Part shown: one piece after another, positions 1 through 50,688 of the stretch
Position numbering within the stretch: the stretch's first letter is position 1
Layout of the letters: every line of letters starts with the position of its first letter
IMG/VR virus record: IMGVR_UViG_3300044732_000890
Coordinates: 1-50,688 of that record
Source of the DNA: a virus
Reading direction: 5' to 3' (one strand)
Length of the DNA: 50,688 nucleotides
Position numbers and translations under genes: made by a program
The notes under the pieces: generated by a model
Told to the model about the DNA's origin: nothing
Seen by the model: the letters and a program-made list of their open reading frames with translations, nothing else
Database searches by the model: none

Positions 1-1135
1 GCAAGGCAAGTATATCAGCGACTTGCTGCTTCAGTTCTTCGATCTCAACGGTCTGTGCGTCACACAGCACCTGGAGTTCATAAATCTTGCCTGTGTGAGC
101 CTTGGCTGTCTCGGCGAGGGCACCGCGGACACCCTTCAGCTGCTTTTCAACATCGCGCTCGGTGACAGGCTTCGGCACCTGCAGGCGATGATTGGCGCCA
201 TCGAACAGGAAGGTCGAACCGTCCTTGTGATAGATGTCGCCCGGCTCATAGCTGCGGCTCTCATCAAAGCCACCGACATCTCGCTGGCCGGCAGTTCCGA
301 GGCGCTTCCAGTGCGGGCTATCGCCGGGTTCTTCCGTGGTGTCGCAGACGGCCTGATATGAACGGCCGATGTAATGCTGAACGCACTTGCCTTCGCGATA
401 GATACCCGGCTCCCAGGGGGTGACATCTACGGTCTTCGTGACAATGGAGATAAACCACTCATCACGGGCCACATGCTTGGCTACCTCGGCCGCATCAGCA
501 TCCTTGCCGTCAACGCCGTCACGGCCATCGGTGCCCGGCGCACCCGGCTCGCCGGCCGGTCCTGTGATCTCTGAAATGTGGTTGGCAATGATTGCCTCGA
601 CCACCTCGGAGACATCAACAGACTTGCCGTCGACGCCGTCACGGCCGGGGGCGCCGGCATCGCCACTGTCGCCTTTCAGGGCAGCGCGGAATTCATCGTC
701 AGCCTTCAGCTGCGCGGCAATGGCATTATGGTCGGCATCCTTGCCGTCCACGCCATCGCGGCCGTCTTTGCCGTCAACCCCATCCCTGCCCGGCTCACCC
801 TTCAGGCTGGCCCGGAAAGCCTCGTCGCCCTTCAGGGAGCCAGCCACGACCTCGGGATCGACATCCTTGCCGTCAACGCCGTCGCGGCCATCGGCGCCAT
901 CCTTGCCGTCACGGCCCGGCTCGCCCTTCAGGCTGGACCGGAACGCCTCATCACCCTTCAGATGCGCGGCAATGGCGTCATGATCGGCATCCTTGCCGTC
1001 CACGCCATCGCGGCCGTCCTTGCCGTCAGCACCCGAGAGGCCGGGCGTCAGTGCAATGCCGTCAACCCGCTTCTCCAGGTTCACCAGCTGTTCGATCACC
1101 GGATCGAGTATCTCGACGAGTTTCTTCTCGATCAT
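1..1135 (-). CDS. Collagen-like tail fibre protein, 5' part (continues at 50688)
   Basis: This open frame starts at an ATG at 1135 that overlaps the portal stop (ATGA), and it runs off base 1 without a stop. The 378 visible codons begin with a short helical segment, then carry many Gly-X-Y triplets (GKDG, GRDG, GEPG) grouped in about five collagen-like blocks, separated by recurring 'LKGDEAFR'-type spacers. A Trp/Tyr-rich module follows (about residues 245-300: W..G.Y..G..V.H, then Y.A...T..EPGDSPHW) that resembles the small carbohydrate-binding modules of fibres and chitinases, then a coiled coil. Collagen repeats are common in phage fibres and form trimers. The frame joins exactly to the one ending at 50039, giving about 594 residues if the genome is circular. 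The role in host recognition is inferred. Confidence 0.85.
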   Translation of the reverse strand, partial: MIEKKLVEILDPVIEQLVNLEKRVDGIALTPGLSGADGKDGRDGVDGKDADHDAIAAHLKGDEAFRSSLKGEPGRDGKDGADGRDGVDGKDVDPEVVAGSLKGDEAFRASLKGEPGRDGVDGKDGRDGVDGKDADHNAIAAQLKADDEFRAALKGDSGDAGAPGRDGVDGKSVDVSEVVEAIIANHISEITGPAGEPGAPGTDGRDGVDGKDADAAEVAKHVARDEWFISIVTKTVDVTPWEPGIYREGKCVQHYIGRSYQAVCDTTEEPGDSPHWKRLGTAGQRDVGGFDESRSYEPGDIYHKDGSTFLFDGANHRLQVPKPVTERDVEKQLKGVRGALAETAKAHTGKIYELQVLCDAQTVEIEELKQQVADILAL

Positions 1136-2526
1136 GCCGCGGCTCTCTTCTGCTGCATCCTGGTGAACAGCAGCGCCTTCATCACATCGACATCGATGTC
1201 TCGCTGTTCAGCAGGCGGGGCTTCGGCACTATCAGCACCCTGCGTGTCGGTAGATGCCGGGGGCGCGGCCAAACGCGCAGCCTCGGCGTCAAGGAGGTCA
1301 CCGATCTTGTCGATAGGTACCATCTGGCGCTGAAGGTATGCGGTGTTGCCGCCCTTCACCGGGGCGTAACCCTCACGGTTACGGGCTTCGTCAGGCGTCA
1401 GAAGACCGCCCTGGACAGCCTTTGTCAGGCCGTCGATGCGCCCGGCAAAGTCGGTACGCAGGAGGGCACTAACATCTAGTTCGATGTATTCATTACCACC
1501 CTTCAAACCGAACAGGCGATCAAATGCCCGCTCTGTATGCTCCAGGTATGAACCCAGCGACATCGACAGGAAGTGCTGAACTAGGATTTCAGCGTTGCTC
1601 AGAGTGGCGTGCGACAGATCGCCGACGAGCGGCGGCGGGACGCCGAACACCCGGCAGATGTCCTCGAGGCTCAACCGCTGGGCTTCGACCAGCTGCGCGT
1701 CCTGAGAGTTGATCGACAGCGGCTGGAACTTGAGGCCGCCAGCCAGCACAGGGATCTTGCCGGCAGACATGCCCTGCGCCTGCTCTTCGAAGGCAAGGCG
1801 AAGCGTCGTCATCTGCTCGCGGGTCAGCACCTGATCCGTGGAGATGATGCCGGAAGGCCGGTTCATGTTGCTGAAGAAGGTCGCCTGCGTCCTCGACAGG
1901 GACACGTTGATGCCGATGGCAAGCGCGGCAGCCTTGATGGGTGATTCCCCGACCAGAGGATGGCGCGGCGTGTGGAAGCGGAGGTGGAGGATGTCCCGCG
2001 CCGGCACGATGTAATCCGTCCCGCCGGGCGCCAGCGGGCTTTCGCCAACGGCATAGAACACCTCGCGGGTGTCCTCGTCGATGATGGGCGAGCAGACGCC
2101 ACGCGGCAGCAGATGCAGCGAGTCCACCTCGAAACGGTCGTTCCGGGTCGCAATCGCGAAAGCCTCGCCGTCGAACAGCGCGGTCGCGATCAGGTTCAGG
2201 ATGAAATCAGGCGAAGACTGATATGAATTCGGGTTCAGGAGAACGCGGTAGGCCCCACTGGTCCGAACCTCTTCGAAGCGGCCATTTACCACCCGGATAT
2301 GCTTCGGGTAGCACTGCGACATCGCACGGGCGATTGCCATCACACAGGCGTAGACGGCCGGGACATTTCGGGCGCCGCCACTCAGCGCCAGATCGCGCTG
2401 GAAGCCATCCTCGAGACGGCCAAGCGAATACCAGTTGCCAGAGGGAGCCGCGCCATAGAACGGGCCGCGCCAGGAGCCTTCAGCCCCCAGCCCGAGCCAA
2501 CTCTTGATCTTTGAAACGGCCCCCAT
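1132..2526 (-). CDS. Portal protein (HK97 family)
   Basis: This 464-residue protein has the overall pattern of HK97-type portals: an N-terminal segment with AVYACVMAIARAMSQ, a middle part with DIL.LRFHTPRHPLVGESPI, and the conserved region FGVPPPLVGDLSHATLSNAEILVQ-like near residue 295. The portal is the dodecameric ring at one capsid vertex through which DNA enters and to which the neck attaches. The gene overlaps the downstream fibre gene by ATGA. It lies after the capsid gene, whereas most HK97-like phages place portal before protease and capsid. The C-terminal 60 residues are Ala/Asp/Pro-rich and probably disordered. Confidence 0.93.
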   Translation of the reverse strand: MGAVSKIKSWLGLGAEGSWRGPFYGAAPSGNWYSLGRLEDGFQRDLALSGGARNVPAVYACVMAIARAMSQCYPKHIRVVNGRFEEVRTSGAYRVLLNPNSYQSSPDFILNLIATALFDGEAFAIATRNDRFEVDSLHLLPRGVCSPIIDEDTREVFYAVGESPLAPGGTDYIVPARDILHLRFHTPRHPLVGESPIKAAALAIGINVSLSRTQATFFSNMNRPSGIISTDQVLTREQMTTLRLAFEEQAQGMSAGKIPVLAGGLKFQPLSINSQDAQLVEAQRLSLEDICRVFGVPPPLVGDLSHATLSNAEILVQHFLSMSLGSYLEHTERAFDRLFGLKGGNEYIELDVSALLRTDFAGRIDGLTKAVQGGLLTPDEARNREGYAPVKGGNTAYLQRQMVPIDKIGDLLDAEAARLAAPPASTDTQGADSAEAPPAEQRDIDVDVMKALLFTRMQQKRAAA

Positions 2527-2532
2527 CAGGGG

Positions 2533-2814
2533 TTAACCCGCAGTATTCGTAGCTGCGGTGCGCTTCCGGGTCGTCATGACCTTGGTGTCATAGGTCCGAC
2601 CAACCAGCGGCTCCGCCGGATTGACGACGCCCGGATCAATCGGGGCCGCCTCGGCCTTCTGAATTTCCTTGAAGTACAAAGCGCCGACAGCCGTATCCTG
2701 CACGGCACCGGACTTGATCAGCTTCTGTGCCAGCACGTCATCACAAGCCACGAACCCAGTCTGGTTCTGCAGTTCGGGAAGCGGCTTGTAGGCCCATACC
2801 AGTGTCTCAGCCAT
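2533..2814 (-). CDS. Hypothetical small virion-region protein
   Basis: This 93-residue protein lies between capsid and portal in the same direction, six bases upstream of the portal start. I recognise no family. It starts MAETLVWAYKPLPELQ, contains FVACDDVLAQKLIKSG, and has a basic, Thr-rich C-terminus. Small genes at this place often encode head decoration or connector-type proteins, but nothing in the sequence proves that. A Shine-Dalgarno-like GGAGAG lies just upstream of the ATG. Confidence 0.7.
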   Translation of the reverse strand: MAETLVWAYKPLPELQNQTGFVACDDVLAQKLIKSGAVQDTAVGALYFKEIQKAEAAPIDPGVVNPAEPLVGRTYDTKVMTTRKRTAATNTAG

Positions 2815-2873
2815 CGATCACTCTCCTGTAAGGCTGGCCGGGGCATAATACCCCGGCCAACACATTTGCATAA

Positions 2874-4211
2874 TTACCAGGCGCAGCCGGTAATGGTCTG
2901 GACAGCACCGGCGCGGAGCAGTGCCCAGTCGAGTTCCCAAACCGTGCGAAGCGCAGCCGAGTTCGTCTGGTAGAGCGAGCGAACCGGAGCTGCAGCCACT
3001 CCAGCGCCATCAACGATAGGCAGCGGGGTGGTATCTTCTTCGTGGATGGACGCCACCTCAGTACCCATGAAGCGCGGAGCGCCGCCAGCGAACGCGAGTT
3101 CGGCAGCGTCGATCAGGAACACGATATCAGAAGGTACGTTGGTCGAGGTGACCACCGGAATACCCATGAGGGTGTTCTGATTGGAGTCAGGGAACGTCGG
3201 CGTACCGGCCGCCGTCACCGAAAGCTGCACACCCCAAGCGCGGGCCGGATTCATAACCCAGACCGGACGGCGACCCATATTCTGGGAAGCCAGCTGCTGC
3301 AGGCGACCACGAACGTCGGCCATGATATTGGCAGACGAGTTGCCGGTCGAGGCGGCAGTGTTAGAGCCAGTCGCAAAAGTCTGCATACCAGCCGGTGAGA
3401 TAGGCGAGCTGGGGATGTTCGACAGGAACATCTGGTCGAGCTTGGTCGCCGTGTCCGCGATCATGGCATCACGGATGATCTGCTCAATCGACGGGGTCGA
3501 ACGCTCGAGCAGTTCCATAGTGTAGGTGCCGATGACACCCATCGACTTCGGCGACAGGGTCGCGGAGGTCATGGAGATCGCACCAACGCGGATCGGCGCA
3601 CCCTCGGCGCGGAAAGCCGCAGCAAGGTTCGGATTGTCCAGAGCTGCACGCTGCGGGATCTTGATCGACGCAGCACCGTTGAACTCGTAGCGAGTCATCG
3701 GAATGCGCGGGATCACGGATTCGCCGCGGAGCAGGTCCATGAAGCCGGCGTAGGATTCACGCACCAGTTCCTGCGCCCAGCCCGGCACGTTCGTCATGGC
3801 GGGGTTCTGGGTAGCCTTGGTGACGATGCCGGCGACGGACTTGACGACTTCGTCGTCGCCGTAGCGGGCTTCGATAGCCATCTCGACCGGGATGCGCTTC
3901 ACATAGGCGTCGAAAGCGACGAGAGCGGACTTCACCAGGAGGTCAGCCTTCGCGCTGTCCTTGACGCGGGAAGCGGGGTTGGCGTTGATCGCGGGAGCCT
4001 TGACGGCGCGGGCGACGGACTTCTCAACGGCGGCTTCAGCGGCCTTGAGGCGGTCCAGTTCGGCAGTCGCCTTCTCGACGGCTTCGGTGGCGGCAACCAC
4101 GGCGTCCTGAGACTCCTGGGTGTCATCCATCTTGGCGGTGAGGTCGACGAGGACATCGCGGGCAGCGACGAGTTCCGCCTGCTTGGCGGTGATCTGCTCA
4201 GAGAGCTTCAT
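2874..4211 (-). CDS. Major capsid protein (HK97 fold) with N-terminal scaffold-like domain
   Basis: The protein has 445 residues counted from the ATG at 4211. I chose this start because AGGA lies 8 bases upstream; the frame stays open further upstream but without a good site. The first ~85 residues are a charged, Ala/Glu/Lys-rich coiled coil (KLSEQITAKQAELVAARD), like the delta domain that scaffolds HK97-type assembly and is cut off by the prohead protease. The rest carries the usual capsid pattern, including a GIPVVTSTNVP strand near the end and an AELAFAGG.PRF segment. The start lies 14 bases inside the protease gene, so the two are translationally coupled, which fits their joint use in head maturation. 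Confidence 0.93.
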   Translation of the reverse strand: MKLSEQITAKQAELVAARDVLVDLTAKMDDTQESQDAVVAATEAVEKATAELDRLKAAEAAVEKSVARAVKAPAINANPASRVKDSAKADLLVKSALVAFDAYVKRIPVEMAIEARYGDDEVVKSVAGIVTKATQNPAMTNVPGWAQELVRESYAGFMDLLRGESVIPRIPMTRYEFNGAASIKIPQRAALDNPNLAAAFRAEGAPIRVGAISMTSATLSPKSMGVIGTYTMELLERSTPSIEQIIRDAMIADTATKLDQMFLSNIPSSPISPAGMQTFATGSNTAASTGNSSANIMADVRGRLQQLASQNMGRRPVWVMNPARAWGVQLSVTAAGTPTFPDSNQNTLMGIPVVTSTNVPSDIVFLIDAAELAFAGGAPRFMGTEVASIHEEDTTPLPIVDGAGVAAAPVRSLYQTNSAALRTVWELDWALLRAGAVQTITGCAW

Positions 4212-4791
4212 TGGAGTATTCCTGCTTAGAATTGATAGAATTGAGGGCATTTTCCCGCGCTGCGACTGCCCGCTTGAGAACCGCATCCCTCTCTTCATCG
4301 CTGGACCCAGCAGTGGAGGAAGCGGAGGTTTCCGGCGTCAGGGAGACACCGAAACTCTTAGCGATCTGCATCGCCCTTGGATGGGCCGGAATACTCACAA
4401 CGGAGCATTCGAGCAGTTCGATAGACTTGAAATGGATACCACCGGTCTTGTTCGGCTCGCCCGAACCGCGAAAACCAATCGAGGCACCCAACGGGACGCC
4501 ATCTGCGATCAGCGTCTTCGCCATCTGGGCCAGCGAGGTGGATGCGAACTTGATGTAGCCCGTCAGGCGGTCGCCTTCGGCCTTGAGGTTCTCCCAAGTG
4601 CCAATCGGGCGATCCGGGTCATGTTGCCAGAGCGCAATAAGCTTCCGGGTATTGTTAACGACGGACTTGTAAGCGGAAGGCTCAATAGTGTCCTTGACGC
4701 GATCAGGTGTCGCGGCAGACATCACGAAGCGGGCATCAAATGCCTCGCTTTCGCTCTTCTCAACGGTTACGGGGAGGTGCTTGATGTGCAT
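4198..4791 (-). CDS. Prohead protease (HK97 gp4 type, peptidase S78)
   Basis: This 197-residue protein has the catalytic pattern of HK97-type prohead proteases: His57 in LIALWQHD, Ser104 in LGASIGF, and the third region ELLECSVVSIPAHPRA (about 125-139). It would cut the capsid delta domain inside the prohead and is then expected to degrade itself. The length is typical. AAGG stands 9 bases before the ATG. The gene ends inside the capsid gene start. Confidence 0.93.
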   Translation of the reverse strand: MHIKHLPVTVEKSESEAFDARFVMSAATPDRVKDTIEPSAYKSVVNNTRKLIALWQHDPDRPIGTWENLKAEGDRLTGYIKFASTSLAQMAKTLIADGVPLGASIGFRGSGEPNKTGGIHFKSIELLECSVVSIPAHPRAMQIAKSFGVSLTPETSASSTAGSSDEERDAVLKRAVAARENALNSINSKQEYSNEAL

Positions 4792-4879
4792 CCGGCCGAA
4801 CCTTCATCGGTTGAGCCGGTTTTATGAACTTTACAGTTCCACCGTTGCGTTCAATTTTTCCGGGGCGAATGCGCGTCAT
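4760..4879 (-). CDS. Possible 39-residue leader ORF overlapping the protease start
   Basis: A short open frame (starts MTRIRPGKIERNGG, ends HQAPPRNR) begins at an ATG with GGAG 8 bases upstream and ends 32 bases inside the protease gene in another frame. It is basic and has no recognised domain. The good ribosome-binding site and the overlap suggest a translated leader coupled to the protease. At this length it could also be chance. Confidence 0.35.
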   Translation of the reverse strand: MTRIRPGKIERNGGTVKFIKPAQPMKVRPDAHQAPPRNR

Positions 4880-4912
4880 ACGTAAGCTCCGGCACGAGAA
4901 AACGGCGACGTA

Positions 4913-4937
4913 TTATCAGCATAATACACACTGATAA
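4913..4937. promoter_or_regulatory. Inverted repeat upstream of the capsid operon
   Basis: TTATCAG and CTGATAA are exact 7-base arms separated by 11 A+T-rich bases, in the 224-base gap between terminase and protease. The two-fold symmetry and the position between a candidate promoter and the first capsid-operon gene suggest an operator or an mRNA hairpin. No regulator can be assigned. Confidence 0.4.
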
Positions 4938-4977
4938 CATTCAAAGAAAATCTATTTAGAGCGTCGCCCATATTTTG

Positions 4978-5006
4978 CCCTTACGCCGGTTTGCCGCAAA
5001 AGTCAA
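4978..5006 (-). promoter_or_regulatory. Candidate promoter for the protease-capsid-portal unit (weak -10)
   Basis: On the minus strand the stretch AAAAATAACGCTTGACTTTTG repeats, almost base for base, the -35 region of the early plus-strand promoters. At the same 17-base spacing the -10 reads TAAGGG, a poor match to CTATAT, so this site may be weak, activator-dependent or a decayed copy. Confidence 0.45.
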
Positions 5007-5015
5007 GCGTTATTT

Positions 5016-6635
5016 TTACGCAATCCACCAGCTCAGGTCGTTACCTAAAGTTTCAGCCCGGCCATCGCTAACCGCGTAGGTAGCCATTATAGCGGCGATG
5101 AGTGGGTCGATGCGCTGAGTTGCTTTCGCCTTGCTAAGTTTTACGTCGCCGACATCATTTATGACCGCCACCGCATTGGCCGCCGCCATATTAAGTAGGG
5201 GATGGTTACCATGGCAAATGCGACCCTCAAGCATCAACGAAAGAAAGGCTTCAGCTCGCGGACTGAACTCCTTGAATCCCTGACCAATTGAATTCCAAAC
5301 CGCCAAGGAGCCGAAACCTTCTTCCTCGGCGACCCGCTTAAAGTCTTCAATACGCCACCTATCAAATTCCACCGTGGAGAGTGCAATACCTAGATCGTCA
5401 AGCCGAGTCTTTAGAGAATCTATAATCTGCGCGTAGTCCATGCTCTCGCCACCAACCGGAATCAACTGACCCTGCGTAATCCAAGCGGAGTATGGTGCCC
5501 GGTCACGACGACTGCGCTCTTCTACCCCATGTGTCGGGCAGAACACGAACGGAAGCAGATGGACGTTGCGAGTAACAGGATCCATGGCGGCAATCACGGC
5601 CGCCGTGAGGTCGTTGCGAGCCGAAAGGTCCAGCCCAATAGAAACCGGATTATTGCGAAACACCTCTAAGTCTGGCGGCGAACTGTTCTTGCGCCAAACC
5701 TGCGGAGATAAAAACAGATGCTCCTGCGCCACCCGCCGATTCAACAGCAGATTCTCGGCTCCGGCAGCCATGGCAGGTAAACGCTTAGCCTGCTCAAGCT
5801 GGTTGGCAAGATCAGACTTAGAGCGGAACACACCAAGACCGGGGTTAGCCATACGCATACCCTCAGCATCAAGTAGATCAAGTTCTTTAGGAGAGGTGTA
5901 AAGATGACAAACGGTATGAGGGTCTTGAGAACGCACCGCGTCGTCAATAAGTATAGATAGAAAGTCTGCATCAGATGCGGCCTGCGTGGAGATAGTAGCG
6001 AACAGGGCGTCAGAATACGAACCCTGAGAGGTGCGTAGCATCTCCGTATACTCGGTGGACGGACCCTTGATCTGTCCGCTTTCGTCCAACACGATGTATT
6101 TTAGCGAACGACCATGACCCGTCTTGGCTTCGGCACTCATCGCGTAGTAGGTCGTATTTAGGGCCAGACCCTTTATCTCTTTCGTGGAGGGTGTTACATG
6201 TAACACGTTCGCTACATCAGGCGACTGCAAAATCATCTGATGCATCATCTTGAAAACGAGCGAGGCCTGATCGCGGGAGTTAGCGGCCGAGGCGCAAGTG
6301 ATGTTCGGCTCGGCCAGCGGCCCACACAGCACGGCCAGTATAAGCACCGCCAGCAGGAAGGATTTACCGTTTCTGCGAGCGATACTCAGTATGGCTGTGC
6401 GGGTCCCTTTGGGGTTGTCTAGCACCGCCCGGAGCCAAGTCTCCTGAAATACATCCAGCCGGATAGGCTGACCCACGTGCTCACCATCCGGGATACGTAG
6501 GTGACGCTCTGCAAACAGAATTACCTTTTCTGCCCGCGTCAGCTTGTTTGGGTCGGTGATCTGGCGGAAGTTGCGCGGCTTGGGTGTCGGCCCGCAAACT
6601 ATCGCGCGCAGCACGTAATCTGGAAGAGCAGCCAT
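5016..6635 (-). CDS. terL: Terminase large subunit
   Basis: This 539-residue packaging motor has an N-terminal ATPase with a Walker A-like SIARRNGKS (84-92) and Walker B YIVLDE (180-185). The C-terminal RNase H-like nuclease shows the first acidic strand SIGLDLSARND (Asp336), the second EFDRW (Asp425) and the last Asp510 in QRIDPLIA. It cuts the concatemer and pumps DNA into the prohead through the portal. The sequence type is the HK97-like group with an adjacent HNH gene, which usually goes with cohesive-end packaging. The gene follows the small subunit at 4 bases. Confidence 0.95.
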   Translation of the reverse strand: MAALPDYVLRAIVCGPTPKPRNFRQITDPNKLTRAEKVILFAERHLRIPDGEHVGQPIRLDVFQETWLRAVLDNPKGTRTAILSIARRNGKSFLLAVLILAVLCGPLAEPNITCASAANSRDQASLVFKMMHQMILQSPDVANVLHVTPSTKEIKGLALNTTYYAMSAEAKTGHGRSLKYIVLDESGQIKGPSTEYTEMLRTSQGSYSDALFATISTQAASDADFLSILIDDAVRSQDPHTVCHLYTSPKELDLLDAEGMRMANPGLGVFRSKSDLANQLEQAKRLPAMAAGAENLLLNRRVAQEHLFLSPQVWRKNSSPPDLEVFRNNPVSIGLDLSARNDLTAAVIAAMDPVTRNVHLLPFVFCPTHGVEERSRRDRAPYSAWITQGQLIPVGGESMDYAQIIDSLKTRLDDLGIALSTVEFDRWRIEDFKRVAEEEGFGSLAVWNSIGQGFKEFSPRAEAFLSLMLEGRICHGNHPLLNMAAANAVAVINDVGDVKLSKAKATQRIDPLIAAIMATYAVSDGRAETLGNDLSWWIA

Positions 6636-6639
6636 AAGG

Positions 6640-7119
6640 TTAGTTGCGGGATGCGATCAGACTCAGCGGCCCCTTAGCCTTAATGGTTTCGATCGCTTTC
6701 TGGTCTTCCTTGGCGTTGGCCTGAACGGTCGCCTTGGCGCTGGTCGTGGTATTCATACTTAGCGAGCGGATCAGAGAAAGTTGCATGCTGAGTAAAGTAG
6801 CGTAGACTCGGGTGTTGGCGTTCTCGACCATCGTACCCCGCTGGTTTTCTACGACGTAACCCTCTCGCTTCAGGGTGGCCTTCACATCGCGAATGGAAAT
6901 CTCCAGCTCGATAATCTTGACCAGCATAACTAAGTCATGAGGCAGCCAATCTGACCGGGATCGGGCGGCGGTAAACGTGCGCCAAAGCTCCTTCTCCATG
7001 TCGGATTCAAACTTTACTCCCAGAGGAACTGGAATCTCCTGACCTATATCCGCAAAAGCCTGAACCGTACGCTCAAGGGTGCCAGCGCCGGGACGTTGAG
7101 GTTTGCGTTCGGTAGTCAT
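6640..7119 (-). CDS. terS: Terminase small subunit (probable)
   Basis: This 159-residue protein lies directly upstream of TerL. The ATG at 7119 has GGAG 10 bases upstream and is preferred over an in-frame TTG at 7134. It contains EKELWRTFTAARSRSDWLPHDLVMLVKI, then a region VKATLKREGYVVENQRGTMVENANTR that resembles the P27-type small subunits, and a charged C-terminus. It would recognise the packaging site and load TerL. The assignment rests on position and a partial pattern. Confidence 0.82.
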   Translation of the reverse strand: MTTERKPQRPGAGTLERTVQAFADIGQEIPVPLGVKFESDMEKELWRTFTAARSRSDWLPHDLVMLVKIIELEISIRDVKATLKREGYVVENQRGTMVENANTRVYATLLSMQLSLIRSLSMNTTTSAKATVQANAKEDQKAIETIKAKGPLSLIASRN

Positions 7120-7398
7120 TATGCGGTTCTCCAAGTTTGGTTATATTATATATTTAGGGTGATTCGTTGAGGAAGTCAAGGGGGTAAAGTCGAAGTTTAT
7201 TGTTAAGCCACCTAAAATGGGGTCCGAATTCTAGTAAGCACAGTCAAACAAATGGCAACAACGCGGTTGGGATCAAAAGCCGGTAATTTGACACCTCCCC
7301 CCCCACCATATATAGGCCCTCCAGTCCTGCGATTTAAGGAGTATAAGAATAAGGTCAGGACTTACGCGCACACTCCGCAGCCCAACAACATCAGCCAC
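7120..7398. other. Non-coding gap between TerS and HNH: promoter and possible packaging site
   Basis: This 279-base stretch has no credible gene. It holds the minus-strand promoter described separately and an unusual CACCTCCCCCCCCACC run (about 7292-7307) followed by ATATATAGG. A gap next to HNH and TerS is where HK97-like phages keep their cohesive-end site, but I cannot locate a cut site from sequence alone. Confidence 0.4.
7151..7179 (-). promoter_or_regulatory. Promoter for the terminase unit
   Basis: On the minus strand TTGACT (7174-7179) and TAAATA (7151-7156) are separated by exactly 17 bases, about 30 bases upstream of the TerS start. It fits the housekeeping-sigma type seen elsewhere in the window but lacks the conserved AAAAATAA upstream block. 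Confidence 0.6.
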
Positions 7399-7692
7399 TT
7401 AGCGCCAACTGTCAGGTAGGCCATCAAGACCCACCGGCTCCTTGACATTGTAGTCTACGTGGGCGGTCTTGCGGTTGTGACAGGGAAGACACAGCACCTC
7501 AAGGTTGTTTAGGGTATCGACCCCACCCTTACGACGCGACACCACATGGTCCACCACCGGCCGCGACTGCCCAGCCTTGGCTCCTCTCACACCTGCACCG
7601 CAGTGCGCACAGCGCCAGCCCGCTGCTCGGAGTGCTACCAGTCTCAGTGCTTCCCATTCTTTGCTCAGGTAGTAGGGATCTGCGACCTTCAT
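7399..7692 (-). CDS. HNH endonuclease
   Basis: This 97-residue protein starts at an ATG that overlaps the upstream nuclease stop (ATGA). It shows the HNH pattern: zinc-binding CAHCG, then VVDHVVSRRKGGVDTLNNLEVLC, then CHNRKT. Small HNH proteins beside the terminase are part of the packaging machinery in HK97-like phages, where they help TerL cut DNA. Length and place fit that role. Confidence 0.9.
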   Translation of the reverse strand: MKVADPYYLSKEWEALRLVALRAAGWRCAHCGAGVRGAKAGQSRPVVDHVVSRRKGGVDTLNNLEVLCLPCHNRKTAHVDYNVKEPVGLDGLPDSWR

Positions 7693-8054
7693 TTCGCCCT
7701 CACCAAACACTCTACCGAAGAGCGTAGAGAATCCCTATCGCACCATACACCCTCTACAACCCCTAGGCCCAACCCGACAAACGCCCTCCAGCCTCCTCCT
7801 CGTTCCTTCTCGCCCACGGCCAACAGCGTCACCAACCCCTCTTTCGCCGCCTGACGGTGCCACACCTTCTGGGAGGGTCTAACCTCAGACATTTGTCCAC
7901 CCACAAATACCTTCAGCTCCACCGGGATCAACCGACCATCCACCGGCACCATCAGGTCCGACACCCCGACATCCCCACCCCGACCCGGTTCTATGCGCAC
8001 CAGCCAGCCGTCCCATGCTTCAACGAACCACCGCTTGAAGGCAAGCTCACTCAT
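7689..8054 (-). CDS. VRR-NUC-like PD-(D/E)XK nuclease
   Basis: This 121-residue protein carries GVSDLMVPVDGRLIPVELKV (Asp and E-L-K of the PD-(D/E)XK core) followed by RPSQKVWHR, the Q..WH pattern of VRR-NUC proteins. Stand-alone VRR-NUC phage proteins are thought to resolve branched DNA before packaging. The gene lies between the Zn-ribbon gene (4-base overlap) and HNH (4-base overlap), so it is made together with packaging functions. Confidence 0.8.
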   Translation of the reverse strand: MSELAFKRWFVEAWDGWLVRIEPGRGGDVGVSDLMVPVDGRLIPVELKVFVGGQMSEVRPSQKVWHRQAAKEGLVTLLAVGEKERGGGWRAFVGLGLGVVEGVWCDRDSLRSSVECLVRAK

Positions 8055-8263
8055 ACGGCGGCCTTTGGGTAAAGCTCAACGACCTTCACACCCCGTTTGA
8101 TGTGCTCTGAGCATCTACGATTTGGGGATCCGAACAACGGCATGCTGAAATCAAACTTCTTACCACACCCTGCGCAGTGTGACCTCAATCTGATCGAGAT
8201 CCCATCTGCGTCCTCAACTCCCAAGAACTCGTAACCCTGACCTTTGAACTGAAGCTCACTCAT
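8051..8263 (-). CDS. Small zinc-ribbon-like protein
   Basis: This 70-residue protein has HCAGCGKKF and, after a 17-residue loop, RRCSEH, which gives three Cys and two His positions that could bind one zinc. Function unknown. Its start MSELQFK resembles the start MSELAFK of the next gene, which may be chance or a trace of shared initiation sequence. The ATGA overlap ties it to the nuclease gene. Confidence 0.7.
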   Translation of the reverse strand: MSELQFKGQGYEFLGVEDADGISIRLRSHCAGCGKKFDFSMPLFGSPNRRCSEHIKRGVKVVELYPKAAV

Positions 8264-8461
8264 GACATCTCCGGGGTCTCAATAGCTTTCAAGTCAACCT
8301 CCAAAAACCACCAACTTACCATCATCAGAAATCACCGTTTAATTGAGACCCTGTCCTTACAGGAGAGACACCGGGGTCCTGATTGGTATGGGCACTGGTG
8401 TGACCCATACCCAAACCATTCAGGACTTGCGCCGGGGTCCCAAAGGGTCTCAATAGGGGTC
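8264..8461. repeat. GGGGTC-repeat cluster with nested inverted repeats
   Basis: This non-coding gap after the primase-helicase gene contains five copies of GGGGTC(C/T) (near 8274, 8374, 8434, 8456 and a related AGGGTCTCAATAG at 8444). Exact 10-base inverted arms TTGAGACCCT (8343-8352) and AGGGTCTCAA (8444-8453) enclose an exact 8-base hairpin GGTATGGG/CCCATACC (8385-8392/8404-8411). It could be a structured RNA, a terminator complex or an iteron-like origin. Confidence 0.6.
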
Positions 8462-10618
8462 CTAATTGCCTCCCATCTCAAAATTCTGCGCCCGAACAGC
8501 CACGATGCAACCCGGCACATCTATGTCTCCATTCACCTCAAACAGGCGACCAATCACACCCTTGAACCACTCCTTAACTTCTGACTTACCGCTGGTAATG
8601 CGAGCCATGGATCTCAGCTGCTCCATATTCACCTTCTTCAGTTTCTCATAACCTTCAATCGGACCTTCAGGCTGACGACCCGACTGAATGCGCACTACCA
8701 AGCCTTCAAAGCCTTCAGCCCGCGTATCGTTTGCAGCCTCTTGCAAGGCATTCAACACCGCAGCCTCTCGAGCCTCTAGCGCACGTTCAGCAACAGCCTC
8801 TCGAGCCGCCTCTACGAACTCTATACCCTCACTCTCAGCCACAAGGCGGATCTTGACGGTATCCACGTAAGAAGTCTCAAGTCCACCAACAGCACCGATT
8901 ACATGATGTTGCGTTTCAAACGTCTGCCGCTCGGCGATGATCCAGTCATAGCGAGCTGAGTAACGCCGCTTCTGAAAGCGCAGGAAGCGATAGTCCCGCA
9001 AACCGTCAGCAACCTCACGACCAATGGCTGCGGTTCCTTCAACGTCACCTTTCCAAGCAGAAGCGCCGCGAGCATCGAGGTCAAACACCGACACATCACG
9101 ACCAGCTTTAGCCGTGTGCGCAATCAGCCACACCGGGTAGCCTCTCAGCACCCGACGTACGTTGGCGATCAGTCTTGATACCTCGGAGTTGTCGTTCTCG
9201 CTTTCGATTTCAAAGTTGGCTGAAGTAGTATCAAACACGATGAGTGGTCGGGCATCATATGCACCGCCCTCTACCTCATTGCTGAACTCCGTATCCTTCA
9301 ACAAAACCGGCAGAGCCTTATCCCAGAACTCAGGTCCTGCACGCCGGGAGTAGTAGACCTTAATCATGTCCCGGACTACAGCCTGATCCGGCTCAAGCAA
9401 GCCGTTTTCCCGCATAACTTTCAGAATATCCGTTATCTGTTCGGGAGCTTCGGCAAACCATAAAACACGCCGCTTGATATGTGTTTTTAGCGTTTCATCC
9501 GGGTTGATCATCAACCCACTCACCACCGTGGCGAGAGACGCTAAAATGGTTGATTTGCCGCCACCGGGTTGACCCGCAAAGGCAAACGTGCCGGTGCGTA
9601 TGAAATCGTTAATTACGTACTCTTTGGGCTGGTTTTCTACTTCATCGCTGACGTTGAATTGGCGCGGCAATTCGACATCTTCATCAGGATCCTTAACGTC
9701 AACAAACCCGTTTTCCTTAGCCCGGAAAATAACCGTTCCCATCTTCTGTGAATGTGGTTTGAGAGCTCGCCATGTGCCCTCTTGATCAACCGGGTCGTAC
9801 TTGTCAGACCGCTTGGAAAACTCATCCCAGAGCTCCCGTCCGGCATCGCCGTACCACCGCAGACCCTGACCGACCATAATCCACTCAGCACGGTCGTTGT
9901 GGTCAATTTTCTTCAGCACCTTGCGGAAATACTCACGCTCTTTGTCTACCAAGATATCTTGATAGTCGTCGTCAAACGAAACGTCTACCTTACGGCTATT
10001 TCTGTCAGGTCCGACGAGACGGTCAAAGGTGTCCGACACCTCGGTAAAGTACTCAGCCGTACCAATACGCTCGCCGGTTATGCAAACGTATCTGTTGGTG
10101 TTGAGAAACAGCTCTATTTCGCCGTCACCTCGCTTGAATTTACCGGAAAAAGTTTCACGCCCCTTTACGAAGCCGAAAATCTTAATTCCGGTACGGCTTG
10201 GCGACACTTCCGCGTATGAGCCGCACTCGTCAACGATTTCTTGCGCCCAGTCAGCGACAACCCCGTTTTCATCGACACACTTGTCGAGGTCAATTACGGC
10301 CAGCCACTGTAGCCCTGAAAGCATCAGCCCGAGACCGCGAGCACCGGGTTGAGCCTGAACCCTGACCCGTACCTGTTCTAACGTGTCCCACGTGCTGGGA
10401 TCATCTGAATGCGCCCATTCCTCGCTGAACGCACGCATGGGTGGTTTGGTCCAATGACCTTTGTTTGAAAGCATCCACGCCCAAGAGCACCACCTCTTTT
10501 CATCCTTGTACCGCTCAAATGCGACAGGGAAGTTGAATGCGGGGACAACCGGGCGGATGTCTTTTGCATCCTTGTCAACACGACGCCGGGCCTCATCAAA
10601 ATGGATAATCTCAGCCAT
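8462..10618 (-). CDS. Primase-polymerase / AAA+ helicase (replicative)
   Basis: This 718-residue two-part protein has an N-terminal Prim-Pol-like domain with WLAVIDLDKC (metal-binding acids), SPSRTGIKIFGFVKG and FLNTNRYVCITGERI. A primase C-terminal-type linker follows (HNDRAEWIMVGQGLRWYGD ... WRALKPHS), then a RepA/DnaB-like ATPase with Walker A AGQPGGGKST near residue 350 and LIVFDTTSANFE as Walker B. The last 150 residues include an Ala/Glu-rich helix. It would prime and unwind DNA for the phage polymerase. It lies on the structural-gene strand, apart from the other replication genes. I start it at the ATG at 10618; a TTG lies one codon earlier. Confidence 0.88.
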   Translation of the reverse strand: MAEIIHFDEARRRVDKDAKDIRPVVPAFNFPVAFERYKDEKRWCSWAWMLSNKGHWTKPPMRAFSEEWAHSDDPSTWDTLEQVRVRVQAQPGARGLGLMLSGLQWLAVIDLDKCVDENGVVADWAQEIVDECGSYAEVSPSRTGIKIFGFVKGRETFSGKFKRGDGEIELFLNTNRYVCITGERIGTAEYFTEVSDTFDRLVGPDRNSRKVDVSFDDDYQDILVDKEREYFRKVLKKIDHNDRAEWIMVGQGLRWYGDAGRELWDEFSKRSDKYDPVDQEGTWRALKPHSQKMGTVIFRAKENGFVDVKDPDEDVELPRQFNVSDEVENQPKEYVINDFIRTGTFAFAGQPGGGKSTILASLATVVSGLMINPDETLKTHIKRRVLWFAEAPEQITDILKVMRENGLLEPDQAVVRDMIKVYYSRRAGPEFWDKALPVLLKDTEFSNEVEGGAYDARPLIVFDTTSANFEIESENDNSEVSRLIANVRRVLRGYPVWLIAHTAKAGRDVSVFDLDARGASAWKGDVEGTAAIGREVADGLRDYRFLRFQKRRYSARYDWIIAERQTFETQHHVIGAVGGLETSYVDTVKIRLVAESEGIEFVEAAREAVAERALEAREAAVLNALQEAANDTRAEGFEGLVVRIQSGRQPEGPIEGYEKLKKVNMEQLRSMARITSGKSEVKEWFKGVIGRLFEVNGDIDVPGCIVAVRAQNFEMGGN

Positions 10619-10663
10619 CAAACGTACGCTCCGCTCTTACCGAAACGTATCGGTTTTACCGCT

Positions 10664-10692
10664 TGACTTCCGGCGTTGCTGCCGCTAAAGTT
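10664..10692 (+). promoter_or_regulatory. Possible promoter for a short RNA
   Basis: CGCTTGACTTC matches the -35 block of the early promoters; 17 bases on stands TAAAGT, a 4/6 match to TATAAT. A transcript from here would end at the terminator at 10763-10802, about 100 nt long. No coding region with a ribosome-binding site lies between. Confidence 0.4.
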
Positions 10693-10762
10693 ATACCCGG
10701 TCATTAAAGTCTCCTTTGGGTTGGCTTTCAAAGTGTCTTTGGTGTCCTTCGCAGCTAACTAT

Positions 10763-10802
10763 GACCCAGCAATCCCTCCCGGTTCGCTGGGTCTTTTCTT
10801 TT
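10763..10802 (+). terminator. Intrinsic terminator (plus strand)
   Basis: GACCCAGC and GCTGGGTC form an 8-base-pair stem with a 15-base loop, followed by TTTTCTTTT. The T tract is only on the plus strand, so it ends rightward transcripts, although no gene lies upstream of it in that direction. Confidence 0.75.
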
Positions 10803-10840
10803 GATGTGGCTGTTTTCAAAGTAGATTTTCCTTTATAAGC

Positions 10841-10849
10841 TTATCCACA
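10841..10849 (+). other. Perfect DnaA-box sequence
   Basis: TTATCCACA equals the high-affinity bacterial DnaA box and follows an A+T-rich CTTTATAAGC. In an intergenic control region of a phage that also encodes a DnaA-domain-IV-like protein, it could mark an origin or a regulatory site. A single 9-base match can also occur by chance; another copy lies inside a gene near 18626. Confidence 0.45.
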
Positions 10850-11006
10850 CCTACGGCGCGGAACCCGCTACTTTGCCTCGGTTCAACCAAAAAGGCAACC
10901 CCCAAGGGTAAATTATTTTTCTGCAGAGGGAACCTTTTACCACCTCGGGCGTTGTAAATTGTTTTGTGCCCGCTAAAAATAATTTTACGCCACCCAAAAA
11001 TAAAGC

Positions 11007-11035
11007 TTGACTTCTGTTTCTAGCTGCCCTATATT
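11007..11035 (+). promoter_or_regulatory. Early promoter P1
   Basis: CTTGACT, 17 bases, CTATATT: an exact fit to the rhizobial housekeeping consensus CTTGAC-N17-CTATAT. It is preceded by the conserved block TAATTTTACGCCACCC and AAAAATAA. A 5-base-pair hairpin CGGTG/CACCG (11044-11063) and the leader GATAACGGAGAA follow before the first early gene. Confidence 0.9.
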
Positions 11036-11082
11036 ACAAGTTACGGTGATCACAACGACACCGCTGATAACGGAGAACCACG

Positions 11083-11358
11083 ATGACCAACACCACCTTC
11101 ACCGCCAACGAAATCGCCGCCCTTAAAGTTATCTTCGCCGATTGCCTTGACGGTATGGGCGGCAGTTCCTGGGAGGATCTTGAGAACGACCCCTACACTT
11201 GGTGCGACGCCAAGACTCTCGTTGCCAACGGATGGTCCAAGCCCGAGGCCGCTGGCACTTTTTCCGCTCTCGCTGCTAAGGGTGCTATCGATGAGGTTGA
11301 GAAGAATGAGTGGGCCTTGAATCTCACTCCGGCAGTTCGCGCTGCAGTCAACGTCTAA
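11083..11358 (+). CDS. Hypothetical early protein
   Basis: This 91-residue acidic protein is the first gene after the strong promoter P1, with GGAG 9 bases before the ATG. It begins MTNTTFTANEIAALKVIF and contains NGWSKPEAAGTFSALAAKGAIDEVE, which has the helix-turn-helix spacing of a winged-helix-like fold; this is a guess. I recognise no family. First position in the early region suggests a host-takeover or regulatory role. Confidence 0.75.
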   Translation: MTNTTFTANEIAALKVIFADCLDGMGGSSWEDLENDPYTWCDAKTLVANGWSKPEAAGTFSALAAKGAIDEVEKNEWALNLTPAVRAAVNV

Positions 11359-11360
11359 CC

Positions 11361-11384
11361 GGGGAGCCCAAGCTCCCCATTTTC
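11361..11384 (+). terminator. Stem-loop after the first early gene
   Basis: GGGGAGC/GCTCCCC (7 base pairs, 4-base loop) followed by ATTTT. The next gene's ribosome-binding site follows directly, so this is likely a partial terminator or an mRNA-stabilising hairpin. Confidence 0.55.
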
Positions 11385-11399
11385 AAAGAGGATATCCTT

Positions 11400-11678
11400 A
11401 TGACCGTCAAAGACCGCATCAGCCCGGCCAACATGATTATCGCCGAATTTCTTGACGTAGACATCAACGAAGTCACTGAAATGGTATACCAGCCGACCAT
11501 CTACCGCACCCCTCGCGTCTATTCGTGGGACGATGCGCCGTGGTCATACTTCTGCTGCCCACGCCCCGGCCAGAAGCCACCCAAGGGTTTTCAGTGGGAA
11601 ATTGCCGGCTACTCATGGCGCGAGGCTAACAAGAACCGCCCCGTCTACGGGGTTCGTTACGAAAGCATGAAAGGATAA
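11400..11678 (+). CDS. Hypothetical early protein
   Basis: This 92-residue protein starts at the ATG at 11400, preceded by AGAGGA; the open frame reaches further upstream into the previous gene but without a site. It is rich in Trp, Tyr and Pro (DDAPWSYFCCPRPGQKPPKGFQWEIAGYSW). I recognise no domain; a CC pair is the only possible metal-binding feature. Confidence 0.7.
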   Translation: MTVKDRISPANMIIAEFLDVDINEVTEMVYQPTIYRTPRVYSWDDAPWSYFCCPRPGQKPPKGFQWEIAGYSWREANKNRPVYGVRYESMKG

Positions 11679-11683
11679 CGAAT

Positions 11684-11890
11684 ATGAACCTTTTCGCCTA
11701 TCGCCGCGTAAATATCAAAACTGAGCTTTCCATGGAGCAGTTTGAACAGCTTCACGCCGACGTAGCCAAGGCGCGTGAAACTACCAAGATGGTTTACGTG
11801 GACAAGGTTGCCATGCAAACTTTACTCCGCGATTACTCTCGCCTTATCGACCGGCTTGAAAAGCTGGAAAAAGAAGAAGGTATGAATTAG
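11684..11890 (+). CDS. Hypothetical helical early protein
   Basis: This 68-residue, mostly helical protein has a C-terminal leucine-spaced coiled coil (LLRDYSRLIDRLEKLEKEE). It follows the previous gene by 5 bases and is probably co-transcribed. No family recognised. Confidence 0.65.
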   Translation: MNLFAYRRVNIKTELSMEQFEQLHADVAKARETTKMVYVDKVAMQTLLRDYSRLIDRLEKLEKEEGMN

Positions 11891-12060
11891 TTTATTACCT
11901 CGGGTATGTCAACCTCGAGGTGGCCCCAGCCAGCAGGTGGGCCTAACAACAGCTGGCCGCAAAGTAGCGTGGGACGCGTCCTCCCCCACGTTATTAGCAG
12001 GGCCGACCGGATGTGTTTCCCTTTTCACATCCGGTCGATCACCCTGATAAATTATTTTTA
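11891..12060 (+). other. Hairpin-rich non-coding trailer ending in a terminator
   Basis: About 170 bases without a gene, with several possible helices: GCCAGC with GCTGGC (around 11925-11960), CGTGGG with CCCACG (around 11968-11990), and a strong 11-base-pair stem GACCGGATGTG/CACATCCGGTC (12005-12015/12026-12036) that is soon followed by AAATTATTTTTA. The last is a terminator. The rest may be a structured RNA; no tRNA signature is present. Confidence 0.5.
12005..12060 (+). terminator. Terminator before promoter P2
   Basis: An 11-base-pair perfect stem with a 10-base loop, then GATCACCCTGATAAATTATTTTTA. The T-rich end lies 18 bases after the stem and merges into the upstream block of promoter P2. 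Confidence 0.6.
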
Positions 12061-12079
12061 GCTGGCCCAAAAATAACAC

Positions 12080-12108
12080 TTGACTTTTGTTTCTAGGTTC
12101 CCTATATT
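12080..12108 (+). promoter_or_regulatory. Early promoter P2
   Basis: CTTGACT-N17-CTATATT (bounds: TTGACT 12080-12085, TATATT 12103-12108), preceded by AAAAATAACA. The 5' leader holds a hairpin GAGGC/GCCTC (12118-12133) and then GATAACGGAGAAA before the next ATG. Confidence 0.9.
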
Positions 12109-12155
12109 GAGGTTACTGAGGCGATGAGGCCTCGGCTGATAACGGAGAAACGACC

Positions 12156-12353
12156 ATGATGACCGCCGAACAAATCCGCGCCCGCATCGAGGCTGACCTC
12201 GAGCTGACCAAGCGCAAGGTGGAGTTCCATCTTGCCGAATTCCGTCACGACTTTGATACCGTCAGCAATAAGATTTGGGCCGTCAAGGATGCCGAGCTTT
12301 CCTCCAGGGCTCGCACCCTCGAGATCCTCCTCCGCCAGATCGACCTCGGCTAA
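12156..12353 (+). CDS. Hypothetical coiled-coil early protein
   Basis: This 65-residue, highly charged and almost entirely helical protein (QIRARIEADLELTKRKVEFHLAEF) lies first after promoter P2. Two adjacent ATGs (12156, 12159) both fit GGAG. No family recognised. Confidence 0.7.
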   Translation: MMTAEQIRARIEADLELTKRKVEFHLAEFRHDFDTVSNKIWAVKDAELSSRARTLEILLRQIDLG

Positions 12354-12376
12354 CCCCTCCCAGAAAGGAGACTCTT

Positions 12377-12646
12377 ATGACCCGTAACGTTATCCCCCTC
12401 CGCGTCAACCCCTTCAAGGTCTCGTATGTTAACGAGCCGGCAAAGTCGGGTATGATCGCCGACACCAAGCGTGTTTTCGGTCCGGATGGGGAAGACAGCC
12501 GCTATGCTGTGGCTCCGGTTCACAGCCGTATCGGACAAGATGTTGTCTGGTTTGTCTGGGACGCTGAGCAGCAGGATGAGCTCGGCTTTGCCAAGGTGAT
12601 CCGTCAGGAGGACAGCTTTGAGGCTGCCGTGGCGGGTCTCATCTGA
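12377..12646 (+). CDS. Hypothetical early protein
   Basis: This 89-residue protein starts at the ATG at 12377 with AAAGGAG upstream; the frame is open earlier, but that part overlaps the previous gene. The sequence VVWFVWDAEQQDELGFAKVIRQEDSFEAAVAG looks like a small alpha/beta protein. Unknown role; co-transcribed from P2. Confidence 0.7.
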   Translation: MTRNVIPLRVNPFKVSYVNEPAKSGMIADTKRVFGPDGEDSRYAVAPVHSRIGQDVVWFVWDAEQQDELGFAKVIRQEDSFEAAVAGLI

Positions 12647-12652
12647 CACACC

Positions 12653-12691
12653 GGCTGGGTCAGTCAAAATAATTTGGCTGACCCAAAATAA
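12653..12691 (+). terminator. Terminator-like hairpin fused to promoter P3
   Basis: GGGTCAG and CTGACCC form a 7-base-pair stem around a loop that itself contains the palindrome CAAAATAATTTG; AAAATAAG follows and is already the upstream block of P3. End of one unit and start of the next are thus joined. Confidence 0.55.
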
Positions 12692-12694
12692 GTG

Positions 12695-12723
12695 TTGACT
12701 TCTGTTTCTAGCTAGCCTATATT
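12695..12723 (+). promoter_or_regulatory. Early promoter P3
   Basis: GTTGACT-N17-CTATATT. The 17-base spacer (TCTGTTTCTAGCTAGCC) is nearly the same as in P1, P2 and P4, so these promoters are copies of one cassette. The leader has CGGT/ACCG (12732-12746) and TGATAACGGAGA. Confidence 0.9.
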
Positions 12724-12772
12724 TCATCTTACGGTACACGACACCGCGGATAACTGATAACGGAGACACGAT

Positions 12773-13246
12773 ATGGCCCGCATTAATGACATCTACCGCA
12801 CCCGCACCAGCTACTTTGACAAACTGATGGAAGATGCTTGGAGCGTCGGTGAAACCAACGACTGCGCTGTCAAGGCGATTTGTGTGGTCACCGGAGCCGA
12901 GTACGCCGACGCGCACACTCGTTTAGCTGCACGCGGTCGCAAGAAAGGCCACGGCACTTACATGTTCGACACCCACGCCGTGATCCGCGACCTCGGTTTT
13001 AAACTGGAGCGTATGTCCCCCGGCGAGTTTCAGAAGAAGTATCCCCGCTCCAAGACCGGCGGTTACGTTTATAAGCAGCTGACCACCCATCACGTAGACC
13101 TCTACCCGGAGGCTTGGAATGACGGTCACGCCTACCTTATCCACACCTCGGGTCATGTGGCCGGTGCTCTGTGCGGTAAGCTTCACGATTGGACTCGCGG
13201 TCGTGCCAAGCGTATTGAATGTTTCTATCGCGTAACTAAAGTATAA
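12773..13246 (+). CDS. Putative papain-like cysteine-peptidase-fold protein
   Basis: This 157-residue protein contains ETNDCAVKAICVVTG (Cys near residue 31, after Asn-Asp) and, near the C-terminus, NDGHAYLIHTSGHVAGALCG. A Cys at the start of a helix with a later His in a strand is the arrangement of papain- and C39-like enzymes, and short phage proteins with NDCA.RA patterns occur. Whether it cuts anything is unknown. It is first after promoter P3, so it is strongly expressed early and may act on host proteins. Confidence 0.6.
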   Translation: MARINDIYRTRTSYFDKLMEDAWSVGETNDCAVKAICVVTGAEYADAHTRLAARGRKKGHGTYMFDTHAVIRDLGFKLERMSPGEFQKKYPRSKTGGYVYKQLTTHHVDLYPEAWNDGHAYLIHTSGHVAGALCGKLHDWTRGRAKRIECFYRVTKV

Positions 13247-13259
13247 AGGAGCCACTATT

Positions 13260-13418
13260 ATGAACTTCTTTGTCGCGTCATTTCACAACCCTAATTTTAT
13301 CATATCGTCAGCGTATCAGACGTTTTCCGAGGCCATGCACGCTGCCGAATGCATCAGGGTGTTTACCGGGGAACCTTGTCGGGTGATCCGCGTTGCATAT
13401 CTTTGGGTGACCCCGTAA
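13260..13418 (+). CDS. Small hypothetical protein (52 residues)
   Basis: An ATG with AAAGGAG upstream opens a 52-codon frame (starts MNFFVASFHNPNF, ends RVAYLWVTP) that stops exactly where the next hairpin-promoter block begins. It follows the previous gene by 13 bases. Two Cys are present; no family recognised. Confidence 0.65.
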   Translation: MNFFVASFHNPNFIISSAYQTFSEAMHAAECIRVFTGEPCRVIRVAYLWVTP

Positions 13419-13435
13419 AATAATTTTACGCCACC
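13405..13435 (+). terminator. Hairpin overlapping the stop codon, upstream of P4
   Basis: GGGTG/CACCC enclose a 15-base palindrome GTAAAATAATTTTAC (13415-13429). The stop codon of the 52-residue gene lies inside it. The same AATTTTACGCCACCC block stands before P1, so it belongs to the repeated promoter cassette. Confidence 0.55.
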
Positions 13436-13447
13436 CAAAAATAAAGC

Positions 13448-13476
13448 TTGACTTTCGTTTCTAGCTGCCCTATATT
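13448..13476 (+). promoter_or_regulatory. Early promoter P4
   Basis: CTTGACT-N17-CTATATT. The 60 bases from about 13417 to 13480 are nearly identical to those at P1. Leader hairpin GGGC/GCCC at 13486-13502, then CATAACGGAGAAA. Confidence 0.9.
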
Positions 13477-13524
13477 ACAAAACACGGGCGGCGATGATGC
13501 CCTCGCACATAACGGAGAAATAGA

Positions 13525-13722
13525 ATGAACCGCGAATTTAGCATCACCGCTCCCAAGACCTACGCCAGCAAGGACAACGCTCGCAAGGCTGTGGCTAAGA
13601 TCGGTGCCGAAAATCTCCGTCACTTTTACATGCAGAATGACGAGGGTCGCTGGTTTCCGGTGTTCGTCGGTCAAGAAGCTCTCCAGGCTGGTATCCACTT
13701 CCACTTTAATATTGTAGGCTGA
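13525..13722 (+). CDS. Hypothetical early protein
   Basis: This 65-residue basic protein begins MNREFSITAPKTYASKDNARKAVAKIG and ends HFHFNIVG. The DNARKAVAKIG..NLRHFYM pattern looks like a small alpha/beta fold that could bind nucleic acid, but this is a guess. First gene after P4. Confidence 0.7.
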   Translation: MNREFSITAPKTYASKDNARKAVAKIGAENLRHFYMQNDEGRWFPVFVGQEALQAGIHFHFNIVG

Positions 13723-13728
13723 TCAATC

Positions 13729-13748
13729 GGGGGAGCCTTGGCTCCCCC
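13729..13748 (+). terminator. Strong stem-loop before the DUF932 gene
   Basis: GGGGGAGCC and GGCTCCCCC form 9 base pairs with a two-base loop, followed by TCTC. No long T tract, so it may work as an attenuator or mRNA end protector rather than a full terminator. Confidence 0.5.
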
Positions 13749-13777
13749 TCTCAAACCTCACATAAGGAACAACGCAT

Positions 13778-14611
13778 ATGTCAATCGTTAACATTTACGA
13801 CAGCATCAAGAGTCAGCATGCGCTGCGCAACGTCACTGCCCAGCCGGTTTTCCTCGGCGACGGCCGCCCCGTTCAGGGTAAAAAGGCCATTGTACTCGCC
13901 GACACCGGAGAGGCGATCTCTGTTGTTAGCGACCGCTACAAGGTCGTAAGCAACGAGGAGGTGATGAACGCTACACTGCAGGCTATTGAGACGGCTAAGT
14001 TGGACACCACCGACGCAACAGCCTCGGTTTCGTTTTCTAACAAGGGAGCGCGTACCATGGTTCGCATCATGCTTCCCGCTTACTCGGTGCTTTCCGGCAC
14101 CAACGAGACCAAAATGGAAATCGTCACGCTGAACTCCTACGATGGCGCATGGAAATATAGCAGCCGTGCAGGTGGCATTCGTCTAGCGTGCATGAACGGT
14201 CAGGTCATGGGTAAGATGATTGGTTCGTACTCGCAGTTTCACAATCAATCGCTGAACGTGCAGCGCGGAGCGGAGAATCTTGTTCGCATGATCGGTGATT
14301 TCTCTAAGTCGCAGGATTGGTTCCTTGCCATGATGAACCGTAAGGCCGATATTGACGATGTTCGCACTCTCGGCTCCAAGCTGCTTAATTTACCGACTGT
14401 GCAGTTTGACGAGAGCCGTGCTGGTAAGCGCCTGCTTTCCCTCTACGAGACGTACGCTCGTGAGATGGGCGCCAACGCTTACGCTGTGTACAACACGTTC
14501 ACGGACTTCATTACCCACCGCTCGCGTCACAAATCCGCTGTGGCCTCGAGCCGCCTGATCGATGAAAACACTTTTTCTACCAAGGTGCTTTCCTCGAATC
14601 TGTTCCACTAA
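13778..14611 (+). CDS. DUF932 family protein
   Basis: This 277-residue protein has the features of the DUF932 (phage/plasmid-like) family: an N-terminal region VQGKKAIVLADTGEAISVVSDRYKVVSNEE, the centre GIRLACMNGQVMG, and a C-terminal helical part ending NAYAVYNTFTDFITH. Members are common on phages and plasmids; their function is not established, though they often lie near recombination or replication genes. Ribosome site ATAAGGA precedes the ATG. Confidence 0.82.
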   Translation: MSIVNIYDSIKSQHALRNVTAQPVFLGDGRPVQGKKAIVLADTGEAISVVSDRYKVVSNEEVMNATLQAIETAKLDTTDATASVSFSNKGARTMVRIMLPAYSVLSGTNETKMEIVTLNSYDGAWKYSSRAGGIRLACMNGQVMGKMIGSYSQFHNQSLNVQRGAENLVRMIGDFSKSQDWFLAMMNRKADIDDVRTLGSKLLNLPTVQFDESRAGKRLLSLYETYAREMGANAYAVYNTFTDFITHRSRHKSAVASSRLIDENTFSTKVLSSNLFH

Positions 14612-14618
14612 ACCCGGC

Positions 14619-14646
14619 GGGAGGCTTCGGCCTCCCACCCCCACTT
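14619..14646 (+). terminator. Intrinsic terminator after the DUF932 gene
   Basis: GGGAGGC-TTCG-GCCTCCC (7 base pairs with a stable UUCG loop), then ACCCCCACTTTT. Confidence 0.65.
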
Positions 14647-14668
14647 TTAACTTGTAACGGAGAATGAA

Positions 14669-15112
14669 ATGACCAACGTAATCAAAATCACCAAGTCGGA
14701 CAAGCTTATGCCCCAGCAGCTTAAGCAAATTGACCGTATCGCAGAGCTTCTTACCAACCTGAATTGTGAATTCCGCATTCGCACCCCGGAAGGGTATTGC
14801 TTCGACAATATACTTTTGAAAAACCGGGGGAAGGGTCATTTGTCTCTCGATGACTCGGCAACCACAACCCACACTGAACAGAAGCCACGTATAAAGCGCG
14901 GTGAGATGAAGGCTTACCTCGATAATATCTTGGGCGGTATCAAGCTTGGAGAAGTTCGCGTTATCCCGATAGGTAAGTTCAATGGTCTTAACGGTACGTT
15001 TTCCAACTATGTTTCAGGTTATGCGTCAAGAATTTTCGGTAACGGTAGCTACTCAGTTTCTTGGGACAACGCAGATCGCAGCGTCTTGTTTCACCTCCAT
15101 GGAGGTCTTTAA
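14669..15112 (+). CDS. Hypothetical protein
   Basis: This 147-residue protein has two parts: residues 1-45 with helices (DKLMPQQLKQIDRIAELLTNLNCEFRI) and a C-terminal, glycine- and aromatic-rich part (KFNGLNGTFSNYVSGYASRIFGNGSYSVSWDN). No family recognised. GGAG precedes the ATG. It stands just before the modification cluster. Confidence 0.65.
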   Translation: MTNVIKITKSDKLMPQQLKQIDRIAELLTNLNCEFRIRTPEGYCFDNILLKNRGKGHLSLDDSATTTHTEQKPRIKRGEMKAYLDNILGGIKLGEVRVIPIGKFNGLNGTFSNYVSGYASRIFGNGSYSVSWDNADRSVLFHLHGGL

Positions 15113-15120
15113 CAATCGAA

Positions 15121-15147
15121 GGGGGAGGCTTGAGCCTCCCCCATTTA
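15121..15147 (+). terminator. Intrinsic terminator before the NUMOD3-PLP pair
   Basis: GGGGGAGGCT and AGCCTCCCCC form a 10-base-pair stem with a two-base loop, followed by ATTTA. It separates the preceding gene from the pair that follows, yet no CTTGAC promoter stands between them. Confidence 0.6.
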
Positions 15148-15180
15148 CCTCACAAAAGATCCACGATGACGTCGAAATAA

Positions 15181-15303
15181 ATGTCTTCAGCCCCCAACCG
15201 ACGCTTTCGGATGTCGTTCGGTAAGTTGCATAGCGAAGAAGCTAGACTAAAGATATCAGAAGCCCAACGCAAAAGATGGGCAATAAAGAAAGGTAAAGTT
15301 TGA
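15181..15303 (+). CDS. NUMOD3-like small DNA-binding peptide (40 residues)
   Basis: This 40-codon frame from the ATG at 15181 contains GKLHSEEARLKISEAQRKRW, the pattern of the NUMOD3 motif, a DNA-binding module normally found in HNH and GIY-YIG homing endonucleases (G-x-x-x-S-x-E-x-x-x-K-I-S). Here it stands alone, very basic, with no nuclease domain. It ends in TGATG with the PLP-enzyme start, so the two are translationally coupled. It may be a remnant of a homing endonuclease or a DNA-targeting peptide used by the modification enzymes. No strong ribosome site is visible. Confidence 0.6.
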   Translation: MSSAPNRRFRMSFGKLHSEEARLKISEAQRKRWAIKKGKV

Positions 15304-16241
15304 TGGCTCTCCCTACCCCAGCAGACCTCGACCGCCTCGCCGCCAAGCTCACGCCTTGGGAAAACCCGCAGGGTTTTTGGTTCAAGCGAGAAGACAAGTT
15401 TGCCCCGCTCGGTTACGGTGGCCCGAATGGATCAAAATTACGTCAGCTAATTCACCTCTTTGCCCGGCACAAGGGTAACGCTACGCATGTGGTGACTGGT
15501 GCGAGCATTCAGTCTCCGCAGCATAGCATGACCGCGTTCCTCGCTGCCGTGCACGGTCTCCCCTCCCTGCATGTCGTCGGTGCCACGACGCCAGAAACCA
15601 TTATGCGTCACCCCAACCCGCTCATCGCCGCCGGGTTCGGAGCCGCGTTTGACTATATCAAAGTTGGCTACAACCCGGCTTTGCAGAAGCGTGTGGCAGA
15701 GCTCAAACGGGAGATGGACGCAGCCTTCGAGGTGCCGTATGGTATCACGCTCGCTACCGACCTCTCCAGCCCTGAAGACCTCACAGCCTTTCACAGCGTT
15801 GGAGCGGCGCAAGTGGCGAACATCCCGGAGGAGGTGACCACGCTTATCGTACCGGCGGGAAGCTGCAACTCGCTAACCTCTGTCCTGCTTGGCCTCACAA
15901 CGCACAGCAACAACGTGCAGAAGGTCGTCAGCATCGGCATCGGTCCCTCCAAGATCGGCTGGGTGCGTGACCGGCTGCGCAAAATGAACGTGGACCCCGA
16001 CCGGCTCGCGTTTGAATGGAACCACAACATCTCCCTGCACGACAGCGATTATGCCAAGTACGGGGACCGTATGCCCGAGACGTTCGCCGGTATCAACTTC
16101 CATCCTACGTATGAGGGGAAGATGGTGCGGTGGATGAAGGAGCACGATATCTTCCGCGCCAACGCAGACTGTGGCTACGGCTTCTGGATCGTTGGCTCTG
16201 ATAGCAACCCAGAGGTATGTCGTCCTTTCTTTACGAATTAA
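15303..16241 (+). CDS. Fold-type II PLP-dependent enzyme, likely DNA-base tailoring
   Basis: This 312-residue protein is related to ACC deaminase, D-cysteine desulfhydrase and tryptophan synthase beta. Lys45 in GPNGSKLRQL matches the cofactor-binding lysine position, and VPAGSCNSLTS (about residue 183) matches the glycine/serine-rich phosphate loop. Metabolic enzymes of this family are rare in phages, but PLP enzymes recur in thymidine-hypermodification clusters; in Salmonella phage ViI one acts on an amino acid already joined to the base. The place beside the transferase, kinase and thymidylate-synthase homologue supports such a role. The start is the ATG at 15303, with AAAGG 9 bases upstream. 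The exact reaction (decarboxylation, deamination or elimination) cannot be read from the sequence. Confidence 0.82.
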   Translation: MALPTPADLDRLAAKLTPWENPQGFWFKREDKFAPLGYGGPNGSKLRQLIHLFARHKGNATHVVTGASIQSPQHSMTAFLAAVHGLPSLHVVGATTPETIMRHPNPLIAAGFGAAFDYIKVGYNPALQKRVAELKREMDAAFEVPYGITLATDLSSPEDLTAFHSVGAAQVANIPEEVTTLIVPAGSCNSLTSVLLGLTTHSNNVQKVVSIGIGPSKIGWVRDRLRKMNVDPDRLAFEWNHNISLHDSDYAKYGDRMPETFAGINFHPTYEGKMVRWMKEHDIFRANADCGYGFWIVGSDSNPEVCRPFFTN

Positions 16242-16265
16242 ATTCGCACTGCCTAAAAATAACGC

Positions 16266-16294
16266 TTGACTTCCTCCCCCGGTGCGCCTAAATA
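16266..16294 (+). promoter_or_regulatory. Early promoter P5 (modification cluster)
   Basis: CTTGACT-N17-CTAAATA, preceded by CTAAAAATAACG. The spacer differs from P1-P4. Leader hairpin CGGGG/CCCCG (16303-16317), then GTATAACGGAGA. It drives the nuclease-like, methyltransferase-like and two transferase genes. Confidence 0.85.
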
Positions 16295-16337
16295 AGGTTC
16301 ATCGGGGGTTGGCCCCGCGTATAACGGAGATAGAATA

Positions 16338-16703
16338 ATGGCTCGTAACACCACTGGACATTCTGGCGAGAAGTTTGTTGAAGCTATGCTCGGTTTTCAG
16401 GGCTTCACGGCTCTCGTCGCCCCGGCGGGCAACCCTAACTGGGATATCATGGTCGCTGAAAGTGGTAAGAAAATTTCGGTAAAGGCCTCTAACTCGTCCG
16501 GTTTTGTAGCTGAGTTTTCAGCTACAGACACGTTCGATGTTCTGGCCGTAGTGGATGCATTTAATTCACGCTATCCACGTGTATGGTTCATCCCCCGCTA
16601 TATTGCGATCAAGCTCCCCACCGTAGGCGGTAAGGTGCGTATAAAAGCTTCGGATTTGAATTACGATCTTGCTCAGTTTGAAACCAACTTCGATGTCCTC
16701 TAA
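16338..16703 (+). CDS. PD-(D/E)XK-like protein of unknown role
   Basis: This 121-residue protein has the core of the PD-(D/E)XK fold: a helix with Glu15, then GNPNWDIMVAESGKKISVKAS, where Asp36 and Lys49 stand at the active-site spacing, but the usual Glu before x-Lys is Ser/Val. It could be a divergent or inactive nuclease that binds DNA. It is the first gene after P5 and starts the modification operon, so a role in recognising or protecting modified DNA is possible. Confidence 0.6.
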   Translation: MARNTTGHSGEKFVEAMLGFQGFTALVAPAGNPNWDIMVAESGKKISVKASNSSGFVAEFSATDTFDVLAVVDAFNSRYPRVWFIPRYIAIKLPTVGGKVRIKASDLNYDLAQFETNFDVL

Positions 16704-16713
16704 CGGAGACCCC

Positions 16714-17457
16714 ATGACCACTCACTGGAAAATCCTAAACAAATATCCGTTCGAGCTGATTCCCGGCGAGGCTAAAGAGATGCCCGATGGAGATCTCTCA
16801 TACTATGAGTATCTGAACGGTCGCTGGAAGGAGACTGGCAAGAACGTGATGGCTATCGCGTGGCTGCTGCGCAACTTCCCGCAGGGTCTAAAGATTATCG
16901 AGCCGTTCGGCGGCTGTGGCGTGTTCTCGGTGGCTATTCAAGAGATAATGAAGCCAAGCTATCATCGCATCGGCGAGCTGGATGGCGACTGCTACAAACA
17001 GCTTACGCACGTTATGTCTCGCTATCCCAGCGCCGCTGTCTTCAACGATGATGCCCATCAGACCCTCGGCACCATCGCCGGGGACATCTACGTCTGCGAC
17101 TTCCCGTTCTTCACCCTGATCAAACACGAGACCGGGTATTGGGTTGAGGAGATGAAGCGTATAGTCGCCCAGCGTCCACGTGCTATCCTCATCACGGATG
17201 GAGCAAGCTGCCGTTACCACTTCACGGCTAAGGCTCTTTCCAACAGAGGCTACCCGGTCACCCCGGACCGTGAGAGCTACGCTTATTGCTTTGACCAGAT
17301 GATGTCCCGCACATACGACTATCACGTGACCGGGATGGTCTATCACGGCACATGTTTCTACATCCGAGTTGAGCCCGAGCCTCGTGAGATTGAGTTCCTG
17401 AAGCTGGAGGCTGGCTCGGGCGTCAACGGTCTGCGTCCCGACCCGAAAGGTATTTGA
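16714..17457 (+). CDS. Methyltransferase-like protein in the modification cluster
   Basis: This 247-residue protein starts at the ATG at 16714 (AACGGAG upstream). It resembles class I SAM-dependent DNA methyltransferases: EPFGGCGVFSVA (63-74) as the SAM loop, GELD (87-90) as the end of strand 2, NDD (111-113), and CDFPFF (128-133) where adenine methyltransferases have DPPY. The changed catalytic motif argues against a standard adenine methyltransferase. It may act on the modified thymine side chain or have lost methylation. It lies directly upstream of the transferase gene (one base apart). Confidence 0.65.
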   Translation: MTTHWKILNKYPFELIPGEAKEMPDGDLSYYEYLNGRWKETGKNVMAIAWLLRNFPQGLKIIEPFGGCGVFSVAIQEIMKPSYHRIGELDGDCYKQLTHVMSRYPSAAVFNDDAHQTLGTIAGDIYVCDFPFFTLIKHETGYWVEEMKRIVAQRPRAILITDGASCRYHFTAKALSNRGYPVTPDRESYAYCFDQMMSRTYDYHVTGMVYHGTCFYIRVEPEPREIEFLKLEAGSGVNGLRPDPKGI

Positions 17458-17458
17458 C

Positions 17459-18460
17459 ATGACCATAGATTATCGCCCGCACCCAACCCGCGTCATGTAC
17501 TGCGAGGATCTCTACCGGGTCAACCTCGAGCATGGGATCATGCCGGGTCTCGTCTACCTCTACATGCCCGCTCTCAAACAGACCCTCAACTGGTCTGAGG
17601 AGCGTGCGCTGTGGTTCGCCTTCATCAACGGTATGACCCAGAACCCGCTCACCTCTCTGCTGATCCTTGAGCAGCTGCCGGATGTACCCGACCCCGGCGA
17701 CCCCATCACCACGTTTGACGAGTGGTTCAACCGTGAGTGGCCGCGCCTCTTCTTCGACACCGACCGGCTGAAGAACAAGCGCAACACGATATCTGCGATC
17801 AAGTCCTACGCCAAGCTCGTCGGCGAGTATGGCTCGCAGCAGCTTATGCTAGACAACCGTACCTATCCCGAGCTCTGGAACATCGTGTCCAACGGCTACT
17901 ACAGCTTCGGTCGCCTGTCCACGTTCTCGTATCTTGAGTACGTGCGGATCATGGGTCACGGATCCATTTGCGCCGACCTTATGGTCTCGGACAAAGGTGG
18001 CTCTAAATCCCACCGCAACGGTTTGCTGTTCCTGACTGGTCTTGACCATATGGTTAATGATCCCCGCGCTAAGAACGGGTTTGATGGCAACTATCAGGAC
18101 TACGACAAGATGTGCGGCTGGCTGACCGAACAGGCTAACGAGTTCCTGCGCCGGTTCACCGCTAAGCACACGTACCAGCATACCGGCTACTTTACATTTG
18201 AGTCGCAGCTATGTCAATTTAAAAATAATTTCTTTGGTCGACGTTATCCAGGATGCTACGCCGACATGGCGTTTGACCGGCTATTGAAACATGAAGACGC
18301 GTGGGGAAAGGACCGAGCGACGAAATTGATTTGGGATATCCGCACATCTCTTCCAGACTGGCTGCGTAACGAGGCTAAGAACGACAAACTGTCTATACCG
18401 GACCGGGCCAAGATCTTCCCGCGCACCGGCTTCCCGTACAGAGGAGAACATTTCCTGTGA
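17459..18460 (+). CDS. Amino acid:DNA transferase-like protein (alpha-glutamyl/putrescinyl-thymine pyrophosphorylase family)
   Basis: This 333-residue, mostly helical protein starts RVMYCEDLYRVNLEHGIMPG and has the family pattern WFAFINGMTQNP (52-63). This family was predicted, and in phages ViI and M6 shown, to replace the pyrophosphate of an activated 5-hydroxymethyl-dU in DNA by an amino acid or polyamine. It overlaps the next gene by GTGA. The assignment comes from motif memory; the substrate (Ser, Gly, Glu, putrescine) cannot be read. Confidence 0.8.
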   Translation: MTIDYRPHPTRVMYCEDLYRVNLEHGIMPGLVYLYMPALKQTLNWSEERALWFAFINGMTQNPLTSLLILEQLPDVPDPGDPITTFDEWFNREWPRLFFDTDRLKNKRNTISAIKSYAKLVGEYGSQQLMLDNRTYPELWNIVSNGYYSFGRLSTFSYLEYVRIMGHGSICADLMVSDKGGSKSHRNGLLFLTGLDHMVNDPRAKNGFDGNYQDYDKMCGWLTEQANEFLRRFTAKHTYQHTGYFTFESQLCQFKNNFFGRRYPGCYADMAFDRLLKHEDAWGKDRATKLIWDIRTSLPDWLRNEAKNDKLSIPDRAKIFPRTGFPYRGEHFL

Positions 18461-19332
18461 ACTCAACCCTCAAGCACTTCATAACCGAGCGCGAGGCCAT
18501 TCGTGTGCGCAAGGCCTCGGGTCAGCCCGCACCGTGGACAACCGACCCCATTTTACAGCAATATCGTTTCTGTAACGTCCACCGCCGCGACGACCGCGTG
18601 TCTCAGTGGCTGCTGAAGCACTATTATCCACACACCGCCAAGGGTGTGGACGCTTGGTTTCCGGCTTTGGTTGCCCGGTTCATCAACTGGCCTCCCACCC
18701 TGAAGCTCCTATTGGAGTCCGGCGTGGGGCTGGCAGCCGGGGAGGTGTGGAACCCTCATGCGTTCGAGGCGGTGATCGCTAGGCTCAAGTCTGCCGGCGA
18801 GAAGGTTTACACCGGAGCGTACATGATCTATCCGGGTAGTAGGGATGGCGACACCGCCGTGGCAAACAAGGAGCAGTTCCTCGCGCGGCAGGTCTTCGCC
18901 GGTGCGCGGGCTAACACCTCCAAGATTCGTCATGCCATCTGGCAGCTGAGCATAGAAAAGACGGTACACGAGCTCACCCAGAGCTACGGTATCTCTACTT
19001 TCATGGCAGGGCAGGTCGCCGCCGATTTGACTTACCTATACGATGCGCTGGACCTCGCCTTGGATAAGCGAACCTACGCACCTATGGGACCCGGCTCCAT
19101 CCGGGGTCTGAACCGTATACACGGCTTTAAGCTAACGCATACTTGGCAACCTCACGAATTTGTAGAGGCTTTGATGGATATTCATAGAGATATTGAGCGC
19201 GAGCTGGGAATTATGGACCTCACGCTTCACGATGTGCAAAACATTGCAGCTTGTGAATATGACAAATACCTGCGTGTGCTCAATGGTGAGGGTAAACCTC
19301 GCGCAAATTACCGACCAGAAACCGCTTTTTGA
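18457..19332 (+). CDS. 5-hmdU DNA kinase helical-domain-like protein
   Basis: This 291-residue protein contains ILQQYRFCNVHRRDDRVSQW (33-52), the hallmark of the helical domain that in several phages is fused to the P-loop 5-hydroxymethyl-dU DNA kinase, and which was first named a clade of thymine pyrophosphorylases. Here kinase and helical domain are separate genes (the kinase follows at 19390). It starts with GTG overlapping the preceding stop, with AGAGGAGA upstream. It probably binds the modified base or its DNA for phosphorylation. Confidence 0.8.
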   Translation: MNSTLKHFITEREAIRVRKASGQPAPWTTDPILQQYRFCNVHRRDDRVSQWLLKHYYPHTAKGVDAWFPALVARFINWPPTLKLLLESGVGLAAGEVWNPHAFEAVIARLKSAGEKVYTGAYMIYPGSRDGDTAVANKEQFLARQVFAGARANTSKIRHAIWQLSIEKTVHELTQSYGISTFMAGQVAADLTYLYDALDLALDKRTYAPMGPGSIRGLNRIHGFKLTHTWQPHEFVEALMDIHRDIERELGIMDLTLHDVQNIAACEYDKYLRVLNGEGKPRANYRPETAF

Positions 19333-19334
19333 AC

Positions 19335-19363
19335 TTGACTTAACCCGTAAACCCGGCTAATCT
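19335..19363 (+). promoter_or_regulatory. Promoter for the kinase / dUMP-hydroxymethylase pair
   Basis: CTTGACT-N17-CTAATCT starts 3 bases after the stop of the helical-domain gene. It lacks the AAAAATAA upstream block, so it is probably weaker than P1-P4. The leader is AAGATAACGGAGAA without a hairpin. Confidence 0.75.
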
Positions 19364-19389
19364 ATCGCAACAAGATAACGGAGAACTAG

Positions 19390-19989
19390 ATGCCAATCAT
19401 CATCAACCTGCGTGGAACGTCCGGCTCCGGCAAGACTACGGCCGCCCGGTTTTTCCTCAACAACTACACCAATATCGAAATGCGGCGCAGCGTGACCTCG
19501 CCCAAGGGCCGCACTTCATCTAAGATTATGGGTTATGCCATAGACGTTCCCACCTTGCAGCAGTCGCTGTATCTTGTCGGGGCGTACGGTGCCGTGTGCG
19601 GGGGCTTGGATACCATGGGCACTCAGGCCGAGCATGCCGATCTGATCCTCAAGGCCTACTCCGCCGGCAACGTGCTGTGCGAGGGTCTACTGCTGAGCTC
19701 AGTAAGCTCCGGGGCCACAGTCCCGGCGGCCATGATCGGGGCGGCCGGTAAGGAGCGTGTGATCTTTGCTTTTATGGACACTCCGCTAGACGTATGTTTG
19801 GACCGCGTGCGCGGCCGCCGAGCGGCCCGAGGCGATGATAAACCTTTCAACGAGACCAACACTCGTAAGAAGTATGAGGACACACAAGCCGCTCGTCAGC
19901 GACTTATTGACGAGGGCTGCCGTGTCGTAGACATCAGCCACCTCAACCCCGGACCCCAGCTCCTTTCTCTTTATCAGGACAACGAATAA
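19390..19989 (+). CDS. 5-hydroxymethyl-dU DNA kinase-like P-loop protein
   Basis: This 199-residue protein has Walker A GTSGSGKT (9-16), VLCEGLLLSS, and FMDTPLDVCLDRVRGRR as a nucleotide-kinase-like lid region. It resembles the P-loop kinases that phosphorylate 5-hydroxymethyl-dU within DNA in hypermodifying phages. Its neighbours (helical partner before, thymidylate-synthase homologue 1 base after) fit this exactly. A generic nucleoside kinase is the alternative. Confidence 0.8.
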   Translation: MPIIINLRGTSGSGKTTAARFFLNNYTNIEMRRSVTSPKGRTSSKIMGYAIDVPTLQQSLYLVGAYGAVCGGLDTMGTQAEHADLILKAYSAGNVLCEGLLLSSVSSGATVPAAMIGAAGKERVIFAFMDTPLDVCLDRVRGRRAARGDDKPFNETNTRKKYEDTQAARQRLIDEGCRVVDISHLNPGPQLLSLYQDNE

Positions 19990-19990
19990 C

Positions 19991-20947
19991 ATGCACTTCA
20001 TCTTCGAAAACTGCAACGACGCATGGCCGACGACGGTTCAGATGATACAAACATCTGGAGTTATCCGTAACAGTCGCAACGGTCGCGTTTCTGAATATCC
20101 GGATCCGGTTACGATAACATACGAGCGTCCGTATGAGCGGGTCTTGTTCTGCCCCTTGCGCAACATCAACCCCTTTTTGCACTTCTTTGAGCCACTTTGG
20201 ATTCTTGCCGGACGCCGGGATGTTGAGTTCCTTTCTAACATTGTTGGTCGTTTCCGCGACTATTCAGATGACGGTAAGGTATTCAACGCTGCCTATGGTC
20301 ACCGGCTTCGTTACCCTAACGATCAGATCGCCGAAGCTATTAAGCGTCTAAAGCGTAATCCGGACGATAGACAAGTCGTTCTTCAGATACGCAAGCCAGA
20401 CGACATTTACTACACGGGAAAGGACACCGCATGCAATTTGTCAATTGCGCTTAAGGTGCGTAATCGCTATTTGGACATTCACGTATTTAATCGCTCTAAC
20501 GACGTTGTTTGGGGCGGCCCTGCGGGAGGTGCAAATTACCCTCAGTTTACAACCATCCAGGAATATATTGCCGGTCACGTGGGTTGCGGTATTGGCCGGT
20601 ATCACCACACAACAGATAGTATGCACGCTTACATCGACAGCCCAGACTGGGACCGGGTAAAAGACGTTCAGGGTTATCACGACTTATACCTTTGGGACAA
20701 TGTTCCGCCATATCGTCTTTTTGATGGTTTGTTGTTCCCTGAACTGTTTGATCAAGATCTGCAGTTCTTCTTTAGCGAGCGGGCTACAACCGGATACGCC
20801 ACCTCTTACTTTAAGGATGTCGTTGGGCCGATGTGGGCCGCGTTTCAGGCGTATAAGCGTAGGGAGCAGGTAGATTTTTCCGCTATACGAGCCAGGGATT
20901 GGGCTTTTGCGGTTGAATCTTGGCTCGCGCGCAAAAATAAAGCTTGA
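19991..20947 (+). CDS. Thymidylate synthase homologue, probable dUMP 5-hydroxymethylase
   Basis: This 318-residue thymidylate-synthase-fold protein shows Cys148 in DTACNLSIAL at the nucleophile position, FNRSNDVVWGG (compare QRS.D in thymidylate synthase) and HHTTDSMHAYI near the end of the site. Between them GGPAGGANYPQF replaces the usual GLPFNIA, typical of divergent phage pyrimidine hydroxymethylases. It would make 5-hydroxymethyl-dUMP with methylene-tetrahydrofolate and water. The stop codon lies inside the -35 box of the next promoter. Confidence 0.85.
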   Translation: MHFIFENCNDAWPTTVQMIQTSGVIRNSRNGRVSEYPDPVTITYERPYERVLFCPLRNINPFLHFFEPLWILAGRRDVEFLSNIVGRFRDYSDDGKVFNAAYGHRLRYPNDQIAEAIKRLKRNPDDRQVVLQIRKPDDIYYTGKDTACNLSIALKVRNRYLDIHVFNRSNDVVWGGPAGGANYPQFTTIQEYIAGHVGCGIGRYHHTTDSMHAYIDSPDWDRVKDVQGYHDLYLWDNVPPYRLFDGLLFPELFDQDLQFFFSERATTGYATSYFKDVVGPMWAAFQAYKRREQVDFSAIRARDWAFAVESWLARKNKA

Positions 20948-20972
20948 CTTTCTTTTCTGGGCCGCCTATATT
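20944..20972 (+). promoter_or_regulatory. Early promoter P6, -35 overlapping a stop codon
   Basis: CTTGACT-N17-CTATATT, preceded by CAAAAATAAAG. The TGA of the hydroxymethylase gene is the central TGA of TTGACT, and AAAAATAA codes its last residues. Leader hairpin GAGCC/GGCTC (20982-20997), then GATAACGGAGAA. Confidence 0.9.
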
Positions 20973-21018
20973 GGGGTTACTGAGCCGCTGATGGCTCGGC
21001 TGATAACGGAGAATTAAC

Positions 21019-21252
21019 ATGAAGACCGCCCTTCTTTCCCTCATCCTCTCGGCCCTCGCAGTTTGCGCGGCTGTTCCCCTGTTCCTGTTCAGCGCTGGTC
21101 TTGAGATGAACTCACCCGGTTCTGGCGTCGCCTTCGTTCAGGTTGCCACATGGGTTACCGTCGTACTCATCGCCCAGCCGGTTCTCGTCGTACCCTTTGT
21201 GACGATCCGTGCGCTCGTTGGTGCCGGTGCTCGCCTGATCAAGTCCAACTAA
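21019..21252 (+). CDS. Small membrane protein
   Basis: This 77-residue protein has two hydrophobic segments (about 3-26, with LSLILSALAVCAAVPLFLF, and 37-66, with VATWVTVVLIAQPVLVVPFV) and a basic C-terminus, so two membrane passes are likely. First gene after the strong promoter P6. No family recognised; an early inner-membrane role such as superinfection exclusion is possible. Confidence 0.75.
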   Translation: MKTALLSLILSALAVCAAVPLFLFSAGLEMNSPGSGVAFVQVATWVTVVLIAQPVLVVPFVTIRALVGAGARLIKSN

Positions 21253-21276
21253 CAACTCAGATAACGGAGAACTACC

Positions 21277-21672
21277 ATGAAGAAACTCACCCTCGCCGCC
21301 CTCGCCCTGCTCACCACCGTTGGCGGGGCTCACGCCGACGACTGCAACAGCCTCACGTGGCAAATCGAGTCAAACGTAGGCTCAATTCAGCGTGAAACGC
21401 GGAACATGGACTCTAACACGGAGATGATGAACGCCAGCATGTCCGCCGGTGATGTAAACTCTGCAAAGCTCTATGCGTCGATGAACAAGAACACCTCGAT
21501 CCGCTTGATCGGTCTCGTTACCGAAGGTCGCGCTCTTCTGAAGGCTGTCGACGCCATGCCCGGAAACTGCGGTGTGCCGGACGCCGTGATTACGGAAGGC
21601 GTCAAGGGTAGCTATAAGGCCGAGAAGTCTCTGAAAACTGCGATCAACGCCTACAAGAACACCTTCAACTAA
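21277..21672 (+). CDS. Secreted (signal-peptide) protein
   Basis: This 131-residue protein begins with a classic Sec signal: MKKLTLAALALLTTVGGAHA, with cleavage expected after AHA (residue 20). The mature part is about 110 residues, helical, with two cysteines (CNS... and GNCG) that could form a disulfide. It would be periplasmic. An early phage protein sent to the periplasm could block incoming phage or alter the envelope; this is inferred. Leader GATAACGGAGAA. Confidence 0.78.
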   Translation: MKKLTLAALALLTTVGGAHADDCNSLTWQIESNVGSIQRETRNMDSNTEMMNASMSAGDVNSAKLYASMNKNTSIRLIGLVTEGRALLKAVDAMPGNCGVPDAVITEGVKGSYKAEKSLKTAINAYKNTFN

Positions 21673-21681
21673 AGGATAACT

Positions 21682-22188
21682 ATGCAAAACCTCCTGAACA
21701 TCTACCGCGCCGGGTCGGTGCGCCGTTATCATACGGCGCTCCACCTTCATCCTCAAGACGTAGCCTCCCACTCTTGGGGTGTGCTAGCTATCCTTATGCA
21801 TATTGAGTCGCAGCCCTCTGCGAACCTTATGCGTGCCGCCGTGTATCACGACGTCGGTGAGGTGATCACAGGCGATATCCCGGCTCCGTTTAAGTGGGAC
21901 AACCCGAAGCTTGCCAAAGCTCTGGCGGAAGCGGAAGCCAAAGCCGAAGAGAAGCTTGGTGTGTCCTACACGCTTACTGAAAAAGAGCGTGTAATTTTAA
22001 AGATTGCAGATCTTGCAGAGCTTGTTCTGCGAAATGTTCAGGAGTTTATGCTTGGCAATCGTTATGCCGCTAAGATCATTCAACGTGGCCTCGGTGCTCT
22101 TGACGAGTGCTATGGTCGGGCCGGGGAACGTGCGGATGAGTTCATCCGCGAGCTTGAAAAGTACACCCACGAGATGGAGGACAACTGA
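21682..22188 (+). CDS. HD-domain 5'-nucleotidase (YfbR-like)
   Basis: This 168-residue protein has the HD-fold pattern RRYHT...VASHSWGV, then YHDVGEVITGDIPAPFKW and IADLAEL, as in YfbR-type deoxynucleoside 5'-monophosphatases. In a phage that replaces thymine it could remove dTMP or another competing nucleotide so that the modified base is used. The nucleotide preference cannot be read. Overlaps the next ATG by one base (TGATG). Confidence 0.82.
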   Translation: MQNLLNIYRAGSVRRYHTALHLHPQDVASHSWGVLAILMHIESQPSANLMRAAVYHDVGEVITGDIPAPFKWDNPKLAKALAEAEAKAEEKLGVSYTLTEKERVILKIADLAELVLRNVQEFMLGNRYAAKIIQRGLGALDECYGRAGERADEFIRELEKYTHEMEDN

Positions 22189-22487
22189 TGTCTGAAGCCG
22201 ATAAAGTACAAGTTGGCGGCACGCACTATAAAAACGACGCGATCCCGGACCACTGGACAATCGTTTACGCTCTCGGATGGGACTATTTTGTGGCTACGAG
22301 CACCAAATATTTGTGGAGACTTGGCAAAAAGCATCCTACACTTGAAGGTCAGTTGCAAGACTTAGACAAAGCTATCCATTACTTGACCAAGAAGCGGGAA
22401 TTACTTGCTGCGGAAATCGAGGCCGAGCGTCAGTATGAAATGAGCCTCGGTGGCCCAACATCTGGCTACGTTAATCAGGACCGTTGA
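22188..22487 (+). CDS. DUF3310 protein
   Basis: This 99-residue protein has the DUF3310 signature: VQVGGTHYKN (8-17), I.DHWTIVYALGWDYF, and KYLWRLGKKHPTLEGQLQDLDKAIHYL. The family is common in phages near nucleotide-metabolism genes and is sometimes called nucleotide-kinase-like, without proof. It ends in TGATG with the polymerase start. Confidence 0.85.
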   Translation: MSEADKVQVGGTHYKNDAIPDHWTIVYALGWDYFVATSTKYLWRLGKKHPTLEGQLQDLDKAIHYLTKKRELLAAEIEAERQYEMSLGGPTSGYVNQDR

Positions 22488-24325
22488 TGGCCCGCTCAAC
22501 GCTCATCGTTGATACAGAGACCTTCTCCAACGTCTTTTTGCTTGCCGGCAAGAACGTGGAGAATGGTCGACGGTTCCATTTTTGGCTACACGAAGTCGGG
22601 CCAGACCCGATCCGTGCGCTGATAAGGAACCCCGATGTGACGTTGGTGACGTTCAACGGTCGCTATTTTGATATCCCAGTGCTCGCCGCTGCAGCCAAGG
22701 GGATGACCGAGAGGGAGATCAAGGACCTCGCCAACGCCCTAATCGACGACCGCATGCCGCCATGGACCGCCGAACGCAAGTACGATCTACCCCGCGTAAC
22801 GGTTGATCACGTGGACCTTATGCAGGTTGCGCCCAGTTTTGTGGGTCTCAAAGCCTATGGTGCTCGGATGGGGATGCCGTGGCTCAAGGAGCTACCTTTC
22901 CCGCACGACGCCCAAATCCACCCGGAGCAGCTTGATGACGTTCTACACTATTGCTACAACGATCTCGACACTACTCACGAACTATTCAACCGGCTGCGCG
23001 AGCCGCTTGAGCTTCGCATCCAGATGAGCAAGGAGTATGGGGTGGACATGCGCTCCAAATCTGATACGCAGATGGCTGAGGCCGCCTTTATTAAGCGGCT
23101 GAACTTGAAGCGTGGGGAGCCCAATATCCCACCGTATGTTACGTACACCGCGCCCGATTACATTCAGTATCGTGATCCGGTTTTAACTCAGATCAAGGAG
23201 CAGATCGAAGCTCATCGCTTCCGGGTTAACCAGACTACCGGGCACGTGATCATGCCGGACTTTCTCAGTCAGCCAATCACTATCGGGCCGGGGACGTATC
23301 AAATGGGTGTGGGTGGTCTACATAGCACGCACGATAAAAGCGTATGCTATACCGCTGACGCTGAGTGGGGTCTGACTGACATTGATGCTGCGTCCTTTTA
23401 TCCCAGCATCATGGTGCATGCTAACATGATCCCGAAGAACACGGGTAAGGCTTTTCTTGACGAGTACCGGAGGATTTACGAGCGCCGCCTGACCGCTAAA
23501 CGCGTCGGGGATAAAACGACCGCTAACACACTCAAGATCTCTCTCAACGGCACCTTCGGCAAGACGGCAGACCGCTTTTCCCCACTATATAGCCCGGACC
23601 TGATGATCGCTATCACGCTCACGGGGCAGCTTGTGTTGATGTGTCTGATCGAGAGGTTCCACAACGCGGGGTTCTACGTAGCCTCCGCCAACACGGACGG
23701 TATCGCGGTCTGCTATCCCAACGCGGACCGAGGTGTATTGGAGCAGATCGTCAATGAGTTCTCAGCGGTTTCCAAGTTTGAATTTGAGTATACACCTTAC
23801 CGCGTACTGGCACTCAAAGATGTTAATAACTATATAGCTGTGACGCCGGAGCGCAAGATCAAAGCTAAGGGTTTGTACGCACCACCTGACCTGCGTAAGA
23901 ATCCATCGGCTTCGATCGTCGCCAAAGCCGTTGGTGAGTGGTTGAGCCGGGGAACCGCGTTCGAGGATACTATCCGCTCGGGCACCTTGACGGAGTTTTT
24001 GTCGGCTCGAAACGTAACCGGAGGAGCCGTTCAGGGTGAAACCTACCTTGGGAAGGTGGTTCGTTGGTATCAAAGCACCGATGCGTCACTTTCTCCCTTG
24101 ACTTATCAGAAGAATGGAAATAAGGTTCCCAAGACCGACGGGGCAAGAGCCCTTATGCTGATAACCCAAAACGAAATACCTGAGGATATAGATATTTCAT
24201 GGTACATCCGGGAGTGTGTTAGGGTAGCCAAGTTGCTAGGCTGTGCTCACTTTCTAACAACGGAACAGTTAGCCTGCGATCCCCCAAAACAAAGGAAGAT
24301 TAGGAGTAAAAAGAATGGAAATTGA
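22487..24325 (+). CDS. Family B DNA polymerase (compact)
   Basis: This 612-residue protein starts at the ATG at 22487, coupled by TGATG to the previous gene. Exonuclease: VDTET (Exo I, 8-12), FNGRYFD (Exo II), YCYNDLDTTHELF (Exo III). Polymerase: motif A DIDAASFYPSI (about 301), motif B KISLNGTFGK (about 349), motif C NTDG (about 402), then a KxKG-type region IKAKGLY. It is clearly shorter than typical PolB enzymes (750-900). In motif C the first Asp of DTD is Asn, while the second, metal-binding Asp is present. It would copy the genome, probably with 5-hydroxymethyl-dUTP. Confidence 0.93.
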   Translation: MARSTLIVDTETFSNVFLLAGKNVENGRRFHFWLHEVGPDPIRALIRNPDVTLVTFNGRYFDIPVLAAAAKGMTEREIKDLANALIDDRMPPWTAERKYDLPRVTVDHVDLMQVAPSFVGLKAYGARMGMPWLKELPFPHDAQIHPEQLDDVLHYCYNDLDTTHELFNRLREPLELRIQMSKEYGVDMRSKSDTQMAEAAFIKRLNLKRGEPNIPPYVTYTAPDYIQYRDPVLTQIKEQIEAHRFRVNQTTGHVIMPDFLSQPITIGPGTYQMGVGGLHSTHDKSVCYTADAEWGLTDIDAASFYPSIMVHANMIPKNTGKAFLDEYRRIYERRLTAKRVGDKTTANTLKISLNGTFGKTADRFSPLYSPDLMIAITLTGQLVLMCLIERFHNAGFYVASANTDGIAVCYPNADRGVLEQIVNEFSAVSKFEFEYTPYRVLALKDVNNYIAVTPERKIKAKGLYAPPDLRKNPSASIVAKAVGEWLSRGTAFEDTIRSGTLTEFLSARNVTGGAVQGETYLGKVVRWYQSTDASLSPLTYQKNGNKVPKTDGARALMLITQNEIPEDIDISWYIRECVRVAKLLGCAHFLTTEQLACDPPKQRKIRSKKNGN

Positions 24326-24644
24326 TAACGAAATCCCTCACAAGGTTTACGTGGTTATGTACGACGCAGCGAAGGATCTCAGCGACGCTAAACGCTTTGG
24401 CGAGCTGGAAGCAGTTTTTCTTCGACCCATATATGACGACGATAAAATTGATCCCGTTGAACGTGCGCGATCCGCTCTGAAACATTATGAGGATGGTGAT
24501 TATATCCTGATGATTGGCGATCCCATGCTTTGCGGAGTTGTTACGTCTGTTGCGTTGGAGTATTCTAATACGGAGCGTCTTAACGTGCTGCGCTGGGATA
24601 GGCGCAGTATGTCTTACAAACCGATGTCCTTGAATTTCACCTAA
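24315..24644 (+). CDS. Hypothetical protein overlapping the polymerase end
   Basis: This 109-residue acidic protein starts 11 bases inside the polymerase gene, with GGAG upstream. It begins MEIDNEIPHKVYVVMYDAAKDLSD and contains DGDYILMIGDPMLCGVV, an alpha/beta pattern. No family recognised; by place it belongs to the replication operon. Confidence 0.75.
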   Translation: MEIDNEIPHKVYVVMYDAAKDLSDAKRFGELEAVFLRPIYDDDKIDPVERARSALKHYEDGDYILMIGDPMLCGVVTSVALEYSNTERLNVLRWDRRSMSYKPMSLNFT

Positions 24645-24657
24645 GAAAGAGAACGCT

Positions 24658-25410
24658 ATGACCGATAAAGAAACTGACTGGAAGAACGCCCTGATCAAGG
24701 GTCCGCAAGCTCGCCCGCCCCGTATCGTCATCTATGGCGGTCACGGTATTGGCAAGTCTACGCTCGCTTCCAAGTTCCCAAACCCGATATTCATAAGCAC
24801 GGAAGACGGCTTGACGAGCATCGACACCACATCCTTCCCCAAGGCCGACAACCTCTCCGAGGTTGTAGACGCTATCAAGAAGCTGATGAAAGAGCCGCAC
24901 GACTTCAAGACCGTGGTGCTTGACTCGGTTGACTGGCTGGTGGAACCGCTGATCACGGAGCATATCGAGAGCTCGTTTGAGGCCAAGGACCTCGCCTATG
25001 GTAAGGGTAACATGCTCATCGCTGAGGAGTTCCGCAAGATCTTGCAGGGCTTTGATGTGCTGATCAAAAAGCGCAACATGAACGTGGTGCTTATCGCCCA
25101 CGCCGCTGTGGTGCGCTACGAGAACCCGATGACGGAGCCGTACGACCAGTTCCGCCCCAAGCTGCCTAACCGCTGCAACGCTTTGCTGCAGGAGTGGGCT
25201 GACGTTATGGCTTACGCTGCGTTTAAGGTCATCGTCAAGAAGACCGACGCCGGGTTCAACAACACCGTCAACCGTGGGGTGACCACCGGGGACCGTCTGC
25301 TGCACCTGATTGAGGCTCCGGCCTATATCGCCAAGAACCGTTACGGCACGCCGGACACCGTGCCGATGACGTTTGAAGACCTGTCCAAACACATCCCCGT
25401 AATCGTCTAA
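24658..25410 (+). CDS. Sak4-like RecA-fold ATPase (recombination)
   Basis: This 250-residue protein has Walker A YGGHGIGKST (about 27-36), Walker B VVLDSVDWL (about 83-91) and NVVLIAHA, as in AAA_24/Sak4 phage proteins. These are RecA-core, single-strand annealing or strand-exchange ATPases that work with an SSB. The SSB-like gene follows at 12 bases, which is the usual pairing. Confidence 0.85.
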   Translation: MTDKETDWKNALIKGPQARPPRIVIYGGHGIGKSTLASKFPNPIFISTEDGLTSIDTTSFPKADNLSEVVDAIKKLMKEPHDFKTVVLDSVDWLVEPLITEHIESSFEAKDLAYGKGNMLIAEEFRKILQGFDVLIKKRNMNVVLIAHAAVVRYENPMTEPYDQFRPKLPNRCNALLQEWADVMAYAAFKVIVKKTDAGFNNTVNRGVTTGDRLLHLIEAPAYIAKNRYGTPDTVPMTFEDLSKHIPVIV

Positions 25411-25422
25411 AGGAGAATCAAC

Positions 25423-25929
25423 ATGGTTACTTTCAATTGGGACAACGACGACTATCAAGACAAGCGTCCTAACTACGATCCAGTACCTCCGGGCATCTAC
25501 CGGCTGAAGGCTCTCGAGGCCGAGGAGAAGACGACCTCCACCGGCGGTGAGATGATCTCCGTGAAGTACCGGATCTGTGAAGGTGAGTACGAGGGCCGCC
25601 TGATCTGGAACAACTTCAACGTGGTCAACAAGTCGGCTCAGGCCGAGCGCATCGGACGCTCACAGGTCGCGGCTTGGGCTCGCGCTTGTGGTAAGCCGAA
25701 TGCCAGTTCCACCGATCAGCTTCTGGACGCTCCGTTCTCGGCCCGCGTCAAGATCGAGGAGCAGGCGGGTTACAAGCCTCGTAACCAGATCAACGGCTTC
25801 TTGGCGGAAGCTCCCCGTCCCGCCGAGTCGGCAAAGCCCGCTGCCGCTCCCAAGGCTGCGACCGCTAAGCCCGCTGCTGCGCCCAAGCCTCCGATGGGTA
25901 ACCAAAAGAACCCATGGGAAAATGACTAA
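25423..25929 (+). CDS. Single-strand-DNA-binding-like protein (DUF669)
   Basis: This 168-residue protein starts with an OB-like part of the DUF669 type (YDPVPPGIYRLKALEAEEKTT, then ISVKYRICEGEYEGRLIWNNFNV). From about residue 130 there is an Ala/Pro/Lys linker (AAPKAATAKPAAAPKPP), ending in an acidic NPWEND tip that resembles SSB tails that bind partner proteins. It likely covers single strands for the Sak4-like ATPase. Good AAAGGAG site. Confidence 0.83.
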   Translation: MVTFNWDNDDYQDKRPNYDPVPPGIYRLKALEAEEKTTSTGGEMISVKYRICEGEYEGRLIWNNFNVVNKSAQAERIGRSQVAAWARACGKPNASSTDQLLDAPFSARVKIEEQAGYKPRNQINGFLAEAPRPAESAKPAAAPKAATAKPAAAPKPPMGNQKNPWEND

Positions 25930-25937
25930 GGGTATCT

Positions 25938-25969
25938 GTGGGGGCTTCGGCCCCCACCAAATTATTTTT
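25938..25969 (+). terminator. Intrinsic terminator before P7
   Basis: GTGGGGGC-TTCG-GCCCCCAC (8 base pairs, UUCG loop), then CAAATTATTTTTG. The T-rich part is also the upstream block of promoter P7. Confidence 0.85.
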
Positions 25970-25989
25970 GGGCGACCTAAAAATAACGC

Positions 25990-26018
25990 TTGACTTTTGC
26001 GCCGGCAGGCCTCATATT
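25990..26018 (+). promoter_or_regulatory. Early promoter P7
   Basis: CTTGACT-N17-TCATATT, preceded by CTAAAAATAACG. Leader ACTGATAACGGAGAA without hairpin. Confidence 0.85.
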
Positions 26019-26047
26019 GGACTCAAGACTGATAACGGAGAACCAAG

Positions 26048-26911
26048 ATGACCGACTTCTTTGACCACCTCCCCGAGTTTGAAATCATCGAAGGCCCGGC
26101 TCGTCCGGCCCAGACCCGTCAGACGTTCCCCTGCGAAAGCTGCGGCGGCAAGGGTAAGGTCGCCAAGGTGTACGGCTATACGCCGATGACCCAGCGCACC
26201 TACATGAACACCTGTCCGATTTGCAAAGGTAAGGGCCACTTCTTCACCTCCTACGCCGATCGTCAGAAGTCTCAGGCTCAAGCCGCTGCTGCTAAGGTTC
26301 GCAAGGCTGAGGCCGCCCGTGAGGACTTTGATACCGCCAACCCCGGCGTCCGCGAGTTCCTTATGGGTGCTATGAATTGGTCGAGCTTCGCCGCTTCCTT
26401 GTTTGAGAGCCTCGCCAAGCACCATAGCCTCTCGGAGAAACAACTTGCGGCGGCTCAGAGCATGATGGAGAAGGCCAAGTCTCGCGACGCCGAGCGCAAC
26501 GCTAAGCGCGCAGCCAATACCGTGACGCTGGATGCCTCCAACATCCTCGGCATGTTCTCTACGGCCAAGGCCAACGGCTTGAACCGTCGCGCCCTGCTGG
26601 CCGGTGGCACCGAGGGTAAGCTCAAGGTCACCCCGTCCTCGGACACGAGCCGCAACGCTGGTGGTCTGTGGGTCACGGTCGACGACGAGTTCGTCGGCGG
26701 CATCAGCAAGACCGGCGAGTTCCAGCCGCGCAGCAACACCCCGGCATGGGCTAAGGACGCCCTGCTCCGCATGGCTGCCGACCCGGCTGGCGAGGCTCGC
26801 CTCTACGGTCAGCGTACCGGCGTGTGCTGTTGCTGTGGTCGCGAGCTTACCGACCCGGTCAGCATCGAGGCTGGAATAGGCCCGATATGTGCAGAGAAGT
26901 GGGGGCTCTAA
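26048..26911 (+). CDS. Zinc-finger protein with DnaJ-like CxxCxGxG and C-terminal DUF6011-like part
   Basis: This 287-residue protein has CESCGGKGK (Cys29, Cys32) and CPICKGKGH (Cys56, Cys59), which make one DnaJ-type zinc site. A helical, Ala-rich middle and a basic domain GGLWVTVDDEFVGGISKTG follow. The end CCCCGRELTDPVSIEAGIGPICAEKWG is the DUF6011-type treble-clef pattern that appears in many phage and plasmid proteins. It probably binds nucleic acid; the exact role is unknown. It is transcribed alone between P7 and a terminator that overlaps its stop. Confidence 0.78.
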   Translation: MTDFFDHLPEFEIIEGPARPAQTRQTFPCESCGGKGKVAKVYGYTPMTQRTYMNTCPICKGKGHFFTSYADRQKSQAQAAAAKVRKAEAAREDFDTANPGVREFLMGAMNWSSFAASLFESLAKHHSLSEKQLAAAQSMMEKAKSRDAERNAKRAANTVTLDASNILGMFSTAKANGLNRRALLAGGTEGKLKVTPSSDTSRNAGGLWVTVDDEFVGGISKTGEFQPRSNTPAWAKDALLRMAADPAGEARLYGQRTGVCCCCGRELTDPVSIEAGIGPICAEKWGL

Positions 26912-26933
26912 GCCCCCATCAAATTATTTTTTG
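26900..26933 (+). terminator. Intrinsic terminator overlapping a stop codon, before P8
   Basis: TGGGGGCT-CTA-AGCCCCCA (8 base pairs); the TAA stop of the zinc-finger gene lies in the loop and stem. TCAAATTATTTTTT follows. Confidence 0.85.
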
Positions 26934-26952
26934 GGCAGCCTAAAAATAACAC

Positions 26953-26981
26953 TTGACTTTTGAGAGCATCGGTGGCATATT
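26953..26981 (+). promoter_or_regulatory. Early promoter P8
   Basis: CTTGACT-N17-GCATATT, preceded by CTAAAAATAACA; leader CTGAATAACGGAGAAA. It drives the nuclease / MT-A70 pair and what follows, to about 30.75 kb. Confidence 0.85.
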
Positions 26982-27011
26982 GGGTTCACAACTGAATAAC
27001 GGAGAAACAAG

Positions 27012-27575
27012 ATGACTATCCGCACCGTCAAAGATGCTGACTCAATACATAAGCTCGTAGGTCTGTATGCCGCGCTTCAGTCAGCGCGAGTTTCGTCTGG
27101 ATACTTTGTAGAGGACCGGGTAGCTGATGTTTTATCTACGTTATACACCGGGACGTTAGTCAAGCGGTTCAAGATTAAATCTCCTAATTCAGATAGAAAA
27201 ACGAAACAGTTCGATGTAGCAATTCGTAACGGTAACTCTCTAGATGTGTTTGAAATTAAAACATACGCGGGAGATTCATTTACCTATTCTGAAGATACTG
27301 TGTTCAAGTCCATTTACACCGACTTGGAAGTTCTAAAATCCGCAAATCCCGGTGTTGATGTAAAGCTATACTATGTGTTTTCAGATATTGATAGTGAGTT
27401 TGCGATACGTATGAAGAAAGAAAAAGTTGTCGGTGTGATATCGTTTGCCGATATAGGTCTGAATGCAAACGAACTTATCATCGAAGGTATGATGCTAAAA
27501 TTCAATAAGAACCTCGCTGACCTGTCCATTTCTGATAATCTCAAGAAAGCTATAACTGATGAATTCTCAGCGTAA
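27012..27575 (+). CDS. PD-(D/E)XK endonuclease-like protein, partner of the MT-A70 methyltransferase
   Basis: This 187-residue protein has a restriction-endonuclease-type core: Glu34 in YFVEDRVADVL, Asp68 in KQFDVAIRNG and Glu81-x-Lys83 in VFEIKTYAG. The C-terminal 80 residues are helical. The reading frame is visibly A+T-richer than its neighbours, a sign of separate origin. Its end overlaps the methyltransferase start by 17 bases, so both are made together, like a small restriction-modification pair. It could also be a nuclease that spares modified DNA. No family name can be given. Confidence 0.65.
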   Translation: MTIRTVKDADSIHKLVGLYAALQSARVSSGYFVEDRVADVLSTLYTGTLVKRFKIKSPNSDRKTKQFDVAIRNGNSLDVFEIKTYAGDSFTYSEDTVFKSIYTDLEVLKSANPGVDVKLYYVFSDIDSEFAIRMKKEKVVGVISFADIGLNANELIIEGMMLKFNKNLADLSISDNLKKAITDEFSA

Positions 27576-28104
27576 ATATAAGGTGATATACGCCGACCCG
27601 CCGTGGAACTTTGAAACGTACTCTGAAAAGGGACAAGTCAAAACCCCTCACAGACATTACGGTTGCATGACCGAAGCCGATATCGGAAAACTACCGATAT
27701 CAGATATTGCTGACAAGGACTGCGCACTATTTATGTGGATAATAGACAGTCATCTACACCACGCGATGAAAATTATTGAGCAGTGGGGTTTTACTTATAA
27801 AACTGTCGCGTTTGTCTGGGCTAAAACCACCAAGCATAACAAATGGCATTTTGGGCAAGGCTACTGGACCCGTAAAAACCCAGAAATATGTTTGATGGCC
27901 ACTAGAGGTTCTCCTAAAAAAGCTTCTTGGGCTGTACGTCAGCTTGTAGTTGCTCCGGTTAGGGAGCATTCTCGTAAGCCTGACGAAGTCCGGGAGGGTA
28001 TTGTTCAGCTGATGGGCGATGTACCTAGGATTGAACTGTTTGCAAGGACTACAACTCCCGGTTGGGACGTATACGGCAACGAAACAGATAAATTTAAACC
28101 ATGA
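27559..28104 (+). CDS. MT-A70 family adenine-N6 methyltransferase
   Basis: This 181-residue protein has the catalytic DPPW (13-16, in YADPPWNF), KDCALFMWI, FVWAKTT and NPEICLMATRG, all typical of small phage MT-A70 enzymes that methylate adenine N6 in DNA. The C-terminal FARTTTPGWDVYGNE is the usual end. It overlaps both the nuclease-like gene before and the next gene (4 bases, ATGA). Confidence 0.93.
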   Translation: MNSQRKYKVIYADPPWNFETYSEKGQVKTPHRHYGCMTEADIGKLPISDIADKDCALFMWIIDSHLHHAMKIIEQWGFTYKTVAFVWAKTTKHNKWHFGQGYWTRKNPEICLMATRGSPKKASWAVRQLVVAPVREHSRKPDEVREGIVQLMGDVPRIELFARTTTPGWDVYGNETDKFKP

Positions 28105-28916
28105 CCGACATCATTACACGTATCTATGACGCGATCAAGCGGGAGAGGCAAGGTTCAAAGTACCTTTCCCGGCTTGGAGCTAGCAGCTTTGGGCAGGAAT
28201 GCCTTCGTCGCACGTATCTCAGCTGGAGGGGGTTCGCTTTTAGCGATTTCGACGGTCGCATGCTACGGCTATTTGAGACCGGTCACCTTCAAGAGGCTCG
28301 CATCGTCGACGATCTCCGTCGGGCCGGGTTTGCTGTTTGGGATAAGGATGAAGATGGTAACCAGTTTGGTTTTACCGATACAACAGGTCATCTTATTGCC
28401 AAACTTGACGGTGTGATCAAAGGCATACCCGGAGATGAAGACACACCGCACACTCTTGAAATCAAAACTCACTCGCGCAAGTCGTTTGACACGCTGATCA
28501 AGAAAGGTATGAAAGAGGTCAAGTTTGAACACTATGTTCAGATGCAAATCGGCATGTGGCTTTCCGGTATCTCTAAAGGTTTGTACGTCGCTTTGTGTAA
28601 GGACGATGAAGCTTACCATGTAGAATTTGTTGAACCCGACGAGGAGGTGCTTACGGCGCTTAAAGAACGGTTAGACACCTTGTTAACTGCCTCTCTTGTC
28701 CCGGCTGGTATTTCAGAAAACCCGGATAAATTTCCCTGTGCGTGGTGCGATATGAAAGCCGTATGCTATGGGTTGGATAAACCGGACCGGAACTGTCGCA
28801 CGTGTGTTAACTGTGAGCCAATAGAAGATGGCGGATGGATGTGTTCGCTTACCTCTACCGGGCTTACCAAGCAAGAACAGGAGAAGGCTTGTGACCTCTA
28901 CTCGTCCCGCCTTTAA
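28101..28916 (+). CDS. RecB/Cas4-like PD-(D/E)XK nuclease with cysteine cluster
   Basis: This 271-residue protein has SSFGQECLRRTYLSW near the start, ETGHLQE, the core LDG ... EIKTH and QMQIGMW, in RecB/Cas4-nuclease order. A Cys-rich C-terminus follows (CAWCDMKAVC, then CRTCVNC), which with Cys in the first motif could hold an iron-sulfur cluster. It would process DNA ends for recombination together with the Sak4-like protein. It overlaps the helicase gene by 26 bases. Confidence 0.85.
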   Translation: MTDIITRIYDAIKRERQGSKYLSRLGASSFGQECLRRTYLSWRGFAFSDFDGRMLRLFETGHLQEARIVDDLRRAGFAVWDKDEDGNQFGFTDTTGHLIAKLDGVIKGIPGDEDTPHTLEIKTHSRKSFDTLIKKGMKEVKFEHYVQMQIGMWLSGISKGLYVALCKDDEAYHVEFVEPDEEVLTALKERLDTLLTASLVPAGISENPDKFPCAWCDMKAVCYGLDKPDRNCRTCVNCEPIEDGGWMCSLTSTGLTKQEQEKACDLYSSRL

Positions 28917-30312
28917 GTATCTCACCGAGCCACGTAAACATCAGGTTGCCGCTCTTGAGAAAATGGGCGACAAGCACGCTTTCGGTCTATTCATGGACGT
29001 GGGTACCGGCAAGAGCTGGACCACGATCGCTGTGATGGGTCGCCGGTTCTGTGCCGGGGAGAGCGATCACGCCCTGATCATCTCCAAGAACGGAGTTCAG
29101 ACTCAGTGGGTGAATTCTGAGATACCTAAACACCTCCACCCAGACATTCCCCGGCAAACGATGGTCTACCGTAATAGCGCCGCGCTTAATAAGCGCCTTG
29201 ATGAGCTGCTGAGGTTTGACGGTCTGAAGGTTCTGGCTATGAACGTGGAGTCTATTGCCACACCCGCCGGGTTTGAGGCGGCGTCTCGTTTCCTCCGGGC
29301 GGGTAACGGTCGGGGAGCTATCTACCTTGACGAAAGCCAGACTATCAAGAGTGCGGGAGCCAAGCGCACTCGCGCTGCTCTACGCCTCGGCAAGCTCGCC
29401 AAGTACCGCATGATTCTGACAGGTACGCCCATTTCCAAGGATGTAGTTGACCTGTACTCCCAGCTTTCGTTTCTTGATCAGGACATTCTTAGGCTAACCC
29501 GCAAGGCGGACTTTATCCGCAACTATTGTGTGACGGTCATGACGCCTTACGGTGAAGAGATCGTCGGTCAGAAAAATGTTGAACAGCTTCAGGCTCAAAT
29601 AGACCCTCACATTTTTCGCATCACTTCGGCGGAAGCGTTGGACCTCCCTCCTCGCGTCTATGACCAGATCCCGTTCGAACTTTCAGAAGAGCAACTTCAT
29701 CTTATTCGGCAGATCAAGAATGACTATTATACCGCTGACGCCGCAGGTGAAGCCACAGTTAGCAATGCCGCAGCCGCTTTAACACGCATACAGCAGGTTT
29801 CCTGCGGTTTTCTCCCGCTTGATGACGGAACGATTAGGGAGCTGTCGAATCCTCGTCTAGACGCCTTGCTATCCCTTCTAGAGCAACGCAAAGGGAAGGC
29901 GATCATCTGGTGTCGGTTTAATGAAGATATCAAGCGTGTGTGGCAGTCTCTCAGCCCGCTGGGTGTTCACTACTTCGGCAAAACTTCTCCGGCAGACCGG
30001 GAGACGGCTCTCTCCGCGTTCATGGACCCCGACTCTGGTATCCGCTACCTGATCGCCAACCCAGAGGCGGCCGGGACCGGGCTCAACCTTCAGGGTATCT
30101 GCCAGACCAATGTCTACTACTCGAACTCGTTTAATGCTCTGTCTCGGTGGCAGTCAGAGGGTCGAACGTGGCGAGATGGCACACTCGGCTCCGTCACCTA
30201 CTTTGACCTTGTCGCTAACCGCTCACCCGACAAGCGTGTACTAAAAAACCTCAACGACAAGAAATCTATATCCGACCTAAACCTTGATGAGTACCGGGAG
30301 TTAATGAAGTGA
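28891..30312 (+). CDS. SF2 (SNF2-like) DNA helicase/translocase
   Basis: This 473-residue protein counts from the GTG at 28891, which has GGAGAAGG upstream; the frame is open earlier but inside the nuclease gene. Motifs: Walker A DVGTGKSWTT, DEAD-like YLDESQTIKS, LTGTPIS (III), IIWCRFNEDIKRVW (IV), EAAGTGLNLQ (V) and RWQSEGRTWRDG (VI). Such proteins remodel forks or load recombinases in phages. It is coupled to the next gene by GTGA. Confidence 0.9.
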   Translation: MTSTRPAFKYLTEPRKHQVAALEKMGDKHAFGLFMDVGTGKSWTTIAVMGRRFCAGESDHALIISKNGVQTQWVNSEIPKHLHPDIPRQTMVYRNSAALNKRLDELLRFDGLKVLAMNVESIATPAGFEAASRFLRAGNGRGAIYLDESQTIKSAGAKRTRAALRLGKLAKYRMILTGTPISKDVVDLYSQLSFLDQDILRLTRKADFIRNYCVTVMTPYGEEIVGQKNVEQLQAQIDPHIFRITSAEALDLPPRVYDQIPFELSEEQLHLIRQIKNDYYTADAAGEATVSNAAAALTRIQQVSCGFLPLDDGTIRELSNPRLDALLSLLEQRKGKAIIWCRFNEDIKRVWQSLSPLGVHYFGKTSPADRETALSAFMDPDSGIRYLIANPEAAGTGLNLQGICQTNVYYSNSFNALSRWQSEGRTWRDGTLGSVTYFDLVANRSPDKRVLKNLNDKKSISDLNLDEYRELMK

Positions 30313-30746
30313 CATTGGTTGAACTAACAGAAGCCTACATCCGAGCTAGACTTGATAACATGATAGCAAAGCCTGTTAAAAAGCCGAAGCCGGTTGCTCC
30401 CCCAAAGCCTAAGATAGTCGTTATGCCTCCCGTAAAAAGCAGCTTGTATGACGTAGATAGAATCATCGCCGCCGTCGCGATCGCATACAACGTCACACCC
30501 GAAGAAATTAGAGGGCGGAGCCGTAAGAAAAATATTGCATGGGTTAGACATCATGTCACCTGGGAACTGTATACCAAGCGTAGCGATCTATCTCTCGTAA
30601 CCATAGCCGTAGTAACTAACCGCGTATGTCACACGAGCGTGATCAATTCGGTTGATGCGTTTAAAAAGAACATGCATCGATTTGAAAAAGAGATAGCTCG
30701 GGTTGAATCCGAACTCGCACCACCTCCCGTCGTCAACGGTGCGTAA
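30309..30746 (+). CDS. DnaA domain IV-like DNA-binding protein
   Basis: This 145-residue protein has a Pro/Lys-rich N-terminus (KPVKKPKPVAPPKPK), then a domain like the DnaA C-terminal helix-turn-helix: IIAAVAIAYNVTPEEIRGRSRKKNIAWVRHHVTWELYTKRSDLSL, with the DnaA pattern of V, then G.SR, then AR. The IG...GRDHTTV end is degenerate (VVTNRVCHTSVINSVDAF), yet HTSV resembles HTTV. There is no ATPase domain. It may bind DnaA boxes in the phage or host origin. GTG start overlapping the helicase stop, with GGGAG upstream. Confidence 0.75.
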   Translation: MTLVELTEAYIRARLDNMIAKPVKKPKPVAPPKPKIVVMPPVKSSLYDVDRIIAAVAIAYNVTPEEIRGRSRKKNIAWVRHHVTWELYTKRSDLSLVTIAVVTNRVCHTSVINSVDAFKKNMHRFEKEIARVESELAPPPVVNGA

Positions 30747-30751
30747 ACTTA

Positions 30752-30780
30752 GCCGAGGCTTCGGCCTCGGCAACTTCTTA
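30752..30780 (+). terminator. Intrinsic terminator after the DnaA-like gene
   Basis: GCCGAGGC-TTCG-GCCTCGGC (8 base pairs, UUCG loop), then AACTTCTTA. The next gene starts 9 bases later, and no CTTGAC promoter stands in between. Confidence 0.7.
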
Positions 30781-30788
30781 GGTGAAAC

Positions 30789-31055
30789 ATGAACGTAAAA
30801 GATATAATCGAAGAACTAGGTGGGCCGGGACAAGTTTCTTACCTTACCGGAGTTAGCCGGACAACCATTTGGGTATGGAACAAGAAACTTTCCATCCCAG
30901 TACACTATTGGCCGGTGTTAATTGGGCAGCGCTTAAGAAAACAAAATCGAGAACTTACGCTAAATGATTTGTACCGGGCCGTAATAGGATACGGAGCAAT
31001 GCGTAAAAGGTATCCAAGCAAACGTAATAAAGAGGACAGTCATGAGTTTGCTTAA
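30789..31055 (+). CDS. Cro/YdaS-like helix-turn-helix regulator
   Basis: This 88-residue basic protein contains LGGPGQVSYLTGVSRTTIWVWNKK, the helix-turn-helix of small Cro- and YdaS-like phage regulators (G-x-x-x-L-x-x-x-x-G-V-S-x-x-x-I-x-x-W), followed by IPVHYWPVLI. It would bind DNA as a dimer and could switch early and late transcription. GGTGAAAC stands before the ATG. Confidence 0.85.
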   Translation: MNVKDIIEELGGPGQVSYLTGVSRTTIWVWNKKLSIPVHYWPVLIGQRLRKQNRELTLNDLYRAVIGYGAMRKRYPSKRNKEDSHEFA

Positions 31056-31087
31056 CCCAAACCAGCAATACTAGAAGGGGATAACTT

Positions 31088-31288
31088 ATGTTAGAGTTTA
31101 TCATCGGGGTCATGGTTGGCGCTAGCGTTGGAACCGCATCCATCTATTTCCTGATCCTGCGCGATCGTCTGAAAGAAGCGAACGAGTGGATCAATATCCT
31201 CAACGAGCAAGAGCGTCAGATTCGCGATCTCAACAAACCCAAAGCCGTAACCAGACTTACCAACCGTGAAAGGACTGTCACACTATGA
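31088..31288 (+). CDS. Small membrane-anchored coiled-coil protein
   Basis: This 66-residue protein has a membrane segment at about 2-24 (EFIIGVMVGASVGTASIYFLIL) and a charged helical tail. GGGGATAA upstream; ATGA overlap with the next gene. Spanin-like size, but no lipobox or partner was found; unknown role. Confidence 0.7.
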   Translation: MLEFIIGVMVGASVGTASIYFLILRDRLKEANEWINILNEQERQIRDLNKPKAVTRLTNRERTVTL

Positions 31289-31581
31289 GCCTGCACCAGT
31301 TTATCTCCGACGTAGAGTTCAATCGCAACTGCGCGTCCGTCATTGAAAAGAACCTCGCCAACCAGTGCGACCAGCGTATTGAACTGGCGAAGAAGCAGCG
31401 CGATGAAAGGATTGCCGAGGCTAAAAAGAAGTGCGCCGACGAGGAGGCTCTTGCCAACCGGCAGTACGATGAAACTCTCTCGCAAGAGACGATGTTGAAA
31501 CAGGCGATTTCGGAAGAGTTTACTGAGATCGACAAGTCTTTCGAGCGCATGATCATCGGAGACGTTGACAATGTCTTATGA
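31285..31581 (+). CDS. Coiled-coil hypothetical protein
   Basis: This 98-residue, almost wholly helical, highly charged protein (QRIELAKKQRDERIAEAKKKCADEEALANRQ) overlaps the previous gene by ATGA and the next small membrane gene by 11 bases. No family recognised. Confidence 0.7.
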   Translation: MSLHQFISDVEFNRNCASVIEKNLANQCDQRIELAKKQRDERIAEAKKKCADEEALANRQYDETLSQETMLKQAISEEFTEIDKSFERMIIGDVDNVL

Positions 31582-31717
31582 TGTGTGGAACTGGATTTTC
31601 TTCGCCTTCTTTGTTGGCGGCAGCATCGGCGGGTGGTCGATGCTGGCCCTGTTCGTGATGGAACTGGTCGCGTTCCGGCGTGAGATGAAGCGGGTTGATG
31701 AGATGGACACCCCTTGA
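31571..31717 (+). CDS. 48-residue single-pass membrane protein
   Basis: A frame from the ATG at 31571 encodes WNWIFFAFFVGGSIGGWSMLALFVMELVAF as a membrane segment, with a charged end FRREMKRVDEMD. It lies within a chain of overlapping genes (TGATG with the next). Unknown role. Confidence 0.6.
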   Translation: MSYDVWNWIFFAFFVGGSIGGWSMLALFVMELVAFRREMKRVDEMDTP

Positions 31718-32010
31718 TGCCGCGCACGGCTGCCAAGATTACGCAAGCTGACATTCTACCGCTTTCACCGCCACATGGATCACCGCTGATGAAGACTCCG
31801 AAAAAGAAGGCCGCTGCTAAAAAGAAGGCTCCAACCTTTGAGGCCGGGATGCTGGCACTGAACGTGTCGATTATCGCCAATACCGAGCAGGAGAAAGGCA
31901 ACGCGATGCACCTGCTGGAACAGATCACCTCTGTCGCGCAGACATTCGGCCTCCACGTGAGCCCGACGCTCTGGTTGCCCAAGTCCTATCTCTTGGGGAA
32001 GCCCAAGTGA
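31717..32010 (+). CDS. Hypothetical basic-tail protein
   Basis: This 97-residue protein counts from the ATG at 31717, overlapping the previous stop. It has a Lys/Ala-rich segment (KTPKKKAAAKKKAP, residues 26-39) and a C-terminal alpha/beta part. A shorter start at 31789 is possible but has no ribosome site. No family recognised. Confidence 0.55.
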   Translation: MPRTAAKITQADILPLSPPHGSPLMKTPKKKAAAKKKAPTFEAGMLALNVSIIANTEQEKGNAMHLLEQITSVAQTFGLHVSPTLWLPKSYLLGKPK

Positions 32011-32072
32011 ACTGGTCCGAATACTACATGGCTCCCCGCCTATGGGTTGCCCTTGGAGGTGAGAATGGCTGA
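32007..32072 (+). CDS. 21-residue coupling peptide
   Basis: A GTG that overlaps the previous stop opens a 21-codon frame (starts MNWSEYYMAP, ends ALGGENG). Its last codons contain CTTGGAGGTGA, the ribosome site of the next gene. The same ALGG end is found in the two following genes. Probably a coupling peptide or a degraded copy of them. Confidence 0.4.
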   Translation: MNWSEYYMAPRLWVALGGENG

Positions 32073-32298
32073 GATCTCGGAAAAACTACGCCGCGCTGCA
32101 AGGCAAGAAGACGCTGGGCCGGGCGTGTGCCGCGTGCTGGTCACGGAGGCCAGAGAGGCCGCCAACGAAATCAGGAAACTGCGGGCCGCACTGAAATCCA
32201 TTAGCTGCATGAAAGTGACGCCTGACGCGGAGATGGATCGTTTCACGCTGGCGGTGGCTATTGGCCTCGCCCGAGATGCCCTTGGAGGTGACAAGTGA
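32065..32298 (+). CDS. Small helical protein, copy A of a duplicated pair
   Basis: This 77-residue protein counts from the ATG at 32065, with TTGGAGGTGAGA directly upstream. It contains EAANEIRKLRAALKSI and ends DALGGDK. Copy B (32295) has EEISKLRAALELW and ends AALGGDK, so the pair is a tandem duplication. The ALGGDK codons hold the ribosome site TTGGAGGTGA of the following gene. Function unknown. Confidence 0.7.
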   Translation: MAEISEKLRRAARQEDAGPGVCRVLVTEAREAANEIRKLRAALKSISCMKVTPDAEMDRFTLAVAIGLARDALGGDK

Positions 32299-32555
32299 AC
32301 CTATCTAAACCAGTTAGCATGGACCTAATCGACAGGATTGAACGCACCATTCAATTCACTGAATGCAACAACACGGTGGACTTACTCAGGGAATGTGAGG
32401 AGGAAATCTCCAAGCTGCGGGCGGCGCTGGAACTTTGGCATCTCGCCACAAAAATCAACGTGACAATGGAAGGACCGCAATACATGGGCGTCAGCTTCAT
32501 ACTTGGCCGTCAGGCGTGGGAACGTACCCGCGCTGCCCTTGGAGGTGACAAGTGA
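32295..32555 (+). CDS. Small helical protein, copy B of a duplicated pair
   Basis: This 86-residue protein starts with GTG, overlapping the stop of copy A. It shares the KLRAAL helix and the ALGGDK end with copy A but differs in the middle. The end again supplies the ribosome site of the next gene. Confidence 0.7.
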   Translation: MNLSKPVSMDLIDRIERTIQFTECNNTVDLLRECEEEISKLRAALELWHLATKINVTMEGPQYMGVSFILGRQAWERTRAALGGDK

Positions 32556-32671
32556 GTACTGATTTCTGGGTCGGCCTATGGCTGGGCGTTGGCGCGGGCG
32601 GGCTATTGATGTTCGGCCTTGCTTTTCTTCTTTTGCGCTGGGTTGTCAGCGCGATTAACCCTTGGAGGTGA
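32552..32671 (+). CDS. 39-residue membrane peptide
   Basis: A GTG that overlaps the previous stop opens a frame with a hydrophobic stretch VGLWLGVGAGGLLMFGLAFL. It ends NPWR on CCTTGGAGGTGA, once more the ribosome site of the next gene. Single membrane pass; unknown role. Confidence 0.55.
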   Translation: MSTDFWVGLWLGVGAGGLLMFGLAFLLLRWVVSAINPWR

Positions 32672-32674
32672 ACA

Positions 32675-32791
32675 ATGATTGAACTGTGGAATTCGCTTCC
32701 AGACTTGGCGAAAGCGTTAATCACGCTGCCAGTTGGTGTGATTTTGTTTGCCCTACTGACGGCTGATGGAGACTTGGGAGGTACAGGATGA
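32675..32791 (+). CDS. 38-residue membrane peptide
   Basis: An ATG three bases after the previous stop, served by TTGGAGGTGAACA, encodes LAKALITLPVGVILFALLTA as a membrane segment. It ends GDLGGTG on TTGGGAGGTACAGG, the ribosome site of the next gene (ATGA overlap). Confidence 0.55.
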   Translation: MIELWNSLPDLAKALITLPVGVILFALLTADGDLGGTG

Positions 32792-33000
32792 TCCGCGCTG
32801 ACCAGATACCGGATGAGGTGGTGAAGTTGGCTCTATCGGCCTACAAGCACGCCTCCAGTGATGTTTACACTACCGAAGAGCATGACATGGCCGAAGCCAT
32901 CGCTGCTGGCCTGAATGCGTGGACGGAAGCGTGGACTTCAAAAGAAATGATTGGAGGTCAACCCTATCTTCTCCTCCCCCTTCCGCAGGAGAAAGAATGA
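32788..33000 (+). CDS. Hypothetical protein, last gene of the rightward unit
   Basis: This 70-residue acidic helical protein (starts MIRADQIPDEVVKLAL; TTEEHDMAEAIAAGLNAW) overlaps the previous stop by ATGA. It is the last rightward gene before the convergent structural unit. No family recognised. Confidence 0.65.
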   Translation: MIRADQIPDEVVKLALSAYKHASSDVYTTEEHDMAEAIAAGLNAWTEAWTSKEMIGGQPYLLLPLPQEKE

Positions 33001-33003
33001 CAA

Positions 33004-33031
33004 GGCTTGAACCGCCGCGTTAGCTTCAGCC
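33004..33031. terminator. Weak stem-loop at the convergence of the two units
   Basis: GGCT(T)GAA and TTCAGCC can form 7 base pairs with one bulged base around 13 bases. It overlaps the stop of the leftward gene at 33026. No T tract on either side; a terminator is expected here, but this one is doubtful. Confidence 0.3.
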
Positions 33032-34510
33032 AAACACCGACATAACACCCGCGATGGGGTCGCCGCGCTCCTTGATTGTGACAGCAAACGGACCTGTGTT
33101 CACATTGGTCGCGACGACCCCGGATAGCATTACTGAGTAGCCAGACTGCGTCGTGGTTGATGCCACTGAGCCGGCATAGAACACGCCCGCCGCGTAGTCG
33201 TCGTTTACATATGTCGTCCCTCTACCTTCGGCAGCCGCAGAAATGACGATGAACTGCCAAGGTTCACTTTGCACATCAAAGGCACCCCCGGAAGATCTTG
33301 ATTGGCCGAATACCTCACTGAGGCTCGAGTTGCTGTATATCGAATAGACCTGGATGGCCGTCTCGCCGCCATCGGTGTCAAAGCTGCACGTCACGTTACC
33401 CGATGCCCCGGTTGGGACTTCCGCCCACCCGATCCAACAGCCTCGCTCACGCCACAACGAATCATTACCCGACATCACACGAAGTTTCGCGTTTATCCCG
33501 GCGATGGTTAACTTCGTCATCTGAGCCGCTTTGTTGATCGTCTGCCCAGCAACCACAACAAGGCGCTTGCCCTTCGGTGCCGGGCCAAAATCCACGGCAC
33601 TAAAACTCTTGGTAAGCCCTGTCTTTGATGGGTTGTAGCCCCAGTGCCCAGTGTAAAGCTCCGGGTATCCAGTGGTTAACCCAATCACCTCGCACATACA
33701 CATCTGCTGGAATTGAGCGGCGCCGCTATTCGCGAGTTTGAAGCCAACTGTGCCGAGGCCATTGGCCGAACCAAGATTGCCATTTGTCGCGACGGCTGCC
33801 GTCAATGTGCTTTCAGAGAAGAAAGAGCCGACAACATTGAGGTTCTGTGTCTGCCACGAACCCTTAGTTGCCTTGGACTGTACTGAAGTGACCGCGCAAA
33901 TGTATGGCCTCACACTCGTCGGGACAAAGAACCGAATCGCGTACTCGGATGTCGAGAGCGCCGAAATGCCGCCACTGAAGCAGGTCGATGGCGCCCAGTC
34001 GCTTAACCCTGTCGGATCTCTGCGGCCGCCAACAACCGGGTTGATCGTGGACACATCCTTGAACCACCAGCAGTATACTGCACTCCCCACCATCTGGACC
34101 GACGAACCCCAGCCGATAGTGTAGTTCAACCCGCCCTTCACGTTGCCCCACGCGATTTGCGACCGCTCGCTCTCGGCCACAATACGCATGGACGTGCCGT
34201 TCAGTGTTGTGGGTGGCTCATCTGTAATGTCGGGCAAGACTGTGTAGTTACGCATTACGGCAACGACGACAATCTCAGCCCCCGCCGGGGCCGTCACAGA
34301 AATGCTCTTCGCCGTCCCGCCCTTCAATATCGCGCTTTCCGTCGTACTGACAAGCGTTGGCCGGCTATAGGACGGCTTAACCGCGTCAGCTACAGGCTGC
34401 ATCAAGCCGATTGACAGCGGCGGCATAGCTGCGGCTCGCCTTAAATCAACCGAAAGCCCAATAGCTGCGCCAACCGCGAAGGCACAGACGGATGTCAAAA
34501 GCTTCTTCAT
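33026..34510 (-). CDS. Tail-appendage protein with N-terminal signal-like segment
   Basis: This 494-residue protein counts from the ATG at 34510 (TGATG overlap with the fibre gene). It begins MKKLLTSVCAFAVGAAIGLSV, a Sec-type hydrophobic segment, then AAAMPP as a possible cleavage site. The rest is beta-rich with two similar halves, each starting with a V-V-V-A strand (AEIVVVAVMRNY at about 80 and KGKRLVVVAGQTI at about 305). It is the last gene of the tail operon. A signal peptide on a fibre-operon product is unusual; it could be a secreted envelope-acting protein rather than a virion part. Confidence 0.65.
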   Translation of the reverse strand: MKKLLTSVCAFAVGAAIGLSVDLRRAAAMPPLSIGLMQPVADAVKPSYSRPTLVSTTESAILKGGTAKSISVTAPAGAEIVVVAVMRNYTVLPDITDEPPTTLNGTSMRIVAESERSQIAWGNVKGGLNYTIGWGSSVQMVGSAVYCWWFKDVSTINPVVGGRRDPTGLSDWAPSTCFSGGISALSTSEYAIRFFVPTSVRPYICAVTSVQSKATKGSWQTQNLNVVGSFFSESTLTAAVATNGNLGSANGLGTVGFKLANSGAAQFQQMCMCEVIGLTTGYPELYTGHWGYNPSKTGLTKSFSAVDFGPAPKGKRLVVVAGQTINKAAQMTKLTIAGINAKLRVMSGNDSLWRERGCWIGWAEVPTGASGNVTCSFDTDGGETAIQVYSIYSNSSLSEVFGQSRSSGGAFDVQSEPWQFIVISAAAEGRGTTYVNDDYAAGVFYAGSVASTTTQSGYSVMLSGVVATNVNTGPFAVTIKERGDPIAGVMSVFG

Positions 34511-36306
34511 CACGCACCCAATGAACCAAAAACGCGCCAGACGTTGGCTGCAGTCTTGATAAGCGTCACGCCGGCGTAACGCTCCGAGATCTTCACCAAG
34601 CCACCTGCTGACAGTATTGTGACACCTGTCTGACCAGCAATCTTTGTGACACCTACACCACCCTGCGTCACCTCCACGCGCGTACCGTTCGGGAAGGCCA
34701 CGTTCGTGCTGTTTGGAATGACAAGCGTCAGGGCGGTGTCCGAGTTCATAATGATGAAGGCACCACGGTCAGCCGCTGTCAAAGTGTAGTTCGCGGTCAT
34801 TGTCTTGACGATAGTGACTGTGCCGGCTTGATCGACATCCAGGTTATCGCGGGCCGTTTGAACGCTCGTCAGATCGGCAAGGTTGGATGCCTTTTTCAGC
34901 GATGAGGCATCCATCTGATCGACGTAATCTTTCGTGGCCGCGTGCAGCCAAAAAGTCGGGTTCGCAGACAGGGTCAACGGACCCGTCATGGTGTCGCCAG
35001 CCTTGTTCACCCTGTTTGTGTCGGCTGCTTGAAATGCAGCGATTATGTTATTGTCGGCAGCTTTGTAGGCATTCGTTACCTGTGTGTCGCCCCAATCCAC
35101 ATATCCTTTAGGGGTGGCGTGAACAGTCTGGACAGGATCAGCAGATAGCGACAGGTGCCCCGTCATGGTGTCGCCAGTCTTCGCTACGTTGGCATTGTCA
35201 ACCTGCAGGGCAACCGCATCAACATACGCCTTGGTTGCCGCGTGCAATGACGCCGTGGGGGAACCAGACAGCGTCAACAGGCCCGTCAGTGTGCCGCCAG
35301 CCAGAGGAAGCTTCGTATCGGCGTATGCCTTGGTAGCAGCGTGCATGGCAGCCGTGGGGGCGCCCGAGAGCGTCAGCAAGCCCGTCATCGTATCGCCGGA
35401 CTTATTAACCTTGCCAGCAATAGCAGCCTCAGACGCCGTATCGCCGACCAAGTCAAACCTACCGTTCAGGCTGTATATCAGCAGCTGCCCGGCTGCTGCT
35501 GTGGTGGGCGAGCCATTGATCTTCGTCGTCCAGCTTGCGTCGACTGCACCAGTGTTGGAAACAGCAAAATAATCACCAACCGAATAAGTGCCGGTCAATG
35601 CATACGGCTTCGTGACATCTACAGTACCGATGTAGCCACCGTTCAGCGGCAGCAGGGAGTTGTCGATCTTGCCCTGAGTATTGAGCTTCACAACCTTGCC
35701 TGAATATTCTGGCGAACCGCCGACAGTTGTCTGGTAAGGCCCGGCATCCACATACTGCTTTGTAACAGCGTGAAGCTCGCTTGTGGGATCTCCCGACAAT
35801 ATCAGCGGACCCGTCATCGTATCGCCGGAAGTGGTCACACTCCTCGCGTCGACAGCATCAACGTAAGCCTTGCTTGCCGCATGAAGGCTGGATGTGGGTG
35901 AGCCAGACAGCGTAAGCGGACCTGTCATGGTCCCACCAGACAGCGGCACCATGCCAGAAATATTTGATGAGAGAGAACTCACGGCAGCATCCATCTGCTG
36001 CTTGGGCACAGCCTGCAGGGCGGAACTCGCGTTACCGGAAAGGAGCAGCGCACCCGTCATGCTGCTGCCAGAGATCGACACTTTTGCATTAAGCGCAGTT
36101 TGAGTTGCGGCATTGATCGTTTCTGTATTCCCGCCGGCATATGGAAGGGATGACCACCGGGTCGACCCGTTGCCAACTTTCATCCTCACGTCGCTTGCTG
36201 AAATCTGCTCAATACCAATCTCGCCATCACCCAGAACGATATTGTTTGCTGACCACTCGGCGGGTGTACCCACCAACTGGCGCATACGAGCGTATGATGT
36301 AGCCAT
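34510..36306 (-). CDS. Tail fibre with repeated GDTMTGPL...AATKAYVD units
   Basis: This 598-residue protein has about nine copies of a ~35-45 residue unit with GDTMTGPLTLSG.PT..LHAATKAYVD, a repeat found in many phage tail fibres and thought to form a trimeric shaft. The N-terminus (GDGEIGIEQISASDVRMKVGNGSTRW) is a typical virion-attachment segment. The C-terminal domain (VTIVKTMTANYTLTAADRGAFIIMNSD...) is beta-rich and probably the tip. AGGAG precedes the ATG. Confidence 0.9.
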   Translation of the reverse strand: MATSYARMRQLVGTPAEWSANNIVLGDGEIGIEQISASDVRMKVGNGSTRWSSLPYAGGNTETINAATQTALNAKVSISGSSMTGALLLSGNASSALQAVPKQQMDAAVSSLSSNISGMVPLSGGTMTGPLTLSGSPTSSLHAASKAYVDAVDARSVTTSGDTMTGPLILSGDPTSELHAVTKQYVDAGPYQTTVGGSPEYSGKVVKLNTQGKIDNSLLPLNGGYIGTVDVTKPYALTGTYSVGDYFAVSNTGAVDASWTTKINGSPTTAAAGQLLIYSLNGRFDLVGDTASEAAIAGKVNKSGDTMTGLLTLSGAPTAAMHAATKAYADTKLPLAGGTLTGLLTLSGSPTASLHAATKAYVDAVALQVDNANVAKTGDTMTGHLSLSADPVQTVHATPKGYVDWGDTQVTNAYKAADNNIIAAFQAADTNRVNKAGDTMTGPLTLSANPTFWLHAATKDYVDQMDASSLKKASNLADLTSVQTARDNLDVDQAGTVTIVKTMTANYTLTAADRGAFIIMNSDTALTLVIPNSTNVAFPNGTRVEVTQGGVGVTKIAGQTGVTILSAGGLVKISERYAGVTLIKTAANVWRVFGSLGA

Positions 36307-36318
36307 TTGTTTCTCCTA

Positions 36319-36831
36319 TCAGGCAGCTGGTTGACCGGGTGACCCGGCGGCAATGACTTCATAAGACGGGGATGACGGTGAACCAGCAACTATCAGGTCC
36401 GCCGAAGGAGAAGCCACGCTTCCACCCAAAAGCCAGTCGCCAGTTCGCTCGACAATGCCCTTCGGCAAGGTGTTGGAATCCATCTCGGCTTGGAAAGTGG
36501 CCCGCATGTAACCAATGTCTACAGGCTCAAACGATATGTCGCTGATGTATCGGATGAAGTGTGCGATCATTGTCTGCTCTCTCAAGCCAGCCTGATCGCT
36601 CATAAGGTTCATGTAATGCCAGTCATAGCCATAAAGGTTGGCCCATGACTGCCACTCCCACACCTGCCTCATGCTTAAAACAAGAGACAAATTGAAAATA
36701 TACTTCGGGGTCGCGGCCATCTTCCTCTGCCGCGCACGCCCGTTTTCAAACGCCACCTGAGTGACACCATAGTCAATGTCGTAAGAGTATCCATCTATCT
36801 GTGGACACGGGAGGTTATTGGGATAGTCCAT
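36319..36831 (-). CDS. Tail-operon protein, copy A of a duplicated pair
   Basis: This 170-residue protein starts MDYPNNLPCPQIDGYSYDIDYG. Its first 120 residues correspond to the upstream gene at 36831-37223: both have YP....PCPQ, an R-basic stretch, a VMTLSQ/VLSMRQ helix followed by WQSW, then G.DW..M.L. The extra C-terminus is Ser/Pro/Gly-rich. The start overlaps the previous stop (TAATG). It is probably a tail-tip or fibre adaptor; the family is not recognised. Confidence 0.75.
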   Translation of the reverse strand: MDYPNNLPCPQIDGYSYDIDYGVTQVAFENGRARQRKMAATPKYIFNLSLVLSMRQVWEWQSWANLYGYDWHYMNLMSDQAGLREQTMIAHFIRYISDISFEPVDIGYMRATFQAEMDSNTLPKGIVERTGDWLLGGSVASPSADLIVAGSPSSPSYEVIAAGSPGQPAA

Positions 36832-37223
36832 TACACAGCCCCCAGGTAGCCAACAACCATAGACGGAGAATACTCAACCGCTATCGAAGCCTCAACGTGT
36901 GTAGATGAAAGCGCAGAAACTGAAACAGAAGACACCACCCTGACAAGAACTGGCGACTTGTCCTTGCCCTGGAGGCCGGCCAAATACCCCGGCAGAGACA
37001 TCCAGAACCAGTCGAACCCATTCTGCCGCATCCAGCTTTGCCAATCACCAAGCTGTGACAATGTCATCACGAATGACATGTTCACGACCGTTGGCATCGT
37101 GTCGTACACCCTGCGCTGCGCCTGATGATAGGATATCTCTGAACGGATCACGCCCATAGAAACTGTATTGGTGAAGCTACTCACCTGTGGGCATGGATAT
37201 TTGTCTGGGTAAGTTTCAGCCAT
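36831..37223 (-). CDS. Tail-operon protein, copy B of a duplicated pair
   Basis: This 130-residue protein from the ATG at 37223 (TGATG with the J-like gene) shares YPDKYPCPQVSSF, LSQLGDWQSWMRQNGFDWFWMSL with copy A. The two are a tandem duplication that has diverged. Placed between the J-like protein and the fibre, they may form an adaptor between tip and fibre. Confidence 0.75.
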   Translation of the reverse strand: MAETYPDKYPCPQVSSFTNTVSMGVIRSEISYHQAQRRVYDTMPTVVNMSFVMTLSQLGDWQSWMRQNGFDWFWMSLPGYLAGLQGKDKSPVLVRVVSSVSVSALSSTHVEASIAVEYSPSMVVGYLGAV

Positions 37224-39502
37224 CACTGCACCAAGAACGGCATCGCGCCAGAAAACACACTGTCATCATAATTGATCGCCTCAACCGTAACGGTGTTCTC
37301 ACCAGACGGCCGCACTGCCGTAACCACGAAATCACGAACTATGTTTGCCGCCGTACCAAAGGCAAACGATGTGTATTCGTATTGGTTGTCCGTATTGATC
37401 GTGGTTGGCGGGTTGCCCGGTAGCACGACAATGTTGGGCTGGCTTCCCTGAGACACCATAACGGGGTCCGTGGCGCCACCTGTCGGCGTCCGCAGCATGA
37501 TGTACTTGGCACCGCCAGACCAATCCAAGTCATGATCCAGCAACAGCCTGTTGCCGCTAACAGCGATCACCAGACCGCTGTCACCCCATTTCGGGACATT
37601 ATGGGAAATGCCAATGCGATCCCCCATCTGGAGGATCAGCCCCTCCAACTCCGTATCAAACGTAATTGTCTTCCTCTGCTTTCTGGTCCGCTGCCAAGTG
37701 AGCCGGGCGTACTGGCTCGCATGATCGCCATCAGTAACGCCGTCCAGAATGAATTTCTCAGGCCGCAGGGCGGCAGCCGGGTATGTAGCGTAGGCTTGCC
37801 TGAAATCCCTCGGGTCAAGATACTCCATCTCAACGCCGTCAGGGGCGCCCTCCTCATCGAAGGAGTAACCCACATTCATGCTGCCACTGACGATGTTCGC
37901 GTCGGTAAACAGCATCGACCGCATCGGCTTGACCCCGTCTTGGGCCAGAGACATCATGTTCCCGATTGGCAGCGGCTCCGCGGCGAACGGTATTGTGATC
38001 GTGCGAAGAGCATCCCACACAGTTGTTCGCTCACGGAATACATGATTGAACTGGTAGCTTGCCCAATCGGAACGCGCCTTTGACAGCGTGTCAATGTCAA
38101 TCTCAGAACGCGGCCTGTCCGCACCATATTCCGAATTCAGGTAAACATCAGTAAACGCATCCGCGCCGTTGCGGCTCGCGACTTCCGTGCCACCCCACGG
38201 CGGCATGAGGAGACGTGTAGCCTTTACCCTCACCCGGATTGATGCGTCCTGGCCCAGCCCCTGCGATGCCTTGACCCGGCAAGCCAGAAGCGTCAAGTCT
38301 CCGTAAACCGGCGCAGTGGTGTAATTGGCGAATAGCTTCAAGCCGACCCATACAAAACGGTCGGTTCCATCCTTTGCATTCGGGGCTTCGGTGATGCGTG
38401 TCACTTTAACCGCCCAACGCGCTGATCTTGGCGCCGTAACCATATACGACCGCCGGATTGGCGCGGTTATGGCCGTCTTGTTCTTCTCATAGACACTTGA
38501 GACAATGATGTTATTCATGTCGGGTCCAGTTACGACAGTGCTATTGACTGTCGATGCCGTCACCGTCTCACTCAGGACAGCGCCAACCTCATTGTCGTTA
38601 TCGTCAAGTTCAACATACTGTATTCTGAATTTGACTGTACGGCCCTTGAGATCTGCGTCACCCTTGTCCGGGTCCGTGCAGCCACTCGGGAACATAAAGT
38701 CCAACTGGAATTTGCGCCCCTTCAAGCCGGGCTTGCACGTTGCGAAGTACCCGGCGGTGTCATTTTTCTCGACGAACTCCTGGTTGGACACTTCTGGCGA
38801 CGAGACGACATTCTCATGGAAATCGCCACCCATTGCGTCCGCTATGACGCCCATCTTGGAGCGGTGCTGAGATGGGCGGAAGGCATTCCACTGCACGACA
38901 CCGCCGTCGATTGTCTTTGTCTTCGTGTCGCCCACATAGACATCGGTGACATTGATGTCACCCTGCCCGACACACATCAGAAGGTCGAGGTACTGTATGC
39001 CATTGTATGGCTGACCGAACGAGGACTGATCCCACATATACCATGTGTATGGCTGCGAAATGTAATCTGGCGTGGTCAAGACAGTGCCGTATACCACCGG
39101 AATTGGCATGCCCACTTTGGCTGCATTCTGCTCTGATGCGATGTCGAAGGTCGACACCTTTCCGGTCATCTTCGAACTGGTGTCCTTCGGCATGAAGGCA
39201 CGCATCGCGAAGTAACTGGCGGCCGCCAGGGCGGCACTTATCAGGAGGCTCACGCCGATGGTCGTCAGGGAGACAGGTTCCGCCGGCATGAGCGCAATGA
39301 TAGCGACATCAGTGTCGGCAACCTCATAGTCCAAATCATCCAAAGGCTTTTCAGCGCCGTTCACATAGAAACGGATCGGCATCCCAAATCCATGCGGATA
39401 CTCCGATTGAAGCCAATCAATCACGGGGGTTCCAGCAGATAGGGGGTACACCTCTCGAGTATGAGGCGCGAGCGGATTTCTGAGGAGTACTAAGGATGCC
39501 AT
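37223..39502 (-). CDS. Tail-tip / host-specificity protein (J-like)
   Basis: This 759-residue protein starts at the ATG at 39502, with GGAG 9 bases upstream; the frame is open earlier but overlaps the NlpC gene more. Near residues 75-115 there is a hydrophobic segment (VSLTTIGVSLLISAALAAASYFAM), typical of J-type and GTA-like tip proteins. It is followed by IPVVYGTVLTTPDYIS, a central beta-rich part, and LILQMGDRIGISHNVPKWG..G, as in phage tail proteins that close the tube and bind the host. It follows NlpC/P60, the usual order. Confidence 0.85.
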   Translation of the reverse strand: MASLVLLRNPLAPHTREVYPLSAGTPVIDWLQSEYPHGFGMPIRFYVNGAEKPLDDLDYEVADTDVAIIALMPAEPVSLTTIGVSLLISAALAAASYFAMRAFMPKDTSSKMTGKVSTFDIASEQNAAKVGMPIPVVYGTVLTTPDYISQPYTWYMWDQSSFGQPYNGIQYLDLLMCVGQGDINVTDVYVGDTKTKTIDGGVVQWNAFRPSQHRSKMGVIADAMGGDFHENVVSSPEVSNQEFVEKNDTAGYFATCKPGLKGRKFQLDFMFPSGCTDPDKGDADLKGRTVKFRIQYVELDDNDNEVGAVLSETVTASTVNSTVVTGPDMNNIIVSSVYEKNKTAITAPIRRSYMVTAPRSARWAVKVTRITEAPNAKDGTDRFVWVGLKLFANYTTAPVYGDLTLLACRVKASQGLGQDASIRVRVKATRLLMPPWGGTEVASRNGADAFTDVYLNSEYGADRPRSEIDIDTLSKARSDWASYQFNHVFRERTTVWDALRTITIPFAAEPLPIGNMMSLAQDGVKPMRSMLFTDANIVSGSMNVGYSFDEEGAPDGVEMEYLDPRDFRQAYATYPAAALRPEKFILDGVTDGDHASQYARLTWQRTRKQRKTITFDTELEGLILQMGDRIGISHNVPKWGDSGLVIAVSGNRLLLDHDLDWSGGAKYIMLRTPTGGATDPVMVSQGSQPNIVVLPGNPPTTINTDNQYEYTSFAFGTAANIVRDFVVTAVRPSGENTVTVEAINYDDSVFSGAMPFLVQ

Positions 39503-39885
39503 CGATAGAACTCCGTCCGGGGGTAAATGCCTACAAATCTGGATAACGGCTGCCAAGCAGACCCGAAGCCACGCGAGGCATGAAGAACGCCACGCGCAAA
39601 ATACACACCGACATGGTGCGGCCTCATGTTGCTCCCCACCACCGCTATATCCAAGTCGCCCGGCTGCTCGACCAGAGTTGACCGGCCCACCTCAAGTTCC
39701 CCCCGCAGCGCGGCGGCGATGGCTCTGGACGCCGATTGCGGACCCGGCTCCGACTGATACCAGTCTGGCAAAACGATACCCCTGACATCCCTGTAGACAG
39801 CCGCGACGAGGCCATAACAGTCGAACGCATCCGGGCCTCGGGCACCCTCGCAATATGGAAGGCCAATGTACTGGTTCAAGTTCAT
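39490..39885 (-). CDS. NlpC/P60 family tail peptidase
   Basis: This 131-residue protein has the catalytic Cys in AFDCYGLVAAVYRD (Cys23) and the His in RPHHVGVYFARGVLHAS (about 89-105), which is the NlpC/P60 papain-like core. In long-tailed phages this protein is assembled at the tail tip and opens peptidoglycan on entry. It overlaps the genes before (ATGA) and after (13 bases). Confidence 0.92.
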   Translation of the reverse strand: MNLNQYIGLPYCEGARGPDAFDCYGLVAAVYRDVRGIVLPDWYQSEPGPQSASRAIAAALRGELEVGRSTLVEQPGDLDIAVVGSNMRPHHVGVYFARGVLHASRGFGSAWQPLSRFVGIYPRTEFYRWHP

Positions 39886-40382
39886 CGGCGAAGACCTGGG
39901 AAGATGTCATAGCGATACATGTTGTAGGGGAAGGCCCGGTTTAACACATCCATGCGCGTTGCCGTCGCAGAAACCGAGTCTCGCGTCATCTGGGCGCCCG
40001 TAACAACCAAGGACATAGCCGGGTTGTTTTGCTGCTCAGTCCCTTCACGATCCAAATAAACTCTGTAAGTACAGCGGATAGGCTCACTCGGATCAGTGAT
40101 GGCAAGCTCAAGGGGGTCGACGAGTTCCCGCCCGATGTTTGCGAGGGTCAACGCCATGTCCTGCTGGCCCGACTTGTCGACCGCAGGGAGAACAATCTTG
40201 AAGGGAACCGGGGCAAACGTGACTTGGGCGCCACTCTCAAGCAAGAACCTCCAGGGACGGGTATCATTGGTCAAGTAGTACGCCCTGCCGAACTTGCTGT
40301 GCGAGAATGTCAACGTCTCAATATACCGGGTCGTCGTCGGCGCGGAGGCGTAGATAAGCTTCAATGAGGAGGAGATAGCCAT
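39882..40382 (-). CDS. DUF1833 tail protein
   Basis: This 166-residue protein counts from the ATG at 40382. It has the DUF1833 pattern RYIETLTFSHSKFGRAYYL, then VTFAPVPFKIVLP, DMALTLANIGRELVDPL and RCTYRVYLD. The family sits between tape measure and NlpC genes and is a distal tail component. An earlier in-frame start would overlap the small membrane gene and has no ribosome site. Confidence 0.85.
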   Translation of the reverse strand: MAISSSLKLIYASAPTTTRYIETLTFSHSKFGRAYYLTNDTRPWRFLLESGAQVTFAPVPFKIVLPAVDKSGQQDMALTLANIGRELVDPLELAITDPSEPIRCTYRVYLDREGTEQQNNPAMSLVVTGAQMTRDSVSATATRMDVLNRAFPYNMYRYDIFPGLRR

Positions 40383-40387
40383 GTAAA

Positions 40388-40519
40388 TCACCACCCTGCC
40401 GCCGCCGTTGAGGCCCACCACGCGAGGCAGGCCACAAGGATGAATGTCAACGGAATCTTTATGAATCCGAAGCCCCGGCCGAGGCAATACGCAAATCGAG
40501 TAACGGAAGTTTTCCTCAC
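40388..40519 (-). CDS. 43-residue membrane peptide after the tape measure gene
   Basis: A GTG that overlaps the tape measure stop (GTGA) opens a frame with a hydrophobic segment (FGFIKIPLTFILVACLAWWAS) after a basic start MRKTSVTRFAYCLGRG. It ends 6 bases before the DUF1833 start. One membrane pass; role unknown, and no family recognised. Confidence 0.6.
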   Translation of the reverse strand: MRKTSVTRFAYCLGRGFGFIKIPLTFILVACLAWWASTAAAGW

Positions 40520-42507
40520 CTTCCGGCCCTCTTCAGACCGTAGCCCGTCTCAAAACCCTTGGAGAGAGGAGATCCACCCCGCGCTACGCGGGCCGCAAGT
40601 TCCTTCTCGACCACGTCAATGTCGATGCCGCCATCTCCATTCCGCCGGGCCGACACATGCGACCCGGTATAGTTGTTGATCTTCACGTTCACCGGGCTGC
40701 CCTCGACGCCCAGCCGGCCATTGCGGCGGGTCAGGGGCATGATCGCTTCCGGCCCGGCTTCACCCATCAGGCCAGTTCGGCCGCCGGCCATCGGGAAAGC
40801 CACGGGGCTGGAGACAACGCCGCCGGAAGCAAAAGCCTTGATCTGCTTGCCGCCGGCGAACGCGCCGCCATTGCCGTAGACGCCGCCAAAACGCTGCAGC
40901 AAGGAACCAAAGCCGCCGCCGCCAACCCCGCCAAGCGCCGTCTGAATCGCGTAGAGGATGGTTGCCTTCACGATCATGGCGGTGATCTCCTTCAGGAAGG
41001 TAACCGCGAACTCCTTGAAGGCGTCTTCGGCCGACTTCGTACCCTCGACGAAGGCCATGAAGGCATCCGTCAGGCCGCTCGCCAATTCCTCCTGAATCGA
41101 CTTGTTGATGTCGCGCACCTGTTCGTAGAATGAGTTCAGCGGCTCACTCGTCGACTCGATGGCCTTGGACATCTCATCCCACTTCTCCTTGAAGTTCAGT
41201 TCGTCGATCTTCGACTGGATGCCGTCGATATAGGCGACCGCCTGCTCCCGCTGTTCTGGCGTCATCTGCGAGTTGAAGCGTTCGAAGTTCTCCGTCGCCT
41301 CCTTAAGCTGGGCATTGGCCCTCTCAAGCGGGGTGACACCACGCTCAATAGTCTCCACCCAGCTTCTGTATTCCGAAGCCGCCTTCGACGCGGCAGCCTC
41401 AGATTGGCGCATCAACTTTGCGTTTGCTCGCTCCGCGTCCCTCTGGGCATCTGCCGCCTTCTTGGCAGCCTCCTCAATGGCGGCAAGCTGCCGGGTCACG
41501 ACACCCTCCCCGCCATTGTTCTCAAATGTGTCTGCCGCACTCGGTGGCGTGAAGCTGAAGCCCATTGACGCGCTTGTCGGCGGCCTGATCTTCGCCAGGG
41601 CGTCATACCTGGATTTCAAGGTGTCGAGGAGCGGGATCGCCTGTTCAGCAGAGGCATTGTTCAGCTGCAGCCACTTGTTGAACTCTGCCAAAGCCGCCGC
41701 CGCGGCATCCGTGTCGAGCGACCCCAATGCCCGGCCGAAGTCGTTGACCGGACCCTCCAGGGCCTTCGCCGCTTCAGCCGTCAGGCCGAACTTGGTCTGG
41801 AGGTATTCAGCCCGCTTGGCGGCCTCATCCATCGGCTCGATCAACTGACCGAACACGGAATTGCCGATGTCAAAGTTCTTGAGGCTGTTGGCGACGATGC
41901 TGAAGGTATCAGCCGCGCCCAGCGCATTCGCATTCAGTTCTGCAAGGGCGGCCGCGTCATCACGGAGAGTTGCGGCAATGTCAGCCGCCGCCAGCTGCTC
42001 CTTGGTTGCGGCGATATCCCTGATGATCTCAGCGTGCTTCCCATATTCTTCAGTGAGGTCGGCAATGCTCTTCTTCGTCGTCTCCTGCGCTTCCGCGAGA
42101 GCCTTCGTTGCCTCCTCGAGTTCCTTGCTCCTATCGGCGCCGACGCTCATGCTGGTGATCATGGGACCGAAAATAGCAACGCCAGCACCCACGGCAGCGC
42201 CCAGCGCACCGAAGCCGGCAAGCAACTGAGGAAGCTGCTGGCCGAGGGCGCGGCTGACATCCACGCCGCCCTGAAGCTGAACTGCAAAGTCGGCAACCTG
42301 GTAGCTCGCGTTCTGGATCGCCTGCCCAGCGGAGCCAAACGCCTTGCCGGTCCGGGTGACACCCGTAGCCGCACCAGCCGTCTGCTTTTGCATCTTGGTG
42401 ATCTGATCGTTCGCCGTCTTCAGCTGGACGGTAAGCGAGGCAACGTCTTTCGTCGCCGCATCCGTATTGAAAATCAGGTCATACTGAATTGCTGTTTTAT
42501 CGACCAT
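40516..42507 (-). CDS. Tape measure protein
   Basis: This 663-residue protein begins with a coiled coil (ASLTVQLKTANDQITKMQKQ), then LGQQLPQLLAGFGALGAAVGAGVAIFG as a membrane-active segment, long Ala/Glu-rich helices, and a Gly-rich C-terminal region with FASGGVV..P..FPMAGGRTGLMGEAGPEAIMPLTR, the standard tape-measure end. Its length sets tail length; 663 residues suggests a rather short siphovirus tail, on the order of 100 nm. It overlaps the genes on both sides. Confidence 0.95.
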   Translation of the reverse strand: MVDKTAIQYDLIFNTDAATKDVASLTVQLKTANDQITKMQKQTAGAATGVTRTGKAFGSAGQAIQNASYQVADFAVQLQGGVDVSRALGQQLPQLLAGFGALGAAVGAGVAIFGPMITSMSVGADRSKELEEATKALAEAQETTKKSIADLTEEYGKHAEIIRDIAATKEQLAAADIAATLRDDAAALAELNANALGAADTFSIVANSLKNFDIGNSVFGQLIEPMDEAAKRAEYLQTKFGLTAEAAKALEGPVNDFGRALGSLDTDAAAAALAEFNKWLQLNNASAEQAIPLLDTLKSRYDALAKIRPPTSASMGFSFTPPSAADTFENNGGEGVVTRQLAAIEEAAKKAADAQRDAERANAKLMRQSEAAASKAASEYRSWVETIERGVTPLERANAQLKEATENFERFNSQMTPEQREQAVAYIDGIQSKIDELNFKEKWDEMSKAIESTSEPLNSFYEQVRDINKSIQEELASGLTDAFMAFVEGTKSAEDAFKEFAVTFLKEITAMIVKATILYAIQTALGGVGGGGFGSLLQRFGGVYGNGGAFAGGKQIKAFASGGVVSSPVAFPMAGGRTGLMGEAGPEAIMPLTRRNGRLGVEGSPVNVKINNYTGSHVSARRNGDGGIDIDVVEKELAARVARGGSPLSKGFETGYGLKRAGR

Positions 42508-43244
42508 CAGCGGCCCCCGTTCTTTTGTCTTTCGCGGCGCTCACGTTCCGCCTTGCGTGCATTCCTTTGCCGCTTCCGCATCTGGTAGCCGCGGCGGGTC
42601 TTCAGGTTTGAGGCGAACTCACCTCGCGCCGAAATCATGATGACGGGTGTCATGTACTTGAAGCCAAGGCCCAGCTTTTTGCCAGACCTGTAAGTGAACC
42701 TGATCGCGGCCCTGGCTCCCCACTTCGCCAGCAGCGAATTGGCTACCTCGAGGAAAATACCGTTCACATTGTAGTTTGGAGCCTCAAGCGTCGAGGCATA
42801 CTCAGCCGCCGACCAGATCTCGACAATCTCACCAGACTTCAGCGGGTTCATCGCCTGGATCTTCTGAAGCGATGAAAGCGCCCGCATCTTGCCGTTCAGG
42901 GTGATGCGGAGACTGTTGTGATAGCTGCCCGTCTTAACAGGGGCGCGGCGCCAGAAAGCCGCCACGAACTCGGTCGCGATCTCTACGGCGTAGTTCGTGC
43001 CGCCGGCCGTTGTGATGCCTATGCTGGCCGGAAGATAAAGCTGCTGGTTCGGGATGGCATCAATTGTCGGATATTTTCGCGGCTGCTGGTACTTCCTGAA
43101 CGCGAAGACGGAGTAGTTCGATTTGAACCCCTCCCGCGAGGTGTACTCCATCGCCGTCTCGCGATGGACTTCGGCGATCTTCATCGGCAGATCACGCAGC
43201 AACACCGCTGTCATGTCCACGTTCCTGTAGACCGCCGTAGCCAT
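42507..43244 (-). CDS. Tail protein with HK97-gp10-like segment (uncertain)
   Basis: This 245-residue protein contains RRAPVKTGSYHNSLRI, which resembles the 'aPvdTGxLrxSi' signature of HK97 gp10-like neck proteins, and ends in a very basic tail (RRGYQMRKRQRNARKAERERRERQ). Its place between the tail chaperones and the tape measure is unusual for gp10. It may be a tail-assembly factor. TGATG overlaps at both ends. Confidence 0.6.
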   Translation of the reverse strand: MATAVYRNVDMTAVLLRDLPMKIAEVHRETAMEYTSREGFKSNYSVFAFRKYQQPRKYPTIDAIPNQQLYLPASIGITTAGGTNYAVEIATEFVAAFWRRAPVKTGSYHNSLRITLNGKMRALSSLQKIQAMNPLKSGEIVEIWSAAEYASTLEAPNYNVNGIFLEVANSLLAKWGARAAIRFTYRSGKKLGLGFKYMTPVIMISARGEFASNLKTRRGYQMRKRQRNARKAERERRERQKNGGR

Positions 43245-43456
43245 CAGATATTGAACCCGCGGAGAACAAGTTCATCGCCTTGCCTCGGCCGCAGTTTTGG
43301 AGCCTTGCCAGCAGCCAAAGACTCCCGTTCAGCCTTTTCAGAATAGAACGCCACCCAGCCGAAATACTCGGCGACCGTCATCTCGCGGAGCATCCGCGTC
43401 ACGGTCATCCCGAGGTTTTCGGCAAGCTGGTAGACGTTCATCTGCTGCGGCGTCAT
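43244..43456 (-). CDS. Tail assembly chaperone, second ORF (T-like; made as a -1 frameshift extension)
   Basis: This 70-residue frame has MTVTRMLREMTVAEYFGWVAFYS, the pattern of lambda T/DUF4035 proteins. It lies in the -1 frame of the preceding ORF, with ATGA overlap, and the slippery sequence GGGAAAC stands 9 bases before the first stop. The product is expected mainly as a 152-residue fusion with that ORF, as in lambda gpGT, which recruits tail tube protein to the tape measure. Confidence 0.85.
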   Translation of the reverse strand: MTPQQMNVYQLAENLGMTVTRMLREMTVAEYFGWVAFYSEKAERESLAAGKAPKLRPRQGDELVLRGFNI

Positions 43457-43701
43457 CCGTTTCCCTTCTCTCCACCCGAGAAAGCGTTGAGTTCCATGAC
43501 AATAGGCATCAGCTTCATCGCCACACCGAAGCTGATGTCGCCCTCCTTGGCCGGCACGCCATTGATCGTGGTGGCCGTGCGGATCAAGCCGCCAGTATCA
43601 AGGATGCCCGTTTCCCTGCTGATCAAAGGAAGCCCGGCCTCCATCGACAACTCGGAAACCTCATAGACGTTGCCGTCGATATCTATCTTCTTGGTTTTCA
43701 T
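43453..43701 (-). CDS. Tail assembly chaperone, first ORF (G-like)
   Basis: This 82-residue protein begins MKTKKIDIDGNVYEVSELS and contains LPLISRETGILDTGGLIRTATTING and a C-terminal FSGGEKGNG. Place (after tail tube, before tape measure), size and the frameshift signal at its end mark it as the G-type chaperone. AAGGTGAGAG precedes the ATG. The last codons GGA AAC are the slip site. Confidence 0.85.
   Translation of the reverse strand: MKTKKIDIDGNVYEVSELSMEAGLPLISRETGILDTGGLIRTATTINGVPAKEGDISFGVAMKLMPIVMELNAFSGGEKGNG
43459..43465 (-). other. Programmed -1 frameshift site GGGAAAC
   Basis: Read on the minus strand, GGGAAAC fits X-XXY-YYZ with zero-frame codons GGA and AAC, two codons before the TGA of the G-like ORF. 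Slipping by -1 joins the frame to the T-like ORF. Phage lambda uses GGGAAAG in the same place. Confidence 0.85.
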
Positions 43702-43734
43702 TCTCTCACCTTTTCACGCTCACCTGTGTTGGGT

Positions 43735-43770
43735 GGCTGCCGGCGGAAGGTGAGCAACCCGCCGGCAGCC
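43735..43770 (-). terminator. Large stem-loop between tail tube and chaperone genes
   Basis: GGCTGCCGGCGG and CCGCCGGCAGCC form 12 perfect base pairs around 12 bases. It lies after the tail tube gene in the direction of transcription, without a T tract. A partial barrier here would let tube protein be made in excess over the tail assembly proteins. Confidence 0.6.
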
Positions 43771-43785
43771 TTCACCGCCTCTCCC

Positions 43786-44460
43786 TTAAAAGAGGTGGCG
43801 ATACCGGGAAGAGAGGCTGATTGTGCCAGTGTAGCCAGTCGCACCATCAATCGGGATGTCAACATTCAGGGCAGACAGAATGCCGTTGAGCATGATGTAG
43901 CCCTGATCGTTGCCCAGCTTGATGCGGAAGTCCCGCGCCTTGCCATCCTCATAGGCTTCCATGAGTTCCTTGTAGCCGGCATCCGAGATGTCGACGAAGC
44001 CGGCAATGTCTACAGTGCCTGAGCCAACCACCTGGGACGGGATCGTGGCAGTCGGATCACAGAAAGTTGCAACGCTGACGTTGCTTGTGCTTTCCGGGTT
44101 GAATGTGATCGACGAGAGGCAGAGGCACTCAAAGTCAGCGTCATTGTAGCCCCGGATTGAGGCACCAGCCGCCAGCGTCTGCGTTGCACCAACCGTATCC
44201 GATCCCAGCAACGTAAAGGACGTTCCAGTAACGCTGTCCACAATCCAGCTCTTGCCGTCCAGCTGCGGGAATCCGGTGCAGCCTGTGGCGCCAGAGGCAG
44301 GGATCTTCACCATATCCCCCGCCAAAAGCCCGGCTGTCGAGGCCACGGTAACAACCGCGGGGGCAGCTTTGCTGATTGCGGTCGGGGTGGCGTTGGTCGC
44401 AGTCGCCGCCCCCTTGAGGACACACACTTTCGTGCCCTTGGTCGAATATGCACTAGCCAT
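43786..44460 (-). CDS. Major tail tube protein
   Basis: This 224-residue beta-rich protein starts MASAYSTKGTKVCVLKG. It contains a small inserted domain (PAVVTVASTAGLLAGDMVKIPASG..C, about 34-105), then a core with SVATFCDPTATIPSQVVGSGTVDIAGFVD and a C-terminal DIPIDGATGYTGTISLSS, as in lambda V-like tubes. Place between tail terminator and chaperones fits. AGGAG precedes the ATG. Confidence 0.88.
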   Translation of the reverse strand: MASAYSTKGTKVCVLKGAATATNATPTAISKAAPAVVTVASTAGLLAGDMVKIPASGATGCTGFPQLDGKSWIVDSVTGTSFTLLGSDTVGATQTLAAGASIRGYNDADFECLCLSSITFNPESTSNVSVATFCDPTATIPSQVVGSGTVDIAGFVDISDAGYKELMEAYEDGKARDFRIKLGNDQGYIMLNGILSALNVDIPIDGATGYTGTISLSSRYRHLF

Positions 44461-44505
44461 GTTTCACTCCTGAAGGCTCGTTGCGGTTTTGCTCACCATT
44501 TTTCG

Positions 44506-44901
44506 TCACAGAGAGAGCCGATAGTTCATAGCGACACTCATCCGATAATCTTTGTCGGCCAGACCGCCGCTATCCTCTTCAACCGGCTCATAGTTGATCA
44601 GCGTCAGGTTCTTGTCGCCGTGCTCAAAGAGAAGCGGAACGATACCCTCGACAGCATCAAGGCAGGCCTTGTCGCCCACACCCGGCCGGGCGATGAAAAT
44701 GAGGTTGATGAAGCCATGCTCAATGAACTGAGGTTTGCAGAAGTTGCCCTCATGCATTTCGCTGACGAATATGGCCGTGAACCAGACAGGGTCAGATGGC
44801 GTCACGCTTACGTTGACCGTGTCGTAAAACGGAATGCCGGTAACCGCCGACACTTCGGCGCACCACTTTCTGACTTTTTGCCTTACATAGCTGGAGGACA
44901 T
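44506..44901 (-). CDS. Tail terminator protein (probable)
   Basis: This 131-residue protein directly upstream of the tail tube gene has INLIFIARPGVGDKACLDAVEGIVPLLFEHG and ends YRMSVAMNYRLSL, the alternating pattern of lambda gpU/HK97-type tail terminators, which cap the tail tube and join it to the head. The start overlaps the previous stop (TGATG). Confidence 0.75.
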   Translation of the reverse strand: MSSSYVRQKVRKWCAEVSAVTGIPFYDTVNVSVTPSDPVWFTAIFVSEMHEGNFCKPQFIEHGFINLIFIARPGVGDKACLDAVEGIVPLLFEHGDKNLTLINYEPVEEDSGGLADKDYRMSVAMNYRLSL

Positions 44902-45242
44902 CAGTTCGCACCCCGAACGTATACTTTCCAGCCGATGACCTCACCATTCAGGTTCACCGGATGAACCGCATCAGCAGTGTGCCGAACACCTTGGACAATG
45001 AAGCTGTCGAACTTCTCCGGTGGAACGAGCGCCTCTGAGGCCAGCACCGTCATGATGACGGCATTGATGCCGTAGGCGTTGACGATAGCCTCGTCCTTGA
45101 CACCGGCCGTCCTGAAGCCAACGGTCAGCCGCGCAGCCGAACCTTCAACTTTCGCCCGCTCCCAAGAGGCAGGAACGCCCAGATCCGCGACAGCCCGCTC
45201 AAAGGAAGACTTAATCGAAGCGAATTGGGACGCGCCTAGCAT
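44901..45242 (-). CDS. Head-tail joining / neck protein (probable)
   Basis: This 113-residue protein lies between the connector and the tail terminator. It begins MLGASQFASIKSSFERAVADLG and has VEGSAARLTVGFRTAG, then KVYVRGAN at the end. Size and place fit the head-closure or neck protein of siphoviruses. It overlaps the connector gene by 7 bases. The family is assigned mainly by synteny. Confidence 0.65.
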   Translation of the reverse strand: MLGASQFASIKSSFERAVADLGVPASWERAKVEGSAARLTVGFRTAGVKDEAIVNAYGINAVIMTVLASEALVPPEKFDSFIVQGVRHTADAVHPVNLNGEVIGWKVYVRGAN

Positions 45243-45790
45243 GTCGTCCTCCGATAGGTATCGAGGATGCCGCTATATGGACCCAACACATTTGCATTAT
45301 TCGCGCTCGAGGAAGTACCGCCAGAGTTATTGTAACGTATCGTCCCGACATCGGGGATCGTCACACTGTCGATCACGCCGGCGGCGACAGTCGTGCCGCC
45401 AGACATAGACGGCCACACGCTGTCGAATACACCCCAGAGGGCAAGCTCCAGGTCAGGCGGCAGCACCTTGTAGCCGCCGCTGTAGGCCACCTCAATCTCC
45501 TCGGAGACAAAGAAATTGGCAAACTGGATCAGGCCAGTACGGGCATGAACCTTCAAGTAGGGCAGCGGAGTGCCGCGCAGCTTGATGATCGCCTCAATCG
45601 GATAGCGAGGCAGGAACAGGGTGTCGCCCTCATGGTAATAAAAGAAGATGACATCGGCACCATAAGTAAACAGGCGATCACAGTAACGCTGCGCGATCAT
45701 GAGCGCGGCGTCCAGTGCAGACTGCAGCTGGACATCTTGCTCGTTCCCAACGATCCCGAGCCTCTTTTTTGCCGTCTCCAGGTCAAACAT
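45236..45790 (-). CDS. Head-tail connector protein (gp6-like)
   Basis: This 184-residue protein begins MFDLETAKKRLGIVGNEQDVQLQSALDAALMIAQRYCDR, the helical start of HK97 gp6/SPP1 gp15-like adaptors, followed by FLPRYPIEAIIKLRG and a C-terminal LALWGVFDSVW. It would sit under the portal. GGAG precedes the ATG. It is the first gene of the neck-tail run, downstream of the lysis genes. Confidence 0.85.
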   Translation of the reverse strand: MFDLETAKKRLGIVGNEQDVQLQSALDAALMIAQRYCDRLFTYGADVIFFYYHEGDTLFLPRYPIEAIIKLRGTPLPYLKVHARTGLIQFANFFVSEEIEVAYSGGYKVLPPDLELALWGVFDSVWPSMSGGTTVAAGVIDSVTIPDVGTIRYNNSGGTSSSANNANVLGPYSGILDTYRRTTC

Positions 45791-45862
45791 TTATCGCTCC
45801 GCTCCGAGTGGATAGGCGCACGAAATTGCCGATTTGAGAAGCGCATAAGTCGCTTTTCTTCA

Positions 45863-46093
45863 TCACTTTTCCATCCGCCCGCGCCCAGCAAAGGCCAAAG
45901 CAGCCGCCAAGGCTGCCGACATGATCTCGGCCATCTTTCCATCAGCCTTGCACTGCCCACCGCCGTTGATGATGTCGTTCGCGTAGAAGACGCACGCGCC
46001 CGTAATCGAAAGGCCAACGATAAGCTGTGAGGCGATCACGACCGCGACGAGGAAGAAGGCCGCCTTCTCCATGTTGAAGGGGCTATTGTCCAT
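45863..46093 (-). CDS. Holin-like membrane protein
   Basis: This 76-residue protein has a membrane segment at about 10-37 (AAFFLVAVVIASQLIVGLSITGACVF), a second weaker one (AEIMSAALAAALAFAG, 54-69), and a charged end GRGRMEK. It overlaps the endolysin gene by TAATG, so it is most likely the holin that lets the endolysin reach the wall. Confidence 0.75.
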   Translation of the reverse strand: MDNSPFNMEKAAFFLVAVVIASQLIVGLSITGACVFYANDIINGGGQCKADGKMAEIMSAALAAALAFAGRGRMEK

Positions 46094-46794
46094 TACACGG
46101 TGCCTTTACTGATCAGTTCCGCGGCCATTCGATTGACCTCGGCCATGTAAGCCTCAAATTCCTCAACCGTAATGGTGCGGATCGTGACCTGCGGTGGCTG
46201 CTCTGGTTCAGGGCTGGTTTCCGGCGGCAGAGCCGGGGCCGCTTCGTATGCCGCCTCAAAGGCTTCCAAGAACTTGCGGTGGTAACCGGCAACAGTTTCC
46301 GCCCGGTCGGTGCCATTGATGATACGGCGGGCGTTCACCGGGTCGTCGACGCTGTCTGTGAAGTAGGTCGATAGGCGCTTTGACGTGAAGTCGCCATCCC
46401 GCATGCCTGAGTACATAACCTCCGCTGCAATGGCTGGTTCCAGCGCACGCTCCTTATTCGCACCCATCAGGTCGATGCCGAGTTTCCCGCCCATCTTGCG
46501 GTAATTGTCTTCCCAGGTAAGCTGAACGTAGCCACGTCCATAGTACGGGTAGTACGGCTTGCTCTGGAGATAGCTCTGGCCGCCGTACTCGGGAATCGGC
46601 TGCATCGTGTAGGCCGTCTCATGGTACGCGGTGGCGAAGCAATAGCTGATCCATCGGCGGTCGGGCCAGTTCTTCTCGTATTTCGCCTCGTAGGCATCCA
46701 GCATGTAGTTCATGCCGTCCACCTGAGACTGTTTCAATGAGCCGCTGAAAAGGCTAGCCCGCACCTTGGCGAAAAATGTGTCGCGGTTAATCAT
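46093..46794 (-). CDS. Endolysin, GH19 chitinase-type lysozyme
   Basis: This 233-residue protein from the ATG at 46794 contains CFATAYHETAYTMQPIPE (catalytic Glu of GH19, near residue 58) and YYGRGYVQLTWEDNYRKMG, the signature of GH19 phage endolysins. A Pro/Glu-rich linker (ALPPETSPEPEQPPQ) and a short helical C-terminus follow. No signal peptide is seen, so export needs the holin. TGATG overlap with the fibre gene before it. Confidence 0.92.
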   Translation of the reverse strand: MINRDTFFAKVRASLFSGSLKQSQVDGMNYMLDAYEAKYEKNWPDRRWISYCFATAYHETAYTMQPIPEYGGQSYLQSKPYYPYYGRGYVQLTWEDNYRKMGGKLGIDLMGANKERALEPAIAAEVMYSGMRDGDFTSKRLSTYFTDSVDDPVNARRIINGTDRAETVAGYHRKFLEAFEAAYEAAPALPPETSPEPEQPPQVTIRTITVEEFEAYMAEVNRMAAELISKGTV

Positions 46795-48620
46795 CACGCA
46801 CCCCCAGTTGTGCCTAGACCCGTCTCAACTGCAGTCAGGCGAGTTTCGAGATCGGCAATCTTGTTGTTTGCCTTGGTGACAAGACCCTTGAGGCTGCTGA
46901 TCTTGGTTTCCGCAGCCTCCAGCGTAGTCGCGAGATTATTGAATGCCTCGGCTAGTGCCTTCTCAAGATCCAAAGCTTTCTGCTTCAGCGCGGCAACATC
47001 TTCCTCCATGACGTAGAGGTTCGTTCCCCACACCGGAGACGCTGCGTTGCCGCTGGAGAGGAGAGCCTGACCAGCCGCGCCGTACTTCGCCCCGTTGAAG
47101 GCAAGAGCGCCCTTAGAGTTGATACGCATGGCGTCAGTGTAGACAGCCTGAACGCCGTCCCAGACGCGGAACTCGATACGCGCCGGAATACCGGAGGCGG
47201 TCGGCGTGCCTTCAGCGACCGCCGTGATGGCTGCGGCCCGCATGAAGGCCGTTCCGTTTGAGGCGTTGAACTGAACCGTGCCAAGCTGCTCGCCCTGCGC
47301 CACCAAGCGATGCGTGCCGATAACGTCAGAGTTTGCCTTGCTAAAAACGATAGCCGGGGGCTGGTCGTTCGTGCTCCACCCGGTGATGGATGTCGTCATG
47401 CCGCCAATATTGTCGCCGTTGACCTGAAGGTTCGCAGAACTTTCGGCACCGTTCGGGCGGATCGTCGGGATGGAACCGCGCGAGCCAATGAGGACGTTGC
47501 CCACCTGACTGACGGCGAAGGGAGTTGCGTCGGGGCTTGCCTCGTCTTCAACAAGCAGCGCCCAGCCAGTTCCCTGCTGAGTGATGCGGAGGCCAGCAGA
47601 ACTGTCATTCGCGTCGATGGAACGAACTACCGGGTGAGTGTGACCCGCCAGAGCGTAGCGGGCATCCTGCTCTGCCTGAGAAAGCTGGAGCTTGTACCAA
47701 GCAGACCACACGTTATTTGTGCGCGAGCGCCGATAGGTATAGGTGTTGCCGCTGCCGTCGATTGCGTAGGCGTGTACCGTCTGCGTCACGTTTGCGCTGT
47801 TGATCGCTTCCACACGGCCAACGCACCAGTCACCGACAGGTGCATTCGTGCCTGTGGAGCAAAAATACCAACCGTTCTCAAGCGCGTTGTTCCAGTCCGT
47901 GACCGTCACGGCGTTCGCGCCCAACCGCGCCGGAAGAGCGTAACGCGCGTCCTGCTCGGCTTGAGAAGTCTGGAGCTTGTACCAAGCGCCCCACGCACCG
48001 CCCTGCCTGTCACGCTGGTAGGTCAGCGTGTCTCCAGCCGTGGCGCTCATGTAGCCAAAAGCAGTCTGCCGCAGGAAGTTGGTGTCGATATTGTTGGTGT
48101 ATACAAACCACCCCTGCAATGCAGTTGGCCTGTTGGCCCCGTCCCAAGTGCTGAACCAGCCCGTCTCTGTCGCAAGGTTGAGGTCCAATACACCGTTCCA
48201 AGCGGGACCAAGACGCGCCGGAAGAGCGCCGCCCTGCGAGGCAATCGTCAGCGTGTTCGCCGCATCGTCGTAGGTGACAGTGGTGTTCGCGCCAGCCTTA
48301 ATGAGGGCGGCGGCGCGGTCGTCAACGGCCTCCGCGAAGTCCGTGATCTGCGCGGCGGTGTGGGTGTGAGCCGTGGGTGCCGCGCCGACATCGGCTGCGG
48401 TCAGGACAACATCGCCAACCTTAGTGTTGACACTCGTCACCGGGGCTGTACCGCCGGAACCGCCAGCCGGAATAAGATCGACAGGCGCACCATTGGGGTC
48501 AATGACGCCAAGCTGCTTGTCAGCAAAATTCACATAAAGAGAACCCGTTGGCTGTGAGCCAGCGGCGGGCCTTGCGCCAGCTACGCTGGAGCGGGAAACC
48601 TGAACATGAGTCTTGGACAT
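46794..48620 (-). CDS. Tail fibre/spike with repeated knob-like domains
   Basis: This 608-residue protein has an N-terminal attachment part (SLYVNFADKQLGVIDPNG), a HTHTAAQITDF repeat common in fibres, then two similar domains of about 95 residues. Each begins LPARLG...W and ends WYKLQ.SQAEQDARYAL, with a pyocin-knob-like pattern. A beta-rich domain follows, then a C-terminal coiled coil (about 535-600, with ALDLEKALAEAF), which would hold a trimer. GGAGAGG precedes the ATG. Confidence 0.85.
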   Translation of the reverse strand: MSKTHVQVSRSSVAGARPAAGSQPTGSLYVNFADKQLGVIDPNGAPVDLIPAGGSGGTAPVTSVNTKVGDVVLTAADVGAAPTAHTHTAAQITDFAEAVDDRAAALIKAGANTTVTYDDAANTLTIASQGGALPARLGPAWNGVLDLNLATETGWFSTWDGANRPTALQGWFVYTNNIDTNFLRQTAFGYMSATAGDTLTYQRDRQGGAWGAWYKLQTSQAEQDARYALPARLGANAVTVTDWNNALENGWYFCSTGTNAPVGDWCVGRVEAINSANVTQTVHAYAIDGSGNTYTYRRSRTNNVWSAWYKLQLSQAEQDARYALAGHTHPVVRSIDANDSSAGLRITQQGTGWALLVEDEASPDATPFAVSQVGNVLIGSRGSIPTIRPNGAESSANLQVNGDNIGGMTTSITGWSTNDQPPAIVFSKANSDVIGTHRLVAQGEQLGTVQFNASNGTAFMRAAAITAVAEGTPTASGIPARIEFRVWDGVQAVYTDAMRINSKGALAFNGAKYGAAGQALLSSGNAASPVWGTNLYVMEEDVAALKQKALDLEKALAEAFNNLATTLEAAETKISSLKGLVTKANNKIADLETRLTAVETGLGTTGGA

Positions 48621-48653
48621 GTGCCTCTCCTAATTCGTTATCTAACGGGAGAT

Positions 48654-48677
48654 GGGGAGGAGCCGCGGCCCCTCCCC
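48654..48677 (-). terminator. Stem-loop between two fibre genes
   Basis: GGGGAGG and CCTCCCC form 7 base pairs, with an inner GCCGCGGC palindrome in the loop. No T tract; possibly an mRNA-stabilising hairpin. Confidence 0.45.
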
Positions 48678-48684
48678 TTGGTGC

Positions 48685-49692
48685 TTAGAACGTGCCGCCA
48701 TCGATGGGAGCGAGAAGCGCCACTTCGACCTGATCGAGTGCATCCTGCACGGTCGGGCCGGTCACGATGGTGTTGCCCGTGCCGTCATACGACACGTTGG
48801 CCGCAGCCACGTTCGCCATGCCGTAGTTGAGCGTCACAACCTTCGTACCATCAGAGGCAACCCAGTCCTGCTTGTTTGCGGCGACAGTGTTACCGGGACC
48901 AACTTCCGAGCCGGGCGTGGTGACGATCCAGAAGTAGTTCTTGGTCAGAGCCGGATCGACATCTGCGATGTTGGCCGGGACGTTGGCTACACCAGATGCA
49001 GGCGAGATAACGCCCGTCGAAGCGTCGAGCGTACCAGCGAAGATGATGCCGCCAGAAGCCATCGTGATGGCAGTCTGAAGTTCATTGATCGCCGGGACGA
49101 TAAGCTTCGCGTTGGTGGTCAGCGTGGAAAGACCGCCACCAAGGATATCGGCCTTCATCAGGGCGGTATCGATGAACTTGTCAGCCGTGCCAGCCTCAAC
49201 ATCAGCCGTGACGGCCTTGTTGACCTGGAGGTTGCCATTGGCATCAACAATGATCGTGGTGCCGTCAGCAAGCTCAGAGGCATAGCCAGGAGCGACAGAC
49301 AGGGTGCCATCGCCATTGTCGATGATGGTCGTGCCGTCACCCGTGACACCAGCAGCAGCAGCGCCCCAAGTCAGGTTGCCCGCGCCGTCGGTGACGATGG
49401 TGTCGCCAGCCGCGCCGCCCGAGACGAGAAGGTCAGCAACGGCGACAGCAAGCTTGGCGCCAGCCGCGAAGTTCTTCGTGCCGGAAGCAATTGTCTGGTT
49501 GCCCGTCAGTTCGACCTGACGCTGGTTGCTGATCAGAACCTTGCCAGAGCCGGTATTGCCGATGACAAGTTCGTCCTTGCCGCCGTTCGGCAGGAAGCCA
49601 CTGGCAGCATAAGCCAGTTCGCCGTCGAGAAGCGTCGGAACCGCAACAGCGGTGCTTCCTAGGTTACGTTTGATTTGAATCACTGTAGACAT
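48685..49692 (-). CDS. Fibre-type structural protein
   Basis: This 335-residue, Gly/Ala/Thr-rich, beta-rich protein begins MSTVIQIKRNLGSTAVAVPTLLDGELAYA, a common start of phage fibre and hyaluronidase-type virion proteins. It continues with NGDGTLSVAPG and DANGNLQVNKAV repeats. GGAG precedes the ATG. It is one of at least four fibre-type proteins in the genome. Confidence 0.8.
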   Translation of the reverse strand: MSTVIQIKRNLGSTAVAVPTLLDGELAYAASGFLPNGGKDELVIGNTGSGKVLISNQRQVELTGNQTIASGTKNFAAGAKLAVAVADLLVSGGAAGDTIVTDGAGNLTWGAAAAGVTGDGTTIIDNGDGTLSVAPGYASELADGTTIIVDANGNLQVNKAVTADVEAGTADKFIDTALMKADILGGGLSTLTTNAKLIVPAINELQTAITMASGGIIFAGTLDASTGVISPASGVANVPANIADVDPALTKNYFWIVTTPGSEVGPGNTVAANKQDWVASDGTKVVTLNYGMANVAAANVSYDGTGNTIVTGPTVQDALDQVEVALLAPIDGGTF

Positions 49693-49746
49693 TGGTATTC
49701 TCCTAGGATTTCAAGTTGCAACTACCCGGTGACTCCGAGTTCCTGA

Positions 49747-49764
49747 TTAATGCTTCCGCATTAA
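49747..49764 (-). terminator. Hairpin overlapping the stop of the small fibre-region gene
   Basis: TTAATGC-TTCC-GCATTAA, an exact 7-base-pair stem that includes the stop codon at 49761-49763. Confidence 0.4.
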
Positions 49765-50042
49765 AATTCCCCAGCACTGATCTGACCGCCCCACTTAACA
49801 ACGCCGGCGGGGTCAACAGTCAGTGCATCGTTTTCCCCGAGAGGCGGCTCTGGCAGCGTCAGGCCATTGCTCCCGAATTCTGATGTCGGCACCAGCTTCA
49901 GGGTGCCGTCGATGGTGGTGACGAGCGCATTGTCAGCGCCAGCATTCACCACTCTCATCTGGGAAATATCCTCGACGGAGAACTTCTCTCCGAGCTTGAG
50001 GATGGTGTCGTAAGCGCGATCCTGTGTGCGGCTCATGGTCAT
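49761..50042 (-). CDS. Hypothetical small fibre-region protein
   Basis: This 93-residue protein starts MTMSRTQDRAYDTILKLGEKFS and has LPEPPLGENDALTVDPAGVVKWGG at the end, a segment that resembles virion-attachment parts of fibres. It overlaps the preceding fibre gene by ATGA. Likely a fibre adaptor; no family recognised. Confidence 0.65.
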   Translation of the reverse strand: MTMSRTQDRAYDTILKLGEKFSVEDISQMRVVNAGADNALVTTIDGTLKLVPTSEFGSNGLTLPEPPLGENDALTVDPAGVVKWGGQISAGEF

Positions 50043-50688
50043 GCCCTCGGATAGATTTTGAAGCTGATGGTCTTGCGTTCTTTGCCCGCGACGTTGCTCA
50101 CGTCCTCAAGTGTGCAGTCGAAGGCGTTGTAGGCGGTCGAGCGGAACGTGCGTTGGAAGCTGCGGCCCACATACCCGTCGAAGCCCGTGAGCGTCTGGCA
50201 ACGGAACATATAAGCCTCGTTGATGTCGCCCGGCGGCCACCCGTCGAGGACGCTGAAGTCCACGACCCAGCCAGCACTGCTGACGGCATCGCATCCGTAG
50301 AGGTAGGGCGGGTGCGGGTTGGCAGGGAGAACCTCGAATGTCGTCCCGCGCCAATTCACGGAGCCGCCGCCCACCAACGTCTCAAAGGACGCGCCGACGC
50401 TCCGCGTGTCGATCTTCTCGTTGTTCAAGACACGCGCGTTGCGGTTTCTCATCCGCCAGCCGACAGGCTGCGATGTCGCACCCAAGCTGCCAGAGGTGCC
50501 GTTATTGATGAAGCTCGCAACCACCGCCGCCTCACCCTTGTTATTCACAAGAGTAAGCCCCGGCGCTTGGCCCTTAGCGTTGGAGGCGGTGTTTATGCTG
50601 GAAATCGCGCCGAAGGGCGTCGTCGTGTCAGCGTTGCGGAAGGCGTAGGTGCTGATCCAGCTTGCGCCGCTCCAGTTTCCATTAGTCG
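50039..50688 (-). CDS. Collagen-like tail fibre protein, 3' part (continues at base 1)
   Basis: This open frame enters at base 50688 and stops at 50039. It begins TNGNWSGASWISTYAFRNAD and ends ISFKIYPRA, a beta-rich terminal domain. Joined to the frame leaving at base 1 it forms one protein of about 594 residues: collagen-like shaft, binding module, coiled coil, then this tip. An in-frame GTG at 50548 exists but has no ribosome site, so a separate gene is unlikely. Confidence 0.8.
   Translation of the reverse strand, partial: TNGNWSGASWISTYAFRNADTTTPFGAISSINTASNAKGQAPGLTLVNNKGEAAVVASFINNGTSGSLGATSQPVGWRMRNRNARVLNNEKIDTRSVGASFETLVGGGSVNWRGTTFEVLPANPHPPYLYGCDAVSSAGWVVDFSVLDGWPPGDINEAYMFRCQTLTGFDGYVGRSFQRTFRSTAYNAFDCTLEDVSNVAGKERKTISFKIYPRA

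Follow-up and report, generated by a model that had tools for sequence, protein, structure and literature searches.

PeSLs are said to be mobile regulatory cassettes of T4-type phages. In a second-hand excerpt (PMC4503421), they appear as repeated early-promoter modules at junctions where related phages shuffle genes. The T4 early promoters (Pe) are many and strong, combine UP, -35 and -10 elements for unmodified host polymerase, and can compete with those of the host as soon as infection has begun (PMC2988021). In UP elements, the alpha C-terminal domains contact the minor groove, in a proximal slot at -45 to -37 and a distal one at -58 to -45 (PMC2613000). A different kind of repeat, the SAS/ESAS of Cluster K mycobacteriophages, is short, includes the Shine-Dalgarno (SD) sequence and lies just before start codons; half have inverted repeats upstream, the repeats are tied to different gene families, and the original description left their function open (PMC3203893).

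Here we analysed a window of 50,688 nucleotides, the whole of IMG/VR virus record IMGVR_UViG_3300044732_000890, which carries nine promoter modules (P1–P9). We consider it likely, judging from sequence, that they are UP-enhanced, housekeeping-sigma cassettes for unmodified host polymerase which double as gene-shuffling junctions. Like the T4 Pe, they form a set of many strong UP/-35/-10 promoters, presumably for the host enzyme. Unlike the T4 Pe, however, they have no conserved TGn element, their distal A/T box lies one turn further upstream, and a leader hairpin and the SD belong to the repeated module; the phage itself, with its HK97-type terminase, is not T4-like. The likeness to PeSLs lies in shuffling at the cassettes between related phages (a block permutation and replaced first genes, in one relative). 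As to stem-loops, P8 and P9 have a terminator-like hairpin directly upstream, and six other copies a leader hairpin. In contrast to PeSLs, no adjacent terminator was found for most copies, the stem-loop sits in the mRNA leader within the promoter–SD interval, and the phage belongs to a group other than the T4 type. By this analogy, we would file the cassettes as working like PeSLs rather than as being PeSLs. With SAS/ESAS they share a short repeated block including the SD at start codons, but sequence and host differ, every module here has a clear promoter, and the shared block is ATAACGGAGA instead of the 5'-GGGATAGGAGCCC consensus.

Nine promoters along the non-structural region

The initial annotation had placed nine -35 elements in this region, and all were recovered exactly where it had put them (11007, 12080, 12695, 13448, 16266, 19335, 20944, 25990 and 26953). 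Each consists of TTGACT followed by a 17-nt spacer on the plus strand, and AAAATAA lies 3 nt upstream of the -35 in eight of the nine, being absent from 19335 (P6), as had been described. The reported copying is real as well: P1 and P4 are identical at 58 of 60 bases from 10976 (85% identity across 98 nt), and the spacers of P1–P4 are near copies. P2 and P7 are likewise 84% identical across 85 nt. The start codon follows the -35 at 55–78 bases in the nine sites, each of which is part of a module ending at that codon. The modules and related sites are as follows.

P1, 10975–11085, plus strand: left box 10975–10985 (AAAAATAATTT), AAAAATAA 10996–11003, -35 at 11007, -10 TATATT ending at 11035; downstream, hairpin 11044–11063, SD block 11067, start codon 11083
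P2, 12049–12158, plus strand: left box 12049–12059 (AAATTATTTTT), AAAAATAA 12069–12076, -35 at 12080; downstream, hairpin 12116–12135, SD block 12139, start codon 12156
P3, 12665–12775, plus strand: left box 12665–12675, AAAATAA, -35 at 12695, weak hairpin 12732–12746, SD block 12757, start codon 12773
P4, 13416–13527, plus strand: left box 13416–13426, AAAAATAA, -35 at 13448, hairpin 13485–13505, SD block 13509, start codon 13525
P5, 16234–16340, plus strand: degenerate left box, AAAAATAA, -35 at 16266, -10 TAAATA, hairpin 16303–16317, SD block 16321, start codon 16338
P6, 19335–19392, plus strand: -35 at 19335, -10 TAATCT, no A/T boxes, short leader, SD block 19375, start codon 19390
P7, 20913–21021, plus strand: no good left box, AAAAATAA, -35 at 20944, hairpin 20980–20999, SD block 21003, start codon 21019
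P8, 25938–26050, plus strand: terminator-like hairpin 25938–25957, left box 25959–25969, AAAAATAA, -35 at 25990, -10 CATATT, SD block 26032, start codon 26048
P9, 26899–27014, plus strand: terminator-like hairpin 26899–26919, left box 26921–26931, AAAAATAA, -35 at 26953, -10 CATATT, SD block 26996, start codon 27012
Motif relative, 4978–5020 (site 5006), minus strand: TAAAAATAACGCTTGACTTTTGCGGCAAACCGGCGTAAGGG, A-box/TTGACTT, 28.6 bits, upstream of leftward head genes
Weaker site, about 7151–7180, minus strand: CTTGACTT-N16-CTAAATA type, upstream of terminase genes
SD block of a gene without its own promoter, 14653–14663, plus strand: GTAACGGAGA, with close forms at 16700 and 21261

The second A/T box, the leader hairpins, the shared SD block and the minus-strand sites at 5006 and about 7180 had been missed in the earlier reading.

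A weight matrix spanning -12 to +30 around the -35 gave the eight A-box sites 42–63 bits, and no score in 100 dinucleotide-shuffled versions of the window exceeded 15.9 bits. When each was left out in turn, these sites were outscored by other family members only, plus, in the case of 26953, apparently by the minus-strand relative. P6 scored 15.0 bits within the matrix and -25.6 when left out; with no independent detection, its claim rests on context and conservation.

Regarding the genes served, P1–P4 lead to small proteins without Pfam matches, and P5 to a small protein and then part of a thymine-hypermodification set, which comprises a PLP-dependent enzyme (15300, before P5), ADDT (17459) and HMUDK_hel/aGPT-PPlase (18457). 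Behind P6 come a nucleotide kinase and a thymidylate-synthase-like enzyme; the AAAAATAA box and -35 of P7 overlap the final codons and the stop of the latter gene. P7 is followed by an HD nucleotidase, PolB, a Sak4-like protein and SSB, P8 by a DUF6011 protein, and P9 by a weakly NERD-like protein, a methyltransferase, a Cas4 exonuclease and a helicase. The label early/middle derives from this gene content. The structural genes are transcribed leftward and include matches to an HK022-like terminase, Phage_portal and Phage_capsid. Since the A-box/TTGACTT site at 5006 precedes head genes, the motif is not confined to the early part of the genome.

The sites are kept in a diverged relative and lie at a similar distance before genes of the non-structural region. 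On these grounds we are almost certain that the nine are genuine housekeeping-sigma promoters; the array as a whole is real and looks functional.

Anatomy of the repeated module

With the -35 hexamer starting at -35, the AAAAATAA box spans -46 to -39, and an AAAATAA box is thus found at the proximal A-tract position (about -45 to -37) in eight of the nine sites. In the relative, AAAAATAA occurs at six of the eight sites, with AAAACAA at a further one (R4). The left box is 11 nt long and reads AAATTATTTTT at P2, P8, P9, R1, R3 and R6, and its reverse complement AAAAATAATTT at P1, P3, P4, R2 and R5, the spacing being constant. Its offset from the -35 is -30 to -32 in P1–P4, P8 and P9. The box is degenerate in P5 and P7, the relative's R8 has no good copy, and P6 is without both A/T boxes. 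Allowing at most one mismatch in either orientation, the left box occurs eight times in the window, six of them at promoters, and five times in the relative, always at promoters. It sits at about -66 to -56, outside the textbook distal slot (-58 to -45) and 9–10 bp, or about one helical turn, upstream of it. At P8 and P9, the T-tail of the terminator-like hairpin is the left box itself.

What the initial annotation had called an A-rich block is most readily understood as an UP element, a reading absent from that note; the AAAAATAA box fits the proximal slot, and the occurrence of the left box in both orientations would suit A/T-tract binding by flexibly tethered domains. The register of the right box was examined in IMG/VR, where AAAAATAA-N2-CTTGACTT-N16-TATATT was found in 98 stretches, versus 22 with the boxes 5 nt further apart; counted by spacer clusters, the figures are 37 for the N2 gap and 7 when moved by 5 nt. 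The N2 register is thus favoured in unrelated phages, which makes the A-box/-35 arrangement a general promoter feature rather than one private to this phage.

These boxes could instead be operators for a phage repressor or activator coordinating all promoters, with TTATTTTT-N9-AAAAATAA as a dimer site. The phage does encode a Cro/YdaS-like HTH protein (30789–31055), as well as a DnaA domain IV-like protein (30309–30746), either of which could act on the sites, and the two boxes form a near-perfect palindrome at P2 and P8. A strict dimer operator, however, would forbid a left box that takes both orientations at the same spacing, and this argues against the idea. Furthermore, the right box recurs in the same register in unrelated phages, and two members are without the left box. 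We therefore regard the operator explanation as unlikely, and return to the UP-element reading below.

A hairpin is predicted between the -10 and the SD in six of the nine sites (P1–P5 and P7), the leaders of P6, P8 and P9 being short and without one. Against dinucleotide shuffles, the hairpins reach a combined Fisher p of 2e-7, with related leaders treated as independent. Four leaders could be aligned gap-free; in these, 93% of cells pair, falling to 25–46% when the partner is slid by 1–3 columns, and two pairs are changed on both sides in a compensatory manner; in a covariation test on these four sequences, the observed values were reached by 26 of 500 shuffles. We thus hold with moderate confidence that the leaders form an RNA stem, whose role may be to stabilise the 5' end or to expose the SD. 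An Rfam search of the region returned no known RNA. The shared SD block ATAACGGAGA is present in all nine modules.

Sigma type and host

The published sigma70 motif of S. meliloti is CTTGAC-N17-CTATAT (PMC2873474), which all sites had been said to match. The statement is exact for P1, P2, P4 and P7 (12 of 12 positions) and too generous for the rest, with 11 of 12 in P3 and P5, 10 of 12 in P8 and P9, and 9 of 12 in P6. The window contains zero other 12/12 matches on either strand. In the relative, none of the eight sites matches at all 12 positions, the first C of CTATAT being mostly not kept. By this S. meliloti consensus, the sites of the window carry the hallmark of a sigma70 promoter of the alphaproteobacterial kind. 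The host may be a rhizobium, and the sites might all fire early and together, although P6 is a weak promoter, P8 and P9 have CATATT as their -10, and a similar site precedes the head genes.

An alternative host sigma such as RpoH might read the sites, either by itself or along with sigma70, given that the sigma70 and sigmaH promoter sets overlap in S. meliloti (298 promoters; PMC3616915). Yet eight sites match the published sigma70 motif at 10–12 of 12 positions (again a motif of S. meliloti), and we consider a part for RpoH quite improbable. The housekeeping sigma remains our preferred reader of the array.

Several searches bear on the host. No close DNA relative was found among annotated phages, nor any close phage relative with a known host. 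Annotated relatives of the terminase, portal, tail, ADDT and DUF6011 proteins have mixed hosts, with no single host group. The exact composite, searched in 84,980 bacterial and archaeal species genomes, gave four matches, of which three are titled Clostridia/Oscillospiraceae/Clostridium and none an alphaproteobacterium; it is therefore unusable for naming the host.

Gene shuffling and the proposed mechanism

Scanning for the promoter pattern together with the SD block identified one true relative, the uncultivated IMGVR_UViG_3300042691_015157 (20,155 bp), whose proteins are 42–76% identical to those of the window. It has eight modules: six in the region matching P1–P4, and one each as the counterparts of P7 and P6. 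The positions of the P6 and P7 promoters are conserved, and the P6 counterpart likewise is without both A/T boxes, so that P6 looks like a conserved weaker site rather than a damaged copy. The orthologs of the P1 and P3 genes each have their own cassette. At the place of P5, neither cassette nor gene was found in the relative.

The gene order in the window is P1-A-B, P2-C-C', P3-D, P4-E, DUF932, and in the relative P-D, P-C*-C', P-A-B, P-X, P-Y, P-E*, DUF932. A, B, C' and D are orthologs (50–65% identity); no relationship between the two phages could be detected for C and C*, E and E*, or the genes behind P7. The block order thus changes from A-B, C', D to D, C', A-B, every block starting with a promoter, and at three places (P2, P4 and P7) the first gene has been replaced behind a kept promoter. 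From the permuted order and the orthology it follows that moved blocks begin at promoters, with numbers that are small and come from one relative.

That the repeats are mere recent duplications, neutral or recombination hot spots only, is suggested by the near copies P1/P4 (98 nt) and P2/P7 (85 nt), but is very improbable in view of boxes, -35, spacing and SD block kept in a relative with 42–76% identical proteins, a start codon ending every copy, and leader pairing maintained despite changed bases.

Concerted evolution within the genome was also considered and is unsupported, within-genome identity being 0.70–0.71 versus 0.75 between orthologs. Searches of IMG/VR with the polymerase or a 262-aa protein gave no relatives, and neither the relatives of the hypermodification genes (41 loci) nor Aminobacter phage Erebus has such an array. 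One candidate (L171) showed many loose promoter matches, but the module is absent from it.

We return to the reading of the modules as UP-enhanced cassettes for the host enzyme. Each would be a composite of a two-box UP element (in most copies), -35/-10, a leader hairpin (in six of nine) and a strong shared SD block, recognised by unmodified host RNA polymerase. The alpha C-terminal domains would sit on the A/T boxes at about -43 and -61, and sigma on TTGACT and TATATT. The non-structural region would thereby be switched on as parallel units, namely takeover-type small genes, thymine hypermodification, replication and recombination. Since near-identical copies head the units, the cassettes may also be junctions for the exchange of units and of single genes between related phages. 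We infer from the sequences the use of this polymerase, alpha-CTD binding, timing, mRNA stabilisation by the hairpin, and homologous recombination as the shuffling mechanism.

In thymine hypermodification, the group carried at C5 lies in the major groove. UP contacts are made in the minor groove and would suffer least from it; this is, speculatively, a possible reason for the reliance on them. By analogy with the T4 early promoters, such boxes could enable a phage to outcompete the promoters of its host. In two alphaproteobacteria, the synthetic promoters with the highest activity were those with SELEX-derived UP elements (PMC11497788).

A bolder proposal, which we put forward tentatively and with some doubt, is that of a transferable 'gene socket' outside the T4 group: the cassette of UP boxes, sigma70 core, leader hairpin and SD would be selected as a unit, its distal UP box would work one turn upstream in either orientation, and it would provide both an advantage in a GC-rich host and homology for the gain and loss of early genes. 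The advantage is argued from the near absence of canonical UP elements from known host promoters.

The kind of element, by analogy, is already known from T4-type early promoters and PeSL-like shuffling cassettes; what is new is the variant seen here, which looks like a natural plug-and-play expression cassette from known parts. It offers a clear and testable picture of how transcription may be taken over by a phage whose genome is predicted to contain hypermodified thymine and in which no phage RNA polymerase was recognised. It also shows modular shuffling around promoter cassettes, in the manner of T4 PeSLs, for a phage whose terminase is of the HK97 type. Known alphaproteobacterial promoters reportedly lack canonical UP elements almost entirely (PMC11497788). 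If the host is an alphaproteobacterium, the cassettes would be natural canonical UP elements there, and ready-made strong expression parts.

Leftward promoter-like sites

The promoter motif is not limited to the rightward region of the window; two promoter-like sites on the minus strand precede head and terminase genes:

4978-5020, minus, CTTGACTT promoter-like site with a AAAAATAA box, ahead of the head genes
about 7151-7180, minus, CTTGACTT promoter-like site, ahead of the terminase genes

A single isolated AAATTATTTTT box also lies at 10910-10920, in the divergent region flanked by primase on one side and the plus-strand promoter P1 on the other; it is perhaps a remnant or a piece of a leftward promoter.

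Modification and DNA-binding-type genes

One stretch encodes a putative thymine hypermodification set:

15300-20947, PLP-dependent enzyme, ADDT amino acid:DNA transferase, HMUDK_hel/aGPT-PPlase, kinase and thymidylate-synthase-like enzyme

Within it, a 262-aa protein (16669-17457), for which no family match was found, is 76% identical to its counterpart in the uncultivated phage IMGVR_UViG_3300042691_015157. Further on, at 30309-31055, a stand-alone DnaA domain IV-like protein (Bac_DnaA_C, 1.8e-11) adjoins a Cro/YdaS-like HTH protein.

Related motifs in low-GC contigs

At least two AAAATAA-NNC-TTGACTT...GTATATT promoters occur in each of the phage contigs L010, L027, L030, L044, L052 and L094 (GC about 0.30-0.33), some with copied spacers; these are independent sets of promoters of the same kind. 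Many low-GC viral contigs (L029, L032, L034, L047, L059, L067 and others) repeatedly carry a strongly conserved stretch, AAAATAATGCTTGACTTAATGGTTATTT...GTATATT...GGTTATCGTTCTCAAAGAATTGAATCTC, which may represent a promoter together with the 5' end of an RNA or gene common to them.

Follow-up and report, generated by a model that had tools for sequence, protein, structure and literature searches.

A predicted ViI-type thymidine-hypermodification operon in a 50-kb virus record, with a methyltransferase-like protein as candidate tailoring enzyme

The whole stretch of DNA analysed, called the window throughout, comprises the 50,688 bases of one virus record. The eight open reading frames named in a preliminary description of the sequence are all present between positions 15181 and 20947, and all lie on the + strand. 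They run, in this order, from a NUMOD3 peptide through a PLP enzyme, a 121-residue orphan, a methyltransferase-like protein (MT-like hereafter), an amino acid:DNA transferase (ADDT), the helical protein HMUDK_hel and a P-loop kinase to a thymidylate-synthase (TS) homologue. Past 20947 they are followed by an HD 5'-deoxynucleotidase, a DUF3310-like protein and a B-type polymerase. The features are as follows.

15181..15303, + strand: 40-amino-acid NUMOD3 peptide, probably a homing-endonuclease remnant (PF07460, phrog_314, phrog_655)
15303..16241, + strand: ViI-branch fold-type II PLP enzyme with a predicted role in remodelling (decarboxylating) the appended amino acid (phrog_3650, PF00291)
16236..16330, + strand: repeated promoter and ribosome-binding cassette before the gene at 16338 (direct-repeat families D3 and D12; AACGGAG at 16323)
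16338..16703, + strand: 121-amino-acid protein, probably inserted cargo (no family match; absent from sister operons)
16714..17457, + strand: MT-like protein with the motifs EPFGGCG and CDFPFF, a putative tailoring enzyme dependent on SAM (family conservation, fold)
17459..18460, + strand: ADDT (aGPT-Pplase2; PF18724)
18457..19332, + strand: 5-hmdU DNA kinase helical protein HMUDK_hel (aGPT-Pplase1; PF18723)
19390..19989, + strand: P-loop 5-hmdU DNA kinase (Walker A GTSGSGKT; phrog_800)
19991..20947, + strand: TS homologue, predicted dUMP 5-hydroxymethylase (PF00303, phrog_5131)
21682..22188, + strand: YfbR-like HD 5'-deoxynucleotidase with a predicted role in the removal of competing dNMPs (PF12917)
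22487..24325, + strand: B-type DNA polymerase, part of the conserved block and presumably accepting hmdUTP (order kept in sister contigs)

The order of the hypermodification operon is kept in about 80 related viral contigs. A single scan confirmed 249 relatives of the ADDT. Since five distinct pathway families adjoin one another in one order across dozens of contigs, their association is not due to chance, and the cluster at 15181-20947 is confirmed as real.

Profile searches against Pfam and PHROGs bear out the preliminary assignment of the five core proteins. The TS homologue matches PF00303 (4.5e-16) and phrog_5131 (1e-84). Of the solved structures, those of CMP 5-hydroxymethylases match it best (4e-23), whereas true thymidylate synthases score 1e-8 or worse; relatives occur in phages M6 and ViI, that of ViI being 37% identical. 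HMUDK_hel matches PF18723 at 1.7e-44 and has homologues in M6, PhiW-14 and ViI. The P-loop kinase belongs with phrog_800 (4.8e-17) and is homologous to the kinases of M6 and ViI; its score against PF18748, the 5-hmdU DNA kinase family, is 19.1 bits, under the cut-off of 27. The ADDT matches PF18724 (5.6e-12; 46.3 bits, where the cut-off is 26.2) and is homologous to proteins of ViI, of a Mycobacterium phage and of Glutamicibacter phage Montesquieu. The PLP enzyme matches PF00291 (3.3e-6) and phrog_3650 (9e-78), shares with the ViI enzyme both the Schiff-base lysine in GxNGSK and the GSCN phosphate loop, and is 35-37% identical to enzymes of Ackermannviridae. Relatives of the ADDT and of the PLP enzyme are found in the same phages, mainly Ackermannviridae together with Montesquieu. 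Downstream, the HD 5'-deoxynucleotidase (PF12917, 2.5e-16) adjoins the TS gene in sister operons too, and the polymerase is related to siphophage DNA polymerases.

The product of the M6 pathway is 5-NedU. In the ViI pathway, the appended amino acid is reportedly serine and the PLP step is said to be a decarboxylation. The parts list of ViI-like phages comprises a dUMP hydroxymethylase, one or more kinases, a PLP enzyme and two aGPT-Pplases (PMC6336734), and the thymidine-hypermodification set recognised in the preliminary description equals it. The product in ViI and CBA120 is 5-NeOmdU (PMC11721090). The preliminary description had taken its pathway logic from ViI and M6 alike, and the two phages turn out to differ in what they share with the window. 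Relatives of all five core proteins were found in the ViI genome. The M6 genome holds matches to the kinase, the helical protein and the TS homologue, which stand there in the same order as in the window, and the HD and DUF3310 proteins are related as well. However, searches of that genome with the window's ADDT and PLP enzyme returned no match to either, and M6 was rejected as the branch from which the transferase and the PLP enzyme derive. The reference to both phages is thus to be narrowed to the ViI branch.

Kinship with the 5-NeOmdU pathway of ViI and the Ackermannviridae extends to the hydroxymethylase, the kinase, the helical protein, the ADDT and the fold-type II PLP enzyme. It is not identity: the window carries a compact operon in a siphovirus-like genome of about 50 kb, whereas the ViI genes are scattered; the ADDT is only about 26-29% identical; and the window has the additional MT-like protein. 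In Montesquieu the ADDT adjoins the PLP gene, and in Mycobacterium phage Magpie the ADDT is followed by a kinase-like gene, but neither phage has the MT-like gene. Thymidine hypermodification by the operon is strongly supported, and its core pathway is very probably of the ViI type. Because the ADDT and the PLP enzyme fall in the ViI branch, the core by itself should build an aminoethoxymethyl-type base of known kind.

The preliminary description had counted three further proteins as possible members of the pathway, and these have fared differently. The NUMOD3 peptide, 40 amino acids long, consists of the NUMOD3 motif without a nuclease domain. It scores 19.7 bits against PF07460 (8.3e-4; cut-off 20.4) and matches the homing-endonuclease families phrog_314 (4e-4) and phrog_655 (0.06). 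In two sister operons (L001 and L002), full homing endonucleases of these families interrupt the operon between the ADDT and the kinase/helical genes. The peptide is probably a homing-endonuclease remnant and not a part of the pathway. For the 121-amino-acid protein, no profile match and no homologue was found in phages or in sister operons. It had been labelled PD-(D/E)XK-like, a label that neither a profile nor a homologue supports, and its motif reads SVK and not (D/E)XK. The cassette that precedes it recurs, as D3 and D12 repeats, before other genes of the same phage, and the protein is probably inserted cargo. Since neither of the two recurs in sister operons, a role in the pathway was rejected for both; the best reading of the two is cargo that was inserted or has decayed. 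The third protein, MT-like, is in contrast kept in related operons.

A degenerate-DNA scan for EPFGGCG and a second scan, guided by a profile, agreed on 14 contigs with an MT-like gene. With the window and a contig bearing a divergent member (L115), the family amounts to 16 viral contigs. All 16 also carry an ADDT, 15 of them within the fetched stretch and one (L088) elsewhere on the contig. The usual order in these contigs is PLP enzyme, MT-like, ADDT, kinase/helical protein, TS homologue, HD protein, DUF3310 protein and polymerase. Searches for relatives among 50,697 phage records and across the genomes of 84,980 prokaryote species found none. The gene is present at 12 of the 81 ADDT-anchored loci; at most of the others, the PLP gene directly adjoins the ADDT gene or is separated from it by a small ORF. 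In a tree of ADDT sequences, members with the MT-like gene fall in at least two groups, that of the window and one of ten rows, with moderate support at the second fork (97/79) and with labels of close relatives that are not independent. This distribution suggests that the MT-like gene is an optional add-on to a working pathway. Where present, it is under strong purifying selection, with dN/dS between relatives of 0.05-0.15. The MT-like protein is a real operon member and represents a previously undescribed family.

CDFPFF is present in the MT-like protein, as first noted. In 13 of the 14 main copies DFPF lies 59 residues after EPFGGCG, which corresponds to motif I; the exception (L043) reads CDFPHF. 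Three features hardly vary within the family: motif I, the DFP motif and an acidic residue that follows strand 2. At motif IV, DFP(F/H) is usual, one tandem paralogue has EFPF and one divergent member DFPA. The canonical (D/N)PP(Y/F) of amino-methyltransferases is found in none of them, the second residue being Phe instead of Pro in every member. With respect to DPPY, essentially a single residue is changed (P to F); only the EFPF paralogue lacks the Asp.

Searches of Pfam and NCBIfam with the MT-like protein gave no significant match, and a sequence search of the PDB with a two-member alignment gave chance matches only. Assignment to the Dam (D12) family was rejected, as the only match to E. 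coli Dam is a short one at motif I (p 0.037). In an hhalign comparison with RsmD, CDFPFF coincided with the VDPPF motif at p 0.0014, the value for an unrelated control being 0.3. AlphaFold2 gave a pLDDT of only 38 with two MT-like sequences; the model used instead was built with 14 homologues and reached a pLDDT of 86.7 and a pTM of 0.87. Foldseek matched it to 232 PDB entries at E <= 0.001, the best being class-I methyltransferases. Trm1 ranks at the top, and nucleic-acid N-methyltransferases such as RsmD, TrmM, METTL16 and M.BseCI are included, as are C-, O- and small-molecule methyltransferases. These matches are distant (TM about 0.5), and the fold therefore does not give the substrate. 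RsmD and Trm1 share with the MT-like protein the class-I fold, motif I and the position of motif IV, although motif IV itself reads (D/N)PP in the former and DFP in the latter. Two BFVD models from uncultured Caudovirales phages, A0A6J5NT11 and A0A6J5RCZ9, share the MT-like fold from end to end (TM 0.92 and 0.77; identity 40% and 29%) and are annotated just as 'AdoMet_MTases domain containing protein'. From the model we are confident that the protein adopts a class-I methyltransferase fold, and it likely uses SAM.

By analogy with the named relatives, the operon would substitute some of the thymine in the DNA of the phage. Hydroxymethyl-dUMP would be produced by the TS homologue, with the HD nucleotidase helping to deplete the ordinary nucleotides dTMP or dUMP, and hmdUTP would be incorporated by the polymerase. 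Within DNA, 5-hmdU would be phosphorylated by the kinase with its helical partner, and the ADDT would then exchange the phosphate for an amino acid (in the ViI model, serine). This amino acid would be trimmed by the PLP enzyme, in the ViI model by a decarboxylation that leaves an aminoethoxymethyl group. Finally, the MT-like protein may carry out a further SAM-dependent step on the appended group, most likely N-methylation of the amine. Such a step is suggested by the predicted fold, by the position of the motif and by the strict genomic linkage.

We put at about one half the probability that the MT-like protein tailors the hypermodified base, adding a SAM-dependent step to a ViI-type pathway. 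More specifically, it may methylate a thymine of the aminoethoxymethyl type, or a close intermediate, on the amino group, giving an undescribed methylated base, a proposal that we make tentatively and to which we give somewhat less than an even chance. The simplest reading is N-methylation of the appended amine, given that the pathway yields an amine and that amines are what enzymes of the amino-methyltransferase class methylate. The decarboxylated amine is not necessarily the substrate, since the PLP gene is not seen within the 13 kb of the contig with the divergent member or within the 11 kb of another (L040/L098, a single contig), where the MT-like gene is present as two tandem copies; the substrate could be an intermediate. 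The protein might then act on the carboxylate or the alpha-amine of the amino acid, or transfer another group from SAM, and not modify the finished amine. We consider this quite improbable: the contigs in question are fragments, so that the PLP gene could lie elsewhere, and most MT-like genes are directly coupled to it.

The MT-like protein could also be dispensable for the chemistry. Five core proteins suffice in ViI (PMC6336734), many sister operons do without the gene, and in the catalytic motif DFPF has taken the place of (D/N)PP(Y/F). The base would then be 5-NeOmdU or a close analogue, and the protein would have a non-catalytic or structural role, for instance as a recruiter or a DNA-binding subunit whose methyltransferase activity has been lost. 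The near-invariance of motif I, the acidic residue and DFP, combined with the strong selection, is however what is expected of an active SAM enzyme, and we hold a non-catalytic or structural role to be rather unlikely. It is likewise unlikely that the gene encodes an ordinary DNA methyltransferase, such as an adenine N6 enzyme, riding in the operon as an extra protection against restriction. DNA methyltransferases are frequent in phages, the window itself has an MT-A70 gene at 27559-28104, and both the likeness in fold and motif order to amino-methyltransferases, M.BseCI among them, and the weak Dam signal around motif I are compatible with such an origin. Yet a passenger of this kind is at odds with the presence of the ADDT on every MT-like contig, usually adjoining, and with the failure to find a relative outside ADDT contigs in the phage and prokaryote collections searched. 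Moreover, the gap between motifs I and IV, about 65 residues, is too short for a target-recognition domain to fit there.

Hypermodified phage DNA resists many restriction enzymes, and such modifications supply enzymes able to rewrite DNA bases. The relatives of the ADDT indicate that a widespread group of uncultured phages uses this chemistry. As an extra, optional but conserved SAM-type enzyme in a compact operon, the MT-like protein is a named candidate for a new tailoring step. The earlier suggestion that the final base may be new is better supported than its author could know, and now comes down to this one protein: its occurrence in the operons of related uncultured phages means that their finished base may be one not seen before.

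Many genes in the window, the orphan encoding a 121-aa protein at 16338 and the kinase among them, are preceded by a repeated promoter and ribosome-binding cassette of about 80-100 bp, laid out as CTTGACTT ... CTATATT ... GATAACGGAGAA and only partial in some copies. Copies lie at the following window positions:
10977-11078
12067-12150
12682-12761
13418-13520
16236-16330
19335-19386
20931-21013
25937-26043
26900-27005

An MT-A70 type DNA methyltransferase gene at window 27559-28104 (PF05063, 8.9e-33) is a candidate for a separate DNA-modification gene. PHROGs labels phrog_800 as 'terminase small subunit', yet the 5-hmdU DNA kinase encoded in these operons belongs to this family; for such members the label looks wrong.

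In related viral contigs, the methyltransferase-like (MT-like) gene occurs in several unusual arrangements. A tandem pair occupies the usual position of the PLP enzyme in L040:8879-10680 (equivalent to L098:517-2318), and its second gene carries LEFPFF in place of CDFPFF. L115:2720-4928 holds a second helical protein/kinase pair separate from the main block of amino acid:DNA transferase (ADDT), kinase and thymidylate synthase homologue; the next gene after this pair encodes a divergent MT-like protein reading YDFPAS. A 2OG-Fe(II) oxygenase (PF13640, 1.7e-14) adjoins the MT-like gene in L088:6441-7741, with the ADDT located elsewhere on the same contig.

Two sister operons have a DHH phosphoesterase (phrog_4771) between the PLP enzyme and ADDT (L124:6857-7792 and L170:5023-5841). 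Immediately upstream of ADDT in one clade of operons devoid of the PLP enzyme (L122, L127, L131, L137, L139, L140 and L143) lies a conserved protein of 167-171 aa without clear family, which may be an alternative tailoring gene or else unrelated.

Follow-up and report, generated by a model that had tools for sequence, protein, structure and literature searches.

Positions 27012-28104 of the virus record IMGVR_UViG_3300044732_000890 hold a small open reading frame that overlaps a gene for an MT-A70 adenine N6-methyltransferase. The locus raises the question of whether the two genes form a compact restriction-modification (R-M) unit carried as cargo, as the original prediction proposed, or whether they are neighbors with largely separate roles. 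The analysis covered the whole virus record of 50,688 bases, referred to here as the window. Our preference, which is tentative and set at less than an even chance, is for an accessory early nuclease that would act against DNA lacking the phage's modifications, together with an independent MT-A70 enzyme that would serve in anti-restriction.

Results

Gene layout and base composition

The first gene of the pair is a plus-strand ORF encoding a protein of 187 aa (27012..27575). Its last 17 bp (27559-27575) overlap the MT-A70 gene on the same strand (27559..28104; 181 aa), and by coordinates the end of the MT-A70 gene overlaps by 4 bp the start of a plus-strand gene for a Cas4-domain exonuclease, a conserved recombination gene (28101..28916; phrog_1990, E=5.7e-85). 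The same operon continues on the plus strand with a SNF2-type DNA helicase gene (28828..30312; phrog_62, E=2.2e-105; Pfam PF00176), whose real start probably lies further downstream than annotated. Profile matches placed genes for a Sak4-like annealing protein, an SSB-like protein and a DUF6011 protein 5′ of the pair. The original prediction had named Asp68 and Glu81-x-Lys83 in the first protein and a 17-base overlap with an MT-A70 gene; both descriptions were exact (D68, E81-I-K83), and the methyltransferase motif is intact.

The nuclease-like frame had also been described as A+T-richer than its surroundings, and the base composition bears this out. GC3 is 0.40 in the nuclease-like gene and similarly low in the MT-A70 gene (0.43), compared with 0.76 in the upstream DUF6011 gene and 0.53 in the downstream exonuclease gene. 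GC content is 37.8% in the bin 27200-27599, compared with 65% in the bin 26400-26799 and 55% for the genome. The same-strand overlap and the shared A+T-richness fit the accessory cargo part of the original prediction. These features suit a cognate pair equally well, as the genes are adjacent and overlapping, are both A+T-rich, and may have been acquired together. A cognate R-M unit would consist of a site-specific nuclease and an MT-A70 enzyme that methylates adenine in the same site, thereby protecting phage DNA, and we consider such a unit somewhat unlikely for reasons that arise from both proteins.

The upstream protein is likely a PD-(D/E)XK protein

A bare D-x8-22-[DE]xK motif was present in 86% of shuffles of the 187-aa protein, which is chance level. 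The bare D...ExK motif was discarded as evidence for a nuclease on this ground. A hydrophobic-framed version of the motif occurred in 1.8% of shuffles of the same protein.

Profile searches related the protein to NERD (PF08378), a family of the PD-(D/E)XK superfamily. The NERD profile, over its positions 1-69, matched residues 29-97 with an E-value of 0.0059 in a search of all Pfam. The match scored 17.5 bits (18.4 bits in a whole-window search), below the curated cut-off of 22.1, and thus we class the protein as NERD-like only and not as a member of the family. Across the six frames of the window, the ORF at 27012-27575 gave the sole NERD match (E=1e-4). When aligned to a custom profile built from six NERD domains, the protein placed D68, E81 and K83 on the catalytic D/E/K columns, with E34 as a possible additional residue, and it ranked 18th of 5,001 sequences (itself and 5,000 shuffles). 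The NERD proteins in this comparison come from bacterial genomes, whereas the present protein is encoded by a phage. Additionally, the PADLOC Csx1 nuclease model matched residues 29-86 (E=0.002).

Two single-sequence AlphaFold models, both of low confidence (pLDDT 37 and 44), gave the order helix-strand-strand-strand-helix-strand, which is that of the PD-(D/E)XK core. In these models D68 lies on the second strand of this core, and E81 and K83 lie on the third. Based on a NERD match that is unique in the window and on the alignment of D68, E81 and K83 with the catalytic columns, the 187-aa protein likely has a PD-(D/E)XK fold.

A nuclease motif can also arise by coincidence or persist in decayed form, in which case the ORF would encode some other accessory early protein. 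The chance level of the bare motif agrees with this explanation, as do the weakness of the profile matches, with NERD below its cut-off, and a Foldseek search with the second weak model (pLDDT 44), where no nuclease was among the matches listed. In contrast, coincidence accounts poorly for a sole NERD match in which every catalytic column is aligned, and the order of secondary structure in the two low-confidence models suits the fold. On balance we find a coincidental or decayed motif improbable.

Searches for relatives of the 187-aa protein in PHROGs, NCBIfam, phages, plasmids, IMG/VR, GTDB contigs and PDB sequences returned none, the IMG/VR and GTDB scans being sensitive to close relatives only. 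Similarly, no relative was detected in 50 virus records bearing relatives of its neighbor genes (49 with an MT-A70 relative and one with a Cas4 exonuclease relative), and a degenerate DNA pattern for the nuclease motif had no match in IMG/VR. The protein matched no PHROG and none of the restriction-enzyme models of Pfam, NCBIfam and PADLOC. The lack of a restriction-enzyme family match argues against a cognate R-M unit. The failure to find relatives also counts against the nuclease that we favor, as do the sub-threshold profile match, the poor models and the Foldseek result.

The methyltransferase belongs to a mostly orphan clade

The second gene product is a full-length MT-A70 family member. 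PF05063 covers the protein over the full profile (positions 1-172 of 172; E=8.9e-33), the DPPW motif is intact within ADPPW at residues 12-16, and the protein aligns with METTL3 through SRKPDE and IELFAR. It also matches phrog_359 over its full length (E=1.1e-82), in common with orphan phage MT-A70 proteins such as those of Salmonella phage epsilon15 and Mannheimia phages. The present gene differs in that a nuclease-like gene overlaps it, whereas those relatives lack such a gene. A PADLOC 'MTase_II' match was discarded as evidence, since it reflects only the methyltransferase family.

Relatives of the MT-A70 protein were found in 350 phage records, with a best identity of 54%, and in IMG/VR contigs with identities up to 59%. 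We compared gene neighborhoods at 80 loci from IMG/VR and 80 from GTDB. The upstream genes vary and include helicases, UvsY-like recombination proteins, phosphoesterases, regulators and other methyltransferases, while other DNA methyltransferases and helicases recur downstream. No recurring nuclease partner was present among the best 25 neighbor families listed (97 upstream and 106 downstream neighbors sampled). Overall, the relatives sit mostly beside genes for replication, recombination or other methyltransferases, and the clade appears to be mostly of the orphan type that is common in phages. The R-M reading therefore gains no support from conservation.

Inspection by eye of these MT-A70 loci revealed a small upstream PD-(D/E)XK-like protein only in virus contigs L022 and L025, which share one type, and in locus L157. 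The small genes of the first two (L022 1968-2420 and L025 383-838) each lie 53 bp upstream of the MT-A70 gene. A distant relative of the L022-type protein is encoded just after the polymerase gene, near an exonuclease gene, in Pelagibacter phage HTVC041P, where no methyltransferase is annotated in its surroundings.

Type II R-M systems have adjacent nuclease and methyltransferase genes, and this arrangement is found here if the first gene encodes a nuclease. Conserved pairing is a second mark of such systems, and on the methyltransferase side it was absent among the families listed. Furthermore, the nuclease gene comes first, so that protection would trail cutting. There is precedent for a cognate pair in the chloroviruses, where restriction and methylation genes are always adjacent and have been linked to degradation of host DNA (PMC7019647). 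The resemblance to chlorovirus pairs such as CviAI and CviAII is one of gene layout, with a virus-encoded nuclease, which would cut host DNA, beside a methyltransferase, and the phage studied here differs in that it probably also hypermodifies thymine. Of the original prediction, the cargo character of the pair fits the data. Its cognate character is not supported: no restriction-enzyme family matched, no recurring nuclease was listed near MT-A70 relatives, and a predicted thymine-hypermodification pathway offers the phage another means of protecting its DNA.

MT-A70 enzymes usually require a partner. In Shiga-toxin phage PA8 this partner is PNB-2, the product of a gene upstream of the MT-A70 gene; PNB-2 co-purifies with the enzyme and directs it to 16S rRNA (PMC10810198). 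By analogy, the upstream protein in our phage could be a non-nuclease partner that steers the MT-A70 enzyme to DNA or RNA. The position of the gene is the same in both phages, and the overlap of the genes here suggests coupled synthesis. PNB-2, however, has been described with a winged-helix motif, whereas the 187-aa protein is NERD-like and aligns with NERD including the catalytic D/E/K. We therefore give a non-nuclease partner little credence.

The pair occupies a variable slot in a recombination operon

Six distantly related modules (L082, L083, L084, L085, L086 and L092) contain Sak4 and/or SSB genes followed by the Cas4 exonuclease gene, with neither gene of the pair between them. The gap ahead of the exonuclease gene is empty or holds other genes, the latter in L085 and L086. 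By tblastn, SSB was undetected in L085 and Sak4 was undetected in L086, although Sak4 is annotated there. In the present phage the same gap holds the DUF6011 gene and the nuclease-like/MT-A70 pair. Because the gap is filled differently or empty in relatives, we regard it as variable, and the pair appears to be accessory. Both genes of the pair are missing together from this slot, as would be expected of a cognate R-M unit.

The location of the pair raises one further explanation, that the first protein is a recombination or replication nuclease which cuts Holliday junctions or branches for the Sak4/SSB/Cas4 exonuclease/helicase module, with an unrelated methyltransferase beside it. T7 endonuclease I is the model for a branch-cutting recombination nuclease of this kind. 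The operon shared with the exonuclease and helicase genes speaks for such a role, as does the position of the distant relative of the L022-type protein between polymerase and exonuclease in phage HTVC041P. Absence from the slot in the six related modules and the A+T-richness of the gene indicate, however, that the module does not depend on it as a constant component, and we consider a dedicated recombination nuclease quite unlikely.

Relatives of other genes of this phage were also sought. Where relatives of the helicase were found (about 55% identity), the fetched stretches contained none of the other module genes that were tested, and a polymerase search of IMG/VR returned no close relative. 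A terminase search identified two IMG/VR contigs, both short fragments distant from the 27012-28104 region; one was identical over the 4,236 bp fetched, and the other showed 89% protein identity. The first, a contig of 7,124 bases, matches window positions 3019-7254 with its fetched portion (L182 1-4236), and this identity means that the same or a near-identical phage has been assembled twice.

Repeated regulatory cassettes precede the pair and the DUF6011 gene

An intrinsic terminator on the plus strand (26899..26919; stem of 9 pairs, loop of 3) overlaps the stop codon of the DUF6011 gene. Its stem is followed by an A/T-rich, T-containing tail, and a near-copy lies at 25938-25957. Downstream of the terminator is a plus-strand promoter cassette (26940..26981) with the sequence CTAAAAATAACACTTGACTT, followed by CATATT 17 nt after TTGACT. 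This cassette is one of nine promoter-like copies in the window (about CYMAAAATAANNNTTGACTT; 0.03 expected by chance), at 5000 on the minus strand and at 10994, 12067, 12682, 13435, 16253, 20931, 25977 and 26940. In seven of the nine, TATATT or CATATT occurs 17 nt after TTGACT. One exact 24-base form of the repeat was not found in IMG/VR.

A ribosome-binding leader, ATAACGGAGA (26996..27005, plus strand), stands immediately ahead of the pair. Exact copies precede many genes of the same arm, and the leader is often found 3′ of the promoter-like copies, so that repeat and leader possibly define a shared regulon. The DUF6011 gene lies between near-identical terminator-promoter cassettes (25938-26040 and 26899-27011), an arrangement suggestive of gene insertion between repeated regulatory cassettes. 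With a promoter copy and the common leader before the pair, the insert is apparently under the phage's own control. From the genes that the promoter repeat precedes, we infer that this control operates early.

A separate module predicts thymine hypermodification

A set of five plus-strand genes with profile matches (15300..20947) suggests that the phage DNA contains hypermodified thymine. The set comprises a PLP enzyme at 15300 (PALP, 3.3e-06, below cut-off), an amino acid:DNA transferase at 17459 (ADDT, 5.6e-12), a 5-hmdU kinase helical domain at 18457 (HMUDK_hel, 1.7e-44), a P-loop kinase at 19390 (HMUDK, 0.00099, below cut-off) and a thymidylate synthase homologue at 19991 (Thymidylat_synt, 4.5e-16). 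Given this module, the phage probably has a shield that is independent of the MT-A70 enzyme. In phages M6, ViI and phi W-14, thymine hypermodifications make the DNA resistant to many type II enzymes, and on phage M6 DNA adenine methylation adds partial further protection (PMC6449724).

Discussion

In the explanation that we favor, the two genes of 27012-28104 are an accessory insertion at a variable site in the recombination operon, apparently driven by the phage's own repeated promoter. The first gene would encode a small PD-(D/E)XK endonuclease with a NERD-like core, made early, which would most likely cut or nick unmodified DNA such as the host chromosome, plasmids or competing phages. The resulting DNA ends could be degraded by the Cas4 exonuclease encoded next door. 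Phage DNA would be spared mainly through the hypermodified thymine predicted from the separate gene module, and the MT-A70 enzyme would place N6-methyladenine on that DNA, giving a second and largely separate layer of protection from host restriction. Support for this proposal comes from the NERD profile match and its catalytic alignment, the nine-copy promoter, the variable slot, the low GC3, the hypermodification genes and the orphan-type neighborhoods of MT-A70 relatives. Cleavage of host DNA is proposed by analogy.

The individual parts are of known kinds; the novelty is that an orphan protein resembling a nuclease is encoded beside a methyltransferase of orphan type, in a phage predicted to hypermodify its thymine. 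A nuclease that spares phage-modified DNA would give thymine hypermodification, which is mainly seen as a shield, an offensive use. Phage T4 makes offensive use of its modified cytosine in a like manner. A bolder version, which we regard as unlikely, is that the protein represents a new family of PD-(D/E)XK nucleases that tells self from non-self by hypermodified thymine or by the m6A of its partner, giving a two-layer, modification-shielded destruction of host or rival DNA. If instead the two genes are a cognate pair, the locus would be a compact R-M unit in a phage whose DNA is probably base-modified.

A second adjacent pair of small genes (16338-17457) lies behind a promoter copy and encodes proteins of 121 aa and 247 aa, neither of which had a relative or a family match in the searches made. 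The 121-aa protein has a PD-(D/E)XK-like stretch in which the acidic residue reads S (NWDIMV...SVK), with a 16-residue similarity to the L022 protein, and the 247-aa protein shows by eye a methyltransferase-like motif (EPFGGCGVF).
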